64,000 bases of DNA from Sulfurospirillum tamanense (GTDB lineage: Bacteria > Campylobacterota > Campylobacteria > Campylobacterales > Campylobacteraceae): contig NZ_JAFHKK010000003.1 of NCBI RefSeq assembly GCF_016937535.1, positions 62,001-126,000 on the forward strand, read 5' to 3'. The notes beneath the pieces were generated by a model that had not been told where the DNA came from, searched no databases, and was given only the letters and a program-made list of their open reading frames with translations. Made by a program: the position numbers and the translations under genes. Below are positions 1 through 64,000 of this stretch, one piece after another (position 1 is the first letter of the stretch; each line of letters begins with the position of its first letter).

Positions 1-1485
1 TTCTTTGCGAATAAGCGCATCAACATTTTCTTCAAGCTCTACAAAGATACCAAAATCCTTTACGTCACGGATTTTACCCATGACGATATCACCCGCGTCA
101 TGTTTTTTGGCGTATTGTTGCACAGGGCTATCTTGAAGCTCTTTGAGAGAAAGGGAGATTTTTTCACTCTCTTCGTCTACTTTTACAATTTTTACTTCAA
201 CTTCATCACCCACCTTGAACATATCTTTGCATTTTTCATTGCGATCCCAAGAAGCATCTTCATTGTGCAGTAAGCCTTCCACGGAGCCCACACGCACAAA
301 TGCACCAAAAGCAGTTGTGGTTGTTACTTCACCCTTAACCACATCACCTACTTTAAAAGTAGATTTGAATTCGTCAAAAGGTTTGGCCAATAGGTTCTTT
401 AAGGAAACACGAAGACGTCTGTCTTGCGGACTGATTTCAATAACTTCAACATCCACAACCTGACCTTCTTCAATGTGGTCTTTAGGGTGTTTAATGTTTT
501 TATCCCAAGAGATTTCAGAAATATGCAAAAATCCTTCAATGTCGTTACCCAAATCTACAAATGCGCCATAAGGCTCAATGTTGCTAATGGTAACCTGAAT
601 GGCATCGCCAACATCTAGGGCATCCTTAATCTCATCCCAAGGATCAGGCATGGCTGCTTTAATAGAGAGAGAAAGGTGACGTTTTTCCTTGTCGTAACTA
701 ATGGCCTTAACAGGAACTTTATCGCCTTCATTGTAAAGCGTATTGGGGTTTACAGGACCCTTGTAGCTGATTTCACTGTAGTGCACCAAGCCGTCTACGC
801 CACCAATATCCACAAACATGCCATAAGTGGTGATTTTTTTAATGATGCCTTCAACCACATCATCTTTTTCCATGAGTTCTTGGATAAGGTCTTTGCGTTT
901 TTTGCGGTCATCGTCAAGAAGTTTTTTGCGCGAAATCAAAATAGACTCATTTTCAGGGTCAATTTTCAGAATACGAACTTTAATGCTCTTGCCTACAAGT
1001 GATTGTGGGTCACGAACTGCCGCTTGAGAGCGTGGCAAAAAGAATTCAACACCCTCATCATCTTCAGCAATAAAACCACCACGGTTTTTGCCGACGATTT
1101 TTACATCCAGAATGGTTTCATCTTCTTCGGTGTGAGAAGCAATAAACGCTTTCACTTTCTCTTTTTTAAGTGCTTTTTTGTGAGAAACCATAGGGCGCTC
1201 ATTGCGAAAACCTGTCACAACCACCTTAATAGTGTCGCCAATTTTATACGCCAAATTTCCTTCGGTATCTAAAATTTCTGACATATTTAAGCGGCCCTCG
1301 GACTTCTTGCCCACATCCACCAACACCATATCATCTTTAATTTCAACGATTACACCGTCAACATAAGCATCTTTTTCGGTTTCTTTGAAAGACTCCTCAA
1401 GCATTGCAGCAAAATCTGCTTCTTCCATTGTCTCTTCATGCTCATTTGCACCCTGTGTTTGAACATTAGTGTTCACCTCAGCCAT
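1..1485 (-). CDS. rpsA: 30S ribosomal protein S1 (3' end outside window)
   Basis: Ribosomal protein S1 binds mRNA on the 30S subunit and helps initiate translation. The visible 495 codons open with an acidic leader (residues 1-38) and then show a chain of S1 (OB-fold) repeats at roughly 39-105, 123-190, 210-280, 295-365, 382-452 and from 468. Several carry the typical GxxVDxGxxxGxxHxSE pattern, for example YGMFVDIGG and YGAFVDLGN. The sixth repeat runs off the left edge, so perhaps 50-60 residues are missing compared with the family length of about 550. The ATG at 1485 follows an AAAGGA ribosome site. It is the last gene of the minus-strand pheS-pheT-aroA-ispH-rpsA series and also has its own candidate promoter at the end of ispH. 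Gene order matches Campylobacter. Confidence 0.95.
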   Translation of the reverse strand, partial: MAEVNTNVQTQGANEHEETMEEADFAAMLEESFKETEKDAYVDGVIVEIKDDMVLVDVGKKSEGRLNMSEILDTEGNLAYKIGDTIKVVVTGFRNERPMVSHKKALKKEKVKAFIASHTEEDETILDVKIVGKNRGGFIAEDDEGVEFFLPRSQAAVRDPQSLVGKSIKVRILKIDPENESILISRKKLLDDDRKKRKDLIQELMEKDDVVEGIIKKITTYGMFVDIGGVDGLVHYSEISYKGPVNPNTLYNEGDKVPVKAISYDKEKRHLSLSIKAAMPDPWDEIKDALDVGDAIQVTISNIEPYGAFVDLGNDIEGFLHISEISWDKNIKHPKDHIEEGQVVDVEVIEISPQDRRLRVSLKNLLAKPFDEFKSTFKVGDVVKGEVTTTTAFGAFVRVGSVEGLLHNEDASWDRNEKCKDMFKVGDEVEVKIVKVDEESEKISLSLKELQDSPVQQYAKKHDAGDIVMGKIRDVKDFGIFVELEENVDALIRKE

Positions 1486-1551
1486 CACGATCCTTTGTAT
1501 AGTTGATTTGTCTTTTGCGTTTGAATGCGAAAAACAGACGAAAAGTCGCTT

Positions 1552-1580
1552 ATTATACTTTAAAATTGCTTATTTTTTCA
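1552..1580 (-). promoter_or_regulatory. Candidate rpsA promoter inside the ispH 3' end
   Basis: A perfect TATAAT lies at 1557-1552 (minus strand), overlapping the ispH stop codon. A weak TGAAAA -35-like hexamer sits about 17 bases upstream in a T-rich stretch, as is usual for Campylobacterota sigma-70 promoters. Transcription would start near 1545 and give a leader of about 60 bases before rpsA. Confidence 0.5.
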
Positions 1581-2383
1581 ATAATTTTTTTAATAATCCA
1601 ATCTGGAGTAGAAGCACCTGCTGTAATACCACACTGCTCCTTCCCTTCAAACCACGATGCCTCAAGCTCTCTTTCACTTTCGATTAGGTAACTATCGGAG
1701 CAAAATTCTTTTGAAATATGTAACAACTGCTTGGTATTTGAGGAGTTTTTTCCCCCAACAACTACCATCACATCCGACTCTTTCGAAAGCTCCCTGGCAG
1801 CATCTTGGTTTTCAAAGGTGGCATTACAAATGGTGTTAAATACGCGCACCTCTTTGTAGTGAGAAATCAAATAACTCACAATTTCTTTAAACTCTTCTAC
1901 CTTGCGCGTCGTCTGGGAAACAACCGCAACGCGCGCACTTAGTTTTAAAGCCGCCAGTTCGCTTACATGTAAAACCACATGCACTTTCCCACTTGCGTAG
2001 CTTTTTACCCCTTTAACCTCAGGATGCATCTCATCACCAAAGATAACAATGTCGTATCCCTCTTTGCTCATTTTTTCGCAAATCTTTTGAGGTTTTGTCA
2101 CATAAGGACATGTAGCATCGATAATATCTACTTTCTTTTCTTTTAAAAATTGGAGGTCTTGTTTTGGGATGCCGTGGGTGCGAATAATAGCTTTTTTGGT
2201 GCCTGAGACATGTGAAATATCTTCAAGGGTTTCCACATTAAAGTTTTTCTTAAGACGCATAATCTCTTCATTATTATGAATCAAGGGGCCAATAGTAGAA
2301 GCGTTTTGGGTGCTTTCGGCAATTTTAATCGCCCGCTTTACCCCAAAGCAAAAGCCGTAATTTTTCGCAAGCTTAATATTCAT
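1553..2383 (-). CDS. ispH: 4-hydroxy-3-methylbut-2-enyl diphosphate reductase
   Basis: IspH (LytB) carries out the last step of the non-mevalonate isoprenoid pathway, reducing HMBPP to IPP and DMAPP with a 4Fe-4S cluster. The 276-residue protein has the three cluster cysteines in their usual contexts: Cys12 (GFCFGV), Cys92 (DATCPYV) and Cys186 (NTICNAT). The substrate-site His36 (LIHN) and the His120/Glu122 pair (EMHPE) are also present, so all key residues are intact. The start ATG lies within the last 11 bases of aroA, indicating translational coupling. Residues 138-140 (LHV) are encoded by one copy of the TACATGTA repeat at 1964-1971. Confidence 0.96.
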   Translation of the reverse strand: MNIKLAKNYGFCFGVKRAIKIAESTQNASTIGPLIHNNEEIMRLKKNFNVETLEDISHVSGTKKAIIRTHGIPKQDLQFLKEKKVDIIDATCPYVTKPQKICEKMSKEGYDIVIFGDEMHPEVKGVKSYASGKVHVVLHVSELAALKLSARVAVVSQTTRKVEEFKEIVSYLISHYKEVRVFNTICNATFENQDAARELSKESDVMVVVGGKNSSNTKQLLHISKEFCSDSYLIESERELEASWFEGKEQCGITAGASTPDWIIKKIIEKISNFKV

Positions 2384-3656
2384 GCGTGTTGCTTAGGCAT
2401 TTTAAAAGATCTAAAAAATTTGGGAAAGAAGTACCAACACATTGGGTATCTTCTATCTCCATGCCGCACACAAGCCCAGCAATGGCAAAACTCATCGCAA
2501 TGCGATGATCACCAAAACTTTTGACCTTGGCTTCTCGCAAAATTCCCCCAACAACCTCAAACCCATCTTCAAATTCACGCACTTCTATCCCACATAAGCG
2601 AAGATTAGCCACGGTTGTTGCGATGCGATCGCTCTCTTTGACACGTAGCTCTTTTGCTCCACCAACTCTACTCACGCCCTTGGCACAAGCAAAAGCAATA
2701 GCAAGGGCAGGGATTTCATCAATTAACCACGCAATGTTTTCACTAAGTTCGACACCTTGAAGTGGTGCATACTTTACGCAAATATCACCAACGCTCTCAT
2801 AGGTTTTATCACGCACCGTGTAAGTAATATCTGCACCCATACGCTCAAGCACTTTAAATGCCTCGATGCGTGTGGGGTTTAACAGCACGTGTTTTAATAC
2901 AACTTTGCTTCCTGGAACTATCGCAGCAGCCAGAGCAAAGAAAAAAGCACTAGAAGGGTCCGCAGGAACCGTAATATCTAAAGGATTCAAGGGTGATACC
3001 GGAGGGTAAAGTGTTACATGTAAACCTTCTTGCACAAGATGAACCCCCATGCCTGAAAGCATTTTTTCCGTATGGTCACGGCTGCGTTCTGGCTCCCAAA
3101 AATGGCTAGGTTTTTCACACGTCAAAGCAGCCAAAAGTAACGCACTTTTAACTTGTGCGGAAGCTATGGGGCTTTTGTAATCAAAAGCGCTTAACTGCTT
3201 TCCCCTAATGCCAATAGGCGATAATTCACCGTTTTTACGCCCGTCAATGTGGGCGCCAATACTACGCAAAGGGTCTGCAATACGTCGCATAGGACGCGCG
3301 GCAAGATAAGCATCGCCGTGCAACACAAAAAAACCCTCGCGCGCAGCCAAAAAGCCCATCAAAAGTCGCATGGCAGTTCCCGAATTACCACAATCAAGCA
3401 CAAGGGGTGGTTCTGAGAGTTTTATTGGCGGAGTAATAAGCATCTCTCCTTCTTGCATTTCCACAGTCGCACCAAGCTGCTTAACAATCTCTAATGTACA
3501 TAGCGTGTCTTCCCCCTGAAGGTAGTTGCGTACCTTTGAAGGACGGTCACTCAAAAGGGAAAAAATAGCGCAACGGTGGGAGATAGATTTATCCGGCGCA
3601 ATGGCATCAATACTTTTGGAAAAAGCTGTCGCAGGCTTTACAACATAGGTTTTCAT
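2373..3656 (-). CDS. aroA: 3-phosphoshikimate 1-carboxyvinyltransferase (EPSP synthase)
   Basis: EPSP synthase transfers the enolpyruvyl group of PEP to shikimate-3-phosphate in the chorismate pathway. The 427-residue protein is full length. It shows the N-terminal DKSISHR substrate motif (about 22-28), GNSGTAMR in the first half, and WLIDEIP, KELRVKESDRI and FGDHRIAMS in the second half, all family signatures. It overlaps pheT upstream by the ATGA type of 4-base junction and ispH downstream by 11 bases, so it belongs to the same polycistronic unit. A repeat copy at 3015-3022 encodes the LHV of EGLHVT. Later steps and uses of this pathway (aroE, trpE) lie elsewhere in the window. Confidence 0.96.
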   Translation of the reverse strand: MKTYVVKPATAFSKSIDAIAPDKSISHRCAIFSLLSDRPSKVRNYLQGEDTLCTLEIVKQLGATVEMQEGEMLITPPIKLSEPPLVLDCGNSGTAMRLLMGFLAAREGFFVLHGDAYLAARPMRRIADPLRSIGAHIDGRKNGELSPIGIRGKQLSAFDYKSPIASAQVKSALLLAALTCEKPSHFWEPERSRDHTEKMLSGMGVHLVQEGLHVTLYPPVSPLNPLDITVPADPSSAFFFALAAAIVPGSKVVLKHVLLNPTRIEAFKVLERMGADITYTVRDKTYESVGDICVKYAPLQGVELSENIAWLIDEIPALAIAFACAKGVSRVGGAKELRVKESDRIATTVANLRLCGIEVREFEDGFEVVGGILREAKVKSFGDHRIAMSFAIAGLVCGMEIEDTQCVGTSFPNFLDLLKCLSNTHEY

Positions 3657-5995
3657 CGCATTCCAATGCCCAATGTTACGTGCAGTGTCTTTAGTACCGC
3701 CTCAACAGCTTGACTAATCTCTTTTTCTTCCAGTGTGCGGTCTTTGTGTTGAAAAATAAGCTTAATAGTTAAACTCATTTGCTCCCCAAGGTCTGCACTT
3801 TCAAAGCGGTCAATAGGATAGCACTGGCTAAGGTTGGCAATTCCTGCCTCCTCAATACACGCACGAATGCGCGCATAAGACATGCTTTTAGGCATAAGCA
3901 AGCTTAAATCACGGCTAGAAGAGGGAAATTTTGAATATTCTGAGGCAATCACACGCTCTTTGTGCAAAGCTTCCACGTCTAGTTCCGCAATGTACGTGCG
4001 CGGTAAATCAAAATCTTTTTCTACTTGCGCATGCACTCTGGCTAAAAATCCCACGCAAATCCCATCAACGATAACATTGGCATATTCATAAGGACTGGTT
4101 AGCTTGTTGGTTGGCGCACCTTCCTCAAGGCGTATTTGTCCCACTACTTGAGAAAGCTTGGAGGCAAATCCCATGAGTGAAATAGGGTTTGGTTTACCAT
4201 GGTTTGGCAAAGCAGCCTCTTCGCTTTCGCCGCTAAAAATAAATCCTATTTTAGTTGTTTCATTGCGACTGCGATCAAACACGCGTCCAAGCTCAAACAA
4301 AGGGACGCGCTTTTTGCCATTTTTGATATTTTTACTTGCCGATTCCAATAAATGCAATGCGAGGGTTGAGCGCATTGTGTTGAGCTCACTGGTGATGGGA
4401 TTGGAAAGTTCACGTTTTTTATACACCCCTTTAATCCCATAGTGCTCCTGTTTTTTGCGCTCATCAAACAAATAATGCACGCTCTCAAAAAACCCAACTG
4501 CTGCTGCTCTTTGGCGCAAAGATGTGCGAAATTTATACTGCACATAAGCCTGATTTGTGCGAGATTTTTCTGCAAAAACAAGGGGTTTGGCCGTGATGTT
4601 ATCAATGCCAACCATACGCACAATCTCTTCGCATAAATCTTGCGCATTGAGCACATCGTGACGAAACGCAGGAACGCTTACATGTATAATTTCCTGCTCA
4701 ACCTTCACATGAACTTCAAAACCCAAGCGTTTCAAAATGTCTACCACGTGATTTTTGGGAATCTCTTGCCCAATCATTCCGCTTAGCTCATCAAGGGATA
4801 AAATCACAACAGAAGGCTTAGATTCCCTTGTAAATTTTTGTGCACCAGCATAAAGTGAAACACCTTTTTCTTTTTGGAGTAGTGCCCAAAGGTATTCCAT
4901 TCCAATTTCAAGCTCAGGCTCACTCCCTCTAGCAGAACGGTATAAATGTTTATCGGAGGATAAAGTTTTATTTTCTGCACCAAGGGTTGCCATGCGTTCA
5001 GGAGATGAAAAATTTGCTTCCACGATGACAATTTTGCTCTCATCGGTGGTGCGGCATGTCGCCTCTTGTGAAAATCCCACATACGCCACGCGCCCGTTTA
5101 TGCCAAAAACGGCGTCAATGCCATTGGTATCTTTTTTAAGAGAAACTGTTGCTTTATCTTTTGCATCAACAAAACAGGCGTAATCGTACGCACGCATTAA
5201 AACACCCGTTGCGTATGTGGCGTATTCTATGGCGCGCTCAACTTCACTGGCGAGCTTTATTTCAACTTGCGCTAATCGTAACTCCCTTAACACATTAGGG
5301 CGCATGGATTGTTTTTCAAAAGCCTTGTAAACAAAGGAGCTTTCTACTTTGTCTTCTACATGTAAAGAAAGAATACGCCCAATACCCAACTGGTTTTCTT
5401 CCTCTTCTGTTGCTTCGTGCTGCAAAAGAGGCCGCTTGAAAATCACAGATAAATCTCTGGCTACCCCACGAATGCTCAGACAATCCCCGCGATTGGGCGT
5501 CAAACCAATTTCAATTACATCATCATTTAATGCTTGAATTTCACACAAGGGTTGGCCAATTGTCAAAGTTCCAATGCTTTCATCAAGCACCATAATGCCG
5601 TCATTGATTTTTGGCAAGCCAAGCTCCGTAGAAGAGCAGATCATACCCGTGGAAGTGATGCCGCGCAAAAGCGTGGGGGCAATTTCCAATCCATCAGGCA
5701 AAACAGCTCCTTCAAGGGCTACAGGAACATATTGCCCTTGAGCCACATTAGCTGCCCCGCACACAATCTGAAGTGGAACACTTTGACCTACATCAACTTG
5801 GCATACGTTGAGTTTTTGCGCGTCAGGATGGGGTGTTTTATTTACCACGTATCCCACAACGACCCCCTCAGGGATTCGTTGCTGCGTCAATCCATCAACT
5901 TCTAGCCCAATTGCATTAAGTGTTTCACACAGTGCTTGTGTTGTGATACCTTCGAGGTCAATCCACTCTCTTAGCCATTCTCGTGTTACTATCAT
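3653..5995 (-). CDS. pheT: Phenylalanine--tRNA ligase beta subunit
   Basis: This is the beta subunit of the alpha2-beta2 Phe-tRNA synthetase, which contributes tRNA binding and editing. The 780-residue protein has the N-terminal EMAP-like tRNA-binding domain (about 40-150, with [10 protein letters not shown] and [10 protein letters not shown]), the central B3/B4 and B5 regions and a C-terminal anticodon-binding FDX-ACB domain (about 690-780, with [14 protein letters not shown]). Length is normal. It overlaps pheS upstream and aroA downstream by 4 bases each. Two copies of the repeated palindrome fall inside the gene (4679-4686 and 5357-5364), read as IHV and LHV. Confidence 0.96.
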
Positions 5996-6984
5996 CTAAA
6001 TTGCTCCAATAATCGCAAATCGCCCTCAAACAATGAGCGTAAATCTGGTATTTGATGCAGTAGCATTGCAAAACGCTCTACGCCTAAACCAAACGCATAG
6101 CCACTCACTTCCTCGTAGCCAACGGCACGAAATACATTAGGATCCACAACCCCGCATCCTAGCACCTCAAGCCAGCCTGTATGGGAGCACACACGGCACC
6201 CTTTTCCCTTGCAAAAAATACAGCTAATGTCTACTTCAGCACTTGGCTCTGTAAAAGGGAAAAAGCTAGGACGAAAACGCACGGTGACGTCACCAAACAT
6301 ATGCTTTAGAAAATCTTCTAAAATGAATTTTAAATTGGCGAATGAAACTTTACCAGCCGCATCAACAACCAACCCTTCAACCTGATGAAACATGGGTGTG
6401 TGTGTCAAATCAAAATCACGCCGAAACACAGAACCTGGACAAATCATCCGAATGGGTGGCTTTTGGGAGAGCATCGTGCGCACTTGCACGGGCGACGTGT
6501 GCGTACGAAGCAACATACCATCATCAAAATAAAACGTATCTTGCATATCGCGCGCGGGGTGGTGCTTAGGAAGGTTAAGGGCTTCAAAATTGTGAAAATC
6601 ATCTTCCACCAAAGGCCCCTCTTCAATAGAGAAGTTCATTCCCACGAAATAATCAATAATTTTGTTCATGGTTTCCATCACAGGGTGCAACGCACCAGCG
6701 CCCAAAGTGGCATTAAAAAGCGCCACATCTTGGGCATCTTTTTGCATGAGTTCATCCATTTTTCCAAGCTCTAGCTGCTCTTTTTTTTCTGCCAAGAGCA
6801 TTGTAAATTTCTCTTTTGCAGCATTAAGTGTGCTAGCGACTTCTTTTTTTTCTTCGCCTTGCAAATGCTTTAATCTTGCAAATTCTTCTGCAAAGTGGCC
6901 TTTCTTGCCAAAGAGCTCAAGGCGAATTTTTTCCAACGCATCAAGTGAGCTGCACTGGGCAATCGCTTTTTCTAGCTTTTCCAA
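5992..6984 (-). CDS. pheS: Phenylalanine--tRNA ligase alpha subunit
   Basis: This is the catalytic alpha subunit of Phe-tRNA synthetase. It has an N-terminal coiled-coil arm (about 1-85) and a class II catalytic core with [26 protein letters not shown] (motif 2), FTEPSAEVD and GLGVERFAM (motif 3). Between motifs there is a small cysteine cluster ([12 protein letters not shown]), a zinc-ribbon-like insert also found in many non-enteric PheS proteins. The best start is a TTG at 6984 preceded by AGAAGG about 8 bases upstream; no nearby ATG fits better. It is the first gene of the pheS-pheT-aroA-ispH-rpsA unit and is divergent from hinT. Confidence 0.94.
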
Positions 6985-7030
6985 CGGTTCTGCCTTCTTT
7001 AATTTTTGAGCTGATTGTAGTCAATGTTTG

Positions 7031-7036
7031 ATTATA
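7031..7036 (-). promoter_or_regulatory. Candidate pheS operon -10 box
   Basis: TATAAT on the minus strand at 7036-7031, inside TTTATAATC, about 47 bases upstream of the pheS TTG start. A TTGAAT lies further upstream, but its spacing of about 13 is too short for a convincing -35 element. Confidence 0.45.
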
Positions 7037-7105
7037 AACGTGTTAAAAGATTCAACCGTACCTACTCAAAAGCAGAAAACTTCGGTCTTAGCCCTAGACG
7101 GTCAC

Positions 7106-7121
7106 GCTTTACATGTAAAGC
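7106..7121. repeat. Iterated palindrome, 16-bp perfect copy
   Basis: GCTTTACATGTAAAGC is a perfect 16-bp palindrome in the pheS/hinT divergent intergenic region. No T-run follows on either strand, so it is not a terminator. It is one of 31 copies of the TACATGTA core in the window. Confidence 0.9.
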
Positions 7122-7146
7122 CGTAGACGTTGAGAATTTTTCTTGG

Positions 7147-7152
7147 TATACT
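7147..7152 (+). promoter_or_regulatory. Candidate hinT -10 box
   Basis: TATACT preceded by TTGG, 37 bases upstream of the hinT ATG. A ribosome site AGAAGGA follows at about 7171. No clear -35 element is visible. Confidence 0.4.
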
Positions 7153-7183
7153 AGTTTTTTGATTTCACAAAGAAGGAACACAC

Positions 7184-7549
7184 ATGCGCGAAGTGACTGT
7201 TTTTGAACGCATCGTTGCGGGGGAACTTCCTTGCAACAAAGTCATGGAAAATGACCATTTTTTGGCCTTTCACGACATCAATCCAAAGGCACCTATTCAT
7301 ATTTTAATTATTCCTAAAAAACATGTTGCCAATTTTCAAGATGTTGACCCCAAAACCATGGAAGCCATGACGCCTTTTATTCATGAAGTTGCCACCCTCT
7401 TGGGACTTGATAGTTCGGGGTATCGGCTCATTACCAACAATGGCGAAGATGGAGGACAAGAGGTGCCCCACTTGCATTTTCACCTTTTAGGGGGGACAAA
7501 GCTAGCGTGGGGGCATTTTTCTGATGCCAATCCAAAAGGAAGCCTCTAG
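7184..7549 (+). CDS. hinT: HIT family purine nucleoside phosphoramidase
   Basis: This is a histidine-triad hydrolase of the HinT branch, which cleaves AMP-lysine and other phosphoramidates. The 121-residue protein carries the family signature His96-x-His98-x-His100 in [10 protein letters not shown] and the N-terminal [10 protein letters not shown] segment. The start ATG follows AGAAGGAAC. It is a single plus-strand gene between two minus-strand operons. Its stop codon overlaps the 3' end of the convergent argH by 4 bases. Campylobacter has the same gene next to pheS. Confidence 0.94.
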
Positions 7550-8934
7550 GCCTCCTTTTTCTTAAGCCACTGTTCTATGTGAGTAAGTTGCTCTAGGGTG
7601 CGACTAGTGGCTGTTCCGCCCTCAGAGTTTCGTGCATTCATGGAAGCCTCAAGAGGCAAACACGCCAACACGTCTTCTTGGATGCGGCTGTCAATGCTTG
7701 CTAGTGCTTCATAAGAAAGCTCAGACACATCACACCCTTTTTCTTCTGCTAGGGCAACCACACGACCTGTAATGTGGTGCGCTTCGCGAAAAGGAATGTT
7801 ACACGTACGCACAAGGTAATCTGCCAAATCAGTCGCGCTCAAGTGTCCAACCTTACAAGCAGCACCCATTTTATCTGCGTTAACGCCCAATGTTGCCATC
7901 GCAGCAGTGAGTATTTGCAAAGAAAGTGTCGCGGTTTGAACACTGTCAAACACCCCTTCTTTGTCCTCTTGCATGTCTTTATTGTAAGCCAAAGGCAGTC
8001 CCTTTAGCACACTTAAGAGGCCTATCAAATTTCCATAAACACGGCCCGATTTGCCACGCAATAATTCGGGTACGTCAGGGTTTTTTTTCTGGGGCATGAT
8101 TGAGCTTCCCGTGGAATACTCGTCACTAAAGGTCACAAAACGAAACTCCGAACTTGACCACAAAATCAACTCCTCAGAAAGGCGTGAAATGTGCATCATC
8201 ATGGTCGCAATATTAAATAAAATTTCCAGAGCAAAATCCCGATCACTCACCGTATCAAGGCAGTTGGGAGTCACACCAGCAAAGCCCAAAAGTTTGGCAC
8301 TTAACTGCCTATCAACAGGGTGAGGAGTGCCTGCAAGTGCAGCACACCCAAGAGGCAAAAGATTGTTGCGCTCATAGGAAGATTCAAAGCGTTCAATATC
8401 GCGCTTGAACATATACATGTAAGCCAACAAATGATAAGCAAAATTAATAGGCTGTGCATGCTGCAGATGGGTCATGCCTGGCATTAAAGTTTTCGTATGG
8501 TCCTTTGCAATTTTCAACAAAGTATCAATGAGTGTCTCAAGGTGCCGTGCAATAGCACGGTTGCTGCGAAGCACATAAAGCCGAAAATCCAGCGCTACTT
8601 GGTCATTGCGACTGCGCGCGGTGTGCAGCTTTCCGCCCACATCACCCACAAGCTGGGTGAGACGCTTTTCAATAGCCATATGAATATCTTCATCCTCAAT
8701 GACAAACACAAAATCCCCTGCCTCAATCTCTTTGCGGACTTTTGTCAAACCTTCACACAAAATATCTGTTTCTTCTTGGGTTAAAATCCCTTGGGCGCCA
8801 AGCATGGTAGCATGGGCGATGGACCCTTCAATATCCTCTTGATACAACACGCGATCAAAAGGCAAGGAGGCATTAAATTCGTCTAACAATTTTGCCGCAC
8901 CTTGCTTGAAGCGACCCGACCACATTTTTGACAT
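7546..8934 (-). CDS. argH: Argininosuccinate lyase
   Basis: ArgH cleaves argininosuccinate to arginine and fumarate, the last step of arginine synthesis. The 462-residue protein is of the fumarase/aspartase superfamily, with the [12 protein letters not shown] signature at about 272-283 and [13 protein letters not shown] near residue 110. It sits 33 bases downstream of pckA and probably shares its transcript. The fumarate it releases links it loosely to the C4-acid genes upstream. The argH-pckA order is the same in C. jejuni. One repeat copy (8414-8421) is unusual in being read in the TAC-ATG-TAT (Tyr-Met-Tyr) frame. Confidence 0.96.
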
Positions 8935-8967
8935 ACGTTTTCCTCTTTTTTAATTCTTTAAAGTTTA

Positions 8968-10551
8968 TTAAATACTCGGACCTGCAGCAGAATAATCATG
9001 TTCCGCGTCTTCAGCGAGGTATTTTTGAAAATTGTGGGCAAACATTCCCGCTAGATGAATCCTGCCCTCGTCATAGCGCGTTTTGTCTTTCCATGTATTG
9101 CGCGGATTTAGCAATTCTGTCTCAACCCCTTCAAGCTGCTTTGGAATCTGTAGGTCAAAAACGGGAAATGTTTCAAACTCAACTTCGTTAATAGAGCCAT
9201 CAAGAATTGCATTGATACATGCTCTAGTTGCCTTAATACTCATGCGCTTTCCAATCCCATAAGGACCGCCCGTCCAGCCAGTATTGAGCAGAAAAACATT
9301 TACATTGTGTTTTTTGATTTTTTCACCCAACAAAGTCGCATACTTCGTAGGATGTAGTGGCAAAAATGCCTCACCGAAGCAGGCGCTAAAGGTAGCCACA
9401 GGCTCCGTAATACCGCGTTCCGTTCCAGCAACTTTAGCCGTATAGCCGCTTAGAAAATAATACATGGCTTGTTCGCTTGTCAACTTCGACACGGGAGGTA
9501 AAACACCAAAAGCGTCTGCCGTAAGAAAAATAATGTTTTTTGGATGACCTGCTTGAAGGGTTAGCTCGTGATTTTTGATGTGATGAATAGGATAAGAAAC
9601 CCGGGTGTTTTCGGTTTTAGAACCGTCCGTATAATCCACCTTACCCTCGACATCAGCTACCACATTTTCCAATAATGCATCTTTTTTGATGGCGCCAAAA
9701 ATTTCTGGCTCACTTTGAGCATCAAGATTAATGCATTTTGCGTAACATCCACCCTCAAAGTTAAAAATTCCCTCTTCGTCCCATCCGTGCTCGTCATCCC
9801 CAATCAAACGGCGATTAGCATCGGTAGATAGGGTTGTTTTGCCTGTTCCAGAAAGCCCAAAGAAAAGTGCAACATCCCCTGCTTTACCCACATTGGCAGA
9901 ACAATGCATAGGAAGCTTGCCCTCTAGCGGCAACCAGTAGTTCATCATGGAAAAAATCCCTTTTTTCATCTCCCCACCGTACCACGTGCCTCCAATGATG
10001 GCAATGTTCTCCTCGATGTTAAAAACCACAAATACATCTGAATGCAATCCGTGTTTTTTAAAATCCGTATTGATACATTTGCACGCATTGTAGACTGTAA
10101 AATCAGGCAAAAACCCCTCTAATTCTCCTGCGCTTGGACGAATAAACATGTTTTTAACAAAATGCGCCTGCCAAGCAACCTCTGTCACAAAACGTACTTT
10201 TTTGCGACTGGCTAAACTGCCTCCACAAAAGGCATCTTGCACGTAAATATTTTTATGGGAAAGTTGCTGTTTTACTTTGGCAAACAGCTCTTCAAAAATC
10301 TCTTTAGAGACGGGTTGATTAATGTTGCCCCAAGCAATATGTTCCTTTGATGGACTTTGCTTTACAAAGTATTTGTCCTTTGGACTCCGCCCCGTAAAAA
10401 TGCCCGTATCCACCATAAACGTACCATTTTCCGTTTGCCAGCCCTCATCGTTGGCAACTTCATGTTCAAAAAGTGTTGCGTAGTCTAAGTTATGATAAAC
10501 CGTCTTTATGCCCTCTAGTCCCAACTTATCTAGCCCATTAATTGTTGACAT
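8968..10551 (-). CDS. pckA: Phosphoenolpyruvate carboxykinase (ATP)
   Basis: PckA converts oxaloacetate and ATP to PEP and CO2, the entry step of gluconeogenesis. The 527-residue protein is full length and shows the ATP-type P-loop [11 protein letters not shown] (about 231-241), followed by [10 protein letters not shown], and the N-terminal TGRSPKDKY. The ATG follows a GAGGATAG ribosome site. It lies 23 bases after oadB, so the oxaloacetate decarboxylase and PEP carboxykinase genes appear to be co-transcribed. That puts both exits from the oxaloacetate pool under shared control. Confidence 0.97.
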
Positions 10552-10574
10552 TGTTCTATCCTCGTTCGTACACT

Positions 10575-11891
10575 TTATTTAAAAATAGACAACAGTACGC
10601 CCGCTGCGACCGCCGAACCAATAACACCCGAAACATTTGGACCCATAGCATGCATAAGAAGTATGTTGCTTGGGTCTTCCTTCATGCCCTCTTTATTAGC
10701 CACCCGCGCCGCCATGGGCACAGCACTTACTCCCGCAGCTCCAATAAGTGGATTAATTTTCTCTTTTGTAAACAGATTCATCGCCTTAGCCATCAAGACC
10801 CCTGATGCAGTACCAATAGCAAATGCAATGAGGCCTAAAATTAAAATGCCTAAGGTTTCGGGCGCCAAAAACTTATCTGCATCAAGCTTTGACCCCACCG
10901 CCAATCCAATGAAAATAGTAACAATGTTAATCAATGCGTTTTGCAAGGTGTCTGACAAACGCTGCACAACGCCTGATTCTTTGACAAGATTACCAAAAGC
11001 AAGAGCCCCAATGAGTGGGGTCGCATCGGGCAAAATAAGCAAAGAAAGCAAAACGATACTAATGGGAAAGATAATCTTTTCCAAACGTGACACTTGACGC
11101 AATTGCACCATTTTAATCTTTCGTTCTGCCTTGGTGGTGAGTGCCCGCATAATAGGCGGCTGAATCACAGGGACAAGGGCCATATACGAATACGCCGCCA
11201 CTGCCACTGCCCCCAAAAGGTCTGGGGCAAGCCTAGAGGTAATGAAAATAGCCGTAGGACCATCTGCCCCTCCGATAATACCAATAGCAGCGGCATCTTG
11301 AAGGGAAAAGTTAACTACAGAGGTATATTGGCTTAAGGCCACAGCACCAACTAGTGCCCCAAAAATACCAATTTGAGCCGCTGCGCCCAAAAGAGCAGTT
11401 TTAGGATTAGACAGCAAAGGACCAAAATCCGTCATGGCGCCCACGCCCATAAAAATCAGCAAAGGAAATAAGCCATTGGCAATACCTGCATCATAAATAA
11501 TGCCTAAAAAGCCATTTGGTCCCGCAATTTCAGCAATGGGCACATTGGCCAAAAAGCCTCCAAAACCAATAGGAAGCAATAAAAGAGGTTCAAACTTTTT
11601 AGCAATAGCCAAGTAAAAAAGAATGAACGAAATGACAATCATAATAACACGGCCCCACGTCTGAGTAAAAACACTCAACTCATGTCCCGTCGAATCCGTA
11701 AGCCCCTCTTGGGGATTTAAAAAGGCATATATCCCCGTAGACTCGTAGAAACTTTTAAAAAGTGCTCCGATATCTTTAGAGTGGTACTCTTTGACTTCTT
11801 GTGGTGCTGCGGGTGCTTGGACTGCGCTAGCAGACAAAGGCACCAATGCCAACGCAACAAACAATACAAGTGTTTTTAATATCAGCTTCAT
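10575..11891 (-). CDS. oadB: Oxaloacetate decarboxylase beta subunit, sodium pump
   Basis: This is the integral membrane subunit that decarboxylates carboxybiotin and exports sodium. The 438-residue protein starts with a hydrophobic, signal-like segment and a Pro/Ala-rich stretch (about 1-30). About ten membrane helices follow, with the conserved [10 protein letters not shown] motif near residue 210 that carries the essential Asp. The N-terminal extension before the conserved core is longer than in enterobacterial OadB. It is flanked by oadA (11 bases upstream) and pckA. With OadG present, the complex is more likely a sodium-pumping decarboxylase than the pyruvate carboxylase B subunit annotated at this spot in C. 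jejuni. Confidence 0.93.
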
Positions 11892-11902
11892 TATCCCCTG
11901 CC

Positions 11903-13717
11903 CTATAATACAATCAAAATTTGGCCATTCTCAACCGATTGGCCCTCAGAAACCTTCACTTGGCTTACAATGCCAGCGCAAGGGGAAGGAATTTCAATTT
12001 CCATTTTCATGGCTTCCAAAACAATCAACACCTCTCCTTCTGCAACACTCTGACCCTCTTTTACAAGAAGTTTAAACACAGATCCAGGCAAACTTGCACA
12101 CACTGTTGCTCCTGAAGAAGGCGCTGACGCTACTTGTGCTGAAGATGTTGCTTGTGTTGTTGCAACGGGTGCAACAGCAGTAATGGCCACATCGGCCCCT
12201 TCTGCCACTTGCACGGCATAGGTTTTTCCATTGACAACAACCGTATAGGCACAAGGTTCTTGATTGGTCTCTTGTGGCGCAGTAGGCGTGACAGAAACAG
12301 GGGCGGGAGCACTATTTTTACGCACATTAACTTTGGCTTCACCTTTTAAATAGGCGATTCCTTTTTCTTTACATGCCGCCGCAATAAAGAGATTTTCCTC
12401 AGTTGCCTCCAACCCCTCTTTTTCAAGAATGGCACGCGTATGGGCCAAGGATTTTGTTTCGTCTTTATCGGCCAAATCAATGGCATGCTCTGTTGTTGGC
12501 TCTAGCTTTAACTGCTTGGCCGCCAAATCTACCACGGAAGCATCGGGAGCCACAGGTGTTTTTCCAAAGTAGCCAAGGACCATTTTGCCATACCCGTCTG
12601 CAATTTTTGTCCACGGTCCAAACATAACATTATTAAACGCTTGCTGGAAGTAAAACTGTGACACAGGGGTGACACTTGTGCCATAGCCTCCTTTTTCTAC
12701 CACTTCGCGCATAGCCTTAATGACTTCAGGAAATTTGTGCAAGATGTTGTTATCGCGCATCATCTGCGTGTTGGCAGTCAAAGCGCCTCCAGGCATGGGT
12801 GAAAAGGGAATCAGTGGCGACACCTGCACCGCTTCTGGTGGCATAAAGTACTCTTTAAGGCACTCTTGGAGGACTTCTTCGTAAGTTAAAATCTTTTCAA
12901 GCTCCAAGCCACCTAGGTCATAAGGCTTTCCCTTGACTGCATGAAGCATGGTTAAAATATCTGGCTGACTTGTGCCACCGCTCACAGGTGCTGCGGCCAA
13001 ATCAATACCATCCACCCCTGCCTCCAAAGCAGCCAAATAACAAGCCACACTCACCCCTGCTGTTTCATGGGTATGGAGCCTTACATGTACAGATTCTGGC
13101 AAGAGTTTTTTTGCCATTTTGATGGTTTCATAAACCTTTTGGGGACTAGATGTTCCGCTGGCGTCTTTAAAACAAATACTGTCATAGGGAATTCCCGCAT
13201 CTAAAATCTCGCGCAGTGTTTTTTCGTAAAAGGCCACATCATGCGCACCCACGCACCCTGGAGGAAGATCCATAAGGGTCACCACCACTTCATGTTTTAG
13301 ACCATAATGAGAGATGCGTTCACCACTATATTTAAGGTTCTCGACATCATTTAGTGCATCAAAATTACGCACGGTAGTTGTGCCGTGTTTTTTAAATAAT
13401 TTTGCGTGCAAATCAACAATTTCACGGCTTCCTGTGTCTAGTGTCACGGTATTTACACCGCGCGCTAGGGTTTGAAGGTTGGCATCTTTTCCAGCTACTT
13501 CGCGGAATTTATCCATCATATCAAACGCATTTTCATTGAGATAGAAAAATAGGCTTTGGAACCTTGCGCCGCCGCCAAACTCAAAGTGTGTGATTCCTGC
13601 TTCTCTTGCTGCAGCAACTGCAGGCATGAAATCTCCCATAAGAACCCTGCCACCGTAAACAGATTGGAATCCGTCTCGGAATGTTGTGTCCATAATATCG
13701 ATGAATTTTTTTGCCAT
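11903..13717 (-). CDS. oadA: Oxaloacetate decarboxylase alpha subunit (biotin carboxyltransferase)
   Basis: OadA transfers the carboxyl group of oxaloacetate to biotin. The 604-residue protein has an N-terminal TIM-barrel carboxyltransferase domain starting with the metal-site motif [10 protein letters not shown] (9-18), the conserved FKDASG and RLHTHETAG segments, and a PYC-OADA domain. A Pro/Ala/Thr/Ser-rich linker (about 420-530) follows, then a C-terminal biotinyl domain with the biotin lysine in EAMKMEI (Lys571). It sits between oadG (20 bases upstream) and oadB. The same type of protein acts as PycB in C. jejuni, so reversal as a carboxylase is possible. The oadB and oadG neighbours favour the decarboxylase. 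Confidence 0.93.
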
Positions 13718-13737
13718 GATTGCCCTTTTATAAACGC

Positions 13738-13992
13738 TTAGTGACGTTTTTGATTACGAAATGTTTGAATCGCTGCGGAAATCACCGCTACAAGTGTCGT
13801 TTCATCGCTAGGGGATGATGGAGTGCTCCCTGGGGTTTGTTGGGGTTTGGGAGTGGGTTTTTGAGGAAAAAACGTTGTTAGGATGGCCGATTGCGCGTAC
13901 AGTATCGCTACCATCAACACCAGGAATAAAAACACGGTCGTAATGCCTAAGACCATGAATTTGAGACCTTCTGTGACCAGATTTATTTCCAT
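13738..13992 (-). CDS. oadG: Oxaloacetate decarboxylase gamma subunit
   Basis: This small membrane subunit anchors the Oad complex and helps bind zinc. The 84-residue protein has one transmembrane helix (about 11-36), a Pro/Thr/Ser-rich linker and a short soluble tail with VAVISAAIQTFR that matches the OadG C-terminal pattern. It is the first gene of the oadG-oadA-oadB-pckA-argH series. It follows tandem terminators, which separates it from the dehydrogenase upstream. Sequence conservation in this family is low, so the call rests on size, topology and position. Confidence 0.85.
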   Translation of the reverse strand: MEINLVTEGLKFMVLGITTVFLFLVLMVAILYAQSAILTTFFPQKPTPKPQQTPGSTPSSPSDETTLVAVISAAIQTFRNQKRH

Positions 13993-14069
13993 GCCAGAAG
14001 CCTTTGTGTGAGAACATTTTTAGCGCAAACGCTAAATGGCGGTTATTCTAACATGTCTTTTATTAAAAA

Positions 14070-14099
14070 AAACCAAGCCACCAATAGGGAGCTTGGTTT
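14070..14099 (-). terminator. Rho-independent terminator, second of a tandem pair
   Basis: AAACCAAGC pairs with GCTTGGTTT across a 12-base loop. On the minus strand the stem is followed by a run of seven or more T. On the plus strand it also borders A/T runs and might work in both directions. It lies after the dehydrogenase gene and before oadG. Confidence 0.75.
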
Positions 14100-14103
14100 A
14101 AAA

Positions 14104-14129
14104 AATCCCCTTTACATGTAAAGGGGATT
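14104..14129 (-). terminator. Terminator whose stem is the iterated palindrome
   Basis: A 26-bp perfect palindrome: the TTTACATGTAAA core flanked by AATCCCC and GGGGATT, followed on the minus strand by TTTTT. It lies just after the stop of the FAD/Fe-S dehydrogenase gene and so ends that transcript. It shows the repeat recruited as terminator stem. Confidence 0.8.
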
Positions 14130-14148
14130 ATGGGGTTTTGTTGGGGTA

Positions 14149-16983
14149 TTACCTAGTACAACGGTCCACCAAATACAAGATGTTACGATAAGCCAGCCCA
14201 CTGTGCTCACTAAGGCCAATTTCACAGGTTTTATTGGTCGAAAAGGCCAAGCGTGTTCCCTTGGGAATATTGGCTTTCAAATCGCGTAAGGCCGAAGTGT
14301 TTAACTCAGGATAGTTAAACCCACGGTCTCCCGCAAAACCACAACACTGTACGTCTGAGGGTACATGTACTTGTGTTGAACACAAGTTAGCCACCTCAAC
14401 AAATTTATCCACTAAGCCCATTTTTCGCGTTGAACAAATAGCGTGAATCACCACGGGTTCGTCAATTTTCGTAAAGGTAAGCTTCTCTTTGAGGTGTGTC
14501 AAAACAAATTCGATAGGGTCAAGCATGATAATATCGCCATTAAAATTCTCGCGTGCTGTTTTACTGCACGAAGTCATATCACAAACAATAGGATAAGCCC
14601 CATTATTGCTAGCACCTCGCAACACGTCTTCGAGTTCTTTATTTTTGCGTTTCCCCTCTTCCACGTACCCTTTGCTCAAAAAAGCTTGGCCACAACACAG
14701 CTCTTTGACCCCTTTTGGAATAATAACTTCATACCCCGCGCGCTCCAAGAGTCCAATGGTAATTTCATGGATGCTGGCCTCTTCGTCTTGCGGTTTTGGA
14801 TTTCCAAGAGAGCGATTAATACATGAAGAGTAATAAACCACCTTGGGTGCATCAGGACGAAACTGAGGCTGTGGTTTAAAGGAAACGCCTCCCGTGAGAC
14901 TTGCTGTCCACAAAGGCAAAGCATTGTTTGTTAGTTTTCTTGCGCCTTTACCAAGTCCTGTCATCACATTTTCACCCAATACGGAACTCACTCCTTTTAC
15001 GGCGCTTAAGGTGACGTTCATTGCACCCAGCGTTGCTCCAAAGTGCGATCCGATAAACCCAGCTGTTTTTTGCGCAAATTCCCCAATTTGAGCGCTACGC
15101 AACTCTTTGGTAAGATTGCCTGTGTTGATGCCAACGGGGCACGAGAGGGAGCACAGCGAACATGTAGCACAGGTCTCTATGCCATCGTACTGGTACGCTT
15201 TTTTGAAATCCAAATATGCTTGCGTATCCAGCTCGCTTTTGAGTTTTGAAAGGTGACGATTGGCCACAATTCGTTGGCGTGGTGTTAATGTGATAACATT
15301 AGAAGGACACACAGGCTCACAAAATCCACACTCGATGCACTTGTCGACAATCGGATGGGTTGCGGGCATAAATTTAAAATCTTTCAAGTGCGCTTTAGGG
15401 TCATCGTTTAAAATAACGCCTGGGTTAAGTAACCCATTGGGGTCAAAAAGTGCCTTAATTTCTTTCATAAGCGCGTAAGCATCCGCGCCCCATTCAAGCT
15501 CAACAAACGGCGCCATGTTGCGTCCTGTGCCGTGTTCTGCTTTGAGGCTTCCTTGGTACTTGGTAGCCACTTGTTCAGCCACTTCTTGCATAAATGCTTC
15601 GTAGCGCGCTATCTCTTCTTGGGTATCAAAGGCTTGCGTGAAGACAAAGTGCAAGTTGCCATCTAGCGCATGTCCAAAGATAATCGCTTCGTTATAGCCA
15701 TACTTTTTAAATAACTCTTGAAGCTCCAAGGTTGCATCAGCCAAAGACTCAATAGGATAAGCCACATCTTCGATAATAACAGTCGTACCTGTCTCCCTTA
15801 CTGCGCCAACAGCAGGGAAAGTTCCTTTGCGAATTTTCCAAAAAGAGGTGTACTCGGCCACATCTTTTGTAAATTGCAAGGGAATTTCTGGCTCAATGTG
15901 CTGAAGCTTCTCCAAGATAGTAGCGATATTTTTATCCAGTGTTGCATCATCTACCGCTCTTGTTTCTACAAGCACGGCCGTAGCTGTCTCACTTAAATCT
16001 TTGAGGTATGGCGGCATGCCATCTTTGCCCTCAACGCTTCGCAACGCAGCCCTGTCCATGATTTCTGCTGCGTCTACTTCTGCGTTTTCAACCCGTGTTC
16101 TGCATTGGGTTTTTAGGACAATAATAGCATCACAAGCGTCTTTGATGTTTTTGAAAATCATTAACGCACTGGCTTTATCTTTGTATTCAGGAACGGTTTT
16201 AAAGGTGATTTCCTTAATAAAACCCAACGTTCCCTCACTCCCAATCATAAGGTGCTGAATGATCTCATAGGGGTCGTCAAAATCCACAAGAGCATTAAGG
16301 CCATACCCACAGGTGTTTTTGATTTTAAATTTTCGGTTGATTTTATCCCGCAACGCTGTGTTTTCATTGGTCTTTTTGGCAAGTGCTGCAACGCCCTCCA
16401 CAAGGTCTGGATGAGAAAGGGCGAATGCCTTTTTGCTCTCTTCGCACCCTGTATCTAACTCTGAGCCATCGTGAAAAATAATTTGCATCGTATGGAGCGT
16501 CTTATAGGAGTTGTCAGACGTGCCACAGCACATACCACTAGCATTGTTTGCCGCAATCCCTCCGATCATCGCTGAACCGATAGAAGCAGGATCTGGACCA
16601 ATCTTCTTTCCATAAGGCAAAAGCTTCTCGTTAACAGAAGTGCCCAAAACGGAAGGTTCCATTGTAACGAAGGTGCCGTTTTCTTTTACATGTATACCTT
16701 TCCAGTCCCTAGAAGTCATTAAGAGAATGGAGTCTGTGATAGCTTGGCCCGCCAAGCTTGTCCCTGCTGCACGAAAAACAACAGGCAAGTTTCTTTTTGA
16801 GGCTTCTTTGAGCACCAAACTGACTTCACTCGCATTCGCAGCAAGAATGACAATTTTTGGCACCAAGCGATAAAACGAAGCATCCGTCCCGTAGGCAATG
16901 GTGTGAAGCGGGTCAGTGAAGATACGATTTTGAGAAATCACAGAAGAAACAGAGGCATGAAAATCACGATAAGGGCCTGTCAT
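14149..16983 (-). CDS. FAD-linked oxidase/Fe-S fusion, D-lactate dehydrogenase type
   Basis: A 944-residue fusion of a GlcD-like and a GlcF-like protein. Residues about 35-230 form the FAD-binding PCMH fold, up to about 520 the FAD-oxidase C-terminal domain. Two 4Fe-4S motifs follow (CIECGFCEPVC at about 546 and CATCSLCSLSC at about 603), then a CCG cysteine-rich domain with ELCCGQAF (about 763) and CCGFAGDRG (about 879). Such proteins oxidise D-lactate or another 2-hydroxy acid and pass electrons to quinones at the inner membrane; C. jejuni Cj1585c is a known D-lactate example. It lies downstream of a TRAP transporter with a keto/hydroxy-acid type binding protein, which fits that substrate class. 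Glycolate or D-2-hydroxyglutarate remain possible. Confidence 0.85.
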   Translation of the reverse strand: MTGPYRDFHASVSSVISQNRIFTDPLHTIAYGTDASFYRLVPKIVILAANASEVSLVLKEASKRNLPVVFRAAGTSLAGQAITDSILLMTSRDWKGIHVKENGTFVTMEPSVLGTSVNEKLLPYGKKIGPDPASIGSAMIGGIAANNASGMCCGTSDNSYKTLHTMQIIFHDGSELDTGCEESKKAFALSHPDLVEGVAALAKKTNENTALRDKINRKFKIKNTCGYGLNALVDFDDPYEIIQHLMIGSEGTLGFIKEITFKTVPEYKDKASALMIFKNIKDACDAIIVLKTQCRTRVENAEVDAAEIMDRAALRSVEGKDGMPPYLKDLSETATAVLVETRAVDDATLDKNIATILEKLQHIEPEIPLQFTKDVAEYTSFWKIRKGTFPAVGAVRETGTTVIIEDVAYPIESLADATLELQELFKKYGYNEAIIFGHALDGNLHFVFTQAFDTQEEIARYEAFMQEVAEQVATKYQGSLKAEHGTGRNMAPFVELEWGADAYALMKEIKALFDPNGLLNPGVILNDDPKAHLKDFKFMPATHPIVDKCIECGFCEPVCPSNVITLTPRQRIVANRHLSKLKSELDTQAYLDFKKAYQYDGIETCATCSLCSLSCPVGINTGNLTKELRSAQIGEFAQKTAGFIGSHFGATLGAMNVTLSAVKGVSSVLGENVMTGLGKGARKLTNNALPLWTASLTGGVSFKPQPQFRPDAPKVVYYSSCINRSLGNPKPQDEEASIHEITIGLLERAGYEVIIPKGVKELCCGQAFLSKGYVEEGKRKNKELEDVLRGASNNGAYPIVCDMTSCSKTARENFNGDIIMLDPIEFVLTHLKEKLTFTKIDEPVVIHAICSTRKMGLVDKFVEVANLCSTQVHVPSDVQCCGFAGDRGFNYPELNTSALRDLKANIPKGTRLAFSTNKTCEIGLSEHSGLAYRNILYLVDRCTR

Positions 16984-17022
16984 GGACTATCCTTTAGAGC
17001 GGTTTTTGTGTCAAATGCACTT

Positions 17023-17028
17023 ATTGTA
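17023..17028 (-). promoter_or_regulatory. Candidate promoter of the dehydrogenase gene
   Basis: TACAAT on the minus strand, about 40 bases upstream of the ATG at 16983. A TTTAGA hexamer about 16 bases further upstream could be the -35 element, but it lies inside the dctM terminator hairpin. Confidence 0.4.
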
Positions 17029-17032
17029 CAAA

Positions 17033-17065
17033 GTTGGCATAATATCTAAATGATAATGTGCCAAC
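17033..17065 (-). terminator. Hairpin after dctM
   Basis: GTTGGCA pairs with TGCCAAC around an AT-rich, partly paired loop, 10 bases past the dctM stop. Only TTT follows on the minus strand, so it may be a leaky terminator that lets some transcription continue into the dehydrogenase gene. Confidence 0.5.
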
Positions 17066-17074
17066 CCTGAAACA

Positions 17075-18421
17075 CTACTGCATAACGCTGATACCAAACC
17101 ACTCAGGATAAAACATCAACACCACCAAAACAGCAATTTGAATGAGGATAAAAGGCAAAACGCCTCGATAAATATGAACAGTCTTTACCTCTGGCGGTGA
17201 AACACCCTTGAGATAAAACAAGCTAAACCCAAAAGGCGGCGTAAGAAAGGAGGTTTGCAAGTTCATAGCAATCAAAATAGCAAACCACACAGGATTAATC
17301 CCAATAGCATCTGCAATAGGCACTAAAATAGGAACGATGATGTAAGAGATCTCAACAAAATCAATGAAAAACCCTAGCACCAAAATAGCAATCATAGACA
17401 AAATAATAAAGCCCCATTTTTCCCCAGGAAGGCTTAACATAAACTCTTCCACAATCTCCTCACCACCGGTATAAGAAAAAACCATCGAAAAAGCAGTAGC
17501 ACCAATCAAAATCCCAAATACCATAGCGGTTACTTTAACGGTCTCTAAAGCCGCTTCATGAAGCATCTTAAAAGAAAACGTGCGGTATAAAACTGCAAGC
17601 CCTATGGCGCCAATACACCCTACTGCCGAAGACTCCGTGGGCGTAGCGATCCCTGCAAAAATAGACCCGAGCACCATAACAATTAACACCAAAGGAGGAA
17701 TAACAGCCAAAAGAGCGTTAAGCACTTGCTTAAGCTTACTTTCTTGACTCACAATCGTAATAGGTGGCGCAACTTCTTTTTTAATAAAAGCAATCACCAA
17801 AATAAAAAGAATATAAGCTCCCACCAAAGCAAGGCCAGGAAAAAGGGCGCCTTTAAACAAATCTCCTACGGGAACTTGAAACACATCCCCTAAAATAATC
17901 AACACAATCGAAGGCGGAATGATTTGGCCCAAGGTGCCTGCGGCACAAATGGTTCCTGTGGCAAGTTCTTTGTTGTAGCCGTATTTAAGCATAACCGGTA
18001 ACGAAATTACTCCCATCGCTACCACGCTTGCCCCTACAACACCCGTAGACGCAGCCAAAAGTGCTCCCACGAGCACGGTGCTAATAGCAATGCCGCCACG
18101 AATCTCCCCAAACAAAAAGCCCATGGATTCCAAAAGACGTTCGGCCAGTTTGGTTTTTTGCAAAATAATACCCATCAAAACAAAAAGTGGGACTGCCATT
18201 AAGATGGTATTTTGCATAATAGAAAAAACTCGAAATGGCATGAAGCCAAACATATCTTTCCCAATACCAAACCCCTCTGCGATGGTTCCACCGTACTGCA
18301 ACGATTCCACCACGCCACCAATCATGGCAAAAAACACCGACACCGCCCCAAAGGTAAACGCCACAGGAAACCCAAGTGCTAGCATTGCCAAAGCGGCAAA
18401 AAACATGATAATGCCTACCAT
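17075..18421 (-). CDS. dctM: TRAP transporter large permease subunit (DctM)
   Basis: This is the large membrane subunit of a tripartite ATP-independent periplasmic transporter, the ion-coupled channel. The 448-residue protein is almost entirely hydrophobic, with about 12 predicted helices, and shows DctM-family stretches such as ALLAASTGVVGAS, QIIPPSIVLIILGD and TPTESSAVG. It starts 2 bases after the dctQ stop, so the two are coupled. Length is on the long side for DctM (about 430), as in the subfamily that carries keto acids and mannitol-like substrates. Confidence 0.92.
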   Translation of the reverse strand: MVGIIMFFAALAMLALGFPVAFTFGAVSVFFAMIGGVVESLQYGGTIAEGFGIGKDMFGFMPFRVFSIMQNTILMAVPLFVLMGIILQKTKLAERLLESMGFLFGEIRGGIAISTVLVGALLAASTGVVGASVVAMGVISLPVMLKYGYNKELATGTICAAGTLGQIIPPSIVLIILGDVFQVPVGDLFKGALFPGLALVGAYILFILVIAFIKKEVAPPITIVSQESKLKQVLNALLAVIPPLVLIVMVLGSIFAGIATPTESSAVGCIGAIGLAVLYRTFSFKMLHEAALETVKVTAMVFGILIGATAFSMVFSYTGGEEIVEEFMLSLPGEKWGFIILSMIAILVLGFFIDFVEISYIIVPILVPIADAIGINPVWFAILIAMNLQTSFLTPPFGFSLFYLKGVSPPEVKTVHIYRGVLPFILIQIAVLVVLMFYPEWFGISVMQ

Positions 18422-18423
18422 GA

Positions 18424-18945
18424 TTATGCCTCCTTAGTTGGGCAAGAATGGGCCCGGTAAAGATTAATGTTTTTAATAATAAAGCCAAGATTAATGAAAA
18501 GCAAAAGATAAAAGGACAACGGAATCATCCCTTTGATAATCCAACGAAACGGAAGTCCGCCAGGATCACCACTGCCCTCATTACTACGATAAGCTTCTAA
18601 CACAAACTCTGTTGAACCTGTAGCAATCAACACAGAAATGGGAACGATGAAAACAATCGCACCAAATATATTAATCAGTGCTTTTCTTTTTGGCTGAAGC
18701 CTGTCGTAGATAACATCAACGCGAACGTGGGCATCTTCTTTGAGTGCGTAAGAGATGCCAAAAAGAATAATCAGAGAAAAGAAGTGCCACTCAAGCTCTT
18801 GCATTCCAATGGAACCCGTTTTAAAAAAGTACCGCATTACCACGTTGTAAAAGACATTTAACATCATAATGCTCATCAAAATTCCACACGCATGACCAAT
18901 CCAATTGGCGAGCGTATCAAAAAAACGCTCCATTCGCTCCAACAT
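18424..18945 (-). CDS. dctQ: TRAP transporter small permease subunit (DctQ)
   Basis: This small membrane subunit pairs with DctM. The 173-residue protein has four hydrophobic segments and the family-typical charged stretch KEDAHVRVDVIYDRL between helices 2 and 3. The start MLERMERFFDTLANW agrees with the family N-terminus. It lies between dctP and dctM. A strong hairpin separates it from dctP, so the permease genes are probably expressed less than the binding protein. Confidence 0.9.
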   Translation of the reverse strand: MLERMERFFDTLANWIGHACGILMSIMMLNVFYNVVMRYFFKTGSIGMQELEWHFFSLIILFGISYALKEDAHVRVDVIYDRLQPKRKALINIFGAIVFIVPISVLIATGSTEFVLEAYRSNEGSGDPGGLPFRWIIKGMIPLSFYLLLFINLGFIIKNINLYRAHSCPTKEA

Positions 18946-18975
18946 TCAATCTCCCTACCTACTTGCAATTTCACT

Positions 18976-19020
18976 GGTTTTTTTCCATAGCCTTTACATG
19001 TAATGCTATGGAAAAAAACC
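18976..19020 (-). terminator. Intercistronic hairpin with the repeat in its loop
   Basis: A 16-bp perfect stem (GGTTTTTTTCCATAGC with GCTATGGAAAAAAACC) encloses a 13-base loop holding TTTACATGTAAT. It sits between dctP and dctQ and continues from the stem at 19018-19045. It could act as an attenuator or protect the dctP mRNA 3' end. Confidence 0.65.
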
Positions 19021-19045
19021 AAAAGGCCTCAAAAGGCCTCTTGGC
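19018..19045 (-). terminator. Terminator directly after dctP
   Basis: On the minus strand AAGAGGCC pairs with GGCCTTTT across TTTTGA and is followed by GGTTTTTTT, a standard rho-independent layout. The T-run is also the left arm of the next hairpin. Partial read-through would feed dctQ and dctM. Confidence 0.65.
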
Positions 19046-19052
19046 GCCAATC

Positions 19053-20117
19053 CTAAAGATTGTCTTTAAGGTAATCAAAGTCCGACATTTTAGTCCAAAC
19101 ACGAACTTTTTTCAAGTATTGCGCCTGAGACTCCATGGCTTCTTTAAAAAGAGGATTTGCATCCGACATCTCTTTGAGAAGCTTTTGGTTGGCTGCTTTC
19201 ATGGCATTCATAATCTCTGGAGAAAATGTTTCAATCTTGATGTGAGGAAATTCTGTCGCAATTTGCGCCCATGCCTCAGAACTCTCATGGTAGTTGAGTG
19301 CATACATGTCATACGCAGCGACACGCATAGCCACGCGTAGCATCTCTTTGTATTTTTCTGGGAGTGCCTCGTAAGCTTTTTGATTTACCAAGTACTGAAG
19401 TTCAGTTGCAGGCTCATGCCACCCTGTATAGTAATATGGCGCCACTTTGTGAAATCCAAGCTTAATATCCATACCTGGTCCAACCCACTCAAGGGCATCA
19501 ATGGTTCCCCGCTCAAGAGCTGTGTAAAGCTCACCTGGTGCGATGTTAGTAACCACCGTACCAAGTTCTGCTAAAACCTCTCCTGCAAAGCCGGGGATAC
19601 GCATTTTGAGTCCCTTTAAATCTTCAAGAGTTTTGATTTCTTTGCGAAACCAACCACCCATTTGCGCACCTGTGTTTCCGCCTGGAAAAGAGTACATGTT
19701 GTGTGGCGCATAGGCTTTTTGCATAAGCTCCATGCCTCCACCATAGTAAAACCACGCGTATTGCTCAGGTGCCGTCATGCCAAAGGGCATGCTCGTAAAC
19801 GGCAGGAGGTTAACGTCTTTCCCCTTCCAATAATAAGAAGCAGAATGGGCCATCTCATATTGCCCCGCCTTAACCATGTCCAACACTCCAAAAGGCGATT
19901 TGTGCCGATTGGCTGAATCAATGCGAATGATAAAATTGCCATCACTCATCGTCTCAACCATTTTGGCCATACTCTCAACCGAAGTGGTAAAGGGGTGCAA
20001 GGTTCCGCCCCATGTCATTGCCAACTTCCATACAATTTTGCGCTCCGAAGCGCTTGCGCTCGTGAGCACTGCAACAGCCAACACAAGTGTGGCAACAATG
20101 CGTCTCCAATATTGCAT
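19053..20117 (-). CDS. dctP: TRAP transporter periplasmic binding protein (DctP family, TakP-like)
   Basis: This periplasmic binding protein captures the substrate of the TRAP system. The 354-residue protein has a signal peptide (about 1-23, ending ASASE). Family landmarks are MTWGGTLHPF, GGWFRKEI, MRIPGFAGEV and DALEWVGPGMD. The last motif and the GGW-R region resemble TakP and the Thermus lactate-binding protein, whose ligands are 2-keto or 2-hydroxy acids. That makes pyruvate, lactate or a relative the best guess, and the neighbouring D-lactate-type dehydrogenase supports it. The first two lysine-poor strands after the signal are typical. A repeat copy and a likely promoter lie upstream. 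Confidence 0.87.
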   Translation of the reverse strand: MQYWRRIVATLVLAVAVLTSASASERKIVWKLAMTWGGTLHPFTTSVESMAKMVETMSDGNFIIRIDSANRHKSPFGVLDMVKAGQYEMAHSASYYWKGKDVNLLPFTSMPFGMTAPEQYAWFYYGGGMELMQKAYAPHNMYSFPGGNTGAQMGGWFRKEIKTLEDLKGLKMRIPGFAGEVLAELGTVVTNIAPGELYTALERGTIDALEWVGPGMDIKLGFHKVAPYYYTGWHEPATELQYLVNQKAYEALPEKYKEMLRVAMRVAAYDMYALNYHESSEAWAQIATEFPHIKIETFSPEIMNAMKAANQKLLKEMSDANPLFKEAMESQAQYLKKVRVWTKMSDFDYLKDNL

Positions 20118-20125
20118 TCTTTCTC

Positions 20126-20139
20126 CTTTACATGTAAAG
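20126..20139. repeat. Iterated palindrome in the dctP leader
   Basis: CTTTACATGTAAAG, a perfect 14-bp copy, lies directly upstream of the dctP ribosome site (GGAGAAAG). Folding of this copy could affect translation of dctP. Confidence 0.9.
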
Positions 20140-20154
20140 TGGTGTTCAATACGT

Positions 20155-20185
20155 ATTGTAGAAAGAAATAGCCAAAAAGTGACAA
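20155..20185 (-). promoter_or_regulatory. Candidate dctP promoter
   Basis: On the minus strand TTGTCA (20185-20180) and TACAAT (20160-20155) are separated by 19 bases, with a start near 20148. The spacing is long, which fits a promoter that needs an activator. Confidence 0.45.
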
Positions 20186-20212
20186 GATTGCTCTATTTCA
20201 AGGGCAGGATTC

Positions 20213-20243
20213 CCTGTATTGTTTCATTATGAAACAATACAGG
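20213..20243. promoter_or_regulatory. 31-bp perfect dyad upstream of dctP, candidate operator
   Basis: Two 15-bp arms (CCTGTATTGTTTCAT and its complement) surround one central base. No T-run follows on either strand, which argues against a simple terminator. It lies directly after the response regulator stop and about 65-95 bases upstream of the predicted dctP start, a usual distance for an activator site. Confidence 0.6.
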
Positions 20244-20247
20244 AGTA

Positions 20248-20898
20248 TTACGCCTTTGGAGGGTTGAACAAATAGCCGATATCCACTACTGTTTCAATGT
20301 AATTTTCGGGGATTTTTTTTCGTAATCTGCGAATAAGTGAGCGTATGGAGTCCAGGCTGGCAAAGTTTCCTTCCCAAACGATTGATTGTATTTTCTCATA
20401 GGAAACCACCTTTCCTTGGTCACTCAAGAAAAGCCCTAGCAAAAGACGTTCTTTTTTGGAGAGCCGTTCACGCTCCCCTTGGTGCTCTAAAATGCTCGAC
20501 AATGCATCAAAACTATAGCTGTCACCAAAGGTAACAATATCGTTGGTGACATTGCACAGTTTTTCAATTTTTATCTCCAGCTCATCCACAAAAAAAGGTT
20601 TTTTAATGTAGTCACTGCAACCAAAATGGTATGAATCACGAATGGTTTCAAGCTCGACACTGGAACTAATAATAATTACAGGGGTATAAGGATAGTACTC
20701 TCGAATACGTTTTAGCAATTCAATACCATCAAGTGAAGGGACATTAATATCCAACACATAACAACCATAGCCATTGTCCACCGCCTCATAAGCAGCAGCT
20801 CCATCCTCAAAACTATCCACGTCAAAACCCTTGGCACTAAGGCGCTTGGTAATGGTAGCATTGAGTCTCGTGTTGTCTTCCAAGAGTAATATTTTCAT
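20248..20898 (-). CDS. OmpR/PhoB-type response regulator
   Basis: This two-component response regulator is about 216 residues long. The receiver domain has the acidic pocket (LLLEDN), the phospho-acceptor Asp near residue 49 (YVLDINVPSLDG) and the Lys switch (DYIKKPF). A winged-helix C-terminal domain follows (SKKERLLLGLFLS, IRSLIRRLRKKIPENYIETV). I use the ATG at 20898 (MKILLLEDN); a TTG 18 bases upstream is possible but less typical. It lies 78 bases after the sensor kinase gene and ends next to a 31-bp dyad in front of dctP. It therefore most likely controls the TRAP transporter. Confidence 0.9.
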   Translation of the reverse strand: MKILLLEDNTRLNATITKRLSAKGFDVDSFEDGAAAYEAVDNGYGCYVLDINVPSLDGIELLKRIREYYPYTPVIIISSSVELETIRDSYHFGCSDYIKKPFFVDELEIKIEKLCNVTNDIVTFGDSYSFDALSSILEHQGERERLSKKERLLLGLFLSDQGKVVSYEKIQSIVWEGNFASLDSIRSLIRRLRKKIPENYIETVVDIGYLFNPPKA

Positions 20899-20976
20899 AG
20901 GGGCATTATAGTCCAAAAAACTTTAAAAGAGTTCTTGCAAAACTCAAGATTGGCTCTCAAGGTAACGGCCCAAAAG

Positions 20977-23235
20977 CTACATCAAATGCTCTTCAGTAGA
21001 AATTCCTTGCACCTTTGGTGCTTTTTCGACCCGTTCACAGTTGGGAACCTCAACAATAAAAATCGCACTGTTTTCTCCATTGGCTACGCTAATGCGTCCT
21101 TGCATCTTATCTTCGATAATGACTTTGGCCATGTAGAGCCCTAGCCCAGTTCCTCCAGGTGTAGTTGTAAAATAAGGGTCAAAAACATGGTTGATAATGG
21201 AAGGATGGATTTCGCCTGCATCATCAATGATTTGAATCACCGTGGTGTCTTCATTACGATACACATTTATAGTGATAATTCCTACTTTGTCAGTTCCTTT
21301 ATAGGTATTGATAATTTTCTTTTTGGCATTATTGATAATATTAAGCAAAACTTGCTTAAACTCGTTTTCGTACCCATAAACCATAATATCGCCAAACTCT
21401 GGCTTGAAATTTACAAACAGATTAATGTTCGAATAAAACACATGTCGCCCAATCAGTTCCGTGATTTCACTCAAGGCTGTTCGAACACTAAAACTCTTTT
21501 TTTGAGTAGAAGGTTTGAGAAAATTTCTAAAGTCTTTGAGCGTTTTGGACATGTATTGAATTTGGAGCATCGAATCTTTAACATACGCTTTGACCACATC
21601 ATCGGTAAGCTCTTCGTTGTAATATGCCATCTCCATATCTTGAACGATGGCCGAAAGCTCCACCAAGGGTTCATTCCACTGGTGTGCGATAGCTGCTATC
21701 ATCTCCCCCATTTCGGCAAGCTTTGACTGCTGAATCAAGAACTGTTTTTGCTGGATACGCTCTGTAATGTTGTCCATAATACACACTACACCCCCAACCG
21801 AGGCATCCGCATTGGAATAAGTGGCTTTATGCAGTACAAAATGCTGCATGGGACGTCCCGGTAGGTGCAATGTCGCCTCATCGACACTGCTTGCATTAGG
21901 ATATTTTAACAGCATTTCATCCTTTAGAGCATGTTCCTTGGCCCAAGCAGAAGGAAAAAGATCGTAGATTGTTTTTCCCTTTATTTCCCATTTTGGAAGC
22001 TTTAAAAGCGTCGAAAATGCTTGATTGCACCCCATATATCTTCCTAAAACATCCTTGTAAAAGATGGGGTTTTTCATCGTATCTAGCAAGGTAGTAATAA
22101 ACATCAATTGGCTTTTGAGTTCTTTTTCACTTTTGCGTCGTAGAATCACATTGGTTGCCAGTACAAAAGTTACAGCAGTCCCCGCCAAAAACAGAAGAAC
22201 CAAGCTCCACACGAGAGATTTGTAGGTTTCATAAAATGAAAAAGGCTTGTTGTGAATTTCATGAAACCCGATATGCAACGGTATCTTTAATCCAAAACGC
22301 GCCAACTCGTTGTGATCAAAAAGATACACATTAGGACTGGTGTCAAGAATGGGTATTTCATCAGGAGATTTGCCATCAAGAATTTCAAGTGCCATTTTTG
22401 ACGCTGCTTCACCTTGCGCCTTTGCGCTTGTCATTTTTCCTCCAACAACACCATGCCCAAGGTAAAAATCCCAAACACCAAAAATTGGAACAGAGCTCAC
22501 CGCCCTTACCTCTTGCAAACTTTCTTTGTAAGTAAAGTATTTACCTGTGCTGTCTTTAAAAAGAAGGAGGAACAAAATAGCAGTGTTCTCAGGATTAAGA
22601 GTACTTACGCGTTCTTTAATGGCCAAAATATCCAAATTGTCTACGTATTCAAAATTAAGTCTACTGCTGTAATACGGAATGACTTTTTCTAGTTCGTGTT
22701 TAACAGCCAGTCCTGTTTCACTTTGGTCATTGAGCACAAAAATAGTTTGAAGGCCTCCATTCATGGCCAACATCAACTCTAGTGTTGAGGCGATATCCAC
22801 CTCTTCAACAACGCCAGTAATTTTATGATTTAATCCTCGAAGCAATCTAGGGTGAAATCCGTTAATGCCTAAAAAAACGATAGGGGCGTTATGAAACACA
22901 GTGCTGTGGTGCATTAGCACAAAATCCAAAGCTGCGTTGTCTGCCGCCATAATTAAATCAAAAGTACGGTTAGGAAATTGCTCTTTATACAGGCGCGCCA
23001 AGGCGTCTAAATAAGCAGGGGTGTCGATGCGTTTTATATCCATATAAAGCGACATGATTTCAACATTTTCACGATTGGCAAAACTCTCATCAATGGCCAA
23101 CGACATATCATCTGTCCATTTGTAACCCTTGTGGTATGAGTGCAACAAAAGCACTTCCTGAGTTTTACTCCCCGTAACCGCAAATGCTTTACATGTAACA
23201 ATAAAAATAAGCGCCACCATTAGGCAATAGCGCAT
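20977..23235 (-). CDS. Sensor histidine kinase with periplasmic binding-protein-like sensor
   Basis: A 752-residue membrane sensor kinase. After a signal segment (about 1-20) comes a large periplasmic part that looks like an ABC substrate-binding domain (LLLHSYHKGYKWTDD, MAADNAALDFVLMH, APIVFLGINGFHP). A transmembrane helix follows at about 330-355, then a PAS domain (NPIFYKDVLGRYMGCNQAF). The dimerisation region has the phospho-His near 517 in IAAIAHQWNEPL. The ATPase domain has NNAKKKI, DDAGEI and GGTGLGLYMAK. The ATG at 23235 is 10 bases after the preceding stop; longer readings overlap the 86-residue gene and are rejected. The partner regulator is downstream. The sensor probably reads an extracellular carboxylate. 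Confidence 0.9.
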   Translation of the reverse strand: MRYCLMVALIFIVTCKAFAVTGSKTQEVLLLHSYHKGYKWTDDMSLAIDESFANRENVEIMSLYMDIKRIDTPAYLDALARLYKEQFPNRTFDLIMAADNAALDFVLMHHSTVFHNAPIVFLGINGFHPRLLRGLNHKITGVVEEVDIASTLELMLAMNGGLQTIFVLNDQSETGLAVKHELEKVIPYYSSRLNFEYVDNLDILAIKERVSTLNPENTAILFLLLFKDSTGKYFTYKESLQEVRAVSSVPIFGVWDFYLGHGVVGGKMTSAKAQGEAASKMALEILDGKSPDEIPILDTSPNVYLFDHNELARFGLKIPLHIGFHEIHNKPFSFYETYKSLVWSLVLLFLAGTAVTFVLATNVILRRKSEKELKSQLMFITTLLDTMKNPIFYKDVLGRYMGCNQAFSTLLKLPKWEIKGKTIYDLFPSAWAKEHALKDEMLLKYPNASSVDEATLHLPGRPMQHFVLHKATYSNADASVGGVVCIMDNITERIQQKQFLIQQSKLAEMGEMIAAIAHQWNEPLVELSAIVQDMEMAYYNEELTDDVVKAYVKDSMLQIQYMSKTLKDFRNFLKPSTQKKSFSVRTALSEITELIGRHVFYSNINLFVNFKPEFGDIMVYGYENEFKQVLLNIINNAKKKIINTYKGTDKVGIITINVYRNEDTTVIQIIDDAGEIHPSIINHVFDPYFTTTPGGTGLGLYMAKVIIEDKMQGRISVANGENSAIFIVEVPNCERVEKAPKVQGISTEEHLM

Positions 23236-23245
23236 GAGAAATTTT

Positions 23246-23506
23246 TTAGCGCACAAAAAATGCCTCAGGAAACTGAACGATGGCTCCGTGTTCAGCAATA
23301 GCTTCCTCAGCAGTATGGTACCGCTCACTAAACAAGGGGCGATCATGATCAACTTCGTCTTCTTTAATTTCAAAAACCATGGTTTCATAAACAATGCGCT
23401 TGCCATCCCCGTCAAACCACGTGTGTCTGACAGGAGTGGCAATAGTTGAAACCAAATAGCTTTTTTCCCCAAGGGTAATGACATTTTTTAGTTCCAAATC
23501 ACGCAT
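23246..23506 (-). CDS. Small conserved-looking protein of unknown function, 86 aa
   Basis: I do not recognise a family. The 86-residue protein is soluble and acidic, with no signal peptide or cysteine. It has a pattern of short strands with WFDGDGKRIVYETMVFE in the middle and an EAIAEHG helix near the end. It has a good ribosome site (AAAGG) and starts 9 bases after the NSS symporter stop. It ends 10 bases before the sensor kinase start, so it is firmly inside that operon. Codon use looks like its neighbours. A role in the transporter or signalling is only a guess from position. Confidence 0.8.
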   Translation of the reverse strand: MRDLELKNVITLGEKSYLVSTIATPVRHTWFDGDGKRIVYETMVFEIKEDEVDHDRPLFSERYHTAEEAIAEHGAIVQFPEAFFVR

Positions 23507-23515
23507 TTTTAGCCT

Positions 23516-24853
23516 TTAAAAAAAGAGTTGATTAATCATTACTGCCGCAATCCCCAAGGGCGCAACATAACGAATGGAGAAATACCACACATCAAAAGCC
23601 GCTTTTGGCATATGATCTCCAAGTAATGCAACCAGTCTATCTTTTTGAAGCGCATAACCCACAAACAGAGCAACCAAAAGGCCGCCAAGCGGAAGGAGTA
23701 TGGAAGAGCTTGAAAAATCAAGGATGTCAAACACCCCTTTCCCAAAGATTGTTGCATAACCCTTAAGCGTTTCCACATTAGAGATTAAAGCAAGTGTTCC
23801 TAAAACATAGGTCGTAACACCAAGTATGCTCAACGCTTGAACACGGCTTATTTTAAAGCGGTTAATCATATACATAGCAGTTGGTTCAACAATAGAGACA
23901 GCAGAGGTAATTCCCGCAAAAGCTAAAGCAACAAAAAAGGCAAACCCGATGATGTTGCCCAAAACACCAAGATCATGAAACAAGGGTGGCAACGAGATGA
24001 AGACCAAGCCCGCACCTTGCGCTGGCTCTGCACCAAAGCTAAAAATAAGAGTAAAAATAACCATCCCCGCAATCAAAGCAATGATAGTATCAAGGGCGGC
24101 TACAGAAAGCGATGAAGTCACAAGATTTGAATCTTTTGGAAGCGAAGCAGAATACGTCATGATAGTTCCCATTCCCAAAGAAAGGGTAAAAAATGCATGG
24201 CCAACCGCAGAAAGAATAGAAGTGGAAGTTACTTTGCTAAAATCTGGAATGAATAAAAATCTTAAAGAGTCCCCAAAACCATCCAGCGTCATGGCGTAAA
24301 AAAGCAAAAGAACCAATATCCCCACCAACAATGGCATTAAAACGAGATTAATACGCTCAATACCGCGTTTAATTCCTTGGGAGACGATGTAAAATGTAAT
24401 AACAAAAGCAAGAGTAAAGAACAACATTTGACCCACGGTGTCCGTTGTGATCATTCCACCAAAAGCAGCCCCAGCTTCTTCGACCGAAGAAGGCAGTGTC
24501 GTAGCAGCCACATAGATGTATTTAAAAATCCAACCGATGACAATGGTGTAAAACGAAAGAATAATCACCCCAGTAAAAACCATAAAACCGCCGTATTTCC
24601 AGTATTGGCCATTTTTTTGCGGTAGTGTTTCAAAAGCAGAAACCGCATCGCCTCGACTCAATCGTCCCATTACCGATTCAGCCAAAAAGACCGAAAGGCC
24701 AATAAAAACAATCGTGAGCAGGTAAATAAACACGAATGCACCGCCACCATTTTCTCCTGTCATATAAGGAAACTTCCAAATATTTCCCAATCCAACCGCA
24801 CTTCCTGCGGCCGCTAAAACAAACCCTACTTTGCTAAAGCGCTCACCATGCAT
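23516..24853 (-). CDS. Sodium-dependent symporter of the NSS/SNF family
   Basis: This secondary transporter of the neurotransmitter:sodium symporter family moves amino acids or similar solutes with sodium. The 445-residue protein has the hallmark first helix with GFVLAAAGSAVGLGNIWKFPYMTGENGGGAF and about 11-12 helices, as in the bacterial LeuT-like short forms. The best start is the ATG at 24853, seven bases after AAAGGA; upstream in-frame Met codons have no ribosome site. C. jejuni has two such genes (Cj0934c, Cj0935c) next to atpE. The substrate cannot be told from sequence. Confidence 0.92.
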   Translation of the reverse strand: MHGERFSKVGFVLAAAGSAVGLGNIWKFPYMTGENGGGAFVFIYLLTIVFIGLSVFLAESVMGRLSRGDAVSAFETLPQKNGQYWKYGGFMVFTGVIILSFYTIVIGWIFKYIYVAATTLPSSVEEAGAAFGGMITTDTVGQMLFFTLAFVITFYIVSQGIKRGIERINLVLMPLLVGILVLLLFYAMTLDGFGDSLRFLFIPDFSKVTSTSILSAVGHAFFTLSLGMGTIMTYSASLPKDSNLVTSSLSVAALDTIIALIAGMVIFTLIFSFGAEPAQGAGLVFISLPPLFHDLGVLGNIIGFAFFVALAFAGITSAVSIVEPTAMYMINRFKISRVQALSILGVTTYVLGTLALISNVETLKGYATIFGKGVFDILDFSSSSILLPLGGLLVALFVGYALQKDRLVALLGDHMPKAAFDVWYFSIRYVAPLGIAAVMINQLFF

Positions 24854-24886
24854 CAGCATTCCTTTAAAATAAATTTTGGCCACCAT

Positions 24887-25020
24887 GGTAGCATACCTAA
24901 TCTTTTAGATTTATTGGAAAAAATTTATTTTATGGTGAAAAAAGAGGCAGAAAAGAAAATGTAACAAGTGGGCAAGAAAATAAAAAAATTGGGGGGGGTG
25001 ATTCAAGAGAAGTAAAAAGA
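24887..25020. other. AT-rich intergenic region with a G8 tract
   Basis: This gap between the tRNA and the symporter gene is AT-rich and holds a run of eight G at 24991-24998 (C8 in the direction of transcription) next to an A7 run. TATGCT near 24890 (minus strand) could be the symporter -10 box. I see no ORF in it. Confidence 0.7.
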
Positions 25021-25105
25021 TGGTGCGACCGATGAGACTCGAACTCATACACCTGTTGGCACTACCCCCTCAAGATAGCGTGTCTACCAATTCCACCACG
25101 GTCGC
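25021..25105 (-). tRNA. tRNA-Leu(GAG)
   Basis: The reverse strand reads GCGACCGTGGTGGAATTGG at the 5' end and closes with GGTCGC plus an encoded CCA. It folds as a class II tRNA with a 7-bp acceptor stem, a TTGAGGG anticodon loop (anticodon GAG at 25071-25069), a long variable arm and a GGTTCGA-type T loop (AGTTCGAGTCT). The 85-base length suits tRNA-Leu. It lies between atpE and the NSS symporter gene and could be co-transcribed with atpE. Confidence 0.96.
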
Positions 25106-25109
25106 ATGT

Positions 25110-25132
25110 TTCAGCCCAAATTTTGGGCTGAA
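25110..25132 (-). terminator. Hairpin between atpE and tRNA-Leu
   Basis: TTCAGCCCAAA pairs with TTTGGGCTGAA around a single base. No T-run follows because the tRNA begins five bases further on. It may mark the atpE mRNA 3' end or an RNase processing point in an atpE-tRNA transcript rather than a terminator. Confidence 0.5.
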
Positions 25133-25138
25133 GAAATA

Positions 25139-25438
25139 TTACATTAAAGGATTTGCGTAAAGAAGGATTAATGCAACAACCAAAGCATAAATAACTTGCG
25201 CTTCAATCATCGCCAAAGCAATAAACATTGTAGTCAAGAGCTTTCCGCCAACCGCTGGGTTGCGTGCTGTGCCATTAATAGTAGCAGAAGCCGTGTTGCC
25301 CATTGCAATCGCACCACCAAAAGCAGCAATACCAAGAACAATAGCTGCGCCTAAAACAGAATACACTTTCAGTGTTTCGCCGTCACTCGCAAATGCAAAC
25401 GATGCAAGTGCAAGCATTAAAAAAAGAACTTTTTTCAT
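25139..25438 (-). CDS. atpE: ATP synthase F0 subunit c
   Basis: Subunit c forms the proton-driven rotor ring of the ATP synthase. The 99-residue protein has a short hydrophobic N-terminal segment resembling a signal peptide (MKKVLFLMLALASFAFA), then two helices joined by a polar loop with TARNP. The ion-binding Glu is in the second helix (IALAMIEAQVIYAL). Residues around it (Ala after Glu rather than Ser/Thr) look like a proton type, not a sodium type. As in other Campylobacterota the gene stands apart from the other atp genes. A promoter and a leader of about 65 bases precede it. Confidence 0.94.
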   Translation of the reverse strand: MKKVLFLMLALASFAFASDGETLKVYSVLGAAIVLGIAAFGGAIAMGNTASATINGTARNPAVGGKLLTTMFIALAMIEAQVIYALVVALILLYANPLM

Positions 25439-25509
25439 ACAGTACTCCTGTAAATTTTTAACAAAGTCTGTTCGGATTTTATTCCCCTACTTACCACTTT
25501 GCAGGCGAA

Positions 25510-25515
25510 ATTATA
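25510..25515 (-). promoter_or_regulatory. Candidate atpE -10 box
   Basis: TATAAT on the minus strand preceded by GAG and followed by TTCG, about 70 bases upstream of the atpE ATG. The predicted start is near 25503. Confidence 0.55.
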
Positions 25516-25534
25516 CTCATGACATGATTAAAAT

Positions 25535-25573
25535 CAGTTTAATTTGCTAAAAACCTTTGAGCAAATTAAACTG
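25535..25573 (-). terminator. Second hairpin downstream of pnp
   Basis: CAGTTTAATTTGCT pairs perfectly with AGCAAATTAAACTG across an 11-base loop, followed on the minus strand by ATTTTAAT. It lies after the pnp hairpin at 25579-25615 and ahead of the atpE promoter. Confidence 0.6.
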
Positions 25574-25578
25574 CCCAC

Positions 25579-25615
25579 AAATGCCTACTTTAGCAAAGCT
25601 CTTTGGTAGGCATTT
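25579..25615 (-). terminator. First hairpin downstream of pnp
   Basis: AAATGCCTAC pairs with GTAGGCATTT, with an inner CAAAG/CTTTG pairing. The T-run after it is weak, so it may protect the mRNA end or act together with the next hairpin. Confidence 0.55.
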
Positions 25616-25630
25616 ACAAAATATGGAATT

Positions 25631-27862
25631 TTAGTCTCGAACCATTTCTAGGCTAATTTTATGAGCTTTTTGCTCTAAAATTCGCACTTTCACTTGCTGT
25701 CCTTCGCGCAAATAATCATTAATGTTATTAACGCGTTCTTTGGCAATCTTTGAAACATGCAGTAATCCATCAATGCCTCCAGGCAGACCCACAAAGGCAC
25801 CAAAGTCAACAATGCGCTTCACTTCGCCCTCAAACACTTGCCCTACTTCAAACACAGGAACCTCTTGGCTCTTTTCACGACTTCCACCTCGTCCACCACG
25901 TGGTCCGCCGCGACTATTGTCCTTTTGTGTAATCTCAATGATGTAATCTTTTGCAGCCTCAACTTGTTTTTTCTTACCGCCTGCTATTTTTACTTCGCCT
26001 TTTTCGCGATTTAAATCAATAGAAACCTCAAACCGTTCAATAATTTCCCGAATTGTTTTACCCGCTTGACCAATAATATCGACAATTCTGCTTGGGTCGA
26101 CGCTAAAGAGTTCAAGTTTTGGTAGTACTTCTTCATTGAGCTCAATTTTTTTATCTGCTTCTTCCATAATGTTAAGAATATGAGCCCTAGCCTCTTTGGC
26201 TTGATACAGTGCTTCTTTTAAAACAGAAAGCTCAATGCCACCAAGCTTAATGTCCATCTGCAACGCCGTGATGCCTTTTTTCGTTCCTGCAACCTTAAAA
26301 TCCATATCTCCGTCATGGTCTTCCAATCCCATGATGTCTGTTAAGATAGCATACTTCTCGCCTTCAAAAACCATTCCCATGGCCACACCCGCCACTAAAT
26401 CAATAGTATCAATGCCAGCCGCGCGCAAGGCCAATGAGCCACCACACACCGTTGCCATAGAAGAAGAGCCATTGGATTCAAGAATTTCAGAAACAAGACG
26501 AATAGTATGAAGTGCATTCATATCTACAGTTGGAACAAGTGCGCGCTTGGCAAGGTTTCCGTGCCCCAACTCGCGTCGTCCTGGAGGTCTAAGTGGGCTT
26601 GCCTCTCCTACGGAAAAGCCAGGAAAATTATAGTTAACCATAAAGGCATCTGTTTGAACTGATTTTTCTGTCAAAATGTCAAACATTTGCCCATCTTGAT
26701 CACTTCCTAGTGTCACCACTGCCAATGCTTGCGTCTGGCCCCTTGTAAAAAGGCAAGAACCGTGCGCCTTGGGTAAAATATTGGTTTCAATAGTAATGTC
26801 ACGCACATCACGCAATCCCCTACCGTCTGCCCGTACACCTTTTTGAACAATTTGTTCACGCACAACTTTCTTTTTATATGCTTCCAATACGCTCATAACC
26901 AACTCTTTGCCCCAGCCCTCTTCTTTGGCTGTTTCATCAGAAAGAATAGCATTAAGGATTTTTTTGAGCTCTGTTGCACGCTCGCTTTTAGCCATTTGAT
27001 TAATGGCTTCAGCTACATCTTGCTTGTAGAACTCATCAATATAAATAAAAATTGAATCATTTTCCAAGCTTTCTTTATATTCTAATATTGCTGTTTCTTT
27101 TTTAACAGGCGTGAATGCTTCTTCGTAAGCGCTTGCAGCTCTCGCAATGGCTTGTTGTGCAAAACCAATTGCCTCCACCATCCGCTCTTCATCAAATTCG
27201 TTGCTTTTTTGGAGTCCAATAAGCCCTCTTCCAAGTGCTGGGTCGATCATGGGATCAATAGCTGCCATGGGGACAGGTTCCGTATCTATGCTTGGCAAGG
27301 AGCGCATTTCAATCATTAGCAGCTCTTCTTTGGTGCCTGCAACATAAAGATCCAAGACACTCTTTTTCAAATCACTATTGGAAGGATTAGCGACAAACTC
27401 TCCATCAATACATCCAATTCGCACCCCCGCTACGGGCTTGTTTACAGGAATATCTGACAAAAATAGAGCTGCAGAAGCGGCGTTAAGTGCAGCAACTTGC
27501 AAGTCCACTTCGGGGTCACACGAAAGAACAAAAAGAACAATTTGTGTAGGATAAGCATAACCCTTGGGAAACAAAGGGCGTAAACTTCGGTCAATAATGC
27601 GAGAGGTTAACGTTTCAAAATCCCCAGGTTTTGTTTCTCGCTTAATATAGCCACCAGGGATTTTTCCTGCGGCATAAGTCTTTTCAATATAGTGTACTGT
27701 TAGTGGCAAAAAGTTTTCTTCTACTTGCTTGTCGTCTCTTGCTACTGTTGCCAAAATCACCGTATCCTTAATGGTTAACAGCGCCGCACCTGAAGCATGT
27801 CTGGCCACTTTTCCTACATCGTATATTTCCGTTTGATTGTTTACTTCAATAGAATACTGCAT
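25631..27862 (-). CDS. pnp: Polyribonucleotide nucleotidyltransferase
   Basis: PNPase degrades RNA from the 3' end by phosphorolysis. The 743-residue protein has two RNase PH-like domains (first about 10-140, with [13 protein letters not shown] and [13 protein letters not shown]; second about 330-550, with RADGRGLRD and [10 protein letters not shown]). A KH domain ([14 protein letters not shown]) and a C-terminal S1 domain ([19 protein letters not shown]) follow. A Gly/Arg-rich segment (about 640-655) separates KH and S1, a small oddity that could bind RNA. Its start lies 22 bases inside the phosphoribosyltransferase gene. Confidence 0.97.
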
Positions 27863-28566
27863 GTTCTTATATCTCCTGTTTTTTGAAATGGCAAATAATT
27901 TGAGCTACTTTCAATAATGGCTTTTACTTCCTCTTGTGTAAGCGGCGCATGATCGCGATAGTAAAAATCTACATCAACAAAATTAGCAACACGAAAGACG
28001 GTAAAAATCTCGTCCACCACAGCTTCTAGACCTACTACAACATTAGAAGCAATCACAGGTGTCGCATACGAAACGGATCTTGCGCCCGCACCAATGGCGG
28101 TCTTGATACATGTAAGGACCGTTAGCCCTGTTTCGCACCCTTCATCCACCAAGAGGACATTTTTGTCCTTCAGGGAATCAATCAAGTCTCCTTTTCTGTA
28201 TTTATAAACATATTTTAAGACCTTTTCTTCGTATTTGCGATGCGCTTCTCCATAAATAAAGTCTAAGTTAATACCAAAAGATTCCACCAGTTCAGTATGA
28301 ATCACAATCTCTTCTGTCTCGCTAACCATAGCAATCTGGCACTCTGGGTTGTTAGGTGCATACACAGCCTCTGTTAGCAACAGATCGTACCCCAGTCCAA
28401 GTTTTTTAGCAACAGCCTCTGCAATAGGCACGCCCTCTGCAGAGATGGCCACCAACACCCAGCCCTCGTGACACATTTGATGCGCAGGAAGGATGTCAAT
28501 TATTTTTGAAGCTGCCTCATTGCGATTTTCAAATCGTAATGCTTCAGAATTTAAATCGTACAGCAT
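27841..28566 (-). CDS. Phosphoribosyltransferase-domain protein (COG1926 type)
   Basis: A 241-residue protein with a type I phosphoribosyltransferase core. The PRPP-binding loop is [17 protein letters not shown] (about 145-161), preceded by an N-terminal half with [18 protein letters not shown]. The usual second acidic residue of the motif is kept. The insertion between them (about 90-130) is rich in charged residues. Substrate is unknown; the family is annotated only as predicted phosphoribosyltransferase. It overlaps pnp by 22 bases and the J-like gene by 23 bases, so all three are translated together. A repeat copy at 28107-28114 encodes the Thr-Cys of the motif. Confidence 0.82.
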
Positions 28567-28822
28567 GGCTTTCTTCTGGGAATTGTTTTAAAATTTCTTC
28601 GTCTGAAAAAGAAAATCTGTATTTTTCCATATACTCTTTCAAGGTCTCATACGCAAGATTGATACAGACCATTTGCGCTTCTTCGGCTACGCTATCTTGG
28701 TGATGTTTTTTTGCTATGTCGCGATATTTTGCCTTCAACTCGCGAAGAGAGATTAGTGGTGGCAAATTTAAAATCTCCAAAGCTGCGCGTATTCTTTCTG
28801 ACGGATTTACATGGTTAAGCAC
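28544..28822 (-). CDS. Small J-domain-like protein with degenerate HPD motif
   Basis: A 92-residue protein that follows the DnaJ J-domain layout: a first helix, then LRELKAKYRDIAKKHHQDS, then a third helix with INLAYETLKEY. The HPD tripeptide that triggers DnaK ATP hydrolysis reads HQD (in KKHHQDS), so the essential Pro is missing. There is no zinc or C-terminal domain. The start is a GTG that shares its G with the lptD stop (TAGTG). It overlaps the phosphoribosyltransferase gene by 23 bases. It may be a scaffold rather than a DnaK co-chaperone. Confidence 0.75.
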   Translation of the reverse strand: MLNHVNPSERIRAALEILNLPPLISLRELKAKYRDIAKKHHQDSVAEEAQMVCINLAYETLKEYMEKYRFSFSDEEILKQFPEESHAVRFKF

Positions 28823-30909
28823 TAACGTTCTGCCTCCACAGTATGTTCGTATTGAACTGCGCCAATAGGGTAAAAATTAAACATAATATAAAATCCTCTA
28901 CGATTAACCGAATCCGAACCTGCACTTGTTAGCTTTGGGGTAACGCTTTCTCTATAAATAAAAGTGTAATCCCAGCATTTTTTGGAAACTTTAAGACCCA
29001 ATCGCCAAGAGCTCAAGTAGCTCTCCTCAACATCATAATTAACTGAACCAAAAGCATTATAGTATTTTCCTAGTGTTGTTTCAAAGGAGGCAGTCAGATA
29101 GCTTTTTCTTGCATCTGTTTTTTCATCCAAAAATGTATGCGAAAAAGAAAACTTATGAGGCGAAGCATTCCAACCCACAGAAGACTGAACCCGAGAAAAT
29201 TTTTGAAACTCATGGGAATATTTAAAGTCATTACGCAACGTCCATGCTTCCGAAAGATAGACGGCAATACTATTCTCCAAGTCACCATATTTGTAAAGTG
29301 ACTTTTCGAGATAATAGGGTTGCCGCACGGAGTGACGCAAACGTTTTTTGCCCATATCATCATAAAAATACTGAACCAACTTGGCTGCAACACTTTCAAC
29401 TTCATGTCCCGTGGAAATAAAATTATTAATCTCAACACCGCTATCTTGTTCAATGATACGTTCAGAAATTTCCCCATGATCAAAACTAGGAACCGTATAA
29501 TCGAGGCGTACATTCATAGTATGATAAAACGTTTCATACGCTTTTGCTAAATCAATATAGGCAGAAAACTGATGGTAATTTCGATAAAACGTCTCCGAAT
29601 TTTTCCCTCTTTTGTTGTCGTATTGCACATAGGTAGCGTAAAAGTTTTCGGATACACTCAAACGCAAGAAATCATCAAACAGCGCCGTATAAAAGGTCAA
29701 AGGGGCGTTAATTTCATACTGACGCGCGCTAATGCCTTTGTCGCGTGTGTAATTATGAAATTGAGAATCTACAGAATAGACTAAATTTGGAATAAAAAAA
29801 TAGTTTGAAAAACGATGATAGTGCAATGTTGGAAGTTCTTGAAGGGTTGTGTCGTTGTTAATTTTTTTTGTATCAATATAATATTTCGCATACAAACCAA
29901 GGTAATCATCTTCTTGACTCAAATAATAATTTAATCGTGAAGTTATTAGTTGATTAGATGCATCGCTCTCTGAGGTTTTAAGGTTAAGGTAATCAATATC
30001 GTTTAAGTATGTAAAGTCTAGCCAGAGCCCATCTCTTGCTTCTTTCTTTAACAAGTGGCTTATAAGACGTGATCGTTGATATTGAGCTTCAAGACCATAG
30101 TGCTCTTTGTTTTTAAGGTTTTCTTCTTCTGCATACGCACTTTTTTCCTTAAATCCACCTAGGGCAACATGCCCTTTAGAATAAGGTGAATCCACAAAAC
30201 GCAACGTCGAATACAAGCCCTCCCCTCGATTGGTTCTAATTTGCGGGTTTAACTCCAAGTCCCAATTATCATGAGGTGCAATGTAAATAGGCTGCTCGTA
30301 AAACAACCCCTCTTTTTTTCCATAGCTTATCATAGGGATTAAAAGACCAGTTCGTCGTGTCTTGTCTGTAGAAAAAGCGAAATATGGGAGGTAAAAAACG
30401 GGGACATCTTGAATATAAAAAAGTGTGTTGTAAAGGTGCAAAAAGCTAGTTTCACGATTAAGCTTTCCTTCCGAAAAACCTATTTTCCAGTCTGGATTTT
30501 GCACGTTACAACTAGAAACTACTGAATTATCTGTCACAAAATAAGCAGGACCACTGATAGCAGATTCACACTGCATCCACACATCACTACGCTGATCATA
30601 ATAAAAAAAAGGTTGGTAATCACCTTCGTCGGTTTTGAGGTTTATTTTCGCGTAGTTGCTTTGGCTTGACTCGTACACGCCTCGCAAAACACTTACATTA
30701 TCAAAAAGCTCCAATTCTCCTGTTTCTTCGTTATAGACAGCGCGATCAGCACTAAGCAAATAGCGCTCACTGTAAACCAACACCTCCCCAGACGCTTCGA
30801 CCCATTCTCCGTTCTTGGTTACTGTATTGGCAAGCAATTCAACATTTTCAACCTTGGCAAATACAACACAAAAAGAGAGTGTGCACAGCAACACAATTCT
30901 TTTAAGCAT
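28822..30909 (-). CDS. lptD: LPS assembly outer membrane protein LptD
   Basis: LptD is the outer-membrane beta-barrel that inserts lipopolysaccharide. The protein of about 695 residues has a signal peptide (about 1-18) and a periplasmic OstA/jellyroll domain (ELLANTVTKNGEWVEASGEVLVYS, about 20-130). A long barrel follows with the family stretch LYNTLFYIQDVPVFYLPYF and PDNWDLE-like turns (APHDNWDLELNPQ). It ends in a strand with GRFYIMFNFYPIG character. I choose the ATG at 30909 because it starts a clean signal peptide; an upstream start would add 14 polar residues. It overlaps the RDD gene by 8 bases. Confidence 0.9.
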   Translation of the reverse strand: MLKRIVLLCTLSFCVVFAKVENVELLANTVTKNGEWVEASGEVLVYSERYLLSADRAVYNEETGELELFDNVSVLRGVYESSQSNYAKINLKTDEGDYQPFFYYDQRSDVWMQCESAISGPAYFVTDNSVVSSCNVQNPDWKIGFSEGKLNRETSFLHLYNTLFYIQDVPVFYLPYFAFSTDKTRRTGLLIPMISYGKKEGLFYEQPIYIAPHDNWDLELNPQIRTNRGEGLYSTLRFVDSPYSKGHVALGGFKEKSAYAEEENLKNKEHYGLEAQYQRSRLISHLLKKEARDGLWLDFTYLNDIDYLNLKTSESDASNQLITSRLNYYLSQEDDYLGLYAKYYIDTKKINNDTTLQELPTLHYHRFSNYFFIPNLVYSVDSQFHNYTRDKGISARQYEINAPLTFYTALFDDFLRLSVSENFYATYVQYDNKRGKNSETFYRNYHQFSAYIDLAKAYETFYHTMNVRLDYTVPSFDHGEISERIIEQDSGVEINNFISTGHEVESVAAKLVQYFYDDMGKKRLRHSVRQPYYLEKSLYKYGDLENSIAVYLSEAWTLRNDFKYSHEFQKFSRVQSSVGWNASPHKFSFSHTFLDEKTDARKSYLTASFETTLGKYYNAFGSVNYDVEESYLSSWRLGLKVSKKCWDYTFIYRESVTPKLTSAGSDSVNRRGFYIMFNFYPIGAVQYEHTVEAER

Positions 30910-31354
30910 TGATAACAAGGGTTCCCGCCACTTTATCATGCCATGATTCACGCTTGGGGTTAAGTGCTGCCCAAATAAATCCTAAGTAAAAAATCGTCTC
31001 ACTGAGCACGCGCACCACAGCCCGTAAAAGTGATTTTCCCAAAGAAGGATTATCGATGTCGTAAACATAAATCACTTTAATTTTTGCAATCATTTTACCT
31101 GGCGTTGCACCATACATCCACACAAAAAAACTTTGGTAAATGACTTTAAGCAAGATCACATACATCACCATGGTGTTCATAATAAGAATGGTCTGCTCCA
31201 CATCCGCCGCATTGGAAAACTGGCTCCAATACACAGAAATAAACAGTAAAGAGACGAGCAATTCATCAATGACAAACGCAAGAGTGCGCATAGGCAAAGA
31301 AGCTAGCGTGACATTCTCTTGCTCAAACCGCTCAACAAGTTCTTCTTCACTCAT
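30902..31354 (-). CDS. RDD family membrane protein
   Basis: A 150-residue inner-membrane protein of the RDD family, named after conserved Arg-Asp-Asp residues. The first is in LPMRTLAFVIDELL (about 20-33). Three hydrophobic segments are visible (about 28-48, 60-85, 112-130). The GATPGKMIAKIKV motif precedes the last helix and WHDKVAGT lies at the end. Its function is unknown; some RDD proteins are linked to ion transport. The gene starts within the end of purD (4-base overlap) and runs into lptD, so it joins nucleotide and envelope genes in one transcript. Confidence 0.85.
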   Translation of the reverse strand: MSEEELVERFEQENVTLASLPMRTLAFVIDELLVSLLFISVYWSQFSNAADVEQTILIMNTMVMYVILLKVIYQSFFVWMYGATPGKMIAKIKVIYVYDIDNPSLGKSLLRAVVRVLSETIFYLGFIWAALNPKRESWHDKVAGTLVINA

Positions 31355-32613
31355 TGTGCCAACGCCTGATACGCGATGTCTTTGCGGTATTGCATTCCTT
31401 CAAAATGAATGTGCTTACACAGAGTATACGCGCGCTTTTGCGCCTGGGCAACATCCTGGCCTACACCAATGCACAACAACACCCTTCCCCCCTTTACATG
31501 TAAACCTTTTTCAAAGGAGCCACCCACACCCGCATACGCCACATGTGCCCCCTCAATCTCCACCTCATCAATAGTGATGGGAACTTCAGGAGAACTCTTA
31601 TAGGGGTAATGTTCACTCGCCACCACAACTCCCACGGCCACACGGTCATGAAACGCTACATGTAAGGTTTTTAAATCCTTAGTTGCCGCCTTATAAAAAA
31701 GCTCTGTGGCCGATGTTTTTAAAAGCGGCATCAACACTTCACACTCAGGGTCACCAAAACGCACGTTGTATTCAAGGACAAAGATTTCACCCTTTACAAT
31801 CATAAGCCCAATAAAAAGCACTCCGCAAAAGGGCGCATCGATCGCTTTCATCCCTTCAAGGGTTGGCTCAACAACGCGTTTTTTTACTGCATCATAAATC
31901 TCATCATTTACCAAAGGTGTTGGCGCGTATGCTCCCATTCCACCCGTATTTGGTCCTTTGTCACCATCTTTGAGACGTTTGTGGTCTTGGGCTGCTGGCA
32001 GTAAAATATACTCGTCTCCATCACAAATAGCAAATAAGGAAAGTTCAAATCCATCTAAAAATTCTTCCACAACAACGCGTGCGCCTGCAGCGCCAAAGCT
32101 TTCACCGCTTAACATGTCGCGTACTGCCACTTTGGCTTCGTCTTTACTTTGCGCGATGATGACGCCTTTTCCAGCACATAAGCCGTCTGCCTTTACAACA
32201 ACAGGCACGCTGAGTGTCTCAATAAAAGCGCATGCTTTATCATAAGAGTCTGTTTGCAAAAAGGCGGCGGTGGGAATGTTGTTGGTGGCCAAAAATTCTT
32301 TCATAAAAATTTTAGAGCCCTCAAGTCTTGCGGCTGCTTTAGAGGGGCCAAAAATAGTTAAGCCATGTGCATGAAATACATCCACAACCCCTTCTGTTAG
32401 TGGCGCTTCTGGACCAACAATCGTTAAGCCAATAGCACGCTCTTTGGCAAACAGCGCCAACGTTTCAAAATCAGTAATATCAATATTCTCACCAAGGCTA
32501 CTCGTAGCCCCATTACCTGGAGCAAAAAAGAGAGTGTTTTGTGGAGTGTCTTTCAATAAAGCAAGTCCAATGGCATATTCGCGTCCGCCATTTCCGATAA
32601 TCAAAATATTCAT
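31351..32613 (-). CDS. purD: Phosphoribosylamine--glycine ligase
   Basis: PurD makes glycinamide ribonucleotide in purine synthesis. The 420-residue ATP-grasp protein begins MNILIIGNGGREYAIGLAL, the family N-terminus. It contains VKADGLCAGKGVIIA (ATP-binding), DHKRLKDGDKGPNTGGMGAYAP and EYNVRFGDPE. The ATG at 32613 is set by the GGAG ribosome site and homology; the reading frame continues upstream into the 6S RNA gene but that is not coding. The 6S RNA terminator ends 13 bases before the ATG, so purD depends on read-through or processing. Two repeat copies lie in the gene (31495, 31657), both read as LHV. Confidence 0.96.
   Translation of the reverse strand: MNILIIGNGGREYAIGLALLKDTPQNTLFFAPGNGATSSLGENIDITDFETLALFAKERAIGLTIVGPEAPLTEGVVDVFHAHGLTIFGPSKAAARLEGSKIFMKEFLATNNIPTAAFLQTDSYDKACAFIETLSVPVVVKADGLCAGKGVIIAQSKDEAKVAVRDMLSGESFGAAGARVVVEEFLDGFELSLFAICDGDEYILLPAAQDHKRLKDGDKGPNTGGMGAYAPTPLVNDEIYDAVKKRVVEPTLEGMKAIDAPFCGVLFIGLMIVKGEIFVLEYNVRFGDPECEVLMPLLKTSATELFYKAATKDLKTLHVAFHDRVAVGVVVASEHYPYKSSPEVPITIDEVEIEGAHVAYAGVGGSFEKGLHVKGGRVLLCIGVGQDVAQAQKRAYTLCKHIHFEGMQYRKDIAYQALAQ
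31493..31504. repeat. Iterated palindrome, perfect 12-mer in purD
   Basis: TTTACATGTAAA read as LHVK in KGLHVKGGR of PurD. A second core copy lies 162 bases away at 31657-31664, the closest pair in the window. Confidence 0.9.
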
Positions 32614-32625
32614 ACGCCTTACTCC

Positions 32626-32662
32626 AAAAAAAAATAGCACCCTTGCCAGTGGCAATGTGCTA
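32626..32662 (-). terminator. 6S RNA terminator in front of purD
   Basis: TAGCAC pairs with GTGCTA, enclosing a second stem TTGCC/GGCAA, and is followed on the minus strand by nine T. The purD ribosome site starts immediately after. Confidence 0.9.
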
Positions 32663-32870
32663 AAAAGTGAACCCAAGCGGCCGTTCCGTCAATGTCATTG
32701 GCCCTATTTAAGCCAACATGGCAAAAATGACACACTCTTTAGGCTGCAATTTCTCACCCTTTGAAAGGCTCAAACAAAACCACAGTCACACCAAGTATGC
32801 ACGCTTTCCGCCCCTACTAAAGTGTTGGACCCTCATCTGTACGGGTATCGCACCGCCCAGGCTCACTAGT
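32661..32870 (-). ncRNA. ssrS: 6S RNA (purD RNA motif of epsilonproteobacteria)
   Basis: A region of about 210 bases without a coding frame, with its own TATAAT and a strong terminator. Its ends form a long closing stem: GTGAGCCTGGGCGG (32866-32853 on the minus strand) pairs over all 14 positions, with some G-U, with CCGCTTGGGTTCAC (32680-32667). This is the rod shape of 6S RNA, which binds RNA polymerase as a promoter mimic. From the literature as I remember it, a conserved structure upstream of purD in this class was first listed as the purD motif and later shown to be 6S RNA. Boundaries are estimates. Confidence 0.8.
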
Positions 32871-32875
32871 AGTAT

Positions 32876-32881
32876 ATTATA
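32876..32881 (-). promoter_or_regulatory. 6S RNA promoter -10 box
   Basis: TATAAT on the minus strand within the last codons of hemD, 6-8 bases upstream of the predicted RNA start near 32869. Confidence 0.7.
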
Positions 32882-33530
32882 AGGGATTTTTGCTTAAGTC
32901 CACGTATAACTCTTGCGCCAAAGAAACACAGGCTTCCACGGTTTGAGAGGGAGCGATGTGTGAAAAAATGGTTTCAGGAAAGGCGTTGGCTGTTTTAATG
33001 CCAATACTTACCGCCTGCCACGAAGGCTTCCACTCAAAACAGTTCAAAAAACAACACACACTTGAGGGAGAGGTGAAAATAAAAACACTTAGTTCCGCGG
33101 GAAGCTCAAGGGATTGACACGGAACACACACTGTCTCGTAAGCCACCATTTCCCACACGTAAACCCCAGCGCTTTTCAAGACGCCAGCAACATCTGAAAC
33201 AACCTCTTTTGCCCGAGGAAATAGAATATTTTTTGCCCTAAGATGCGGCGCTATCTCTTTAGCGAAAGCATCCCCATAGGCTTCTTTGGCTACATGTATA
33301 ACACGAGCACCCGTTGCCTTGGCGGCACGTTTTGTTCCTTCTCCAATAACATACACTGGCAAATGGTGCCAAGAAATCTTGGAAGCTTCAAGGGCCGCAA
33401 TTGCGTTTTTGGAGGTAAAAATAACCGCATCGAAGGAGTCGCACGAAAAAGAAAGGGGAAGAAAACGCACCCGAATCACCCCGAGGTGCTTAACCCCAGG
33501 ATGAGACGTTGTGCCAAGCAGGTAAATCAA
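32877..33530 (-). CDS. hemD: Uroporphyrinogen-III synthase
   Basis: HemD closes and inverts the tetrapyrrole ring. The protein of about 217 residues has the loose two-domain Rossmann-like pattern of this poorly conserved family: FDAVIFTSKNAIAAL in the first half, LPVYVIGEGTKRAA, then FIFTSPSSVCCFL and VSIGIKTANAF in the second. I place the start at TTG 33530 (MIYLLGTTSHPG), five bases after GGGAG. A GTG at 33542 inside guaA is the alternative. It follows guaA with the ribosome site in the guaA 3' end. Its last codons carry the 6S RNA promoter. Confidence 0.82.
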   Translation of the reverse strand: MIYLLGTTSHPGVKHLGVIRVRFLPLSFSCDSFDAVIFTSKNAIAALEASKISWHHLPVYVIGEGTKRAAKATGARVIHVAKEAYGDAFAKEIAPHLRAKNILFPRAKEVVSDVAGVLKSAGVYVWEMVAYETVCVPCQSLELPAELSVFIFTSPSSVCCFLNCFEWKPSWQAVSIGIKTANAFPETIFSHIAPSQTVEACVSLAQELYVDLSKNPL

Positions 33531-33532
33531 GC

Positions 33533-35071
33533 CTACTCCCACTCAATAGTAGCAGGGGGCTTACTTGAGATATCGTACACCACACGATTAATACCATCTA
33601 CTTCATTAATAATGCGACGGCTAATGTTTTCTAAAATATCGTGGGGGATATGTGCAAAGGTGGCTGTCATGCCATCAGTTGCTTCAACGATGCGTACGCA
33701 CACGGTGTTGTCGTACGTTCGGTTGTCCCCCATGACGCCAACGCTCTTGACGTTTAGAAGCACGGTAAAGGCTTGCCATGTTTTTTCATAATACCCTGTT
33801 GCGCGAAGCTCTTCTAGCATAACCACGTCTGCTTTACGCAAAATCTCCAAGTCTTCGCGGTTTACTTCACCCATGATACGAATCCCTAGACCTGGACCAG
33901 GGAAAGGATGGCGGTTTATCATCTCTTTAGGGAGCCCAAGCTCCAAGCCCAAAATACGCACTTCGTCTTTAAATATTTCGCGCAATGGTTCGATCAAGTC
34001 AAATTTCATCCACTCAGGCAAACCTCCCACATTGTGGTGTGATTTAATTGTCTTAGAGGGTCCCTTGACTGAAACGGACTCAATCACATCGGTGTACAAA
34101 GTGCCTTGAGCTAAAAATTCGATACCGTTATGTTTCTTGGCTTCTTTTTCGAAAACTTCAATAAAAGTCTCACCAATAATCTTGCGTTTTTGCTCGGGCT
34201 CAGTAATTCCCTTTAGACGCTCTAAAAAAATATCCGAAGCGTCCACTGTAATCAGCTCTACCCCTAAACGCACCTTAAAAGCAGCCTCGACTTGGGCGCG
34301 CTCATTGGCGCGCAGTAGTCCGTTGTCTACAAACACCGGCACCAACTGGTCTCCAATCGCTTCGGCGAGTAGTGCTGCTACCACAGAACTATCAACACCG
34401 CCACTCACACCACACAACACTTTTTTGGAGCCCACTTTGGCACGAATCTCTTCAATTTTTTCTTTTGCAAAAGAGCCCATATTCCAAGTACTTTCGCACC
34501 CGCAAATGTATTTGGCAAAGTTTTTAAGCAGTCTACTGCCTTGTTCAGTGTGGTACACTTCAGGGTGAAATTGAAAGGCGTAGAATTGTTTTTCTTCATG
34601 TGCAATGGCTGCATAAGGAGAGTTGGCACTGGTGGCGATTTTTTCAAACCCTTCAGGCAAATGCTCCACTTTGTCCCCGTGACTCATCCAAACAATCTGC
34701 CCACAACCTGTCTCTGCAAAAAGAATATGATTGCCCTCAAGCGTTAGCTCTGCTTTGCCGTATTCATGGTGACTAGCAGCCACAACACTCCCGCCAAAAT
34801 GCTGTGTCATCAGTTGCATGCCGTAACAAATTCCTAGCATAGGAATGCCAAGATCAAAAACACCTGAATCTGGGTAGTAAGCATCTTTAGCATACACCGA
34901 AGCAGGGCCACCGCTTAAAATTAATCCCTTGGGAGCACGCGCCTTAATGGCTTCTAGCGGTTCGCTGTAAGGTACAATCTCGCAATAAACGCCGTTTTCT
35001 CGCATCTTACGCGCAATGAGTTGCGTGTACTGTGAGCCAAAGTCTAAAACGAGGATAGGTACGTCTTTCAT
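33533..35071 (-). CDS. guaA: GMP synthase (glutamine-hydrolysing)
   Basis: GuaA aminates XMP to GMP. The 512-residue protein has a class I glutamine amidotransferase domain (about 1-190) with the catalytic Cys in GICYGMQLM and the His/Glu in FQFHPEVYH. An ATP-pyrophosphatase domain with the loop [15 protein letters not shown] (about 220) and a C-terminal dimerisation domain ending PPATIEWE follow. Its ATG directly follows the nadB stop (TAAATG). The guaA and purD genes flank hemD and 6S RNA, giving two purine genes in one series. Confidence 0.97.
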
Positions 35072-36526
35072 TTATTTCCTTATTGGTGTGTTAACCAGAC
35101 GATGTGCGCCAAGACTCTCGCGTCGATGCAAGGCGTGGCGTAAAATCTCCTGCGAAGCTAAGAGCCTCAGCCTCAGCAGTTTTCCAGTGCGACATTTTAG
35201 CATGTCTTGGACGCGATTCAAAGCCTCTTCCATTCCACCCACATTGCGGACAATGCCTGCATTTTCCCACATCAATAGACGCAATGCATTTTTCTTTTCT
35301 TTGTCGCCCTCACACTGCAATACTTCTTCTTTACATGTAAAGGTTTTAGCTATCAAGGTGGGCGCACTATAGGCAATAGCATTTGCCACGCGCGCCGAAA
35401 ACACCAACCCTTCCAAGAGCGAATTGCTTGCCAGACGGTTAGCCCCATGGACTCCTGTACACGCCACCTCGCCTACCGCATAAAGGTTTTTAGCGCCCAA
35501 AACGCGTCCATCCAAATCCGTAGCAATACCTCCCATCGCGTAGTGAAACGCAGGGGAAATAGGAATGTGCGTACAGGGAACATCAACACCTTCATTTTGC
35601 ATCGCAAAATAAATACTAGGAAAGCGTTTTGCAAAAGCTGGTTTATCTAAAAAAGAGACGTCTAAAAAAACTTCTTTTTTAGTGGTTTGCTGGTAATCAA
35701 AAATCGACTGGCTCACCACATCCCTTGGAGCCAATTCACCCGCGGAGTCATACTCAAACAAAAACTGATGACCCGCGCTATCTACAACCTTTGCACCCTC
35801 GCCCCTTAGGGCTTCACTAAGGAGCTGTTTGCGCACTCCTTTGCCTTTGACGTATACCGTCGGATGAAATTGCATCATCTCCATGTCTTTGAGTGCCAAT
35901 CCATGCTCCAAAACAATGCCTTGCAAATCTGCACTGATGGTGCGAGCATTGGTGTGAAATTCGTACAATGATCCCACGCCACCACTTGCTATCACAACAT
36001 GATTAGCGTACGCACACGAAAGGCCCTCTTGGGTACGCATACGCACCCCGAAGCATCGGCCCTCATTTATCAAAAGATCCACCACTTGCGTGTTATAAAG
36101 CAACGTAGTTTGCAAATGACGCATAAGATGCAAATGTATTTCTCGTCCTGTTGCATCCCCACCTGCGTGAATAACACGTTTATCACTGTGCGCGGCTTCT
36201 TGGGTGTAGAGCAATGCGCCTTGTTCGTTCACGTCAAATGCAAAGCCTTGAGCCATGAGGGCTTGGACTTTTTCTGGCCCCTCATGACACAAAATATTCA
36301 CAGCTTCGGGATTACTACAATGAACTCCAGCCTCCAAGGTATCGGCAATGTGACGCGCGATATCCTCTTTGCTGTTTGCCACCGCAACACCACCCTGAGC
36401 ATAAAAAGTATTGCATTCCCAAGGATAATCCTTACTCAAAACAAGCACCTTCATGGATGAGGGCAAATGGGCTGCGGTACTTAATCCAGCTATGCCCGCG
36501 CCAATGATGATAACATCGTACTGCAT
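35072..36526 (-). CDS. nadB: L-aspartate oxidase
   Basis: NadB oxidises aspartate to iminoaspartate in NAD synthesis, using FAD. The 484-residue protein starts MQYDVIIIGAGIAGLS, the dinucleotide-binding motif, and contains NTFYAQGGVAVA, HAGGDATGREIH, MQFHPTV and the late ANRLASNSLLEGL motif. The ATG at 36526 overlaps the stop of the small lipoprotein gene (TAATG); a longer reading frame upstream is that lipoprotein's region in another frame. A perfect copy of the iterated palindrome at 35329-35342 encodes Phe-Thr-Cys-Lys near residue 396. Confidence 0.95.
   Translation of the reverse strand: MQYDVIIIGAGIAGLSTAAHLPSSMKVLVLSKDYPWECNTFYAQGGVAVANSKEDIARHIADTLEAGVHCSNPEAVNILCHEGPEKVQALMAQGFAFDVNEQGALLYTQEAAHSDKRVIHAGGDATGREIHLHLMRHLQTTLLYNTQVVDLLINEGRCFGVRMRTQEGLSCAYANHVVIASGGVGSLYEFHTNARTISADLQGIVLEHGLALKDMEMMQFHPTVYVKGKGVRKQLLSEALRGEGAKVVDSAGHQFLFEYDSAGELAPRDVVSQSIFDYQQTTKKEVFLDVSFLDKPAFAKRFPSIYFAMQNEGVDVPCTHIPISPAFHYAMGGIATDLDGRVLGAKNLYAVGEVACTGVHGANRLASNSLLEGLVFSARVANAIAYSAPTLIAKTFTCKEEVLQCEGDKEKKNALRLLMWENAGIVRNVGGMEEALNRVQDMLKCRTGKLLRLRLLASQEILRHALHRRESLGAHRLVNTPIRK
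35329..35342. repeat. Iterated palindrome, 14-bp copy in nadB
   Basis: CTTTACATGTAAAG, read on the minus strand as FTCK in a poorly conserved C-terminal part of NadB. Confidence 0.9.
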
Positions 36527-36642
36527 TAACGTGATTGTTCTTGAGGTTGTTCTTGTGGCGGTGCATAAGTAGGTGGCGCTTTGTACCCGCACCCTGCAAG
36601 AAAGAGCACCAAAAGAGATGGTATAATTAGTTTATGAAACAT
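36526..36642 (-). CDS. Tiny lipoprotein, 38 aa, LptM/YifL-like
   Basis: A 38-residue lipoprotein precursor. A hydrophobic leader is followed by the lipobox LAGC (Cys18), then GYKAPPTYAPP and a Gln/Glu/Pro-rich tail ending QSR. After the Cys, the short Gly-Tyr-Lys-x-Pro-Pro segment resembles LptM (YifL), the small lipoprotein that assists LptD maturation. The ATG at 36642 has no strong ribosome site. The stop overlaps the nadB start (TAATG), which supports a real coupled gene. Its first 9 bases overlap the start of the divergent DciA-like gene. The family link is a resemblance only. Confidence 0.65.
   Translation of the reverse strand: MFHKLIIPSLLVLFLAGCGYKAPPTYAPPQEQPQEQSR
36622..36627 (+). 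promoter_or_regulatory. Candidate promoter giving a leaderless DciA-like mRNA
   Basis: TATAAT (36622-36627) lies so close to the ATG at 36634 that the expected start of transcription falls on or next to the A of the ATG. No ribosome site is present between them. Confidence 0.5.
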
Positions 36643-37083
36643 GTACGCGCGATTCTTAGTCATTTGAAAAACGATCCTTCTTTAATGCACCTAAAAAAAA
36701 GTGAAAGCTATCAAAAGCTCCTTGGGTTGTTGCCTAAAAGCATGGCGCAAGGGGTGCGTTTTATGTACAACAAAAACGACACACTTTTCTTTGTTTTGGA
36801 GCATCCTGGGTTAAAAATGGAATTCCATTATAAAACCACTTTGATAAAAGGGCTATTAAAAGAGTTGATTGCCCATGACCCAAGTTGTCGTTGCATTGAA
36901 GCCCAGCACATTCAAACTTTTGTGACCAACAAACCCCCTTTACATGTAAAGCCTTCTGCTCCCACGGGGCCTTTTTACAGCGAAGCCTCCAAGGGAGCAT
37001 TTGTCAACCACGCCGCTTCTGGGGAACTGCATAGTTTATTTGAATCCATCCGCAAAACAATTCAATGCTCGCAACCCAACTAA
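36634..37083 (+). CDS. DUF721/DciA-like protein
   Basis: A 149-residue protein whose middle, LPKSMAQGVRFMYNKNDTLFFVLEHPGLKMEF (about 33-64), follows the DUF721 pattern. Proteins of that family include DciA, the loader of the replicative helicase DnaB in bacteria without DnaC. The C-terminal third is poorly conserved and holds a repeat copy read as LHVK. The ATG at 36634 is the only good start; a start at Met18 is possible. It overlaps uvrC by 19 bases, so the two are coupled. The DciA role is inferred from the domain. Confidence 0.75.
   Translation: MKHVRAILSHLKNDPSLMHLKKSESYQKLLGLLPKSMAQGVRFMYNKNDTLFFVLEHPGLKMEFHYKTTLIKGLLKELIAHDPSCRCIEAQHIQTFVTNKPPLHVKPSAPTGPFYSEASKGAFVNHAASGELHSLFESIRKTIQCSQPN
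36938..36951. repeat. Iterated palindrome, 14-bp copy in the DciA-like gene
   Basis: CTTTACATGTAAAG, read in the plus direction as PLHVK in the variable C-terminal region. Confidence 0.9.
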
Positions 37084-38864
37084 CCCACCTCCCTGACCAA
37101 GCAGGGGTGTATCAATTTTTTGACAAAGCAGGCCATTTACTCTATGTTGGTAAGGCAAAATCTCTCAAACATAGAGTCAAAAGTTATTTTCGCTTTTCAC
37201 CTACCCTGTCCCCAAACCCCACCCTTTCGCCACGTATCTTAAAAATGATTAACGAAGCGGACGCACTACAATACATCCTCGTTCAAAGCGAACATGATGC
37301 ATTTATTCTGGAAAATTCTCTTATCAAGCAACTCAAACCAAAATACAACATTTTATTGCGCGATGACAAAACCTATCCGTATATCTACATCGATTTAAGT
37401 AAGCCTTATCCCCGTTTTGACATCACGCGGAAAGTGATTAAGGGGAAGCATATTCGTTATTTTGGCCCGTTTTCTTCAGGAGCAAACGAGTTGCTCGGCG
37501 CCCTATACCTTCTTTTTCCTTTAGTGCAAAAAAGGGGGTGCGAACGGGCCAAAAAAGCGTGTTTATTTTTTCAGATGGGACGCTGTTTAGCCCCTTGTGA
37601 AGGTCTTGTTTCGTCCGAAACGTACCGTGATATTGTAGACAAAGCAACCAAACTGATTCACCGCCCTCGGGCTTTACAAGAAGCTTTGCAAGAAAAAATG
37701 GTCTCCTACGCTAGTGCATTGCATTTTGAAGAAGCAGCCAAACTACGTGACATGCGCCAACGGATTGTCTCCATGGAGCGTTTTACCCATTTAGATTTGG
37801 CCAAGCTGGAGGATTTTGATATTTTTGCTCTTTATAACGAAGGCGGTATTACTTGCGGATTGCGTTGGTGTGTCCGAGAAGGAAAAGTGGTTTCTTCAAA
37901 CCATAGCTTCGCCCGCTCACAGAGTGATTTTGACCCAGAAGCCTTGTATCGACAATTACTGCTTGATGCCTACCCGCCCCAAACGCCTATGACAATAGGA
38001 ACACTCTTTACCGCCTCCCCCCTTGAAGAAGCAAAAGCACTAGAGGCCATTTTACAGCAGCGCCACCAGCGTGCCATTTCCATCAAGCACCCAAAGCGCG
38101 GGGAAAAACACCACCTCATTACCCTCGCTCTCACCAATGCCAAAGAACTTTGCGCGCAACATTTGCGCAAACCTACTGTTTCACTCCAAGAGACCTTAGC
38201 GCGCTACTTTGAGTTCTCTCGGACTCCTGAGCATATTGAAATTTTTGATAATTCCCATTTGGGAGGAGAAGCAACGGTAGGGGCTATTGTGTGTTGGCGG
38301 CATGATGGTTTTGACAAAAGCGCCTACCGTCATTATCACCTAAACCATAAAGACGAATACGGGCAAATGCGGGAACTCTTAACAGAACGTGCATTGCGTT
38401 TTGAAACTCAAAATGCGCCTGATTTATGGGTCATTGATGGCGGAAAAACCCTCCTGGATTTAGCTCAAACTGTCCTTGAAAGCGCAGGGGTAAAGGTAGA
38501 TGTTATTGCCATTTCAAAAGAAAAAATCGATGCCAAGGCCCATCGCGCAAAAGGTGCCGCAAAAGATATTTTACACACTGCCAAAGGCTCTTTTACCCTT
38601 AGTGCGCAGGATGAAAAACTGCAATTCTTCCAACGCTTACGAGACGAGGCACACCGCTTTGCTATCTCCTTTCACCGCAAAACAAAGCGCACGCAAGACA
38701 AACAGCACTCTCGGCTAAAGCAGTTGGGTTTAAGCGAAGGTGCAATAAAAAAGTTGCTTCTTTATTTTGGCACCTTTGAGGCAATCGAGCAAGCAAGTCA
38801 TGAGGAACTTGTGTTGGTCAGTGGAAAGCGCGTTGCACACACGCTTTCTCAAAAGGAAGAATAG
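37065..38864 (+). CDS. uvrC: UvrABC system protein C
   Basis: UvrC makes the two incisions in nucleotide excision repair. The 599-residue protein has an N-terminal GIY-YIG nuclease (AGVYQFFDKAGHLLYVGKAKSLKHRV, about 13-38) and a Cys patch (CLFFQMGRCLAPC). A UVR domain for UvrB contact (about 205-240, LHFEEAAKLRDMRQRI), the RNase H-like 5' nuclease with FDNSHLGGEATVG and DLWVIDGGKTLL, and a C-terminal helix-hairpin-helix follow. The end is normal. It is convergent with hisG, 16 bases apart. The uvrA gene also lies in this window but not nearby. Confidence 0.96.
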   Translation: MLATQLTHLPDQAGVYQFFDKAGHLLYVGKAKSLKHRVKSYFRFSPTLSPNPTLSPRILKMINEADALQYILVQSEHDAFILENSLIKQLKPKYNILLRDDKTYPYIYIDLSKPYPRFDITRKVIKGKHIRYFGPFSSGANELLGALYLLFPLVQKRGCERAKKACLFFQMGRCLAPCEGLVSSETYRDIVDKATKLIHRPRALQEALQEKMVSYASALHFEEAAKLRDMRQRIVSMERFTHLDLAKLEDFDIFALYNEGGITCGLRWCVREGKVVSSNHSFARSQSDFDPEALYRQLLLDAYPPQTPMTIGTLFTASPLEEAKALEAILQQRHQRAISIKHPKRGEKHHLITLALTNAKELCAQHLRKPTVSLQETLARYFEFSRTPEHIEIFDNSHLGGEATVGAIVCWRHDGFDKSAYRHYHLNHKDEYGQMRELLTERALRFETQNAPDLWVIDGGKTLLDLAQTVLESAGVKVDVIAISKEKIDAKAHRAKGAAKDILHTAKGSFTLSAQDEKLQFFQRLRDEAHRFAISFHRKTKRTQDKQHSRLKQLGLSEGAIKKLLLYFGTFEAIEQASHEELVLVSGKRVAHTLSQKEE

Positions 38865-38880
38865 ATTCTGTGGTGTTTCT

Positions 38881-39501
38881 TTATGCGTTGGTGCCAATAG
38901 CACTATTTATGCGGTAGTACAGCTCCAAAATTTCGCTCTTTTTTTCGATAAAACTGTTTTGATTTGCAATCAGATGCGCCGAAGAGTGCATGATGGTTTC
39001 CACAACTTCAAGGCCATTTTGCTTCATGGTTGCGCCCGTTTCCACCACATCAACAACCGCATCGCACATTCCCACTAGGGGTGCTAGCTCAATAGACCCG
39101 TAAAGCTTGATGATTTTGGCCGCAACAGCCTTGTTGGAAAAATGCTTTTTGGCTATATTTTCCATTTTGGTTGCAATGGTAATCTCTGGCATAGAGTAGT
39201 CCAACTGCTCCCCTTGGCGCATCCCCACACACACGCGACATTTGCCAATTTTTAAATCCAACAAATGTACCAATCCTAGCTCTTTTTCCTCGAGCACATC
39301 AAGGCCCACCACACCCAAATCTGCCGCTTGGTGTTGCACATACACAGGCACATCTTGATTGCGCACGAGCAAGAAACGAAAAGGAGAAGCATCCAGAATG
39401 AGTTTTCTGTCTTCAAAAACAAATCGCGTGTTAAAGATTGTTTCAAAAATTTCCAATGTTTCTTCGGCAATACGACCTTTTGGCAGGGCTACTGTTAACA
39501 T
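38881..39501 (-). CDS. hisG: ATP phosphoribosyltransferase, short form
   Basis: HisG starts histidine synthesis by joining PRPP and ATP. The 206-residue protein is the short form (HisGS), lacking the C-terminal regulatory domain of the long form. It includes LPKGRIAEETLEIF, ADLGVVGLDVL and the PRPP motif DAVVDVVETGATMKQNG. Short HisG needs a HisZ partner for activity and regulation, which should be found elsewhere in the genome. C. jejuni has the long form as far as I recall, which sets this organism apart. It starts 4 bases after the coaX stop. Confidence 0.93.
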   Translation of the reverse strand: MLTVALPKGRIAEETLEIFETIFNTRFVFEDRKLILDASPFRFLLVRNQDVPVYVQHQAADLGVVGLDVLEEKELGLVHLLDLKIGKCRVCVGMRQGEQLDYSMPEITIATKMENIAKKHFSNKAVAAKIIKLYGSIELAPLVGMCDAVVDVVETGATMKQNGLEVVETIMHSSAHLIANQNSFIEKKSEILELYYRINSAIGTNA

Positions 39502-39505
39502 AATT

Positions 39506-40138
39506 TCATCCTTCTTTTACTAATCCACTTTGAGAGAGTGCTTTTTGCATTCCACGAAAAATCAACGCTTTATCAAAAACAGAGTGTTTAAAAAAGCGGG
39601 AAAGAAACTTGCCATCTCCTCCCGTTAAATAGATATTTTTATCTTTACATGTATCGCTTAGCATCATAATAATTGGTTTAATAGCACCATAGCTGACCGC
39701 ATCGGCTGTTTTTTGAGGAAGTGCGTCGAGGGCAATATTAGGATTAATGCGCACATTCAGTCTAGGAGAAATTGCAGCGTACGCCTCTTGCGTAGCGCTA
39801 AGACCAGGTAAAATATACCCCCCCAAATGCAACCCTCCCGACATAATATCTACCGTAATAGCGCTGCCCGCATCAATCACAATACCATCTTTTACCGTAT
39901 AGCATGCTGCAACCCTATCGATTCCCATACCTTGGTAAATGGTATCAAATTCAAAATAAGGCTCCAGATCAACACAATGCTTTTTCCCTGCCAACCACGG
40001 CTTCACTGACGCATTAACATTAATGAAATAAAGAGGCTCTTGAGGAGAAAAGTGCTGAAACTCTGAAACCGAAATGGCCCAGATTCTTCCCTCTTTAAAA
40101 AAATGCACATTAGAGTTTCCAATATCACACAGGTACAC
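39506..40138 (-). CDS. coaX: Type III pantothenate kinase
   Basis: CoaX phosphorylates pantothenate in the first step of CoA synthesis. The protein of about 210 residues has the ASKHA-fold motifs DIGNSN near the N-terminus, GIDRVAACY, VIDAGSAITVDIM and GGYILPG. It is shorter than many family members but no motif is missing. I place the start at the GTG at 40138 (MYLCDIGNSN), seven bases after a strong GGAGGA; an ATG 18 bases upstream lacks a ribosome site. The gene overlaps the small upstream gene by 14 bases. A repeat copy (39646) encodes Thr-Cys-Lys. Confidence 0.92.
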   Translation of the reverse strand: MYLCDIGNSNVHFFKEGRIWAISVSEFQHFSPQEPLYFINVNASVKPWLAGKKHCVDLEPYFEFDTIYQGMGIDRVAACYTVKDGIVIDAGSAITVDIMSGGLHLGGYILPGLSATQEAYAAISPRLNVRINPNIALDALPQKTADAVSYGAIKPIIMMLSDTCKDKNIYLTGGDGKFLSRFFKHSVFDKALIFRGMQKALSQSGLVKEG

Positions 40139-40457
40139 GCCAAATCCTCCATCCATTTTTTTGCATCAGCGTTTGGGTTTTTGAGCAAACAGGCGCATTG
40201 GTCAAAAGAATTTTTACAAACACGCGGTGGTTTCTAAGCACCTCTAATCGTGCCACCAGAGCTTCAAGTTGCGCTGCTTCAGCACTAAGTATTTTTGTCT
40301 TACTTTCGCGCATCCACACACATATATAGCGCGCATCCAAGCCAACACCTACATAGCACTCAAGCCGCTTTCTGGAATCAAGTTCCCTTAAAGAAACAGG
40401 GGTCAAGGAGCGACACACCACACCTTTTGAAAGCAATGCATTAACAATGTGGTTCAT
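40125..40457 (-). CDS. Unknown protein, about 110 aa, upstream of coaX
   Basis: I do not recognise the family. The 110-residue protein is basic and soluble, with a strand-rich N-terminal half (RLECYVGVGLDARYICVWMRESKT) and a central leucine-rich helix (AEAAQLEALVARLEVLRNH), then KILLTNAPVCSKTQTLMQKNGWRIW. It starts 13 bases after the BamB-like gene and overlaps coaX by 14 bases. That tight packing is the main reason to call it real. The ATG at 40457 follows an in-frame GTG; neither has a strong ribosome site. Confidence 0.7.
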   Translation of the reverse strand: MNHIVNALLSKGVVCRSLTPVSLRELDSRKRLECYVGVGLDARYICVWMRESKTKILSAEAAQLEALVARLEVLRNHRVFVKILLTNAPVCSKTQTLMQKNGWRIWRVPV

Positions 40458-40470
40458 CACAAACCAAGCA

Positions 40471-41472
40471 CTATTGGTGATTTAGCGTAAAAGAGCGGTT
40501 ATCCACAAACACTGTTTTGTGTGTTACAAAAGTTGGTGCATTAATTTCATCTGGTAATTTATACACATTCACCGTAGTCAGATCTAAATCAGTAGCAATT
40601 AAATAGCCACCTTTTTCCACAACATACACAAACTCGCCGTGCATCACACCTGAAAAAACAGCAAAAGGAAACTTGCGCTCCTTCAAAACATTCAAATCCG
40701 CATCAGCAAGCATAACACGACCATCTTTTGTGAAAACAAAAACCCTATTTTCAAGCACAATCACATCCTTAACATCAGCATCAAGAAAAACTGTTGCATT
40801 GGGGTTAATGGAGATAACACGCTTAGAAGTCGCTACCACCATTCTATCTGCAACAACATCCAAAAAGATAACATTGTTAAAAAATTGCTCACTGCTAATC
40901 ACAACATCGCGCACCAGCGTAGCACTTTCGCGGTCAACAATAACAACCTTTCCGTCTAAGGTGGGAAACAACACCAACGAGGACAAAAAATAAGGTGCAG
41001 CAATGCGCGAATCTAGCGCATACACATTATCTTGTTTGTGGCTATAGCGAACCGTTCTTGTCTCCATGTCAATTAAGCTTAAACGGTTAGAAGCATCAAC
41101 AACAGCGAGTGTATTATTATCCACAGAAGCAGAGGCCACCGTGTGCTCAAAAGTGTACTCAAAAACCGTTGCACCCGTCGCATCTAACACCAAAAGCTTT
41201 CCGCATGCGCTTGCAGCAATGAACCTTTCGTCAAACTCTCCAAGTAGCCCATACCCCTCAGGCAGGCGTACTTTTCCTAATCCTGCTTTGGTGATAATTT
41301 GTCCATTGGCAAGCGTTGCACCATAACGCGAGACGTCCGAAATAGACGCGGGAAGCGTTCCGTCGTAGCGCACCGAGCCTGCTACTTTTTCAGGTTCAAA
41401 GTTTTGGCGCTTTGTTTCGCATCCTAAAAAAAACAATCCGACAAGTACTGTACTAATAATTATGCGAAACAT
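40471..41472 (-). CDS. BamB-like beta-propeller lipoprotein
   Basis: A 333-residue lipoprotein with a lipobox in FFLGC (Cys18) and a series of short beta-strand repeats of PQQ/WD-like type (LLVLDATGATVFEYTF, LSLIDMETRTVRYS, VVIVDRESATLVRDV, RVMLADADLNVLKERKF). This layout resembles BamB, the propeller lipoprotein of the outer-membrane barrel assembly machine. It lies 3 bases after a YfgM-like gene, the same order as yfgM-bamB in E. coli, which supports the call. Sequence similarity is not strong enough to be certain. Confidence 0.7.
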   Translation of the reverse strand: MFRIIISTVLVGLFFLGCETKRQNFEPEKVAGSVRYDGTLPASISDVSRYGATLANGQIITKAGLGKVRLPEGYGLLGEFDERFIAASACGKLLVLDATGATVFEYTFEHTVASASVDNNTLAVVDASNRLSLIDMETRTVRYSHKQDNVYALDSRIAAPYFLSSLVLFPTLDGKVVIVDRESATLVRDVVISSEQFFNNVIFLDVVADRMVVATSKRVISINPNATVFLDADVKDVIVLENRVFVFTKDGRVMLADADLNVLKERKFPFAVFSGVMHGEFVYVVEKGGYLIATDLDLTTVNVYKLPDEINAPTFVTHKTVFVDNRSFTLNHQ

Positions 41473-41475
41473 GCT

Positions 41476-42036
41476 TTATTCTCCCTGGAAGTGTTCAAGA
41501 TTTTTTACAACATTTTGCAGTGGCGAACTCATAGAAATCGTTGAAAATTCTACTTTAGCTGCTTCTGGCTTTCCCTCTTTTAAAAGAAAGTATCCTCGCT
41601 GTAAAGCCGCTAAATTCGACAATAATCCCTCAGATGTTTCATGAAGCTGATAAGAGACCAGGTCGCGCAAAAGCACATCTACATCTGAAGCAAGGACAGC
41701 CTCAAGAGCGACTTGATCATTGCTATTAAGTGCCAATTTTGCTTCATAGGTATGGTAAAGCGCAGGACTTGTTTTCTTAAGCGTCTCAAGCGCGGCAGTG
41801 TCGTTTGGGTTTTGAAGCAAGACACGGTAGGCTTCATTAGAGGTAAGAAGTTGCTTAGTTTTAAAGGTATCCATTATGGCGTAACCCATGCCCAAAACGA
41901 TGGCGATTGCCACAACACAGACTAGTAACCATTTGTATTTTTTAAAAAAACGTTCGCCTTTTATCATTCCTTCAAGAAATTGCTCTTCGGTACTCAAGCC
42001 TTGTTTGATTGCATCGAGGTTTTCTTTTAGTGCCAC
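41476..42036 (-). CDS. YfgM-like membrane-anchored TPR protein
   Basis: A 186-residue inner-membrane protein with a short cytoplasmic N-terminus, one transmembrane helix (about 34-53, WLLVCVVAIAIVLGMGYAI) and an alpha-helical periplasmic part with TPR-like repeats (SNEAYRVLLQNPNDTAALETL, YFLLKEGKPEAAKVEF). YfgM proteins assist protein transit at the Sec translocon. The start is a GTG at 42036 after AAAGGA. Downstream is the BamB-like gene, as in the E. coli yfgM-bamB pair. It is divergent from gatC. Confidence 0.72.
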   Translation of the reverse strand: MALKENLDAIKQGLSTEEQFLEGMIKGERFFKKYKWLLVCVVAIAIVLGMGYAIMDTFKTKQLLTSNEAYRVLLQNPNDTAALETLKKTSPALYHTYEAKLALNSNDQVALEAVLASDVDVLLRDLVSYQLHETSEGLLSNLAALQRGYFLLKEGKPEAAKVEFSTISMSSPLQNVVKNLEHFQGE

Positions 42037-42073
42037 GCGCGTCCTTTGAAATTCGTTTTATTTTTGGGAAAGT

Positions 42074-42079
42074 ATTGTA
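42074..42079 (-). promoter_or_regulatory. Candidate promoter for yfgM-like operon
   Basis: TGCTACAAT on the minus strand, an extended -10 element, about 38 bases upstream of the GTG start. Confidence 0.5.
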
Positions 42080-42122
42080 GCACACTAAAGGTGAGACAAT
42101 TCTTTTTTAAAGCGCATTTTGC

Positions 42123-42128
42123 TACAAT
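42123..42128 (+). promoter_or_regulatory. Candidate promoter for gatC-pilT
   Basis: TTTTGCTACAAT on the plus strand, the same extended -10 sequence as the divergent promoter on the other strand, about 67 bases upstream of the gatC ATG. Confidence 0.5.
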
Positions 42129-42194
42129 CCTCTAGCTCTAATTATAAAGAGTTTTACTTTCTATTTTTCACTACAGGTTTTAAGGACTAGCACT

Positions 42195-42485
42195 ATGCAT
42201 ATTGATAACACACTTCTTTCCAAACTCGAAAAACTCTCCTCCTTAGAAATCGAACCCTCCAAGCGTGAGGGCATTATTGGACAACTTAGCGAGATCGTCA
42301 CCTTTGTAGAAAACCTCAACGAACTTGACCTTGAATCCCAAGAAGCCACATTTACAACTGTTGAGGGCGGCACTCCTTTCCGTGAAGATATTCCAACAAA
42401 TACGCCTGAGATTGTAGCAACCATCCTGCACCACGCGCCAAAAAGCAACCAAGGATTCTTTGTTGTTCCTAAAATTATTGAATAA
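42195..42485 (+). CDS. gatC: Aspartyl/glutamyl-tRNA amidotransferase subunit C
   Basis: GatC holds together the GatA and GatB subunits of the amidotransferase that makes Gln-tRNA and Asn-tRNA. The 96-residue protein has the family pattern: LLSKLEKLSSLEI at the N-terminus, QLSEIVTFVENLNELD in the helix and the extended C-terminal tail with FREDIP. gatA and gatB are not nearby, which is common. pilT follows 35 bases downstream, with a repeat copy (42491-42498) in the gap. Confidence 0.92.
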   Translation: MHIDNTLLSKLEKLSSLEIEPSKREGIIGQLSEIVTFVENLNELDLESQEATFTTVEGGTPFREDIPTNTPEIVATILHHAPKSNQGFFVVPKIIE

Positions 42486-42489
42486 CTCT

Positions 42490-42499
42490 TTACATGTAA
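42490..42499. repeat. Iterated palindrome between gatC and pilT
   Basis: TTACATGTAA in the sequence CTTTACATGTAACG, just upstream of the pilT ribosome site AAAGGAAC. Confidence 0.85.
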
Positions 42500-42520
42500 C
42501 GCCCACTCAAAGGAACTTTC

Positions 42521-43582
42521 ATGATTAGCATTAAAGCATTACTTAAGAATGTTGTTGCCTACAAAGCCTCAGACCTGCACCTCGTGAGCCGTAGTGAGCC
42601 GCAAATTCGCATCGATGGAAAGCTGGCCGGCTTAGACATGGAAAAGCTCGATGGTAAAGAAATTGAAGAGATGTGCTACTCACTTCTAACAGATAAACAA
42701 AAAAAAGAACTGGAAGAAAACAAAGAGCTCGACTTTGCTGTTATGTTTCCAGGGATTGGGCGCTTTCGTGCCAACTATTACTACACTATGAATGGCGAAG
42801 TAGCAGCTGCCTTTCGGATTATTCCCCTTGAAATCCCCTCCCTTGATGATCTAAAATCACCAGAAATTTTTAAACAACTCATTAAGCGTGAAAAGGGATT
42901 AATTCTTGTTACAGGTCCCACAGGAAGCGGTAAATCAACCACTTTGGCCGCCCTTTTAAACGAAATCAACCTTACTGAGAACAAACACATCATCACCATT
43001 GAAGACCCTGTGGAATTTGTTCACGAAAACAAACGTTCGCTGTTTTCACACCGCAACGTGGGAGATGACACTAAAAGTTTCGCGCGCGGCCTTAAATACT
43101 CCCTTCGCGAAGACCCCGATATTATCCTTGTCGGCGAAATGCGTGACCAAGAGACCATCGGCACAGCTGTTACTGCGGCCGAAACAGGCCACTTGGTGCT
43201 TGGCACCTTGCACACCACTTCTGCTATTCAAACCCTCAACCGCATTGTTGACAGTTTTGAAGGAGCAGAACAAGTGCAAATTCGTAACATGCTTTCTGTT
43301 TCACTCACAGCAATCATTTCTCAAAGCTTGCTTCCAAAAATTGGTGGCGGGCGCGTTGCGATTCACGAAGTCCTTATCAATAATGCCGCCATTTCTAACC
43401 TCATTCGCGAAAACAAGTTGCATCAAATTTACTCCCAACTACAACTGAACCAACAAAAAACAGGCATGATAACCCAAACCCAATCTATGATAAAAGCCAT
43501 TAAGGCAAACCTTATTACCAAAGAAGATGCCGTGCGTTTTTCCACCCAGCCTCAAGAGCTGATGAACCTCATTGGCATTTAA
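42521..43582 (+). CDS. pilT: Type IV pilus retraction ATPase PilT
   Basis: PilT powers retraction of type IV pili, needed for twitching and often for DNA uptake. The 353-residue protein has the Walker A motif GPTGSGKST (about 131-139), the Asp box, Walker B with DPDIILVGEMRD and the His box GHLVLGTLHT. The C-terminal AIRNLIRE-type motif, here AISNLIREN, is also seen. Length is typical. A functional pilus would need other pil genes elsewhere. A natural-transformation system would be relevant to the iterated palindrome, so this gene matters for that question. Confidence 0.93.
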   Translation: MISIKALLKNVVAYKASDLHLVSRSEPQIRIDGKLAGLDMEKLDGKEIEEMCYSLLTDKQKKELEENKELDFAVMFPGIGRFRANYYYTMNGEVAAAFRIIPLEIPSLDDLKSPEIFKQLIKREKGLILVTGPTGSGKSTTLAALLNEINLTENKHIITIEDPVEFVHENKRSLFSHRNVGDDTKSFARGLKYSLREDPDIILVGEMRDQETIGTAVTAAETGHLVLGTLHTTSAIQTLNRIVDSFEGAEQVQIRNMLSVSLTAIISQSLLPKIGGGRVAIHEVLINNAAISNLIRENKLHQIYSQLQLNQQKTGMITQTQSMIKAIKANLITKEDAVRFSTQPQELMNLIGI

Positions 43583-43629
43583 CCAAAGATATAAAAATGC
43601 CGATTTACCCACGTTACAGCTTTTTTAGC

Positions 43630-43635
43630 TTATAA
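43630..43635 (+). promoter_or_regulatory. Candidate promoter for the GGDEF-like gene
   Basis: TATAAT preceded by TAGCT, about 30 bases upstream of the ATG; a GAAGG ribosome site lies between. Confidence 0.55.
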
Positions 43636-43663
43636 TTGAATTCAAATTACTGAAGGTATTTTT

Positions 43664-44608
43664 ATGATTAAAAACAGCTCTGTTATCGAATCCATCTGTG
43701 AACTTGGAGATGAAACGTTTGCTAAGCTTAAATCGCTGAATGTCCCCCCTTATCCAAAATACTACTACGAAACGTTTATGGATGGTCTTTATGCGTCCAA
43801 AGATCAAGAAATGTTGGAGCTTTCTAAAAAATACAGCTACCTTTTTAGCTCCAATACTTCCCATGAAACCATCGCCGAAAACAGCGTCAGTCTTGCCAAA
43901 GAGAGTCTTCTTAAGTTTCAGGAGTCAAACACCACTATTCGACAAATCTCCGAAGAAAATGCGGTTGATCTTGCTTTGTTAAAAAACCAAACCAACCCTT
44001 CGCAAGCTACGGGGCTTTTTTCACTTTTTAGCACCTTTCAAGACCAAGTATTAAAAGAGTTGCAAAACGCTGAGGAGATTATTACTAGCCTTAGACGAGA
44101 AATTGAGATTCTTGAGCGCGAGTCCAATATCGATTCTCTCACCAAAGCTTATAATAAAAAGGCGCTTTTTATTGATCTTGAAGAGATGCTTGGCTTTGGT
44201 AAAGAAAAAGATTTGGATTTGTATTTCATTCTTTTTGATGCGGATGATTTTAAAACCATCAATGAGAATTTTGGACACATTGCGGGAGACAAAACGCTCA
44301 TCTATCTTGCCAAACTTTTGCAAACAGCATTACGACGCGGAACACGCATCTATCGTTTTGGAGGGCAATCGTTTGTGGTTATTCTCAACCGAATTGAACG
44401 CGAAGATGCTCAAAAAACAGTACAGCGAGTGCTGCACGACACTAGCGAAAGTAAGCTTTTTTACAAAGGCAATAATATTCGCTTAACACTTAGCGGAGGC
44501 ATTGCAGCTCACCGTTGTGGCGACACTGCTCAAAGCCTCATTGACCGCGCAGAAAAAAGCTTAAACCGTGCCAAATCTGATGGCAAAAATTGTTTTAGAG
44601 AAGAGTAA
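43664..44608 (+). CDS. Degenerate GGDEF-domain protein
   Basis: A 314-residue cytoplasmic protein. The N-terminal half (about 1-150) is helical with coiled-coil character (LQNAEEIITSLRREIEILERESNIDSLT). It is followed by a GGDEF-type domain (about 150-314) that keeps FDADDFKTINENFGHIAGD. The active-site motif reads RFGGQSF (about 231-237) instead of RYGGDEF. Both acidic residues that bind metal and nucleotide are gone, so it should not make cyclic di-GMP. It more likely works by binding a nucleotide or a protein. It lies between pilT and cvpA, 4 bases from cvpA. Confidence 0.88.
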   Translation: MIKNSSVIESICELGDETFAKLKSLNVPPYPKYYYETFMDGLYASKDQEMLELSKKYSYLFSSNTSHETIAENSVSLAKESLLKFQESNTTIRQISEENAVDLALLKNQTNPSQATGLFSLFSTFQDQVLKELQNAEEIITSLRREIEILERESNIDSLTKAYNKKALFIDLEEMLGFGKEKDLDLYFILFDADDFKTINENFGHIAGDKTLIYLAKLLQTALRRGTRIYRFGGQSFVVILNRIEREDAQKTVQRVLHDTSESKLFYKGNNIRLTLSGGIAAHRCGDTAQSLIDRAEKSLNRAKSDGKNCFREE

Positions 44609-44611
44609 ATT

Positions 44612-45172
44612 ATGGAACACATTGTTTGGTTTGACATCATCACCATCTCTCTTATTTTGCTTTTGGGCTTCAAAGGCATCCTGAACGGATTTGTAAAAGA
44701 GACGTTTGGGCTTTTAGGAGTTGTTGGCGGTATTTTTATTGCTTCGCGCTACGCACAAGAAGCAGGCGCCTTTATTGACGCGTCCGTTTATGCTTTTGAT
44801 AACAAAGCATCTCTTTTTTTAGTTGGCTTTATTGCACTCTTGCTTTGTTTTTGGATATTGTGTTTAATTGTCGGAAAGATTGTAGCTAAGCTGCTCTCTC
44901 TGAGCGCTCTTTCTGGAATTGATAAAATTGCTGGTTTTTTTGTTGGAAGTGCTAAAATATTTTTAGTCTTTTCTATTTTTATTGCTGCAATTTCTAATAT
45001 TGATTTTGTTCAAAAGAAAATTGATGCGCACATGACCCAAAGTTTTATGTACCCCATTTTCATGGAAGTGGGCCAAAAAATTGTTGAGCTTCGGCCAGAT
45101 GACTTTATTAAAGAAAGCCCATCTGAGACCTTGGCTCCCGACGCACCTAATGACACAAAGGACGAGGGATGA
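44612..45172 (+). CDS. CvpA family membrane protein
   Basis: A 186-residue inner-membrane protein with four hydrophobic segments and the CvpA-family start [30 protein letters not shown]. The polar C-terminal tail is rich in Asp, Glu and Pro. In other bacteria CvpA is linked to colicin V secretion and envelope homeostasis; the exact role is unknown. It overlaps fur by 4 bases. In C. jejuni a cvpA homologue likewise precedes fur. Confidence 0.88.
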
Positions 45173-45621
45173 CCATAGAAAATATGGAATATGACACACT
45201 ATTGGATCGCTTTAAGGAAGTGCTTAAAATCAATAATCTGAAATTCACCAAGCAACGCGAGGTCGTTCTTAAAACACTCTATAACCACCATGAACATTTT
45301 ACGCCAGAACACTTGTATCTGCTCATCAAAGACAAATACGGTTCTTTAAATGTTGGCATTGCAACAGTTTACCGGACTCTCAACCTTCTTGAAGAAGCCG
45401 AAATGGTCACCTCCATTACTTTTGGATCCCAAGGAAAACGCTTTGAATTGGCTACAAAACCACACCATGACCACATGATTTGCCGAAGCTGTGGGGCTAT
45501 CACTGAGTTTGAAGATGCACTCATTGAAAAACGCCAAGAAGCCATCGCAAAAGAGCATGGGTTTAAACTCACCAACCACCTCATGCAGCTGTATGGGGTT
45601 TGTAAAACGTGTAAAAAATAA
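45169..45621 (+). CDS. fur: Ferric uptake regulator Fur
   Basis: Fur is an iron-dependent repressor. The 150-residue protein has a winged-helix DNA-binding domain (about 20-85, with the recognition helix [14 protein letters not shown]). A dimerisation domain follows with the His-rich metal site [13 protein letters not shown] and a second CxxC near the C-terminus (YGVCKTCKK). Both CxxC pairs are present, so a structural zinc is expected. The ATG at 45169 follows AAAGGACGAGG, which overlaps the cvpA stop. Order fur-lysS-glyA is as in Campylobacter. Confidence 0.95.
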
Positions 45622-45648
45622 TCTACAAACGAAGGAAAGTAAATTTTA

Positions 45649-47166
45649 ATGTTTGACAATCAACTTGAACAACAACGTATTGAAAAAGCAAATGCCTTTC
45701 GTGAGTTAGGAAAGAATCCCTACCCTCACGCCCTTACCAAAGACACAACAACAGAGACCTTTAAGACGCACTACGCTTATGTCTGCGAAAGAGACCCTCA
45801 GTCTGACCAAAGCGCCACAAGCACCATCGCTGGCAGGATTAAATTTTTGCGTCATATGGGAAAGGCTGCCTTTGCTAAAATCGAGGACGAGTCGGGAATT
45901 TTGCAAATATACTTCAGTAAAGATGTGCTAGGAGAAACATGGTTTGGTCATGTGAAAAAACTTATTGAAGTAGGCGATATTATCGTCGCCTCAGGCTTTC
46001 CTTTTGTTACCAAAACAGGTGAACTTTCTTTACATGTAACCCATCTTGAACTCGCAACCAAGGCGATTGTCCCCCTTCCTGAAAAATTTCATGGCCTTCA
46101 AGACAAAGAGTTGCGCTACCGCCAGCGCTACCTTGATATGATTATGAATGGGCAAGTAAAGGACGACTTTAAGCTACGATCAAAGGTTGTTAGCATCATT
46201 CGGCACTTTTTTGAATCCTATGGTTTTTTAGAGGTCGAAACCCCTATGATGCACCCCATTGCAGGAGGCGCTAACGCTAAGCCTTTTGTGACACACCACA
46301 ACGCTCTTGGCATCGAACGTTACTTGCGCATTGCTCCAGAACTTTACCTCAAACGCTTAGTGGTTGGTGGGTTTGAAGCGGTTTTTGAAATTAATCGTAA
46401 TTTTCGCAACGAAGGCATGGATCATACACACAATCCAGAATTTACTATGCTGGAATTTTATTGGGCGTATCACACTTATGAAGATTTGATGGACCTTACT
46501 GAAACACTTTTTAACACTCTGCTTGATGCTCTCAATCTTCCAAAACACCTTCCTTTTGGCGAAGAAATCATTGATTTTTCAAACTCTTTTACGCGCATTC
46601 CTTACCAAGAAGCACTTGTCACCATTGGCGGTATTGACCCAGCTATTTTAAAGGATAAAGTAGCCATTTTGAAAAAGCTCTCAGCAGATGGCTTTGAAGC
46701 TAACCCTAAACTCTCTTTGGGACATTTGCACGCGGAATTATTTGATGCTTATGTAGAAGCAAAACTTATCAACCCTACATTTGTAACGCACTTTCCCTTA
46801 GCTATTAGTCCGCTCTCGCGCAAAAGCGATGATGACCCAACCATTGCAGAACGCTTTGAGTTGTTTATTGCAGGGCGCGAAATTGCCAATGGCTTTAACG
46901 AGCTCAATGACCCCATTGATCAATATGAGCGTTTTAGTGGTCAGCTTGAGGCTAAAGATGCAGGAGATGACGAAGCGCATGAGATGGATGAGGATTACGT
47001 TAGGGCCCTAGGATACGGCTTACCACCTACTGCGGGCCAAGGCTTGGGTATTGATCGCCTTGTTATGCTACTTGCCAACCGTCACTCTATTCGTGATGTC
47101 ATCTTATTTCCTGCCATGAAGCCCTTACGAAAAGAAATTCAATCACAAGAAGAAGGAACCGTTTAA
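45649..47166 (+). CDS. lysS: Lysine--tRNA ligase
   Basis: This class II synthetase charges tRNA-Lys. The 505-residue protein has an OB-fold anticodon-binding domain (about 55-150), motif 2 with [24 protein letters not shown] and motif 3 with [13 protein letters not shown]. All class II motifs are intact. Its stop overlaps the glyA start (TAATG). A palindrome copy at 46031-46038 encodes Leu-His-Val in the OB fold. Confidence 0.97.
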
Positions 47167-48413
47167 TGAGCCCCTTAGAATCCCTTGACCCTGTTATTTA
47201 TAACCTTATCGAAAAAGAATTAGTACGCCAGTGCGATCATCTTGAAATGATTGCGAGCGAAAACTTCACTTACCCTGCTGTTATGCAAGCCATGGGCAGT
47301 GTTTTTACCAACAAATACGCCGAAGGCTACCCCGGAAAACGTTACTATGGCGGATGCGAGTACGCCGACGAGGTAGAGCAATTAGCCATTGATCGTGCCT
47401 GCAAACTTTTTGGATGTACTTATGCTAATGTTCAACCAAACTCTGGCTCACAAGCCAATCAAGGGGTTTTTAATGCGCTTTTAAAGCCTTATGACAAAAT
47501 CCTTGGAATGGATCTTAGCCACGGAGGTCACCTCACCCACGGCGCCAAAGTAAACAGTTCTGGCAAAATTTATGAGAGTTTTTTTTACGGCGTTGAACTA
47601 GACGGACGCATTAACTACGACCGTGTGCGAGATATTGCCAACATTGTCAAACCAAAAATGATTATTTGTGGTGCTTCGGCATACCCAAGAGAAATCGATT
47701 TTAAGGCTTTTAGGGAAATTGCCGATGAAGTGGGTGCAATTTTATTCGCTGACATTGCCCACATTGCTGGCCTTGTTGCCGCAGGTGAGCACCCTAGCCC
47801 CTTCCCTTATTGTGATGTAGTCTCCACCACAACCCACAAAACATTGCGTGGACCGCGTGGTGGCTTAATTCTAACAAACAATGAAGAAATTGCCAAAAAA
47901 GTGAATTCCGCCATTTTCCCAGGCATCCAAGGTGGCCCCTTGATGCATGTGATAGCGGGCAAAGCCGTAGGTTTTGGCGAAAACCTTAAGCCCGAGTGGA
48001 AAACTTATGCCAAACAAGTCAAAGCCAACGCGGCAGTTTTAGGCAAAGAACTCCTTGCACGAGGTTACGATATTGTGAGTGGCGGCACTGATAACCACTT
48101 GGTCCTCATGAGTTTCCTCAATAAACCTTTTAGCGGAAAAGACGCTGATCTTGCCCTTGGCCGAGCTGGCATTACAGCCAACAAAAATACCGTCCCAGGA
48201 GAAACAAGAAGTCCTTTTGTTACCTCGGGCATTCGCCTTGGTTCTCCTGCGCTTACAGCACGCGGTATGAAAGAAGCCGAGTTTGTTGTTATCGCTGGAC
48301 TGATTGCCGATGTTCTTGATAATATCGAAGATGAAACTTTGCATGGCAAGATTAAAGAGCAAGTAAAAGCATTGGCTAGCAATTTCATTATTTACGCTCA
48401 ATCTACTTACTAG
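47166..48413 (+). CDS. glyA: Serine hydroxymethyltransferase
   Basis: GlyA converts serine and tetrahydrofolate to glycine and methylene-THF, using PLP. The 415-residue protein contains the N-terminal [31 protein letters not shown], the PLP-lysine motif [15 protein letters not shown] (Lys at about 225) and a normal C-terminus. It directly follows lysS with a 1-base overlap and precedes the DUF1882 gene by 7 bases. Glycine supply links it to purD in the same genome region. Confidence 0.97.
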
Positions 48414-48420
48414 GACAAGT

Positions 48421-48963
48421 ATGCTCCCCATTGATACTTCTTTAATCAAAATCATCACTGACCACTATTGGATTAAACGAGATACGATTGTTCAAAAAAT
48501 TGCCTACAAAGAGCGTACTTTTTTTGATAAATTTGAACGCATTAATGAGCCTTTAACGCGTGCTATTATCAAGCAACATGAAGACCGTGAAATCACGGTC
48601 GCCCATTCGCTAATTAATCGGTTTGATAAAGTAGAAAATATTGTTTTTGATTACAATGGGCGCAACACTGAGCGCTTTTGGCATCGGGCACAGTTGTTGC
48701 TTAGAGAAGAGGGGTTTATTAATTTTACTGCCTATGAAAGCAAAACTCCCGGGCATTTGCATTTGTATGTTCACAAAGGGCACACTACCTTGCAAGAGGG
48801 TGAGCAGATTGCTAAAATGCTCTCCATGAAACTCGGTCAACGGCTTCCAAGAGAATGGCGGATGTTTCCAAGTTCAGACTTGCCAAAAGAATTTAATATT
48901 TTGGCACTTCCTTACACCCTGTACCAAAAAGAACGTGGCGCTTCATGGTCGAAGCATATGTAG
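48421..48963 (+). CDS. DUF1882 protein, Campylobacterota-specific
   Basis: A 180-residue soluble protein of the DUF1882 family, which as far as I know is limited to Campylobacterota. It is rich in aromatic and basic residues, with repeated patterns such as [25 protein letters not shown] and [24 protein letters not shown]. The segment [14 protein letters not shown] suggests an RNA- or nucleotide-binding fold, but there is no known function. It sits between glyA and the SPOR gene, as in C. jejuni, and is likely co-transcribed. Confidence 0.85.
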
Positions 48964-48981
48964 TGATTTTAAGGAGAAAAA

Positions 48982-49707
48982 ATGGAAGATAAAAACGAGC
49001 TCAGCGATATTGTTCTTGATAAAGACGATGGTGCTAAAGGAATGAAACTAAAGCGCATTTTAGTAATTGCTGCTGTGTTGGTATTGCTTTTTTTGGTAGT
49101 GCTAATCATTATGCGAGCCCTCAATAAGCCAAGCCCAGAGCAAGAAGCGCGACTCATCTTGCCTCCTGAACCACAAAGCACTACTGCGCCAAGTGTCGCT
49201 GAAGAGAAACTTTTTCAACAAGTCCCCATTATTAACGAAGAGCCCAAAGAAAGCTTTGAAGATATGGTGAAAAAACTCAAAGAAAAAGAGCTAAACCGCA
49301 CTCCTGAAGCAGCTCCAAAAGTACCTCTTAGTGAACCTGAGCCTCAAGAGGTAGCCACACCAACTCCACCTAGACCTGTGGCACCTGTTGCGCAACCAAC
49401 GCCAGTACCAAGCACACCTCTAGTGCAACCTCGGGCAGAAACTGTGGCACCCAAAGGTGATCACCTTGCCACCTCTGGTATTTACATTCAAGTGGCTTCG
49501 GTCACACGCACAAATCCTGATGCAGCTTACTTGAAATCCATTCAAGATAAGTCTTTTAACTACCATCTTTACCGCACCACCGTTGGCGAGCAAACACTTA
49601 CCAAGGTTCTTGTGGGCCCCTATGCAACCAACGAAGCAGCACGTGCCGCCTTGGTTAGTGTCAAACAAGACCTTAGCCCTAATGCCTTTATTTTTAGAGT
49701 GCCCTAG
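48982..49707 (+). CDS. SPOR-domain membrane protein
   Basis: A 241-residue bitopic protein. The cytoplasmic N-terminus is acidic, one transmembrane helix follows (about 25-45, ILVIAAVLVLLFLVVLIIM). A long Pro/Glu-rich periplasmic linker (about 50-155) leads to a C-terminal SPOR domain (about 165-241, GIYIQVASVTRTNPDAAYLKSI and KVLVGPYATNEAARAAL) that binds denuded glycan at the septum. The layout is that of FtsN/DedD-like division proteins. Its stop shares a base with the trpE GTG start. Confidence 0.88.
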   Translation: MEDKNELSDIVLDKDDGAKGMKLKRILVIAAVLVLLFLVVLIIMRALNKPSPEQEARLILPPEPQSTTAPSVAEEKLFQQVPIINEEPKESFEDMVKKLKEKELNRTPEAAPKVPLSEPEPQEVATPTPPRPVAPVAQPTPVPSTPLVQPRAETVAPKGDHLATSGIYIQVASVTRTNPDAAYLKSIQDKSFNYHLYRTTVGEQTLTKVLVGPYATNEAARAALVSVKQDLSPNAFIFRVP

Positions 49708-51119
49708 TGTATTCCCGCCAACTTCTTTTTGACCAACTCGCCCCCATCACGATTTACCACAAGCTCCAAGAATTCCTAGGGGGGGAGCTTGGTTTTCTAT
49801 TTGAAAGTGCCATTAATAACGCTTCAGGGAATTCCAGTTTTCTCTTTTTTGGTGCCAAAGAACGCATTATCCACCATCATGGCGTTAGCACCCACACCGA
49901 CGAGAAAGGCATAACGCATCAAATCCAAACCAACCCACTTCTTTACCTAAAACAGCGCTATGCCACTATTGACACGTCCCGCTATAAGCAATACGGCAGT
50001 ACTTTAGGCATTGGTTTTACAGACGGATTTATTGGATACATTGGCTACGATGCCGCCAAACTATTTGAACCCAAGCTTGCGCCACATATGGAGAAACTTT
50101 GCGACCCTCTTGATATTCCAGAAATTGACTTAATGCGCCCCAAACTCGTATGCGAATTTTCCCACAAAACAAACCGCCTTACCCTTGTGACTTTTGAAAA
50201 AGAGCTAGGGGAAAAACTGGACGAAATTGTAGCTCACCTCAAAAAACCCCACCATTATCTGCCCATTAAAACCAGCGACATTGACTCCACTAAAGGCACT
50301 TTTGCCTTTAGTAAAAAGACGTTTTTTGAAATGGTGGCACAATCCAAAGAAATGATTCGCAGCGGAGATGTGTTCCAAATTCTGATGTCCAACCGCTTTA
50401 CACAATACGCAGCCATAGACCGCCTTAGCTTTTACCGCATTTTGCGAAGCAAAAACCCCTCTCCTTATATGTTTTTATTGGACTACAACCACTTTGCCAT
50501 TGCAGGAAGTTCGCCCGAGGTAATGATAGGACTTAAGGATGGAAGTGTCCTTTTGCGTCCTATTGCGGGCACGCGCAAGCGCGGTGCAACCCTTGAAAAA
50601 GACAAACAGATGGAAGAGGAGTTGCTCGCCGATGAAAAAGAGTTGGCTGAGCACCTCATGCTCATCGACCTAGGACGCAATGACGTGGGTCGGGTTGCTA
50701 AAGTAGGAACAGTAAAGGTTTCAGAAATGATGCGCGTGGAGCGCTACTCTCACGTGATGCACCTTGTAAGCGATGTAAAAGCTACACTGGATGCATCCCA
50801 TGACATGTTTGATCTTTTTTGTGCTACCTTTACCGCAGGAACCATGACAGGTACCCCCAAAATTCGTGCTATGGAGTTAATTGCTGATTTTGAGGGGCTC
50901 AAGCGGAGCTTCTATAGTGGCGCTGTTGGCTACTTTGGGTTTGATGGCAACATGGACAGTGCTATTATGATTCGTACTTCCTATGTGGACCACGAAAAAA
51001 TTGTTTTTCAAGCAGGAGCTGGCATTGTCGCAGACAGCAAGCCCGAACTTGAATACCTCGAAGTACACAACAAGCTAGCAGCCATGATGAGTTCTTTAGA
51101 AGATTTGCGTCAATCATGA
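49707..51119 (+). CDS. trpE: Anthranilate synthase component I
   Basis: TrpE aminates chorismate to anthranilate in tryptophan synthesis. The 470-residue protein has the N-terminal domain with FLFESAI, matching the LLES feedback motif of TrpE, and the chorismate-binding domain (about 215-465) with IAGSSPEVMIGL, RPIAGTRKRG, MLIDLGRNDVGRV and TGTPKIRAMELI. The motif favours TrpE over PabB, but PabB-like function cannot be excluded because no trpD is next to it. The GTG start overlaps the preceding stop (TAGTG) and the end overlaps aroE by 4 bases. Confidence 0.85.
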   Translation: MYSRQLLFDQLAPITIYHKLQEFLGGELGFLFESAINNASGNSSFLFFGAKERIIHHHGVSTHTDEKGITHQIQTNPLLYLKQRYATIDTSRYKQYGSTLGIGFTDGFIGYIGYDAAKLFEPKLAPHMEKLCDPLDIPEIDLMRPKLVCEFSHKTNRLTLVTFEKELGEKLDEIVAHLKKPHHYLPIKTSDIDSTKGTFAFSKKTFFEMVAQSKEMIRSGDVFQILMSNRFTQYAAIDRLSFYRILRSKNPSPYMFLLDYNHFAIAGSSPEVMIGLKDGSVLLRPIAGTRKRGATLEKDKQMEEELLADEKELAEHLMLIDLGRNDVGRVAKVGTVKVSEMMRVERYSHVMHLVSDVKATLDASHDMFDLFCATFTAGTMTGTPKIRAMELIADFEGLKRSFYSGAVGYFGFDGNMDSAIMIRTSYVDHEKIVFQAGAGIVADSKPELEYLEVHNKLAAMMSSLEDLRQS

Positions 51120-51910
51120 CCCTCTATTCACTCTTTGGCAACCCCGTAAGCCACTCGCTTTCGCCACGGATGCACAACCTTGCCTTTACACGCCTTGGAA
51201 TTGACGGGGCTTATATTCGCACGCCTTTAGAAGATGGGGCTCATTTAAGAGAGGTTTTTTTAAACCAAAAACTTGATGGCGCTAACGTCACTGTTCCCCA
51301 CAAAGAAGCTGCTTTTAGGGCTTGCGATACAGTACTTGGCATCGCCACTTCCATCAAAGCTATCAACACCCTTATTTACACCAAAGGTGCAATCACTGGC
51401 TACAATACTGACGCGCCAGGGTTTTTGCGTGCTATTGCCTCTTTTGGCATAGTGCGTACTGCTCTCATTTTAGGCGCAGGAGGTACGGCCAAAGCCTTAG
51501 CTTTTGCTCTTAAAAGCACAGGTATTGCGCCTGTAATTCTCAACCGAAGCGCGCCCAAACTCGACGCCTTCATAGCAGAAGGGTTTACCTGTTTTACCCA
51601 CGAGAATTTCTCTCCAGCCTCTTTTGATTTGATTGTAAATACAACTTCCGCAGGTCTTAGCGATGAAGCATTTCCTACCCCTGAAGCACTTTTAAAAACA
51701 CTTTTCAATAAAGCTACTTACGCATTTGAAGTGATATACAAACCAACACCTTTTTTGGCTTTAGCCAAGGCGCATGGGCTTACATGTAAAGATGGAAAAG
51801 AGATGCTTTTGTGGCAAGGGGTTTTGGCCTTTAACCTCTTCCATCATAACACCCTAGCAGAAGAAAAAATTGCCGATGCAATGCGTGAGGCCCTTAGGCT
51901 TTCATCCTAG
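51116..51910 (+). CDS. aroE: Shikimate dehydrogenase (NADP)
   Basis: AroE reduces 3-dehydroshikimate. The 264-residue protein has the N-terminal substrate motif LFGNPVSHSLSPRMHN and GANVTVPHKEAAF (with the catalytic Lys). The NADP-binding GAGGTAKA and the C-terminal GKEMLLWQGVLAF follow. It lies immediately downstream of trpE, so two genes around chorismate are coupled. Its 3' end overlaps the convergent recR by 17 bases. A repeat copy (51781) encodes Leu-Thr-Cys-Lys. Confidence 0.96.
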   Translation: MTLYSLFGNPVSHSLSPRMHNLAFTRLGIDGAYIRTPLEDGAHLREVFLNQKLDGANVTVPHKEAAFRACDTVLGIATSIKAINTLIYTKGAITGYNTDAPGFLRAIASFGIVRTALILGAGGTAKALAFALKSTGIAPVILNRSAPKLDAFIAEGFTCFTHENFSPASFDLIVNTTSAGLSDEAFPTPEALLKTLFNKATYAFEVIYKPTPFLALAKAHGLTCKDGKEMLLWQGVLAFNLFHHNTLAEEKIADAMREALRLSS

Positions 51911-52466
51911 ATTCAAGTGCTTTTGAGAGAGAGAGCATGTCTACGTTCTCCAAGGAAACACCCGTAGGAACACCTTGTGCTATTTTGGTAAACGAAAGCT
52001 GAAACTCTTTTAATCGCTCTTCCACATACAAAATAATACCATCACTTGAAAGCCCTGGTGTTAGGGCAAAAATAACCTCTTGTACCTCGCGCCCCCTAAT
52101 AAGGGCCATCAGTCTTGAAAGAGGCTCTTCCTCTAAAGAATCAAGAACAAAATAGCCACCCTCGTACGCGCCATTCTCCTCTAGTACAAAAATATCTTTT
52201 GCACTCTCCACAATACACAACATACGTAAATTTCTGTATTCATCCAAGCAAATATCACACAACTCGTGCTCACTCACCCCACCGCACGCTTCACAGCGAC
52301 GCAACGAACGCACAGCTGTCTCAATTGCATTAGCCAACTTCATCGCACCAAAGGTGTCTTTGAGCACCAAATGATAGGCAAACCGCAATGCAGATTTTTT
52401 TCCCACTGTAGGCAATGTGCCCAACACCTCAACCAAATTATCAAAGGCTTCTAGTCTGTGTTTCAT
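51894..52466 (-). CDS. recR: Recombination protein RecR
   Basis: RecR helps RecO load RecA onto gaps. The 190-residue protein has an N-terminal helix-hairpin-helix (about 10-50), a four-Cys zinc motif (CEACGG...LCDIC, about 57-71) and a Toprim domain with MLCIVESAKDIFVLEE and FALTPGLSSDG. It is the last gene of the spy-racR-racS-recR series. The racS-recR order is as in C. jejuni. The 3' end overlaps aroE convergently. Confidence 0.94.
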   Translation of the reverse strand: MKHRLEAFDNLVEVLGTLPTVGKKSALRFAYHLVLKDTFGAMKLANAIETAVRSLRRCEACGGVSEHELCDICLDEYRNLRMLCIVESAKDIFVLEENGAYEGGYFVLDSLEEEPLSRLMALIRGREVQEVIFALTPGLSSDGIILYVEERLKEFQLSFTKIAQGVPTGVSLENVDMLSLSKALESRMKA

Positions 52467-52490
52467 AGTAAAAGTGTAACCAAAGACCCA

Positions 52491-53738
52491 TTAAATACCA
52501 CTGTTTTTGCCCAACAAAAGATCAAAATAATGGGTGCCGTTTTCATACGTATACGCCATTTTCATTCCATGCAATGCAAGAATATTGGTGACAATATACA
52601 GACCCAATCCCATGCCATTTTTGGTCTGTTCAGCAGTCGTCACAAAGGCTTCGCAATAGTGCTCAATAGAGTGTTTTAATGCAGGACCATGATTGCTAAT
52701 GCGCAATCCCTTTTCCGTGGTCGTTACGGCTACCTTTTTGTCGCTGCTGTATTTTAAGGCGTTGTCTATGAGGTTTTTAATAGCCAAAGCCAAAAGCTCA
52801 AAATCAGCCTTAACGAGAAAGTCATGGCAAAGGTTTACATGTAAACGTTCTTGCATCTGGACTTCATCGAGCATCAGTAAATCACACCCTTGCTCCACTA
52901 CCAAAGACAAGGGGCACTCTTGGAGGTTTACACTGTAGCTTTTAGAGACCAGTTGTTCGATTTTTGAAAATTCATTAATCAACAAATCCAAGCGCTCAAA
53001 AATACCCACCAAGCGCTTTTTTTGTACATCACCCTTGACCATTTCTGCAACGATGCGCCCTTTTCCGATGGGCGTTTTTAGCTCGTGCATAATAGTGCGC
53101 AAAAAAAGCTGGCGAGAGCGAATCAGGTCTCGTATTTTTTTTACCGCGCGGTCAAACTCGTTGGCCACTTCGGCAATCTCATCTTTTTTATCACTCTTAC
53201 ATGTAATGTCCATGTCCCCGCTTGCAAACCGACGAATGCTTTGGCTCAAAGGCTTCAAGGGATAAATACTGCGCATCACTGAGACGTATATAGACACCAA
53301 AACCGCCAAAGCAAGTGCCAAGGCTATCCACAAAAAATCATCCGTGTGTTTGATGTTTTGATTTTCAAAAACCACACGCACCGCAGGATTGTCCAGAAGT
53401 AAATAGTACCGCTTGTTGTAAACAATTGAAGAAAGAGAACCCAGTGAAGTTGTGCGATGAAAGGTAACTTCCCCTTTTTCAAGAACTGCTGCCATGAGGT
53501 TGCGATTGCTCACCTGCTTAAGGCCAAAGTGACGAAAGTAGGCTTCAATGTCTTTAGGAGGGGTGTTGTTTTGGTGCAATTGAAAAAGATAATTCACGGC
53601 CTGAAACTGACGCTGCTGCATCACTTCTAGCGCCCGCTGGGTTTGCATGTTGTCAAGCAGCAAAAACAACAAACACACCAACGCAAAAGAGATGCCAAAA
53701 ATAGCACTAATGCGACTACTTAAAGAGTGGCGATTCAT
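52491..53738 (-). CDS. racS: Sensor histidine kinase, RacS type
   Basis: A 415-residue inner-membrane sensor kinase. Two transmembrane helices (about 10-30 and 135-157) flank a short periplasmic sensor of about 105 residues. A HAMP region, the phospho-His near 216 in RTIMHELKTPIGKG and an ATPase domain with LIDNALKYS and NGMGLGLYIV follow. The partner racR overlaps by 4 bases. Position between recR, racR and dnaJ matches the C. jejuni racRS locus, involved there in temperature-dependent growth and colonisation. The envelope-stress gene spy in front suggests it senses periplasmic stress. Two palindrome copies lie inside it (52836, 53198). Confidence 0.88.
   Translation of the reverse strand: MNRHSLSSRISAIFGISFALVCLLFLLLDNMQTQRALEVMQQRQFQAVNYLFQLHQNNTPPKDIEAYFRHFGLKQVSNRNLMAAVLEKGEVTFHRTTSLGSLSSIVYNKRYYLLLDNPAVRVVFENQNIKHTDDFLWIALALALAVLVSIYVSVMRSIYPLKPLSQSIRRFASGDMDITCKSDKKDEIAEVANEFDRAVKKIRDLIRSRQLFLRTIMHELKTPIGKGRIVAEMVKGDVQKKRLVGIFERLDLLINEFSKIEQLVSKSYSVNLQECPLSLVVEQGCDLLMLDEVQMQERLHVNLCHDFLVKADFELLALAIKNLIDNALKYSSDKKVAVTTTEKGLRISNHGPALKHSIEHYCEAFVTTAEQTKNGMGLGLYIVTNILALHGMKMAYTYENGTHYFDLLLGKNSGI
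52833..52846. repeat. Iterated palindrome, 14-bp copy in racS
   Basis: GTTTACATGTAAAC is a perfect 14-bp palindrome whose outer base pair is G-C in place of the usual C-G, read as RLHVN. A second core lies at 53198-53205. Confidence 0.9.
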
Positions 53739-54406
53739 CCTAAAAGCTTGTATCCGATGCCTCGTACCGAATGGATATGCTGGGGTGTTTTAGAGCTCTC
53801 TCCAATCTTAACACGCAACCTGCCAATAATCACATCCAAGCTTTTAGAGCCTTTGTCTTTAAGGGACTTGCAATTATACACCAACTGCTCTCTTGAGACC
53901 GAAAATCCGTGTTGCTTGATAAGGTAATGGAGGATTTCATACTCCGCAGGTGTCAGACTAAGGGGCGTTTCGTTGTAGTAAATCTGATGACGCATATCAT
54001 CAACACGAAAGAGTGTTTGTGTGGCATGAGCTTGGGGTTCATTACTTTTTTTGTAGCGACGAATAAGACTTGTAATGCGGGCGTACATCTCTTTGGGGTC
54101 GTAGGGTTTTGGCAGATAATCATCTGCGCCAATTTGAAGCCCAATAACCTTATCGCTCACATCACTTCTGGCTGAGGAGATGATAATGGGAATGTCGTAT
54201 TTTTCGCGAATTTCACGGCATACATCTAGGCCATCCATCCCTGGAAGCGTTAAATCTAAAATCAGGAGGTCATATTTTTTCACCCCTGCACTTAGACCCA
54301 AATAAGGGTCTTCATAATTGGTGATTTTGATATTGTACTCGGCTAAATACTCGGCTAAAATTTGCGCAAATTCTGGGTCATCTTCTATCATGAGCACGTT
54401 AATCAT
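53735..54406 (-). CDS. racR: Response regulator, RacR type
   Basis: A 223-residue OmpR-family regulator. The receiver domain has MIEDD at the N-terminus, the phospho-Asp near 52 (LLILDLTLPGMDG) and the Lys in DDYLPKPYDP. The winged-helix domain has LTPAEYEILHYLI and VIIGRLRVKIGE. The best start is the ATG at 54406, five bases after AAAGGA. A 26-base perfect hairpin separates it from spy and partly covers this ribosome site. It is the expected controller of spy. Confidence 0.9.
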   Translation of the reverse strand: MINVLMIEDDPEFAQILAEYLAEYNIKITNYEDPYLGLSAGVKKYDLLILDLTLPGMDGLDVCREIREKYDIPIIISSARSDVSDKVIGLQIGADDYLPKPYDPKEMYARITSLIRRYKKSNEPQAHATQTLFRVDDMRHQIYYNETPLSLTPAEYEILHYLIKQHGFSVSREQLVYNCKSLKDKGSKSLDVIIGRLRVKIGESSKTPQHIHSVRGIGYKLLG

Positions 54407-54415
54407 CTGTGTCCT

Positions 54416-54441
54416 TTTCAAGGGGCTAATGCCCCTTGAAA
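54416..54441 (-). terminator. Intercistronic hairpin between spy and racR
   Basis: TTTCAAGGGGC pairs perfectly with GCCCCTTGAAA across TAAT, directly after the spy stop codon. No T-run follows. The racR ribosome site begins within the arm. It probably stabilises spy mRNA and reduces racRS expression. Confidence 0.65.
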
Positions 54442-54909
54442 CTAGCTTCGGGGGCCCCTATTTTGCATGTTTTGAACAAACTTTTCACGCTGTTCTGGCG
54501 TGAGGATATTATATAGTTTTTCAATGTGTTTTGCCTTAAGTTCTGCCCTTGTTTGTACATTTTTCATATTTGCTTCTACAAAAGCTTTAGTGTCAAACTT
54601 GGCACCATTGAACGCTTTTTTCATTCCCTCTGCCTTTTCGCCTGGCTTGACAGATGAAAGCATCTCAACCCGCATTTGCGCCTGCACCAGCTTCACTTCA
54701 TGCACTTGTTCGGGTGTCAAGTCAATGCCTTGAAGCATCATCATGCCGCCGCCTTTTTGACCCATTTTTCCTTGATGATTGCGCATTTCTTTGTTTTGAC
54801 CGTTAGCCATACCGCAATCGCGCTGCATCATGCCGCCTTTTGCCCATGCTCCTGTTGCCGCGAGCGAACCTGCAAGCACTACCATGGCTACTGTTTTACC
54901 TAATTTCAT
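54442..54909 (-). CDS. Spy/CpxP family periplasmic protein
   Basis: A 155-residue exported protein with a clear signal peptide (MKLGKTVAMVVLAGSLAATGAWA) and a Met/Gly-rich stretch (GGMMQRDCGMANGQ, KGGGMMML). Two LTxxQ motifs (LTPEQVHEVK and LTPEQREKF) define the Spy/CpxP fold, a periplasmic chaperone induced by envelope stress. The ATG at 54909 follows the perfect ribosome site AAGGAGGAAAC. It heads the spy-racR-racS-recR series. The Met-rich part may bind copper. Confidence 0.87.
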   Translation of the reverse strand: MKLGKTVAMVVLAGSLAATGAWAKGGMMQRDCGMANGQNKEMRNHQGKMGQKGGGMMMLQGIDLTPEQVHEVKLVQAQMRVEMLSSVKPGEKAEGMKKAFNGAKFDTKAFVEANMKNVQTRAELKAKHIEKLYNILTPEQREKFVQNMQNRGPRS

Positions 54910-54940
54910 TGTTTCCTCCTTGGAATGTTTTGATGAGTGA

Positions 54941-54972
54941 AGTATAAAGCAAGGGGCTAAACAGGGCTTTAA
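54941..54972 (-). promoter_or_regulatory. spy promoter with paired GGGCT boxes
   Basis: TATACT (54946-54941, minus strand) is 31 bases upstream of the ATG. At -35 lie two repeats, GGGCTAAA (54954) and GGGCTTTA (54964), with a 10-base period, as expected for an OmpR-family dimer. RacR is the obvious candidate. Confidence 0.5.
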
Positions 54973-54998
54973 TCTTTTGTTAATGCATTGCAACAAGG

Positions 54999-55027
54999 TT
55001 GTATTAAAACATATTTTAAGGTAAAAT
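54999..55027 (+). promoter_or_regulatory. Candidate dnaJ promoter
   Basis: TTGTAT (54999-55004) and TAAAAT (55022-55027) are spaced by 17 bases, followed by a leader of about 32 bases. No HrcA (CIRCE) or HspR (HAIR) operator is visible. Confidence 0.5.
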
Positions 55028-55065
55028 AGCGCTCTTCAAAAAGACTACACTTATAGGATTCTACC

Positions 55066-56196
55066 TTGGAATTAGATTATTATGAAATACTAGAAATCAG
55101 TCGCGATGCTGATGGTGCTACCATTAAAAAGGCTTACCGAAAGCTTGCCATGAAGTTTCACCCCGACCAAAATCAAGGGGACAAACAAGCTGAAGAAAAA
55201 TTCAAACAAATCAACGAAGCCTACCAAGTCCTTAGCGATACCCAAAAACGCTCTGTTTATGACCGTTACGGCAAAGCAGGATTAGAGCGTCAAGGCTTTA
55301 GTAACTACTCTGAACAAAATTACGAAGACATTATGGACGATTTGGGGTCGATTTTTGAATCGGTCTTTGGTGGCGGATTTAGTGGCTTTGGAACACAAGG
55401 GCGTCGTCAAAAACCCCGCAAGTACACGCTAGACCTTGAAACCTCCCTTACCCTTGATTTTAACGAAGCAGTTTTTGGTTGTACTAAAGAGGTCACCTAC
55501 CGCACCAAAGCACCGTGCAACACGTGTGAGGGCACGGGCTCAAAAGACAAAAAACGCTCTACATGTAAAGAGTGCGGGGGCAAGGGGCAAGTTTTCTTCC
55601 GCCAAGGGTTTATGACTTACTCCCAAACATGTGGTGCGTGCCAAGGCACGGGCGAAACTGTCACTAATCCTTGCCAAGTGTGCCATGGCAAGGGCTTTAG
55701 CGAAAAAGAAGCGACCATTACTGTAGATATTCCCGAGGGCATTGATTCGGGAAATCGCATTCGCGCAGCCCAAAAAGGCAACGTCGATGAAGAGGGACGA
55801 AAGGGCGATTTGTATGTGCACATTCAAGTCAAAGAAGACGACCACTTTGTTAGGCATAACGATGATATTTATATTGAAGTTCCTGTCTTTTTTACCCAAG
55901 CTGTTTTGGGCGAAACCCTAACCATCCCAACCCTTCGTGGAGAAAAAGAGTTAAAACTCCCTGCTGGCGCCAAAGACAAACAGCAGTTTTTGTTTGAAGG
56001 AGAAGGGGTTCAAAACGTCCACACAAGACGCAAGGGTAACTTGGTAGCTCAAATCAGTCTACGCTACCCCAAAAAACTCACCGAAAAACAGACCGAACTC
56101 TTACAGGAACTCCAAGCCTCTTTTGGCTATGAAAGCACACCTCATGAAAAAAGTTTTGAGGGTGTTTTTGACAAAATTAAAAATTGGTTTAGTTAA
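55066..56196 (+). CDS. dnaJ: Chaperone DnaJ
   Basis: DnaJ is the Hsp40 partner of DnaK. The 376-residue protein has a J-domain with the intact HPD motif (32-34), a Gly/Phe-rich region (FGGGFSGFG), four CxxCxGxG zinc motifs ([32 protein letters not shown]) and a C-terminal client domain. The start is a TTG eight bases after AGGA, and [12 protein letters not shown] fits the family N-terminus. The first Cys of the second zinc motif is encoded by a copy of the iterated palindrome (55560-55567). Confidence 0.96.
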
Positions 56197-56210
56197 CCCA
56201 CTTTCTTTTT

Positions 56211-56237
56211 TTGGGGGCATATTAAAAGAGCCCCCAA
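56211..56237. terminator. Hairpin after dnaJ
   Basis: TTGGGGGC pairs with GCCCCCAA around an 11-base AT-rich loop, 15 bases past the dnaJ stop. A T-run precedes it but none follows on the plus strand, so its strength as terminator is uncertain. Confidence 0.5.
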
Positions 56238-56269
56238 GTATCACAATCAAGTTTTAAAGCTTCATTTTA

Positions 56270-56275
56270 TATAAT
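56270..56275 (+). promoter_or_regulatory. Candidate promoter of the Pgp1/Csd4-like gene
   Basis: TATAAT, about 32 bases upstream of the GTG. A repeat copy (56287-56294) begins about 5 bases after the predicted start of transcription. Confidence 0.55.
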
Positions 56276-56285
56276 ACCCTTTTTT

Positions 56286-56295
56286 TTACATGTAA
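56286..56295. repeat. Iterated palindrome in the Pgp1-like leader
   Basis: TTACATGTAA, preceded by a long T-run and followed by the ribosome site CGAGGTG. It sits near the mRNA 5' end. Confidence 0.85.
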
Positions 56296-56306
56296 CGAGG
56301 TGAATA

Positions 56307-57602
56307 GTGCGGATTGTTTTGACTCTTTTTCTAATCCATGGGTTGCTCTTTGGGGCATTGAGGCATTTTGGCATCTATGAGATGGAGGGAAAAGAACAAG
56401 GCAATAAGCTTCTTGTTATTGGCGGCATTCATGGGGACGAGCCCGGAGGGTATTTTGCACCCGCGCTCGTGGTGCAACACTACACCATTAAAAAAGGCTC
56501 CTTGCTTGTTGTGCCCAACCTAAACTTCGACAGTATCGTTCACAACCGTCGTGGTATTTATGGAGACATGAACCGCAAGTTCGATCACGTTGACCAAACT
56601 GATCCTGATTATGAACTTGTAACCCACATTAAATCTCTCATCACCGACCCCAGTGTGGACTTTATCATTAATCTACACGATGGACGAGGCTTTTACCGCA
56701 CCACGTGGGAGAGTGCCATTTTTAATCCGCGCGCATGGGGACAGGCCTATATCATTGATCAAAAAACCATCGATGATGCAAAATTTGGCAATTTGGATGA
56801 AATCACTGCATTAATGGCAAACAAGCTCAACCAAAGTGAGCTAGCCGAAAACCACCATCAGTTTGACGTTAAAAATACTTACACCAAAGACAAAGACGAG
56901 CAAATGCGCATGTCATTGACATACTTTGCCATCACCCATCTCAAGCCTGCCCTTGCCATTGAAACAAGCAAAAACATTACCGAACTAGACACCAAAGTCC
57001 TTTATCAGCTCCTCTCTATGGAAGCACTTCTAAACCACATGGGCATTGAATTTGAACGAAATTTTGAGTTGACCCGCGAAACAGTAAATCACCTTCTCGC
57101 CCAATACGGAACTCTTGCTATCAACAATAAATTTGAACTCTCTTTGAACGACTTACGACCTGCTTTGCATTTTGTACCTATGCGCAAAACTGGCAACGTT
57201 TTTGAGTTTTCCCATCCTCTTGGCACAACCATTGACCGTGGCAGTTACCATCAAATTATGATAGGCAACATCCCTGTTGCAAGACTCTATCCGCAACATT
57301 TCTCCCTTACATGTAAAGCAACCGCTGCCACCATAGAAAGGGATGGCAACCAAGAGCGTGTTTCTTTTGGTCAAACAGTACGGGTTAACAAAACCTTTAA
57401 GGTTTTGGCAGATAAGGATTTTCGGGTCAATCTTATTGGATTTGTCACCAAAGAACGCGATTCGCAAGATGGCATCACGGTGCAAAAAAGTGATTTTATC
57501 TCCCGTTTTTCCACTGATCAATCCGAAACTTCTTTTCGCGCCGAATTTTACGACAATGGGGATTTTTGTGGCACCATTACGGTTGTATTTGAAGGGCCTT
57601 GA
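56307..57602 (+). CDS. Peptidoglycan DL-carboxypeptidase (Pgp1/Csd4-like, M14/M99)
   Basis: A 431-residue periplasmic metallopeptidase. It has a short signal peptide (about 1-16) and a carboxypeptidase domain with the zinc pair His42/Glu45 in GGIHGDEPGG, the third ligand His124 in NLHDGRGFY and a catalytic Glu probably in AIETSK. Two C-terminal beta domains follow. Pgp1 (C. jejuni) and Csd4 (H. pylori) trim tripeptides and so give cells helical shape. The H. pylori enzyme is reported to use Gln for the first ligand; here it is His. The GTG start follows GAGGTGAATA. It faces the lytic transglycosylase mltA with a 26-base overlap. Confidence 0.88.
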   Translation: MRIVLTLFLIHGLLFGALRHFGIYEMEGKEQGNKLLVIGGIHGDEPGGYFAPALVVQHYTIKKGSLLVVPNLNFDSIVHNRRGIYGDMNRKFDHVDQTDPDYELVTHIKSLITDPSVDFIINLHDGRGFYRTTWESAIFNPRAWGQAYIIDQKTIDDAKFGNLDEITALMANKLNQSELAENHHQFDVKNTYTKDKDEQMRMSLTYFAITHLKPALAIETSKNITELDTKVLYQLLSMEALLNHMGIEFERNFELTRETVNHLLAQYGTLAINNKFELSLNDLRPALHFVPMRKTGNVFEFSHPLGTTIDRGSYHQIMIGNIPVARLYPQHFSLTCKATAATIERDGNQERVSFGQTVRVNKTFKVLADKDFRVNLIGFVTKERDSQDGITVQKSDFISRFSTDQSETSFRAEFYDNGDFCGTITVVFEGP

Positions 57603-58641
57603 TCTGCTTTTTTGGAAAGACCACATAAAGCGTGATAGGCGCCTTAAGCCCTCCTGCTAATACAGGCGCCTCCTCGTCCGCACCAAAAAAATAATCCACG
57701 CGTGCCTCCCCTTTGATGGCGCCACCAACGTCGTGGGCCACCACAAGAGGCTGGACAAAAGGCAAACCGCTTTGAATCACCAAAGGAAGCCCAAGCGGCA
57801 CATGGCGCCTGTCTACCGCCACACTCCCATAGGGCACTAACTCCACCCCCAAAGCTCCTGTTGCTCCAGTTGTTCGTTCAGCAAAAAAAACATAGCTAGG
57901 ATTAGCGTGCATCACCGCCTCCGCTTTGCTGGGATTTGCCTCTAAAAAAGCGCGAATGGATTGCATCGAAACCTCGTCTAGGTACCCTTTTTGGCGCATT
58001 AGTCCACCAATAGCGCGGTAAGGGTGACCATTTTGATCCGCGTAGCCTAAATACATTACCGCGCCATCTTCAAGCACCACTTTACCCGAGCCTTGAATAT
58101 GTAAGAAAAATGCATCTACCTTGCTGCTAACATAACACAAAACTTCTGCATCTATGCCTTTTTGGTCTATCTCCCCATGGGAAGCATAAGGCACAACGCG
58201 CTCACCCACAACCTTCCCGCGCAAGCGCATTGAGGAGAGCTCAGGATAAAGAGAAGAGAGGCTAATGGTAAGCATGTCGTTTGGTTTTGCATACAGTGGG
58301 TAAAAAAACTCTTCTGATTGGGTTTTGCTACCCCTAAGGGTAGGCTCGTAGTAACCTGTCATCATCCCTTGCCGAAGAAGCTTTATGGGAACAAAAAACT
58401 CCTTAAAAGCTTTAAACTCTTTGACGCCGCAATAGGGTGCAGTCAAAGCGTTAAGCGCACAGCTACGCTCAAATGCCTCAAAAAAAAGAGCTTCATCCAT
58501 ACCTTTAAGATCAAGATCCTCCCACGATGCTACTTCTGCGCTTATTGGCAAAGACCCAAAAAGGAGGGGCTGGGGTTTAGGAGCGCACCCTAAAAATAAT
58601 CCTAAAGCTAGCACTATAACTAATCCACTTGCCCAGTTCAT
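57577..58641 (-). CDS. mltA: Membrane-bound lytic murein transglycosylase A
   Basis: MltA cleaves peptidoglycan glycan strands to anhydromuropeptides. The 354-residue lipoprotein has the lipobox LFLGC (Cys19) and the MltA domain with MTGYYEPTLRGS and FFLHIQGSGKV. The C-terminal 3D domain shows the catalytic Asp region VVAHDVGGAIKG and ARVDYFFG. Key Asp residues are present. Its ATG overlaps the polA stop (TAATG). Its 3' end overlaps the peptidoglycan carboxypeptidase gene on the other strand. Confidence 0.93.
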   Translation of the reverse strand: MNWASGLVIVLALGLFLGCAPKPQPLLFGSLPISAEVASWEDLDLKGMDEALFFEAFERSCALNALTAPYCGVKEFKAFKEFFVPIKLLRQGMMTGYYEPTLRGSKTQSEEFFYPLYAKPNDMLTISLSSLYPELSSMRLRGKVVGERVVPYASHGEIDQKGIDAEVLCYVSSKVDAFFLHIQGSGKVVLEDGAVMYLGYADQNGHPYRAIGGLMRQKGYLDEVSMQSIRAFLEANPSKAEAVMHANPSYVFFAERTTGATGALGVELVPYGSVAVDRRHVPLGLPLVIQSGLPFVQPLVVAHDVGGAIKGEARVDYFFGADEEAPVLAGGLKAPITLYVVFPKKQIKALQIQP

Positions 58642-61289
58642 TATTTTAATGCTCCCCAGTGTTTACCTATAGCAACAGAGGTTTTTAAAGGCACCCGCAA
58701 GGCAAAAATCTCCTCCATGCACTGCTTTGCACGTTTAGCAAAAGCCTCCGCCTCCTCTTTGGGCACTTCAAAAATCAATTCATCGTGAATTTGTAATAAT
58801 AGCTTCGCTTTTTCTCCCAAAACATTTTTATCCATCTTCAGCATTGCTAATTTAATCAAATCTGCCGCACTTCCTTGAAACACGGTGTTGACCGACTCGC
58901 GCTCATACGCCGCAAGCAGCATTGGGGTTGCGTTGCCATAATCAAAATAGCGCCGTCTGCCTAGCAACGTTTCTACAAATCCTTGTTCTTTGGTTTTTTC
59001 TTGGACGGATTTTAAATACTCTTTCACTGTTGGAAAAGAGTCAAAATAGCTTTGAATGTATCCTGCGGCCTCTTTGGAGGGAATACCTAGCGTTTGCCCG
59101 AGTTTTCGCGCGCCCATGCCATAAAGCAAGCCAAAGTTAATACTCTTGGCAATGTTACGTTTAGCCGAAGCTTCTTCCTCGCCAAAAAGTTTCACTGCTG
59201 TTTCTTGGTGAATGTCTTTTCCTTCACTAAAGGCGTTCACAAGCGCAGGGTCTTGGCTAAAGTGCGCCAACAACCGCAGTTCAATTTGCGAATAATCAAT
59301 CCCAACCAACACCCACTCAGGCTCTGCTACGAACCCTTCCCTAACCGCACGCCCTAGCTCAGTACGCACAGGGATGTTTTGCAAGTTTGGCTCTTTGGAG
59401 CTGAGTCTTCCCGTGGATGTTCCCGTTTGCAAAAAGTTGGTATGAACCCGTGAGTTCTTGTCCTTGGCAGCAAGTTTTAACAAAGGTTCAAAATAGGTGG
59501 ATTTGAGTTTATACAATTCGCGGTATTCAAGCAACAACGCAATGGCGGGATGGGCATCTTTAAGCCCCTCCAAGACGCTCTCATCCGTGCTGTAACCGCT
59601 TTTTGTTTTTTTTGCCGCAGGCAATTTTAACGTTTCAAACAACACAGCACCCAGCTGTTTGGTGGAGTTGATGTTAAACTCACTTCCTGTGAGCTGATGA
59701 ATCTCTTTTGTCAGCACCCCTAGTCTGGCTTCTGCGTCTTCAAGCAAGGAGCGTAAAAAACGCTGGTCCACCTTAATGCCTCGCTCTTCCATTTCCATCA
59801 ATGTCAACACAAAAGGAAACTCCACCGCTTTTGCCAAATCTATCATGGAAGGATCAAGCATTTGGATGAGTTTATGGTAGAGGCGTAAGGTCATCCATGC
59901 GTCTTCTCCTGCGTACACGCATGCTTCTTCTAACGCCACGCTAGCAAAGGTTTCACCCCGTTTTACCACCGAACTAAAGGAGACCATTTCGTGACCAAAA
60001 AAACGCTTAGCCAACGCATCAAGCCCCACTAAAGACCCCGGAGAAAGAAGCCACGCCAAAATCATGGTATCGGCGTATGGCACGGGCGGGAGGAGGTCGA
60101 AATTGCGATGCACAACTTTAAAGTCAAACTTACCATTTTGCACCACAAGCTTACATGTAAAGAGTTTTTCAATGGCTTTGCGCGCTACGTCTTTGGAGAT
60201 TTGTTCTGGCACGCCCAAATAGTTGTGCGCCAGAGGAACATAATACCCCCGATGCGCCTCAAACGCAAAGGAAAATCCCACTATTTTAGCTGACTGGGTA
60301 TCGAGCCCATCCGTTTCGGTATCAAAAGCCACCACTGTCTCAGGCGTAAGGTTTTGCATGATTTCTTCAAGCATGGCGGCATCTTTAACCAAAATTGCCT
60401 CAAAGGTTTGTACTTCTTTTTGGGGCACTTTTGGAGCGCTACCAAGACGGCTTAGAATGCGTCTTAGCTCATACTTTTCCAACTCATCCCTAATGGCAAG
60501 TAGCGGATTTTCTTGGGGAAATTTAAATCGCTCAAATCGTGCAGCCACATCCAAAGTATCTACAAGAGCCGTAAGTTGCTTGCTTAAAAAGGCATTTTCC
60601 CTGCCCTCTTCCAGTAATTTTTTATTGCGCACATTGGAAATGTTGTCGAGGTTTGCATAAATCCCCTCAAGGGTTTTAAACTCATCCAATAGTTTTTTTG
60701 CACCCCGAGGCCCAATGCCTCGCACCCCAGGGATATTATCTGAGGCGTCCCCTATTAACGAAAGATAATCTTGAATTTGACAAGGAAGGACGCCAAACTT
60801 TTCTACGCAGGCGTCTGCGTTAATTTCACTTTTTTTCAATGGGTCATAAATCACCACACGGCCATCGTCAATCAATTGATACAAGTCTTTGTCATGGGTC
60901 ACCACGCGTACTTTCATGTCATATTTTTTAGCAAATGCGACCGCTGAAGCAATAATATCATCAGCTTCATAGCCCTCCATAAAACACTTGTTAAAACCCA
61001 TTTTCTCAATCCACTCAATGGCAATAGGAAGCTGGGTTTGCAAATCTTGCGGCGGAGCAGGACGGTTGGCCTTGTAGGCGGGGTCTAGGGTGTGACGAAA
61101 GGTTTTTCCTTTGGCATCAAGGGCAAAAAAGATGTAATCAGTGCCATGCTCCTCATTAAGTGTGGCAATAAAATTGGCAAAACCTGTGAGCAATCCCGTG
61201 GGGAGCCCTTGTGAATTAGTAAGGTTTGGCAATGCAAAGTAGTTGCGAAAAAAAAATCCAAAGGTATCAATAATCGTTAAAGTTTTCAT
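58641..61289 (-). CDS. polA: DNA polymerase I
   Basis: PolA fills gaps in repair and removes RNA primers. The 882-residue protein has the 5'-3' exonuclease (about 1-290, with TIIDTFGFFFRNYFAL and GDASDNIPGVRGIGP) and the 3'-5' exonuclease with VAFDTETDGLD. The polymerase domain has TSTGRLSSKEPNLQNIP, DYSQIELRLLAHFS and QIHDELIFEVP. The FDTETDG motif suggests proofreading is active. The ATG at 61289 begins the conserved N-terminus; the longer reading frame upstream is in the HDOD gene. A repeat copy (60152) encodes FTCK. Confidence 0.96.
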   Translation of the reverse strand: MKTLTIIDTFGFFFRNYFALPNLTNSQGLPTGLLTGFANFIATLNEEHGTDYIFFALDAKGKTFRHTLDPAYKANRPAPPQDLQTQLPIAIEWIEKMGFNKCFMEGYEADDIIASAVAFAKKYDMKVRVVTHDKDLYQLIDDGRVVIYDPLKKSEINADACVEKFGVLPCQIQDYLSLIGDASDNIPGVRGIGPRGAKKLLDEFKTLEGIYANLDNISNVRNKKLLEEGRENAFLSKQLTALVDTLDVAARFERFKFPQENPLLAIRDELEKYELRRILSRLGSAPKVPQKEVQTFEAILVKDAAMLEEIMQNLTPETVVAFDTETDGLDTQSAKIVGFSFAFEAHRGYYVPLAHNYLGVPEQISKDVARKAIEKLFTCKLVVQNGKFDFKVVHRNFDLLPPVPYADTMILAWLLSPGSLVGLDALAKRFFGHEMVSFSSVVKRGETFASVALEEACVYAGEDAWMTLRLYHKLIQMLDPSMIDLAKAVEFPFVLTLMEMEERGIKVDQRFLRSLLEDAEARLGVLTKEIHQLTGSEFNINSTKQLGAVLFETLKLPAAKKTKSGYSTDESVLEGLKDAHPAIALLLEYRELYKLKSTYFEPLLKLAAKDKNSRVHTNFLQTGTSTGRLSSKEPNLQNIPVRTELGRAVREGFVAEPEWVLVGIDYSQIELRLLAHFSQDPALVNAFSEGKDIHQETAVKLFGEEEASAKRNIAKSINFGLLYGMGARKLGQTLGIPSKEAAGYIQSYFDSFPTVKEYLKSVQEKTKEQGFVETLLGRRRYFDYGNATPMLLAAYERESVNTVFQGSAADLIKLAMLKMDKNVLGEKAKLLLQIHDELIFEVPKEEAEAFAKRAKQCMEEIFALRVPLKTSVAIGKHWGALK

Positions 61290-61296
61290 AAAAATC

Positions 61297-62115
61297 CTAG
61301 TATGAAACGTGTTCGATGAGTTGTTCAATGGCTTCAGCAAATGCCATTTCATCCAGTTCAAACCGCTGCACTTCACGCAGGGCCAACGTAATGTTTTGTT
61401 CATTCATGGGGCCGTTAATAGCCACGGCAGTTTTAGCTACATGTAAAGACGCTGCAAAGCGCTTGGTTTCCAAATCAGGCGCGTTATTTGGGGTGTCGCT
61501 GTAGCGAATGAATTGAATCATCGTTTCATCAAACCCCCAATGCTCAAACACAGCAGCGGTCACAAGAGCCGTAGTGGTGCCCACAAAAGCACGTTCGACT
61601 TCCGAGAGGTTGTGTGCCGTTGTCACTTGCGCCTTAAAGGGAGTCACTTCATCACTACGCACGATTTGCTGGGCAATCAAAATTTTTCCCGTCTCTTGCA
61701 ATAAACCACACAAAAACAACAAATCCTGCCTAGGCATATCGAGCTTTTTGTACCACTGGCGCATGAGCATCCCTTGGAGATTAGAAGTTTCCACAAAGGC
61801 TTCTGGAGTGACGCCATAGGGTGCAGTGTCCATCTGAAGGAGCTTTTTAACCGAAATCCCTGTCACCAGTGCCCTTGTGGTGGTCATACCAAAAAGTGAA
61901 ACTGCTTGAAGTACGCTTTTAATCTCTCGGGAAAATCCATACAAAGGCGAATTAGCAAGACGCAACAAGCTTGCAACAAGCATGGGGTCTTTTTCGATGA
62001 CTTTGGCGAGCATTTGCGTGGTGCCGTTTTCGTCACTACAAATGGCATTGATTTTTTGAAAACTCTCAGGGAGTGGCGGAAGTGCCTTGATTTGTTCAAC
62101 CATTGAAATCAGCAT
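61297..62115 (-). CDS. HDOD-domain protein
   Basis: A 272-residue protein made of one HDOD domain, a catalytically dead relative of HD phosphohydrolases, often seen in signalling proteins. It contains LPPLPESFQKINAICSDEN, the ANSPLYGFSREIKSVLQAVSLFG core (about 53-76) and FLCGLLQETGKILIA. The His-Asp metal pair of true HD enzymes is missing, as is normal for HDOD. The start follows the uvrA stop by one base with AAGGA inside the uvrA end. The partner domain (for example GGDEF or receiver) is absent. A repeat copy (61438) encodes SLHVAK. Confidence 0.88.
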   Translation of the reverse strand: MLISMVEQIKALPPLPESFQKINAICSDENGTTQMLAKVIEKDPMLVASLLRLANSPLYGFSREIKSVLQAVSLFGMTTTRALVTGISVKKLLQMDTAPYGVTPEAFVETSNLQGMLMRQWYKKLDMPRQDLLFLCGLLQETGKILIAQQIVRSDEVTPFKAQVTTAHNLSEVERAFVGTTTALVTAAVFEHWGFDETMIQFIRYSDTPNNAPDLETKRFAASLHVAKTAVAINGPMNEQNITLALREVQRFELDEMAFAEAIEQLIEHVSY

Positions 62116-62116
62116 C

Positions 62117-64000
62117 TTAGTTTCCTTTTCCTAATGTTTTTGCTAAAAATTTTCCCGTATAACTGCCTGTTTTTGCGTGGGTTTTTGCTAACATTTTCGG
62201 GGTTCCTTGGGAGACAATCCGTCCACCTTTATCCCCGCCTTCTGACCCCATGTCAATCACATAGTCACAATTAGAAATCACGTCCAGGTTGTGCTCAATC
62301 ACTAAAACCGAATTGCCCAAATCCGTCAAATGGTGCAACACTTTCACAAGCCTGTCCACGTCGGCAAAATGCAACCCCGTAGTGGGCTCATCCAGTACAT
62401 ACAAGGTCTTGCCCGTGTCCGAACGGCTTAGCTCTTTGGCAAGCTTAATGCGCTGTGCCTCGCCACCACTGAGGGTGATGGCATTTTGTCCAAGGGTAAT
62501 GTACCCTAATCCCACATCATAAAGGGTTTGAAGTTTTTGAGCAATCTTAGGAATAGCTTTAAAAAATGCAAGCGCTTCATCCACGCTCATGTTAAGCACG
62601 TCCGAAATGGACTTACTTTTGTATTTAATCTCCAAAGTCTGAGGGTTATACCGCGCGCCATGGCACGCATCGCACTTGACCATAATGTCTGGTAAAAAGT
62701 GCATTTCAATCTTAATCTCACCCTCCCCTTGGCACTTTTCACACCGGCCACCTTTGACGTTAAAAGAAAAGCGTCCGACCTTGTAGCCACGAATTTGCGC
62801 TTCCTTGGTCTTAACAAACAACGCGCGAATCTCATCCATCACGCCAGTGTAGGTCGCGGGATTGCTTCTAGGCGTGCGACCGATGGGGCTTTGGTCAAGG
62901 TAAATGACTTTGTCCAAGTGCTCCAAGCCTTCACACTCCACCCCTTGCACTTTTTTGACCTTGCGCGCACGGTTGAGCATCTCTTTGGCAACAGGCAACA
63001 AGGTTTGTAGGATGAGTGAACTTTTCCCACTTCCGCTCACGCCCGAAATGCCTACTAAATTCCCCAAAGGAATCTTTACATGTAAAGCTTTGAGGTTGTT
63101 TATCGTCACATTAGAAAGAGAAATCCACTCTTTTTGCGGGCGGTTTTGCGGGTAGTACGACCCTTTTTGGCCTGAGAGATACTGGGCGGTGAGGGTGTTG
63201 CTTTTGTATAAATCTTCCACCGTGCCCGCAAAGACAATCTCTCCACCAAATTTCCCAGCTGCTGGACCGATGTCTACCACAAAATCTGCGGCGTCGATGG
63301 TCTCTTTGTCGTGCTCTACCACAATGACGGTGTTGCCCTTTTGTTGCAAGTTTCTGAGGGTTTTGATGAGTTTTAGCGTGTCGCGTTCGTGCAGTCCAAT
63401 GCTAGGTTCATCGAGCACGTACATCACGCCCGTCAATCCGCTTCCAATCTGCGAAGCGATGCGAATGCGTTGGGCTTCGCCGCCGCTGATGGTGCGCGCG
63501 TCTCGCCCAAGGCTCAAATAGCCCAGTCCCACGTCGTACAAAAAATGCAACCGCTCGTTGATTTCTTTTAGCACAGGAGCGGCGACCACTTGCTCTTGGG
63601 GACGCAAATAGGAAAAATTTTCAGCATTGTTAAAAAACGCCACGCTCATTTCAATGGGCATAGAAAGCACCGAAGCAATGCCTTGGTCTGTTATGCGCAC
63701 CGCTAGGCTTTCTTGACGAAGTCTAGCCCCTCCACAACGGTCACACACTTTTTCACTCATGTATTCGCCCAAATCTTTTTCGTCTTTGAGCATGTCGTAG
63801 GCCAGTTTGATGACCCCTTCCCATTTTCGGGTAAGTTTGTGGCGCTTCCATAAAAACTCCACAGGCTCCACACCGCCGTGCAAGATGGCTTTTTTTTCAT
63901 GCTCTTCCAAGCTCTCAAAAGGCACCGTAGTGTCGATCTTGGCGGTTTTACAAAAGGCGGTGAGGAATTTAAAATAATACCCCTTATTAAACCCGTACAT
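62117..64000 (-). CDS. uvrA: UvrABC system protein A (5' part outside window)
   Basis: UvrA is the damage-recognition ATPase of nucleotide excision repair. The visible 627 residues are the C-terminal two thirds of a protein normally of about 940. They include the second half of the first zinc finger (CDRCGGARL), the first ABC signature ISGGEAQRI and Walker B YVLDEPSIGLHERD. The second Walker A GVSGSGKSSLIL, the second zinc finger (CEKCQGEGE...CDACHGARY) and the second signature LSGGEAQRIKLAKELS are also seen. The right edge of the window cuts the gene. A perfect palindrome copy (63074-63087) encodes ALHVK. Confidence 0.96.
   Translation of the reverse strand: MYGFNKGYYFKFLTAFCKTAKIDTTVPFESLEEHEKKAILHGGVEPVEFLWKRHKLTRKWEGVIKLAYDMLKDEKDLGEYMSEKVCDRCGGARLRQESLAVRITDQGIASVLSMPIEMSVAFFNNAENFSYLRPQEQVVAAPVLKEINERLHFLYDVGLGYLSLGRDARTISGGEAQRIRIASQIGSGLTGVMYVLDEPSIGLHERDTLKLIKTLRNLQQKGNTVIVVEHDKETIDAADFVVDIGPAAGKFGGEIVFAGTVEDLYKSNTLTAQYLSGQKGSYYPQNRPQKEWISLSNVTINNLKALHVKIPLGNLVGISGVSGSGKSSLILQTLLPVAKEMLNRARKVKKVQGVECEGLEHLDKVIYLDQSPIGRTPRSNPATYTGVMDEIRALFVKTKEAQIRGYKVGRFSFNVKGGRCEKCQGEGEIKIEMHFLPDIMVKCDACHGARYNPQTLEIKYKSKSISDVLNMSVDEALAFFKAIPKIAQKLQTLYDVGLGYITLGQNAITLSGGEAQRIKLAKELSRSDTGKTLYVLDEPTTGLHFADVDRLVKVLHHLTDLGNSVLVIEHNLDVISNCDYVIDMGSEGGDKGGRIVSQGTPKMLAKTHAKTGSYTGKFLAKTLGKGN
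63074..63087. repeat. Iterated palindrome, 14-bp copy in uvrA
   Basis: CTTTACATGTAAAG shortly after the region coding the second Walker A, read on the minus strand as LHVK. Confidence 0.9.

What the first reader, a model, noticed from the sequence alone, without database searches (positions are those of the whole stretch)
1963..63087. A highly iterated palindrome, CTTTACATGTAAAG, spread across the whole window
TACATGTA occurs 31 times in 64 kb; an 8-mer should occur about once, or up to two times given the A/T-rich composition. Core starts: 1964, 3015, 4679, 5357, 7110, 8414, 13082, 14113, 14362, 16687, 18995, 20129, 23190, 28107, 31495, 31657, 33291, 35332, 36941, 39646, 42491, 46031, 51781, 52836, 53198, 55560, 56287, 57308, 60152, 61438, 63077. 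Eight are exact 12-mers TTTACATGTAAA and six are exact 14-mers CTTTACATGTAAAG. TACATG is hardly ever seen without the following TA (I noticed only two or three near misses). Copies lie about every 2 kb in unrelated genes and gaps, which does not fit one transcription factor. Candidates: a HIP1-like iterated palindrome, a DNA-uptake or self-recognition signal, a methylation target (CATG core), or a nucleoid-protein site. I do not know of a published description.
Basis: partly seen in the sequence, partly recalled or inferred. Interest (0 to 1): 0.88.

Follow-up and report, generated by a model that had tools for sequence, protein, structure and literature searches.

The report
Genome-wide palindrome centring helically phased DNA
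A group of free-living relatives of Campylobacter carries about 1,500 copies per genome of one exact 8-letter palindrome, TACATGTA, each at the centre of about 140 letters of DNA whose A/T content rises and falls once per helix turn, as if a protein bends or wraps the DNA there; no description of it was found in the papers searched.

Summary
TACATGTA occurs 31 times in the window, 1,488 times in the genome (reversed control 27), and is the only strongly over-represented 8-bp palindrome in 462 kb of this genome. It is dense (up to about 600/Mb) in the window's genus, the Sulfurospirillum family and some of the Sulfurimonas family, and absent in most other Campylobacterota sampled. Recognition is all-or-none: one-letter variants sit at background in dense genomes. 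Sites lie in genes and gaps, are evenly spread, and some are conserved between genera.

New here: A/T content around the sites oscillates symmetrically with a period of 11.36 bp (95% 11.15-11.55), locked to the dyad, strongest to about 65 bp on each side, in coding and intergenic copies and in most other motif-rich genomes tested. Control words, one-letter variants and cyanobacterial HIP1 lack it. The sites therefore behave like dyads of bent or wrapped nucleoprotein complexes; gyrase is the leading but unproven candidate. Many of these genomes also carry an orphan adenine methyltransferase of the NlaIII (CATG) family, but three motif-dense genomes lack it, so methylation is associated and not shown to be required. 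Elhai's mismatch-repair model is disfavoured: no MutL was found.

The parts
1964..1971 (.). TACATGTA site
   Evidence: exact match; TTACATGTAA
3015..3022 (.). TACATGTA site
   Evidence: exact match
4679..4686 (.). TACATGTA site, in pheT ORF
   Evidence: exact match; pheT by NCBIfam
5357..5364 (.). TACATGTA site, in pheT ORF
   Evidence: exact match
7107..7120 (.). CTTTACATGTAAAG, full 14-mer, intergenic
8414..8421 (.). TACATGTA site
   Evidence: exact match
13082..13089 (.). TACATGTA site
   Evidence: exact match
14110..14123 (.). CTTTACATGTAAAG, full 14-mer, intergenic; palindrome extends further
   Evidence: 9 paired bases beyond the core on each side
14362..14369 (.). TACATGTA site
   Evidence: exact match
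16687..16694 (.). TACATGTA site
   Evidence: exact match
18995..19002 (.). TACATGTA site, intergenic
20126..20139 (.). CTTTACATGTAAAG, full 14-mer, intergenic
23190..23197 (.). TACATGTA site, in sensor histidine kinase ORF
28107..28114 (.). TACATGTA site
   Evidence: exact match
31495..31502 (.). TACATGTA site (TTTACATGTAAA)
31657..31664 (.). TACATGTA site
   Evidence: exact match
33291..33298 (.). TACATGTA site
   Evidence: exact match
35329..35342 (.). CTTTACATGTAAAG, full 14-mer
36938..36951 (.). CTTTACATGTAAAG, full 14-mer
39646..39653 (.). TACATGTA site
   Evidence: exact match
42491..42498 (.). TACATGTA site, intergenic
46031..46038 (.). TACATGTA site, in lysS ORF
51781..51788 (.). TACATGTA site
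   Evidence: exact match
52836..52843 (.). TACATGTA site (TTTACATGTAAA)
53198..53205 (.). TACATGTA site
   Evidence: exact match
55560..55567 (.). TACATGTA site
   Evidence: exact match
56287..56294 (.). TACATGTA site, intergenic
57308..57315 (.). TACATGTA site
   Evidence: exact match
60152..60159 (.). TACATGTA site, in DNA polymerase I ORF
61438..61445 (.). TACATGTA site, called intergenic by a simple gene caller
63074..63087 (.). CTTTACATGTAAAG, full 14-mer

Best explanation
Each TACATGTA (consensus CTTTACATGTAAAG) is the dyad of a selected protein-DNA site of about 140 bp. A dimeric protein reads the 8-bp core all-or-none and the next few bases by preference. The DNA on both sides is bent or wrapped around it, and A/T-rich minor grooves placed at whole helical turns from the dyad help the wrap. 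About 1,500 such sites, one per 1.7 kb and rather evenly spaced, would organise or set the supercoiling of the chromosome. The period is above 10.5 bp and the span close to the 130-bp DNA gyrase footprint, so gyrase, or a partner that loads it, is my leading candidate for the wrapping protein (about 0.3 on its own). In many carriers an orphan methyltransferase of the NlaIII (CATG) family probably methylates the core and marks or tunes the site. SHOWN: genome-wide excess, strict core, flank preferences, even spread, conservation of sampled sites, phase-locked periodic flanks, and the association with the orphan methyltransferase. INFERRED: that a protein wraps the DNA, its identity, the methylation, and the function.
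For: Phasing: A/T content flanking the sites oscillates after frame-preserving correction; power 2.05 against 0.075 (sd 0.042, maximum 0.186) for 60 same-size sets of WWSWWSWW control words, and in other genomes 1.06 against 0.052 (maximum 0.115). Bootstrap period 11.36 bp (11.15-11.55); A/T peaks at whole turns from the dyad in coding and intergenic copies, and at nearly the same phase in G389, G291, G366, G237 and G321. Strongest within about 65 bp, fading by about 90. One-off words have no phase (z 0.0). Strict core: one-offs 95 observed, 100 expected. The two halves vary independently, so it is not a hairpin. The 255 sampled copies are more evenly spread than chance (variance/mean 0.42 in 20-kb bins, P 0.006); no promoter or terminator bias. 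Sites at homologous positions in G000 and G151 (3 of 3), two of them also in another genus. E. coli gyrase: symmetric 130-bp motif with 10.75-bp periodic flanks (PMC6379681); gyrases of three species show 10-11 bp periodic flanks (PMC12324340).
Against: Gyrase in three tested species prefers -4G and -2A around the cut (PMC12324340); with CATG as the 4-base stagger the motif has T or C at -4 and T at -2, so the core does not fit. Gyrase is essential and universal, but the motif is patchy even within one genus. The sites of G269 (50 copies) and G247 (22) show no clear phasing. Genome-wide A/T periodicity of about 11 bp exists anyway, so sites could track intrinsic curvature and not a protein wrap. 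The period here (11.36) is longer than that of E. coli gyrase (10.75). No binding data exist.
Confidence: 0.5

Rival explanations
1. HIP-type methylation mark. An orphan NlaIII-family methyltransferase methylates adenine in CATG within the palindrome, and selection or biased repair accumulates methylated sites, as proposed for HIP1 in cyanobacteria.
For: An NlaIII-family D12 methyltransferase with intact motifs (FCDLFAGTG, DPPYN) is present as an orphan in the window's genus, in its relative G152 in a similar gene context, and in most motif-dense genomes. Its relatives in several motif-poor species sit beside ICEA/NlaIII-type endonucleases. Genomes with it: median 323 sites/Mb, without 99 (P 0.0006); in genus g31, 520 against 122 (P 0.007). 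G187 has a different iterated palindrome, TATCATGATA, with the same CATG centre. G395 is dense and keeps only the last third of the gene.
Against: G237, G269 and G321 are dense without any D12 methyltransferase, and G237 and G269 also lack a PF01555 one. The within-genus permutation test is only P 0.065. CATG outside the motif is not enriched in motif-dense genomes. No MutL in 21 genomes, so Elhai's mismatch-repair scheme lacks a core part of its machinery. HIP1 shows no phased flanks.
Confidence: 0.25
2. DNA-uptake or self-recognition signal. Competent cells prefer DNA that carries the (possibly methylated) palindrome, and transformation drives it through the genome, as with DUS/USS or the methylated RAATTY of Campylobacter jejuni.
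For: ComEC is present in all 68 genomes examined; density (one per 1.7 kb) is like that of uptake sequences (own knowledge); sites are in genes and gaps with intergenic excess (23% against 9% of bases). Related Campylobacter is reported to discriminate methylated DNA (own knowledge). Phased A/T flanks are also part of the Haemophilus uptake motif (own knowledge).
Against: ComEC is equally present in motif-free genomes. Known uptake sequences show one-off forms at 3x (Haemophilus) and 5.8x (Neisseria) (PMC1939737); here 0.95x. They are asymmetric; this is a palindrome with flanks phased on both sides over about six turns.
Confidence: 0.2
3. A set of binding sites for one global transcription regulator.
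For: A dimer-type palindrome with independent half-site preferences.
Against: About 1,500 copies; 76% lie inside genes and intergenic copies show no promoter orientation.
Confidence: 0.03
4. Chance, composition bias, a mobile repeat or an assembly artefact.
For: None found.
Against: 41-88x excess in the sample; found in dozens of genomes with reversed-pattern controls at background; sequence preference ends within about 4 bp of the core apart from the weak A/T phasing; sites align without indels between G000 and G151.
Confidence: 0.01

Closest known systems
HIP1 (GCGATCGC) and alternate HIPs of cyanobacteria (Elhai 2015, PMC4390886)
   Same: A short palindrome iterated through genes and gaps at about 1 per 1-2 kb, varying fast between species, with associated orphan methyltransferases whose targets lie inside the palindrome; alternate palindromes replace it in some species.
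   Different: Different sequence (CATG centre, AT-rich), different phylum, one-off forms at background where HIP1 has about 11x (PMC1939737), helically phased flanks that HIP1 lacks, no MutL, and dense genomes without the methyltransferase.
DNA gyrase binding motif and strong gyrase sites (PMC6379681)
   Same: Symmetric about a dyad, roughly 130-140 bp, A/T against G/C phased with the helix on both sides, period above 10.5 bp.
   Different: The gyrase motif is degenerate with no strict 8-bp core; its preferred bases near the cut (-4G, -2A) are not those of TACATGTA; period 10.75 against 11.36; I know of no genome with about 1,500 near-identical copies.
DNA uptake sequences (DUS/USS) of Neisseria and Haemophilus
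   Same: Over-represented short motif spread over the genome; Haemophilus USS has phased AT-rich flanks (own knowledge).
   Different: Those are asymmetric and have over-represented one-off forms; this is palindromic, all-or-none, with flanks on both sides.
NlaIII / HpyI (IceA) restriction-modification family
   Same: The candidate methyltransferase belongs to the sequence family found beside ICEA-family endonucleases.
   Different: In the motif-rich genomes examined it has no endonuclease neighbour and sits among housekeeping genes; specificity not tested.

Membership tests
Highly iterated palindromes (HIP class) | Palindromic oligomer strongly over-represented genome-wide in genes and gaps | tested here: met
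Highly iterated palindromes (HIP class) | A methyltransferase specific for part of the palindrome in every HIP-rich genome | tested here: inconclusive
   orphan NlaIII-family D12 enzyme in most dense genomes but absent in G237, G269, G321; another type of enzyme not excluded; specificity not measured
Highly iterated palindromes (HIP class) | One-off forms common, deviations mostly at the ends (HIP1) | tested here: not met
   0.95x in G000, 0.83-1.12x in G366, G237, G269, G247 and 1.31x in G389; end deviations enriched only in G291 and G454
HIP1 itself | Flank behaviour: HIP1 has no helically phased flanks (measured here as a comparator) | tested here: not met
   HIP1 power 0.047 against random 0.070; TACATGTA 2.05 against 0.075
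DNA uptake sequence | Asymmetric motif with over-represented one-off forms | tested here: not met
   comparison values in PMC1939737
DNA uptake sequence | Preferential uptake by competent cells | not testable with these tools
   ComEC present in 68 of 68 genomes, rich and poor
Gyrase binding site | Symmetric 130-bp region with phased A/T and G/C on both sides | tested here: met
   (period 11.36 against the published 10.75)
Gyrase binding site | Conserved base preferences around the cut (-4G, -2A) | tested here: not met
   motif has T/C at -4 and T at -2 if CATG is the stagger
Gyrase binding site | Bound and cleaved by gyrase | not testable with these tools
   needs Topo-Seq or footprinting
NlaIII-type CATG methyltransferase (candidate enzyme) | D12-class sequence family shared with ICEA-linked enzymes | tested here: met
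   PF02086 E 1.5e-30; homologues beside PF05315 endonucleases
NlaIII-type CATG methyltransferase (candidate enzyme) | Methylates CATG | not testable with these tools
   family-based inference only

The most novel reading that the evidence does not exclude
A previously undescribed chromosome-wide system in Campylobacterota: about 1,500 identical palindromic dyads per genome, each centring a roughly 140-bp helically phased wrap, read all-or-none by one protein (a specialised gyrase or a new nucleoid-wrapping protein) and marked by a domesticated CATG-family methyltransferase, forming a regular, species-tunable grid along the chromosome.
Probability: 0.35. Interest if true: 0.95.

Novelty: new variant of a known kind. 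Interest (0 to 1): 0.86.

Why it matters
What highly iterated palindromes are for has been open since HIP1 was described in 1995. Here is one outside cyanobacteria with two features that HIP1 lacks and that narrow the options: a strictly read core, and dyad-anchored helical phasing over about 140 bp that points to DNA bending or wrapping. It occurs in culturable groups (the Sulfurospirillum and Sulfurimonas families), with related genomes that have few or no copies, so binding, methylation and uptake can be tested directly. If the wrapper is gyrase, it would be a genome densely seeded with near-identical gyrase sites, and a way to study how supercoiling is distributed.

Tried and rejected
Hairpin or RNA element: the two halves vary independently and only a few intergenic copies have extended stems. 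Transcription regulator: no promoter bias. Elhai's mismatch-repair ratchet: no MutL. A simple methyltransferase-presence rule: fails in G237, G269 and G321. A possible decayed methyltransferase gene in G374 (E 0.0015, 7 stops) had no matching neighbours and is not used as evidence. ComEC as a correlate: universal. Bacteroidota with related methyltransferases: no motif enrichment. Solved-structure and fold searches gave only a generic methyltransferase fold. Paper searches for the motif, for uptake sequences and for Sulfurospirillum methylomes found no description; the library lacks most subscription papers. The one-off excess in G225 shrank from 1.50 to 1.25 with more sequence, so decay of sites after loss is only suggested.
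Full report
OBSERVATION. The whole genome (2.46 Mb, 63 contigs) has 340 TTTACATGTAAA against 1 for the reversed pattern and 1,488 TACATGTA against 27. There, 255 copies stand against 6.2 expected at order 2, or 2.9 at order 3 with cores masked. No other 8-bp palindrome exceeds 3x. The flanks read (G/C) C (T/C) T before the core and the complement after it.

TAXONOMIC SPREAD. In the window's family (f1), its own genus (G151, 604/Mb) and G152 (546/Mb) are dense; two members of genus g10 are dense (G141, G142), others weak; most other genera have none. Family f20 carries the motif in nearly every genome examined (genus g31 up to 576/Mb), and family f16 is patchy.

SHARP CORE. In G000 the 24 one-letter variants total 95, against 100 expected; the ratio is 0.83-1.12 in G366, G237, G269 and G247 and 1.31 in G389. 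Published values for one-off forms, measured against simpler expectations, are about 3x in Haemophilus, 5.8x in Neisseria and 11x for HIP1 in Synechocystis (PMC1939737); the matching zero-order figure for G000 is 0.43x. So only the exact 8-mer is favoured. In G291 the outer base is relaxed (GACATGTA 51 against 2.7) and in G454 too (CACATGTA 24 against 3.1; AACATGTA 23 against 8.2), while G187 lacks TACATGTA enrichment but has TATCATGATA (16 against 1.35). Specificity thus changes between species around a constant CATG.

PLACEMENT. With a simple gene caller, 23% of the sites are intergenic against 9% of the sequence, without promoter or terminator orientation bias; in genes the frame reading L-H-V dominates (122 of 193). 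The largest gaps include a run of small genes that looks like a ribosomal-protein operon and a stretch that looks like rpoB-rpoC-fusA; these gene identities rest on size and order only. Counts are under-dispersed. In a 3-kb alignment G000 and G151 share all three sites at a mean column identity of 92%; the two coding sites are also present in G152, where the methyltransferase is about 60% identical, both encoding T-C-K.

PHASED FLANKS. This was not in the finding. After subtracting the composition at frame-preserving shifts, A/T content around the sites oscillates: excess at about -7, -19, -30, -41, -52 and -63 from the core. Power is 2.05 against a control mean of 0.075 and maximum of 0.186, and 1.06 against 0.052 in the pooled other genomes. 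The period is 11.36 bp (95% 11.15-11.55); phase is 16 degrees for coding and 6 degrees for intergenic copies, where zero means A/T peaks at whole turns from the dyad. Individually, G389 (t 7.2), G291 (6.1), G454 (3.9, with a shifted phase of 55 degrees), G366 (2.9) and G321 (2.7) agree; G237 is borderline (1.9); G269 (0.7) and G247 (0.5) do not show it. One-off words, other CATG words and HIP1 in two cyanobacterial plasmids do not show it. The signal fades between 65 and 90 bp. The amplitude is a few per cent, so it is statistical and cannot be seen at a single site.

METHYLTRANSFERASE. G000 encodes a D12-class adenine methyltransferase (G000:C40:8025-8990, outside the window) with an SDR gene and a small ORF upstream and an MFS gene downstream; it is 90% identical in G151 and 60% in G152, with the SDR gene nearby in all three. 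Related enzymes (about 37-44%) occur in most of family f20 and part of f16, with housekeeping-type neighbours where examined (for example a gene that looks like tsaD in f16). In G172, G415, G128, a Campylobacter jejuni record and others the neighbour is an endonuclease; the two representatives tested both match ICEA, PF05315, the NlaIII/IceA family that cuts CATG (own knowledge). In G128 plain CATG is strongly depleted (0.25x), as expected beside such an endonuclease. Presence of the enzyme goes with density, but not perfectly: G237, G269 and G321 lack it, G395 has only its C-terminal third, and several low-density genomes have it. I read this as an associated mark and not the primary reader.

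MECHANISM. Dyad symmetry, independent half-sites, a strict core and about 140 bp of phased DNA are what one expects of a dimeric protein that reads the core and bends or wraps the flanks. A period above 10.5 bp suits a right-handed wrap, and gyrase is the known bacterial case, with a symmetric 130-bp motif and 10.75-bp periodic flanks (PMC6379681). Against gyrase, the preferred bases around its cut are not those of the motif, and the motif is patchy while gyrase is universal. A nucleoid protein or a co-factor that loads gyrase would fit as well. Phased intrinsic curvature without a wrap is also possible, since these genomes have a weak general periodicity near 11 bp.

LIMITS. Detailed statistics rest on samples (462 kb of G000; about 30-260 kb of the others). 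Genomes are related, so association tests overstate independence; the within-genus test gave P 0.065. Methylation, binding and uptake were not measured. Only PF02086, PF01555 and the NlaIII-like family's own alignment were searched in the exceptional genomes, so another methyltransferase could be present there.

Noticed in passing
G000 sample (462 kb), also G128, G237, G269, G321, G366, G454: GATC is strongly under-represented (367 against 1,370 expected in G000), suggesting past or present GATC-targeting restriction in many of these genomes.
   Followed up: no
L161-L168 and L082-L084 (G187): A second iterated palindrome, TATCATGATA, in a genome whose TACATGTA count is at background.
   Followed up: partly
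L290-L296 (G145, G148): Plain CATG is over-represented 1.3-1.6x in two genomes with an orphan NlaIII-family methyltransferase and few TACATGTA.
   Followed up: no
L533: A methyltransferase gene cut down to its last third, between an ORF resembling lpxB and a foreign-looking ORF, in motif-dense G395.
   Followed up: partly
G171:C2:1692-2597: A second NlaIII-family methyltransferase on the other of two contigs, possibly a plasmid.
   Followed up: no
window 14113, and G000 sample C1:159415 and C2:10205: A few intergenic copies lie in longer perfect palindromes, in part with T-runs, and may double as terminators.
   Followed up: partly
L507-L531: NlaIII-family methyltransferases are carried by several viral contigs, some of them very large.
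   Followed up: no
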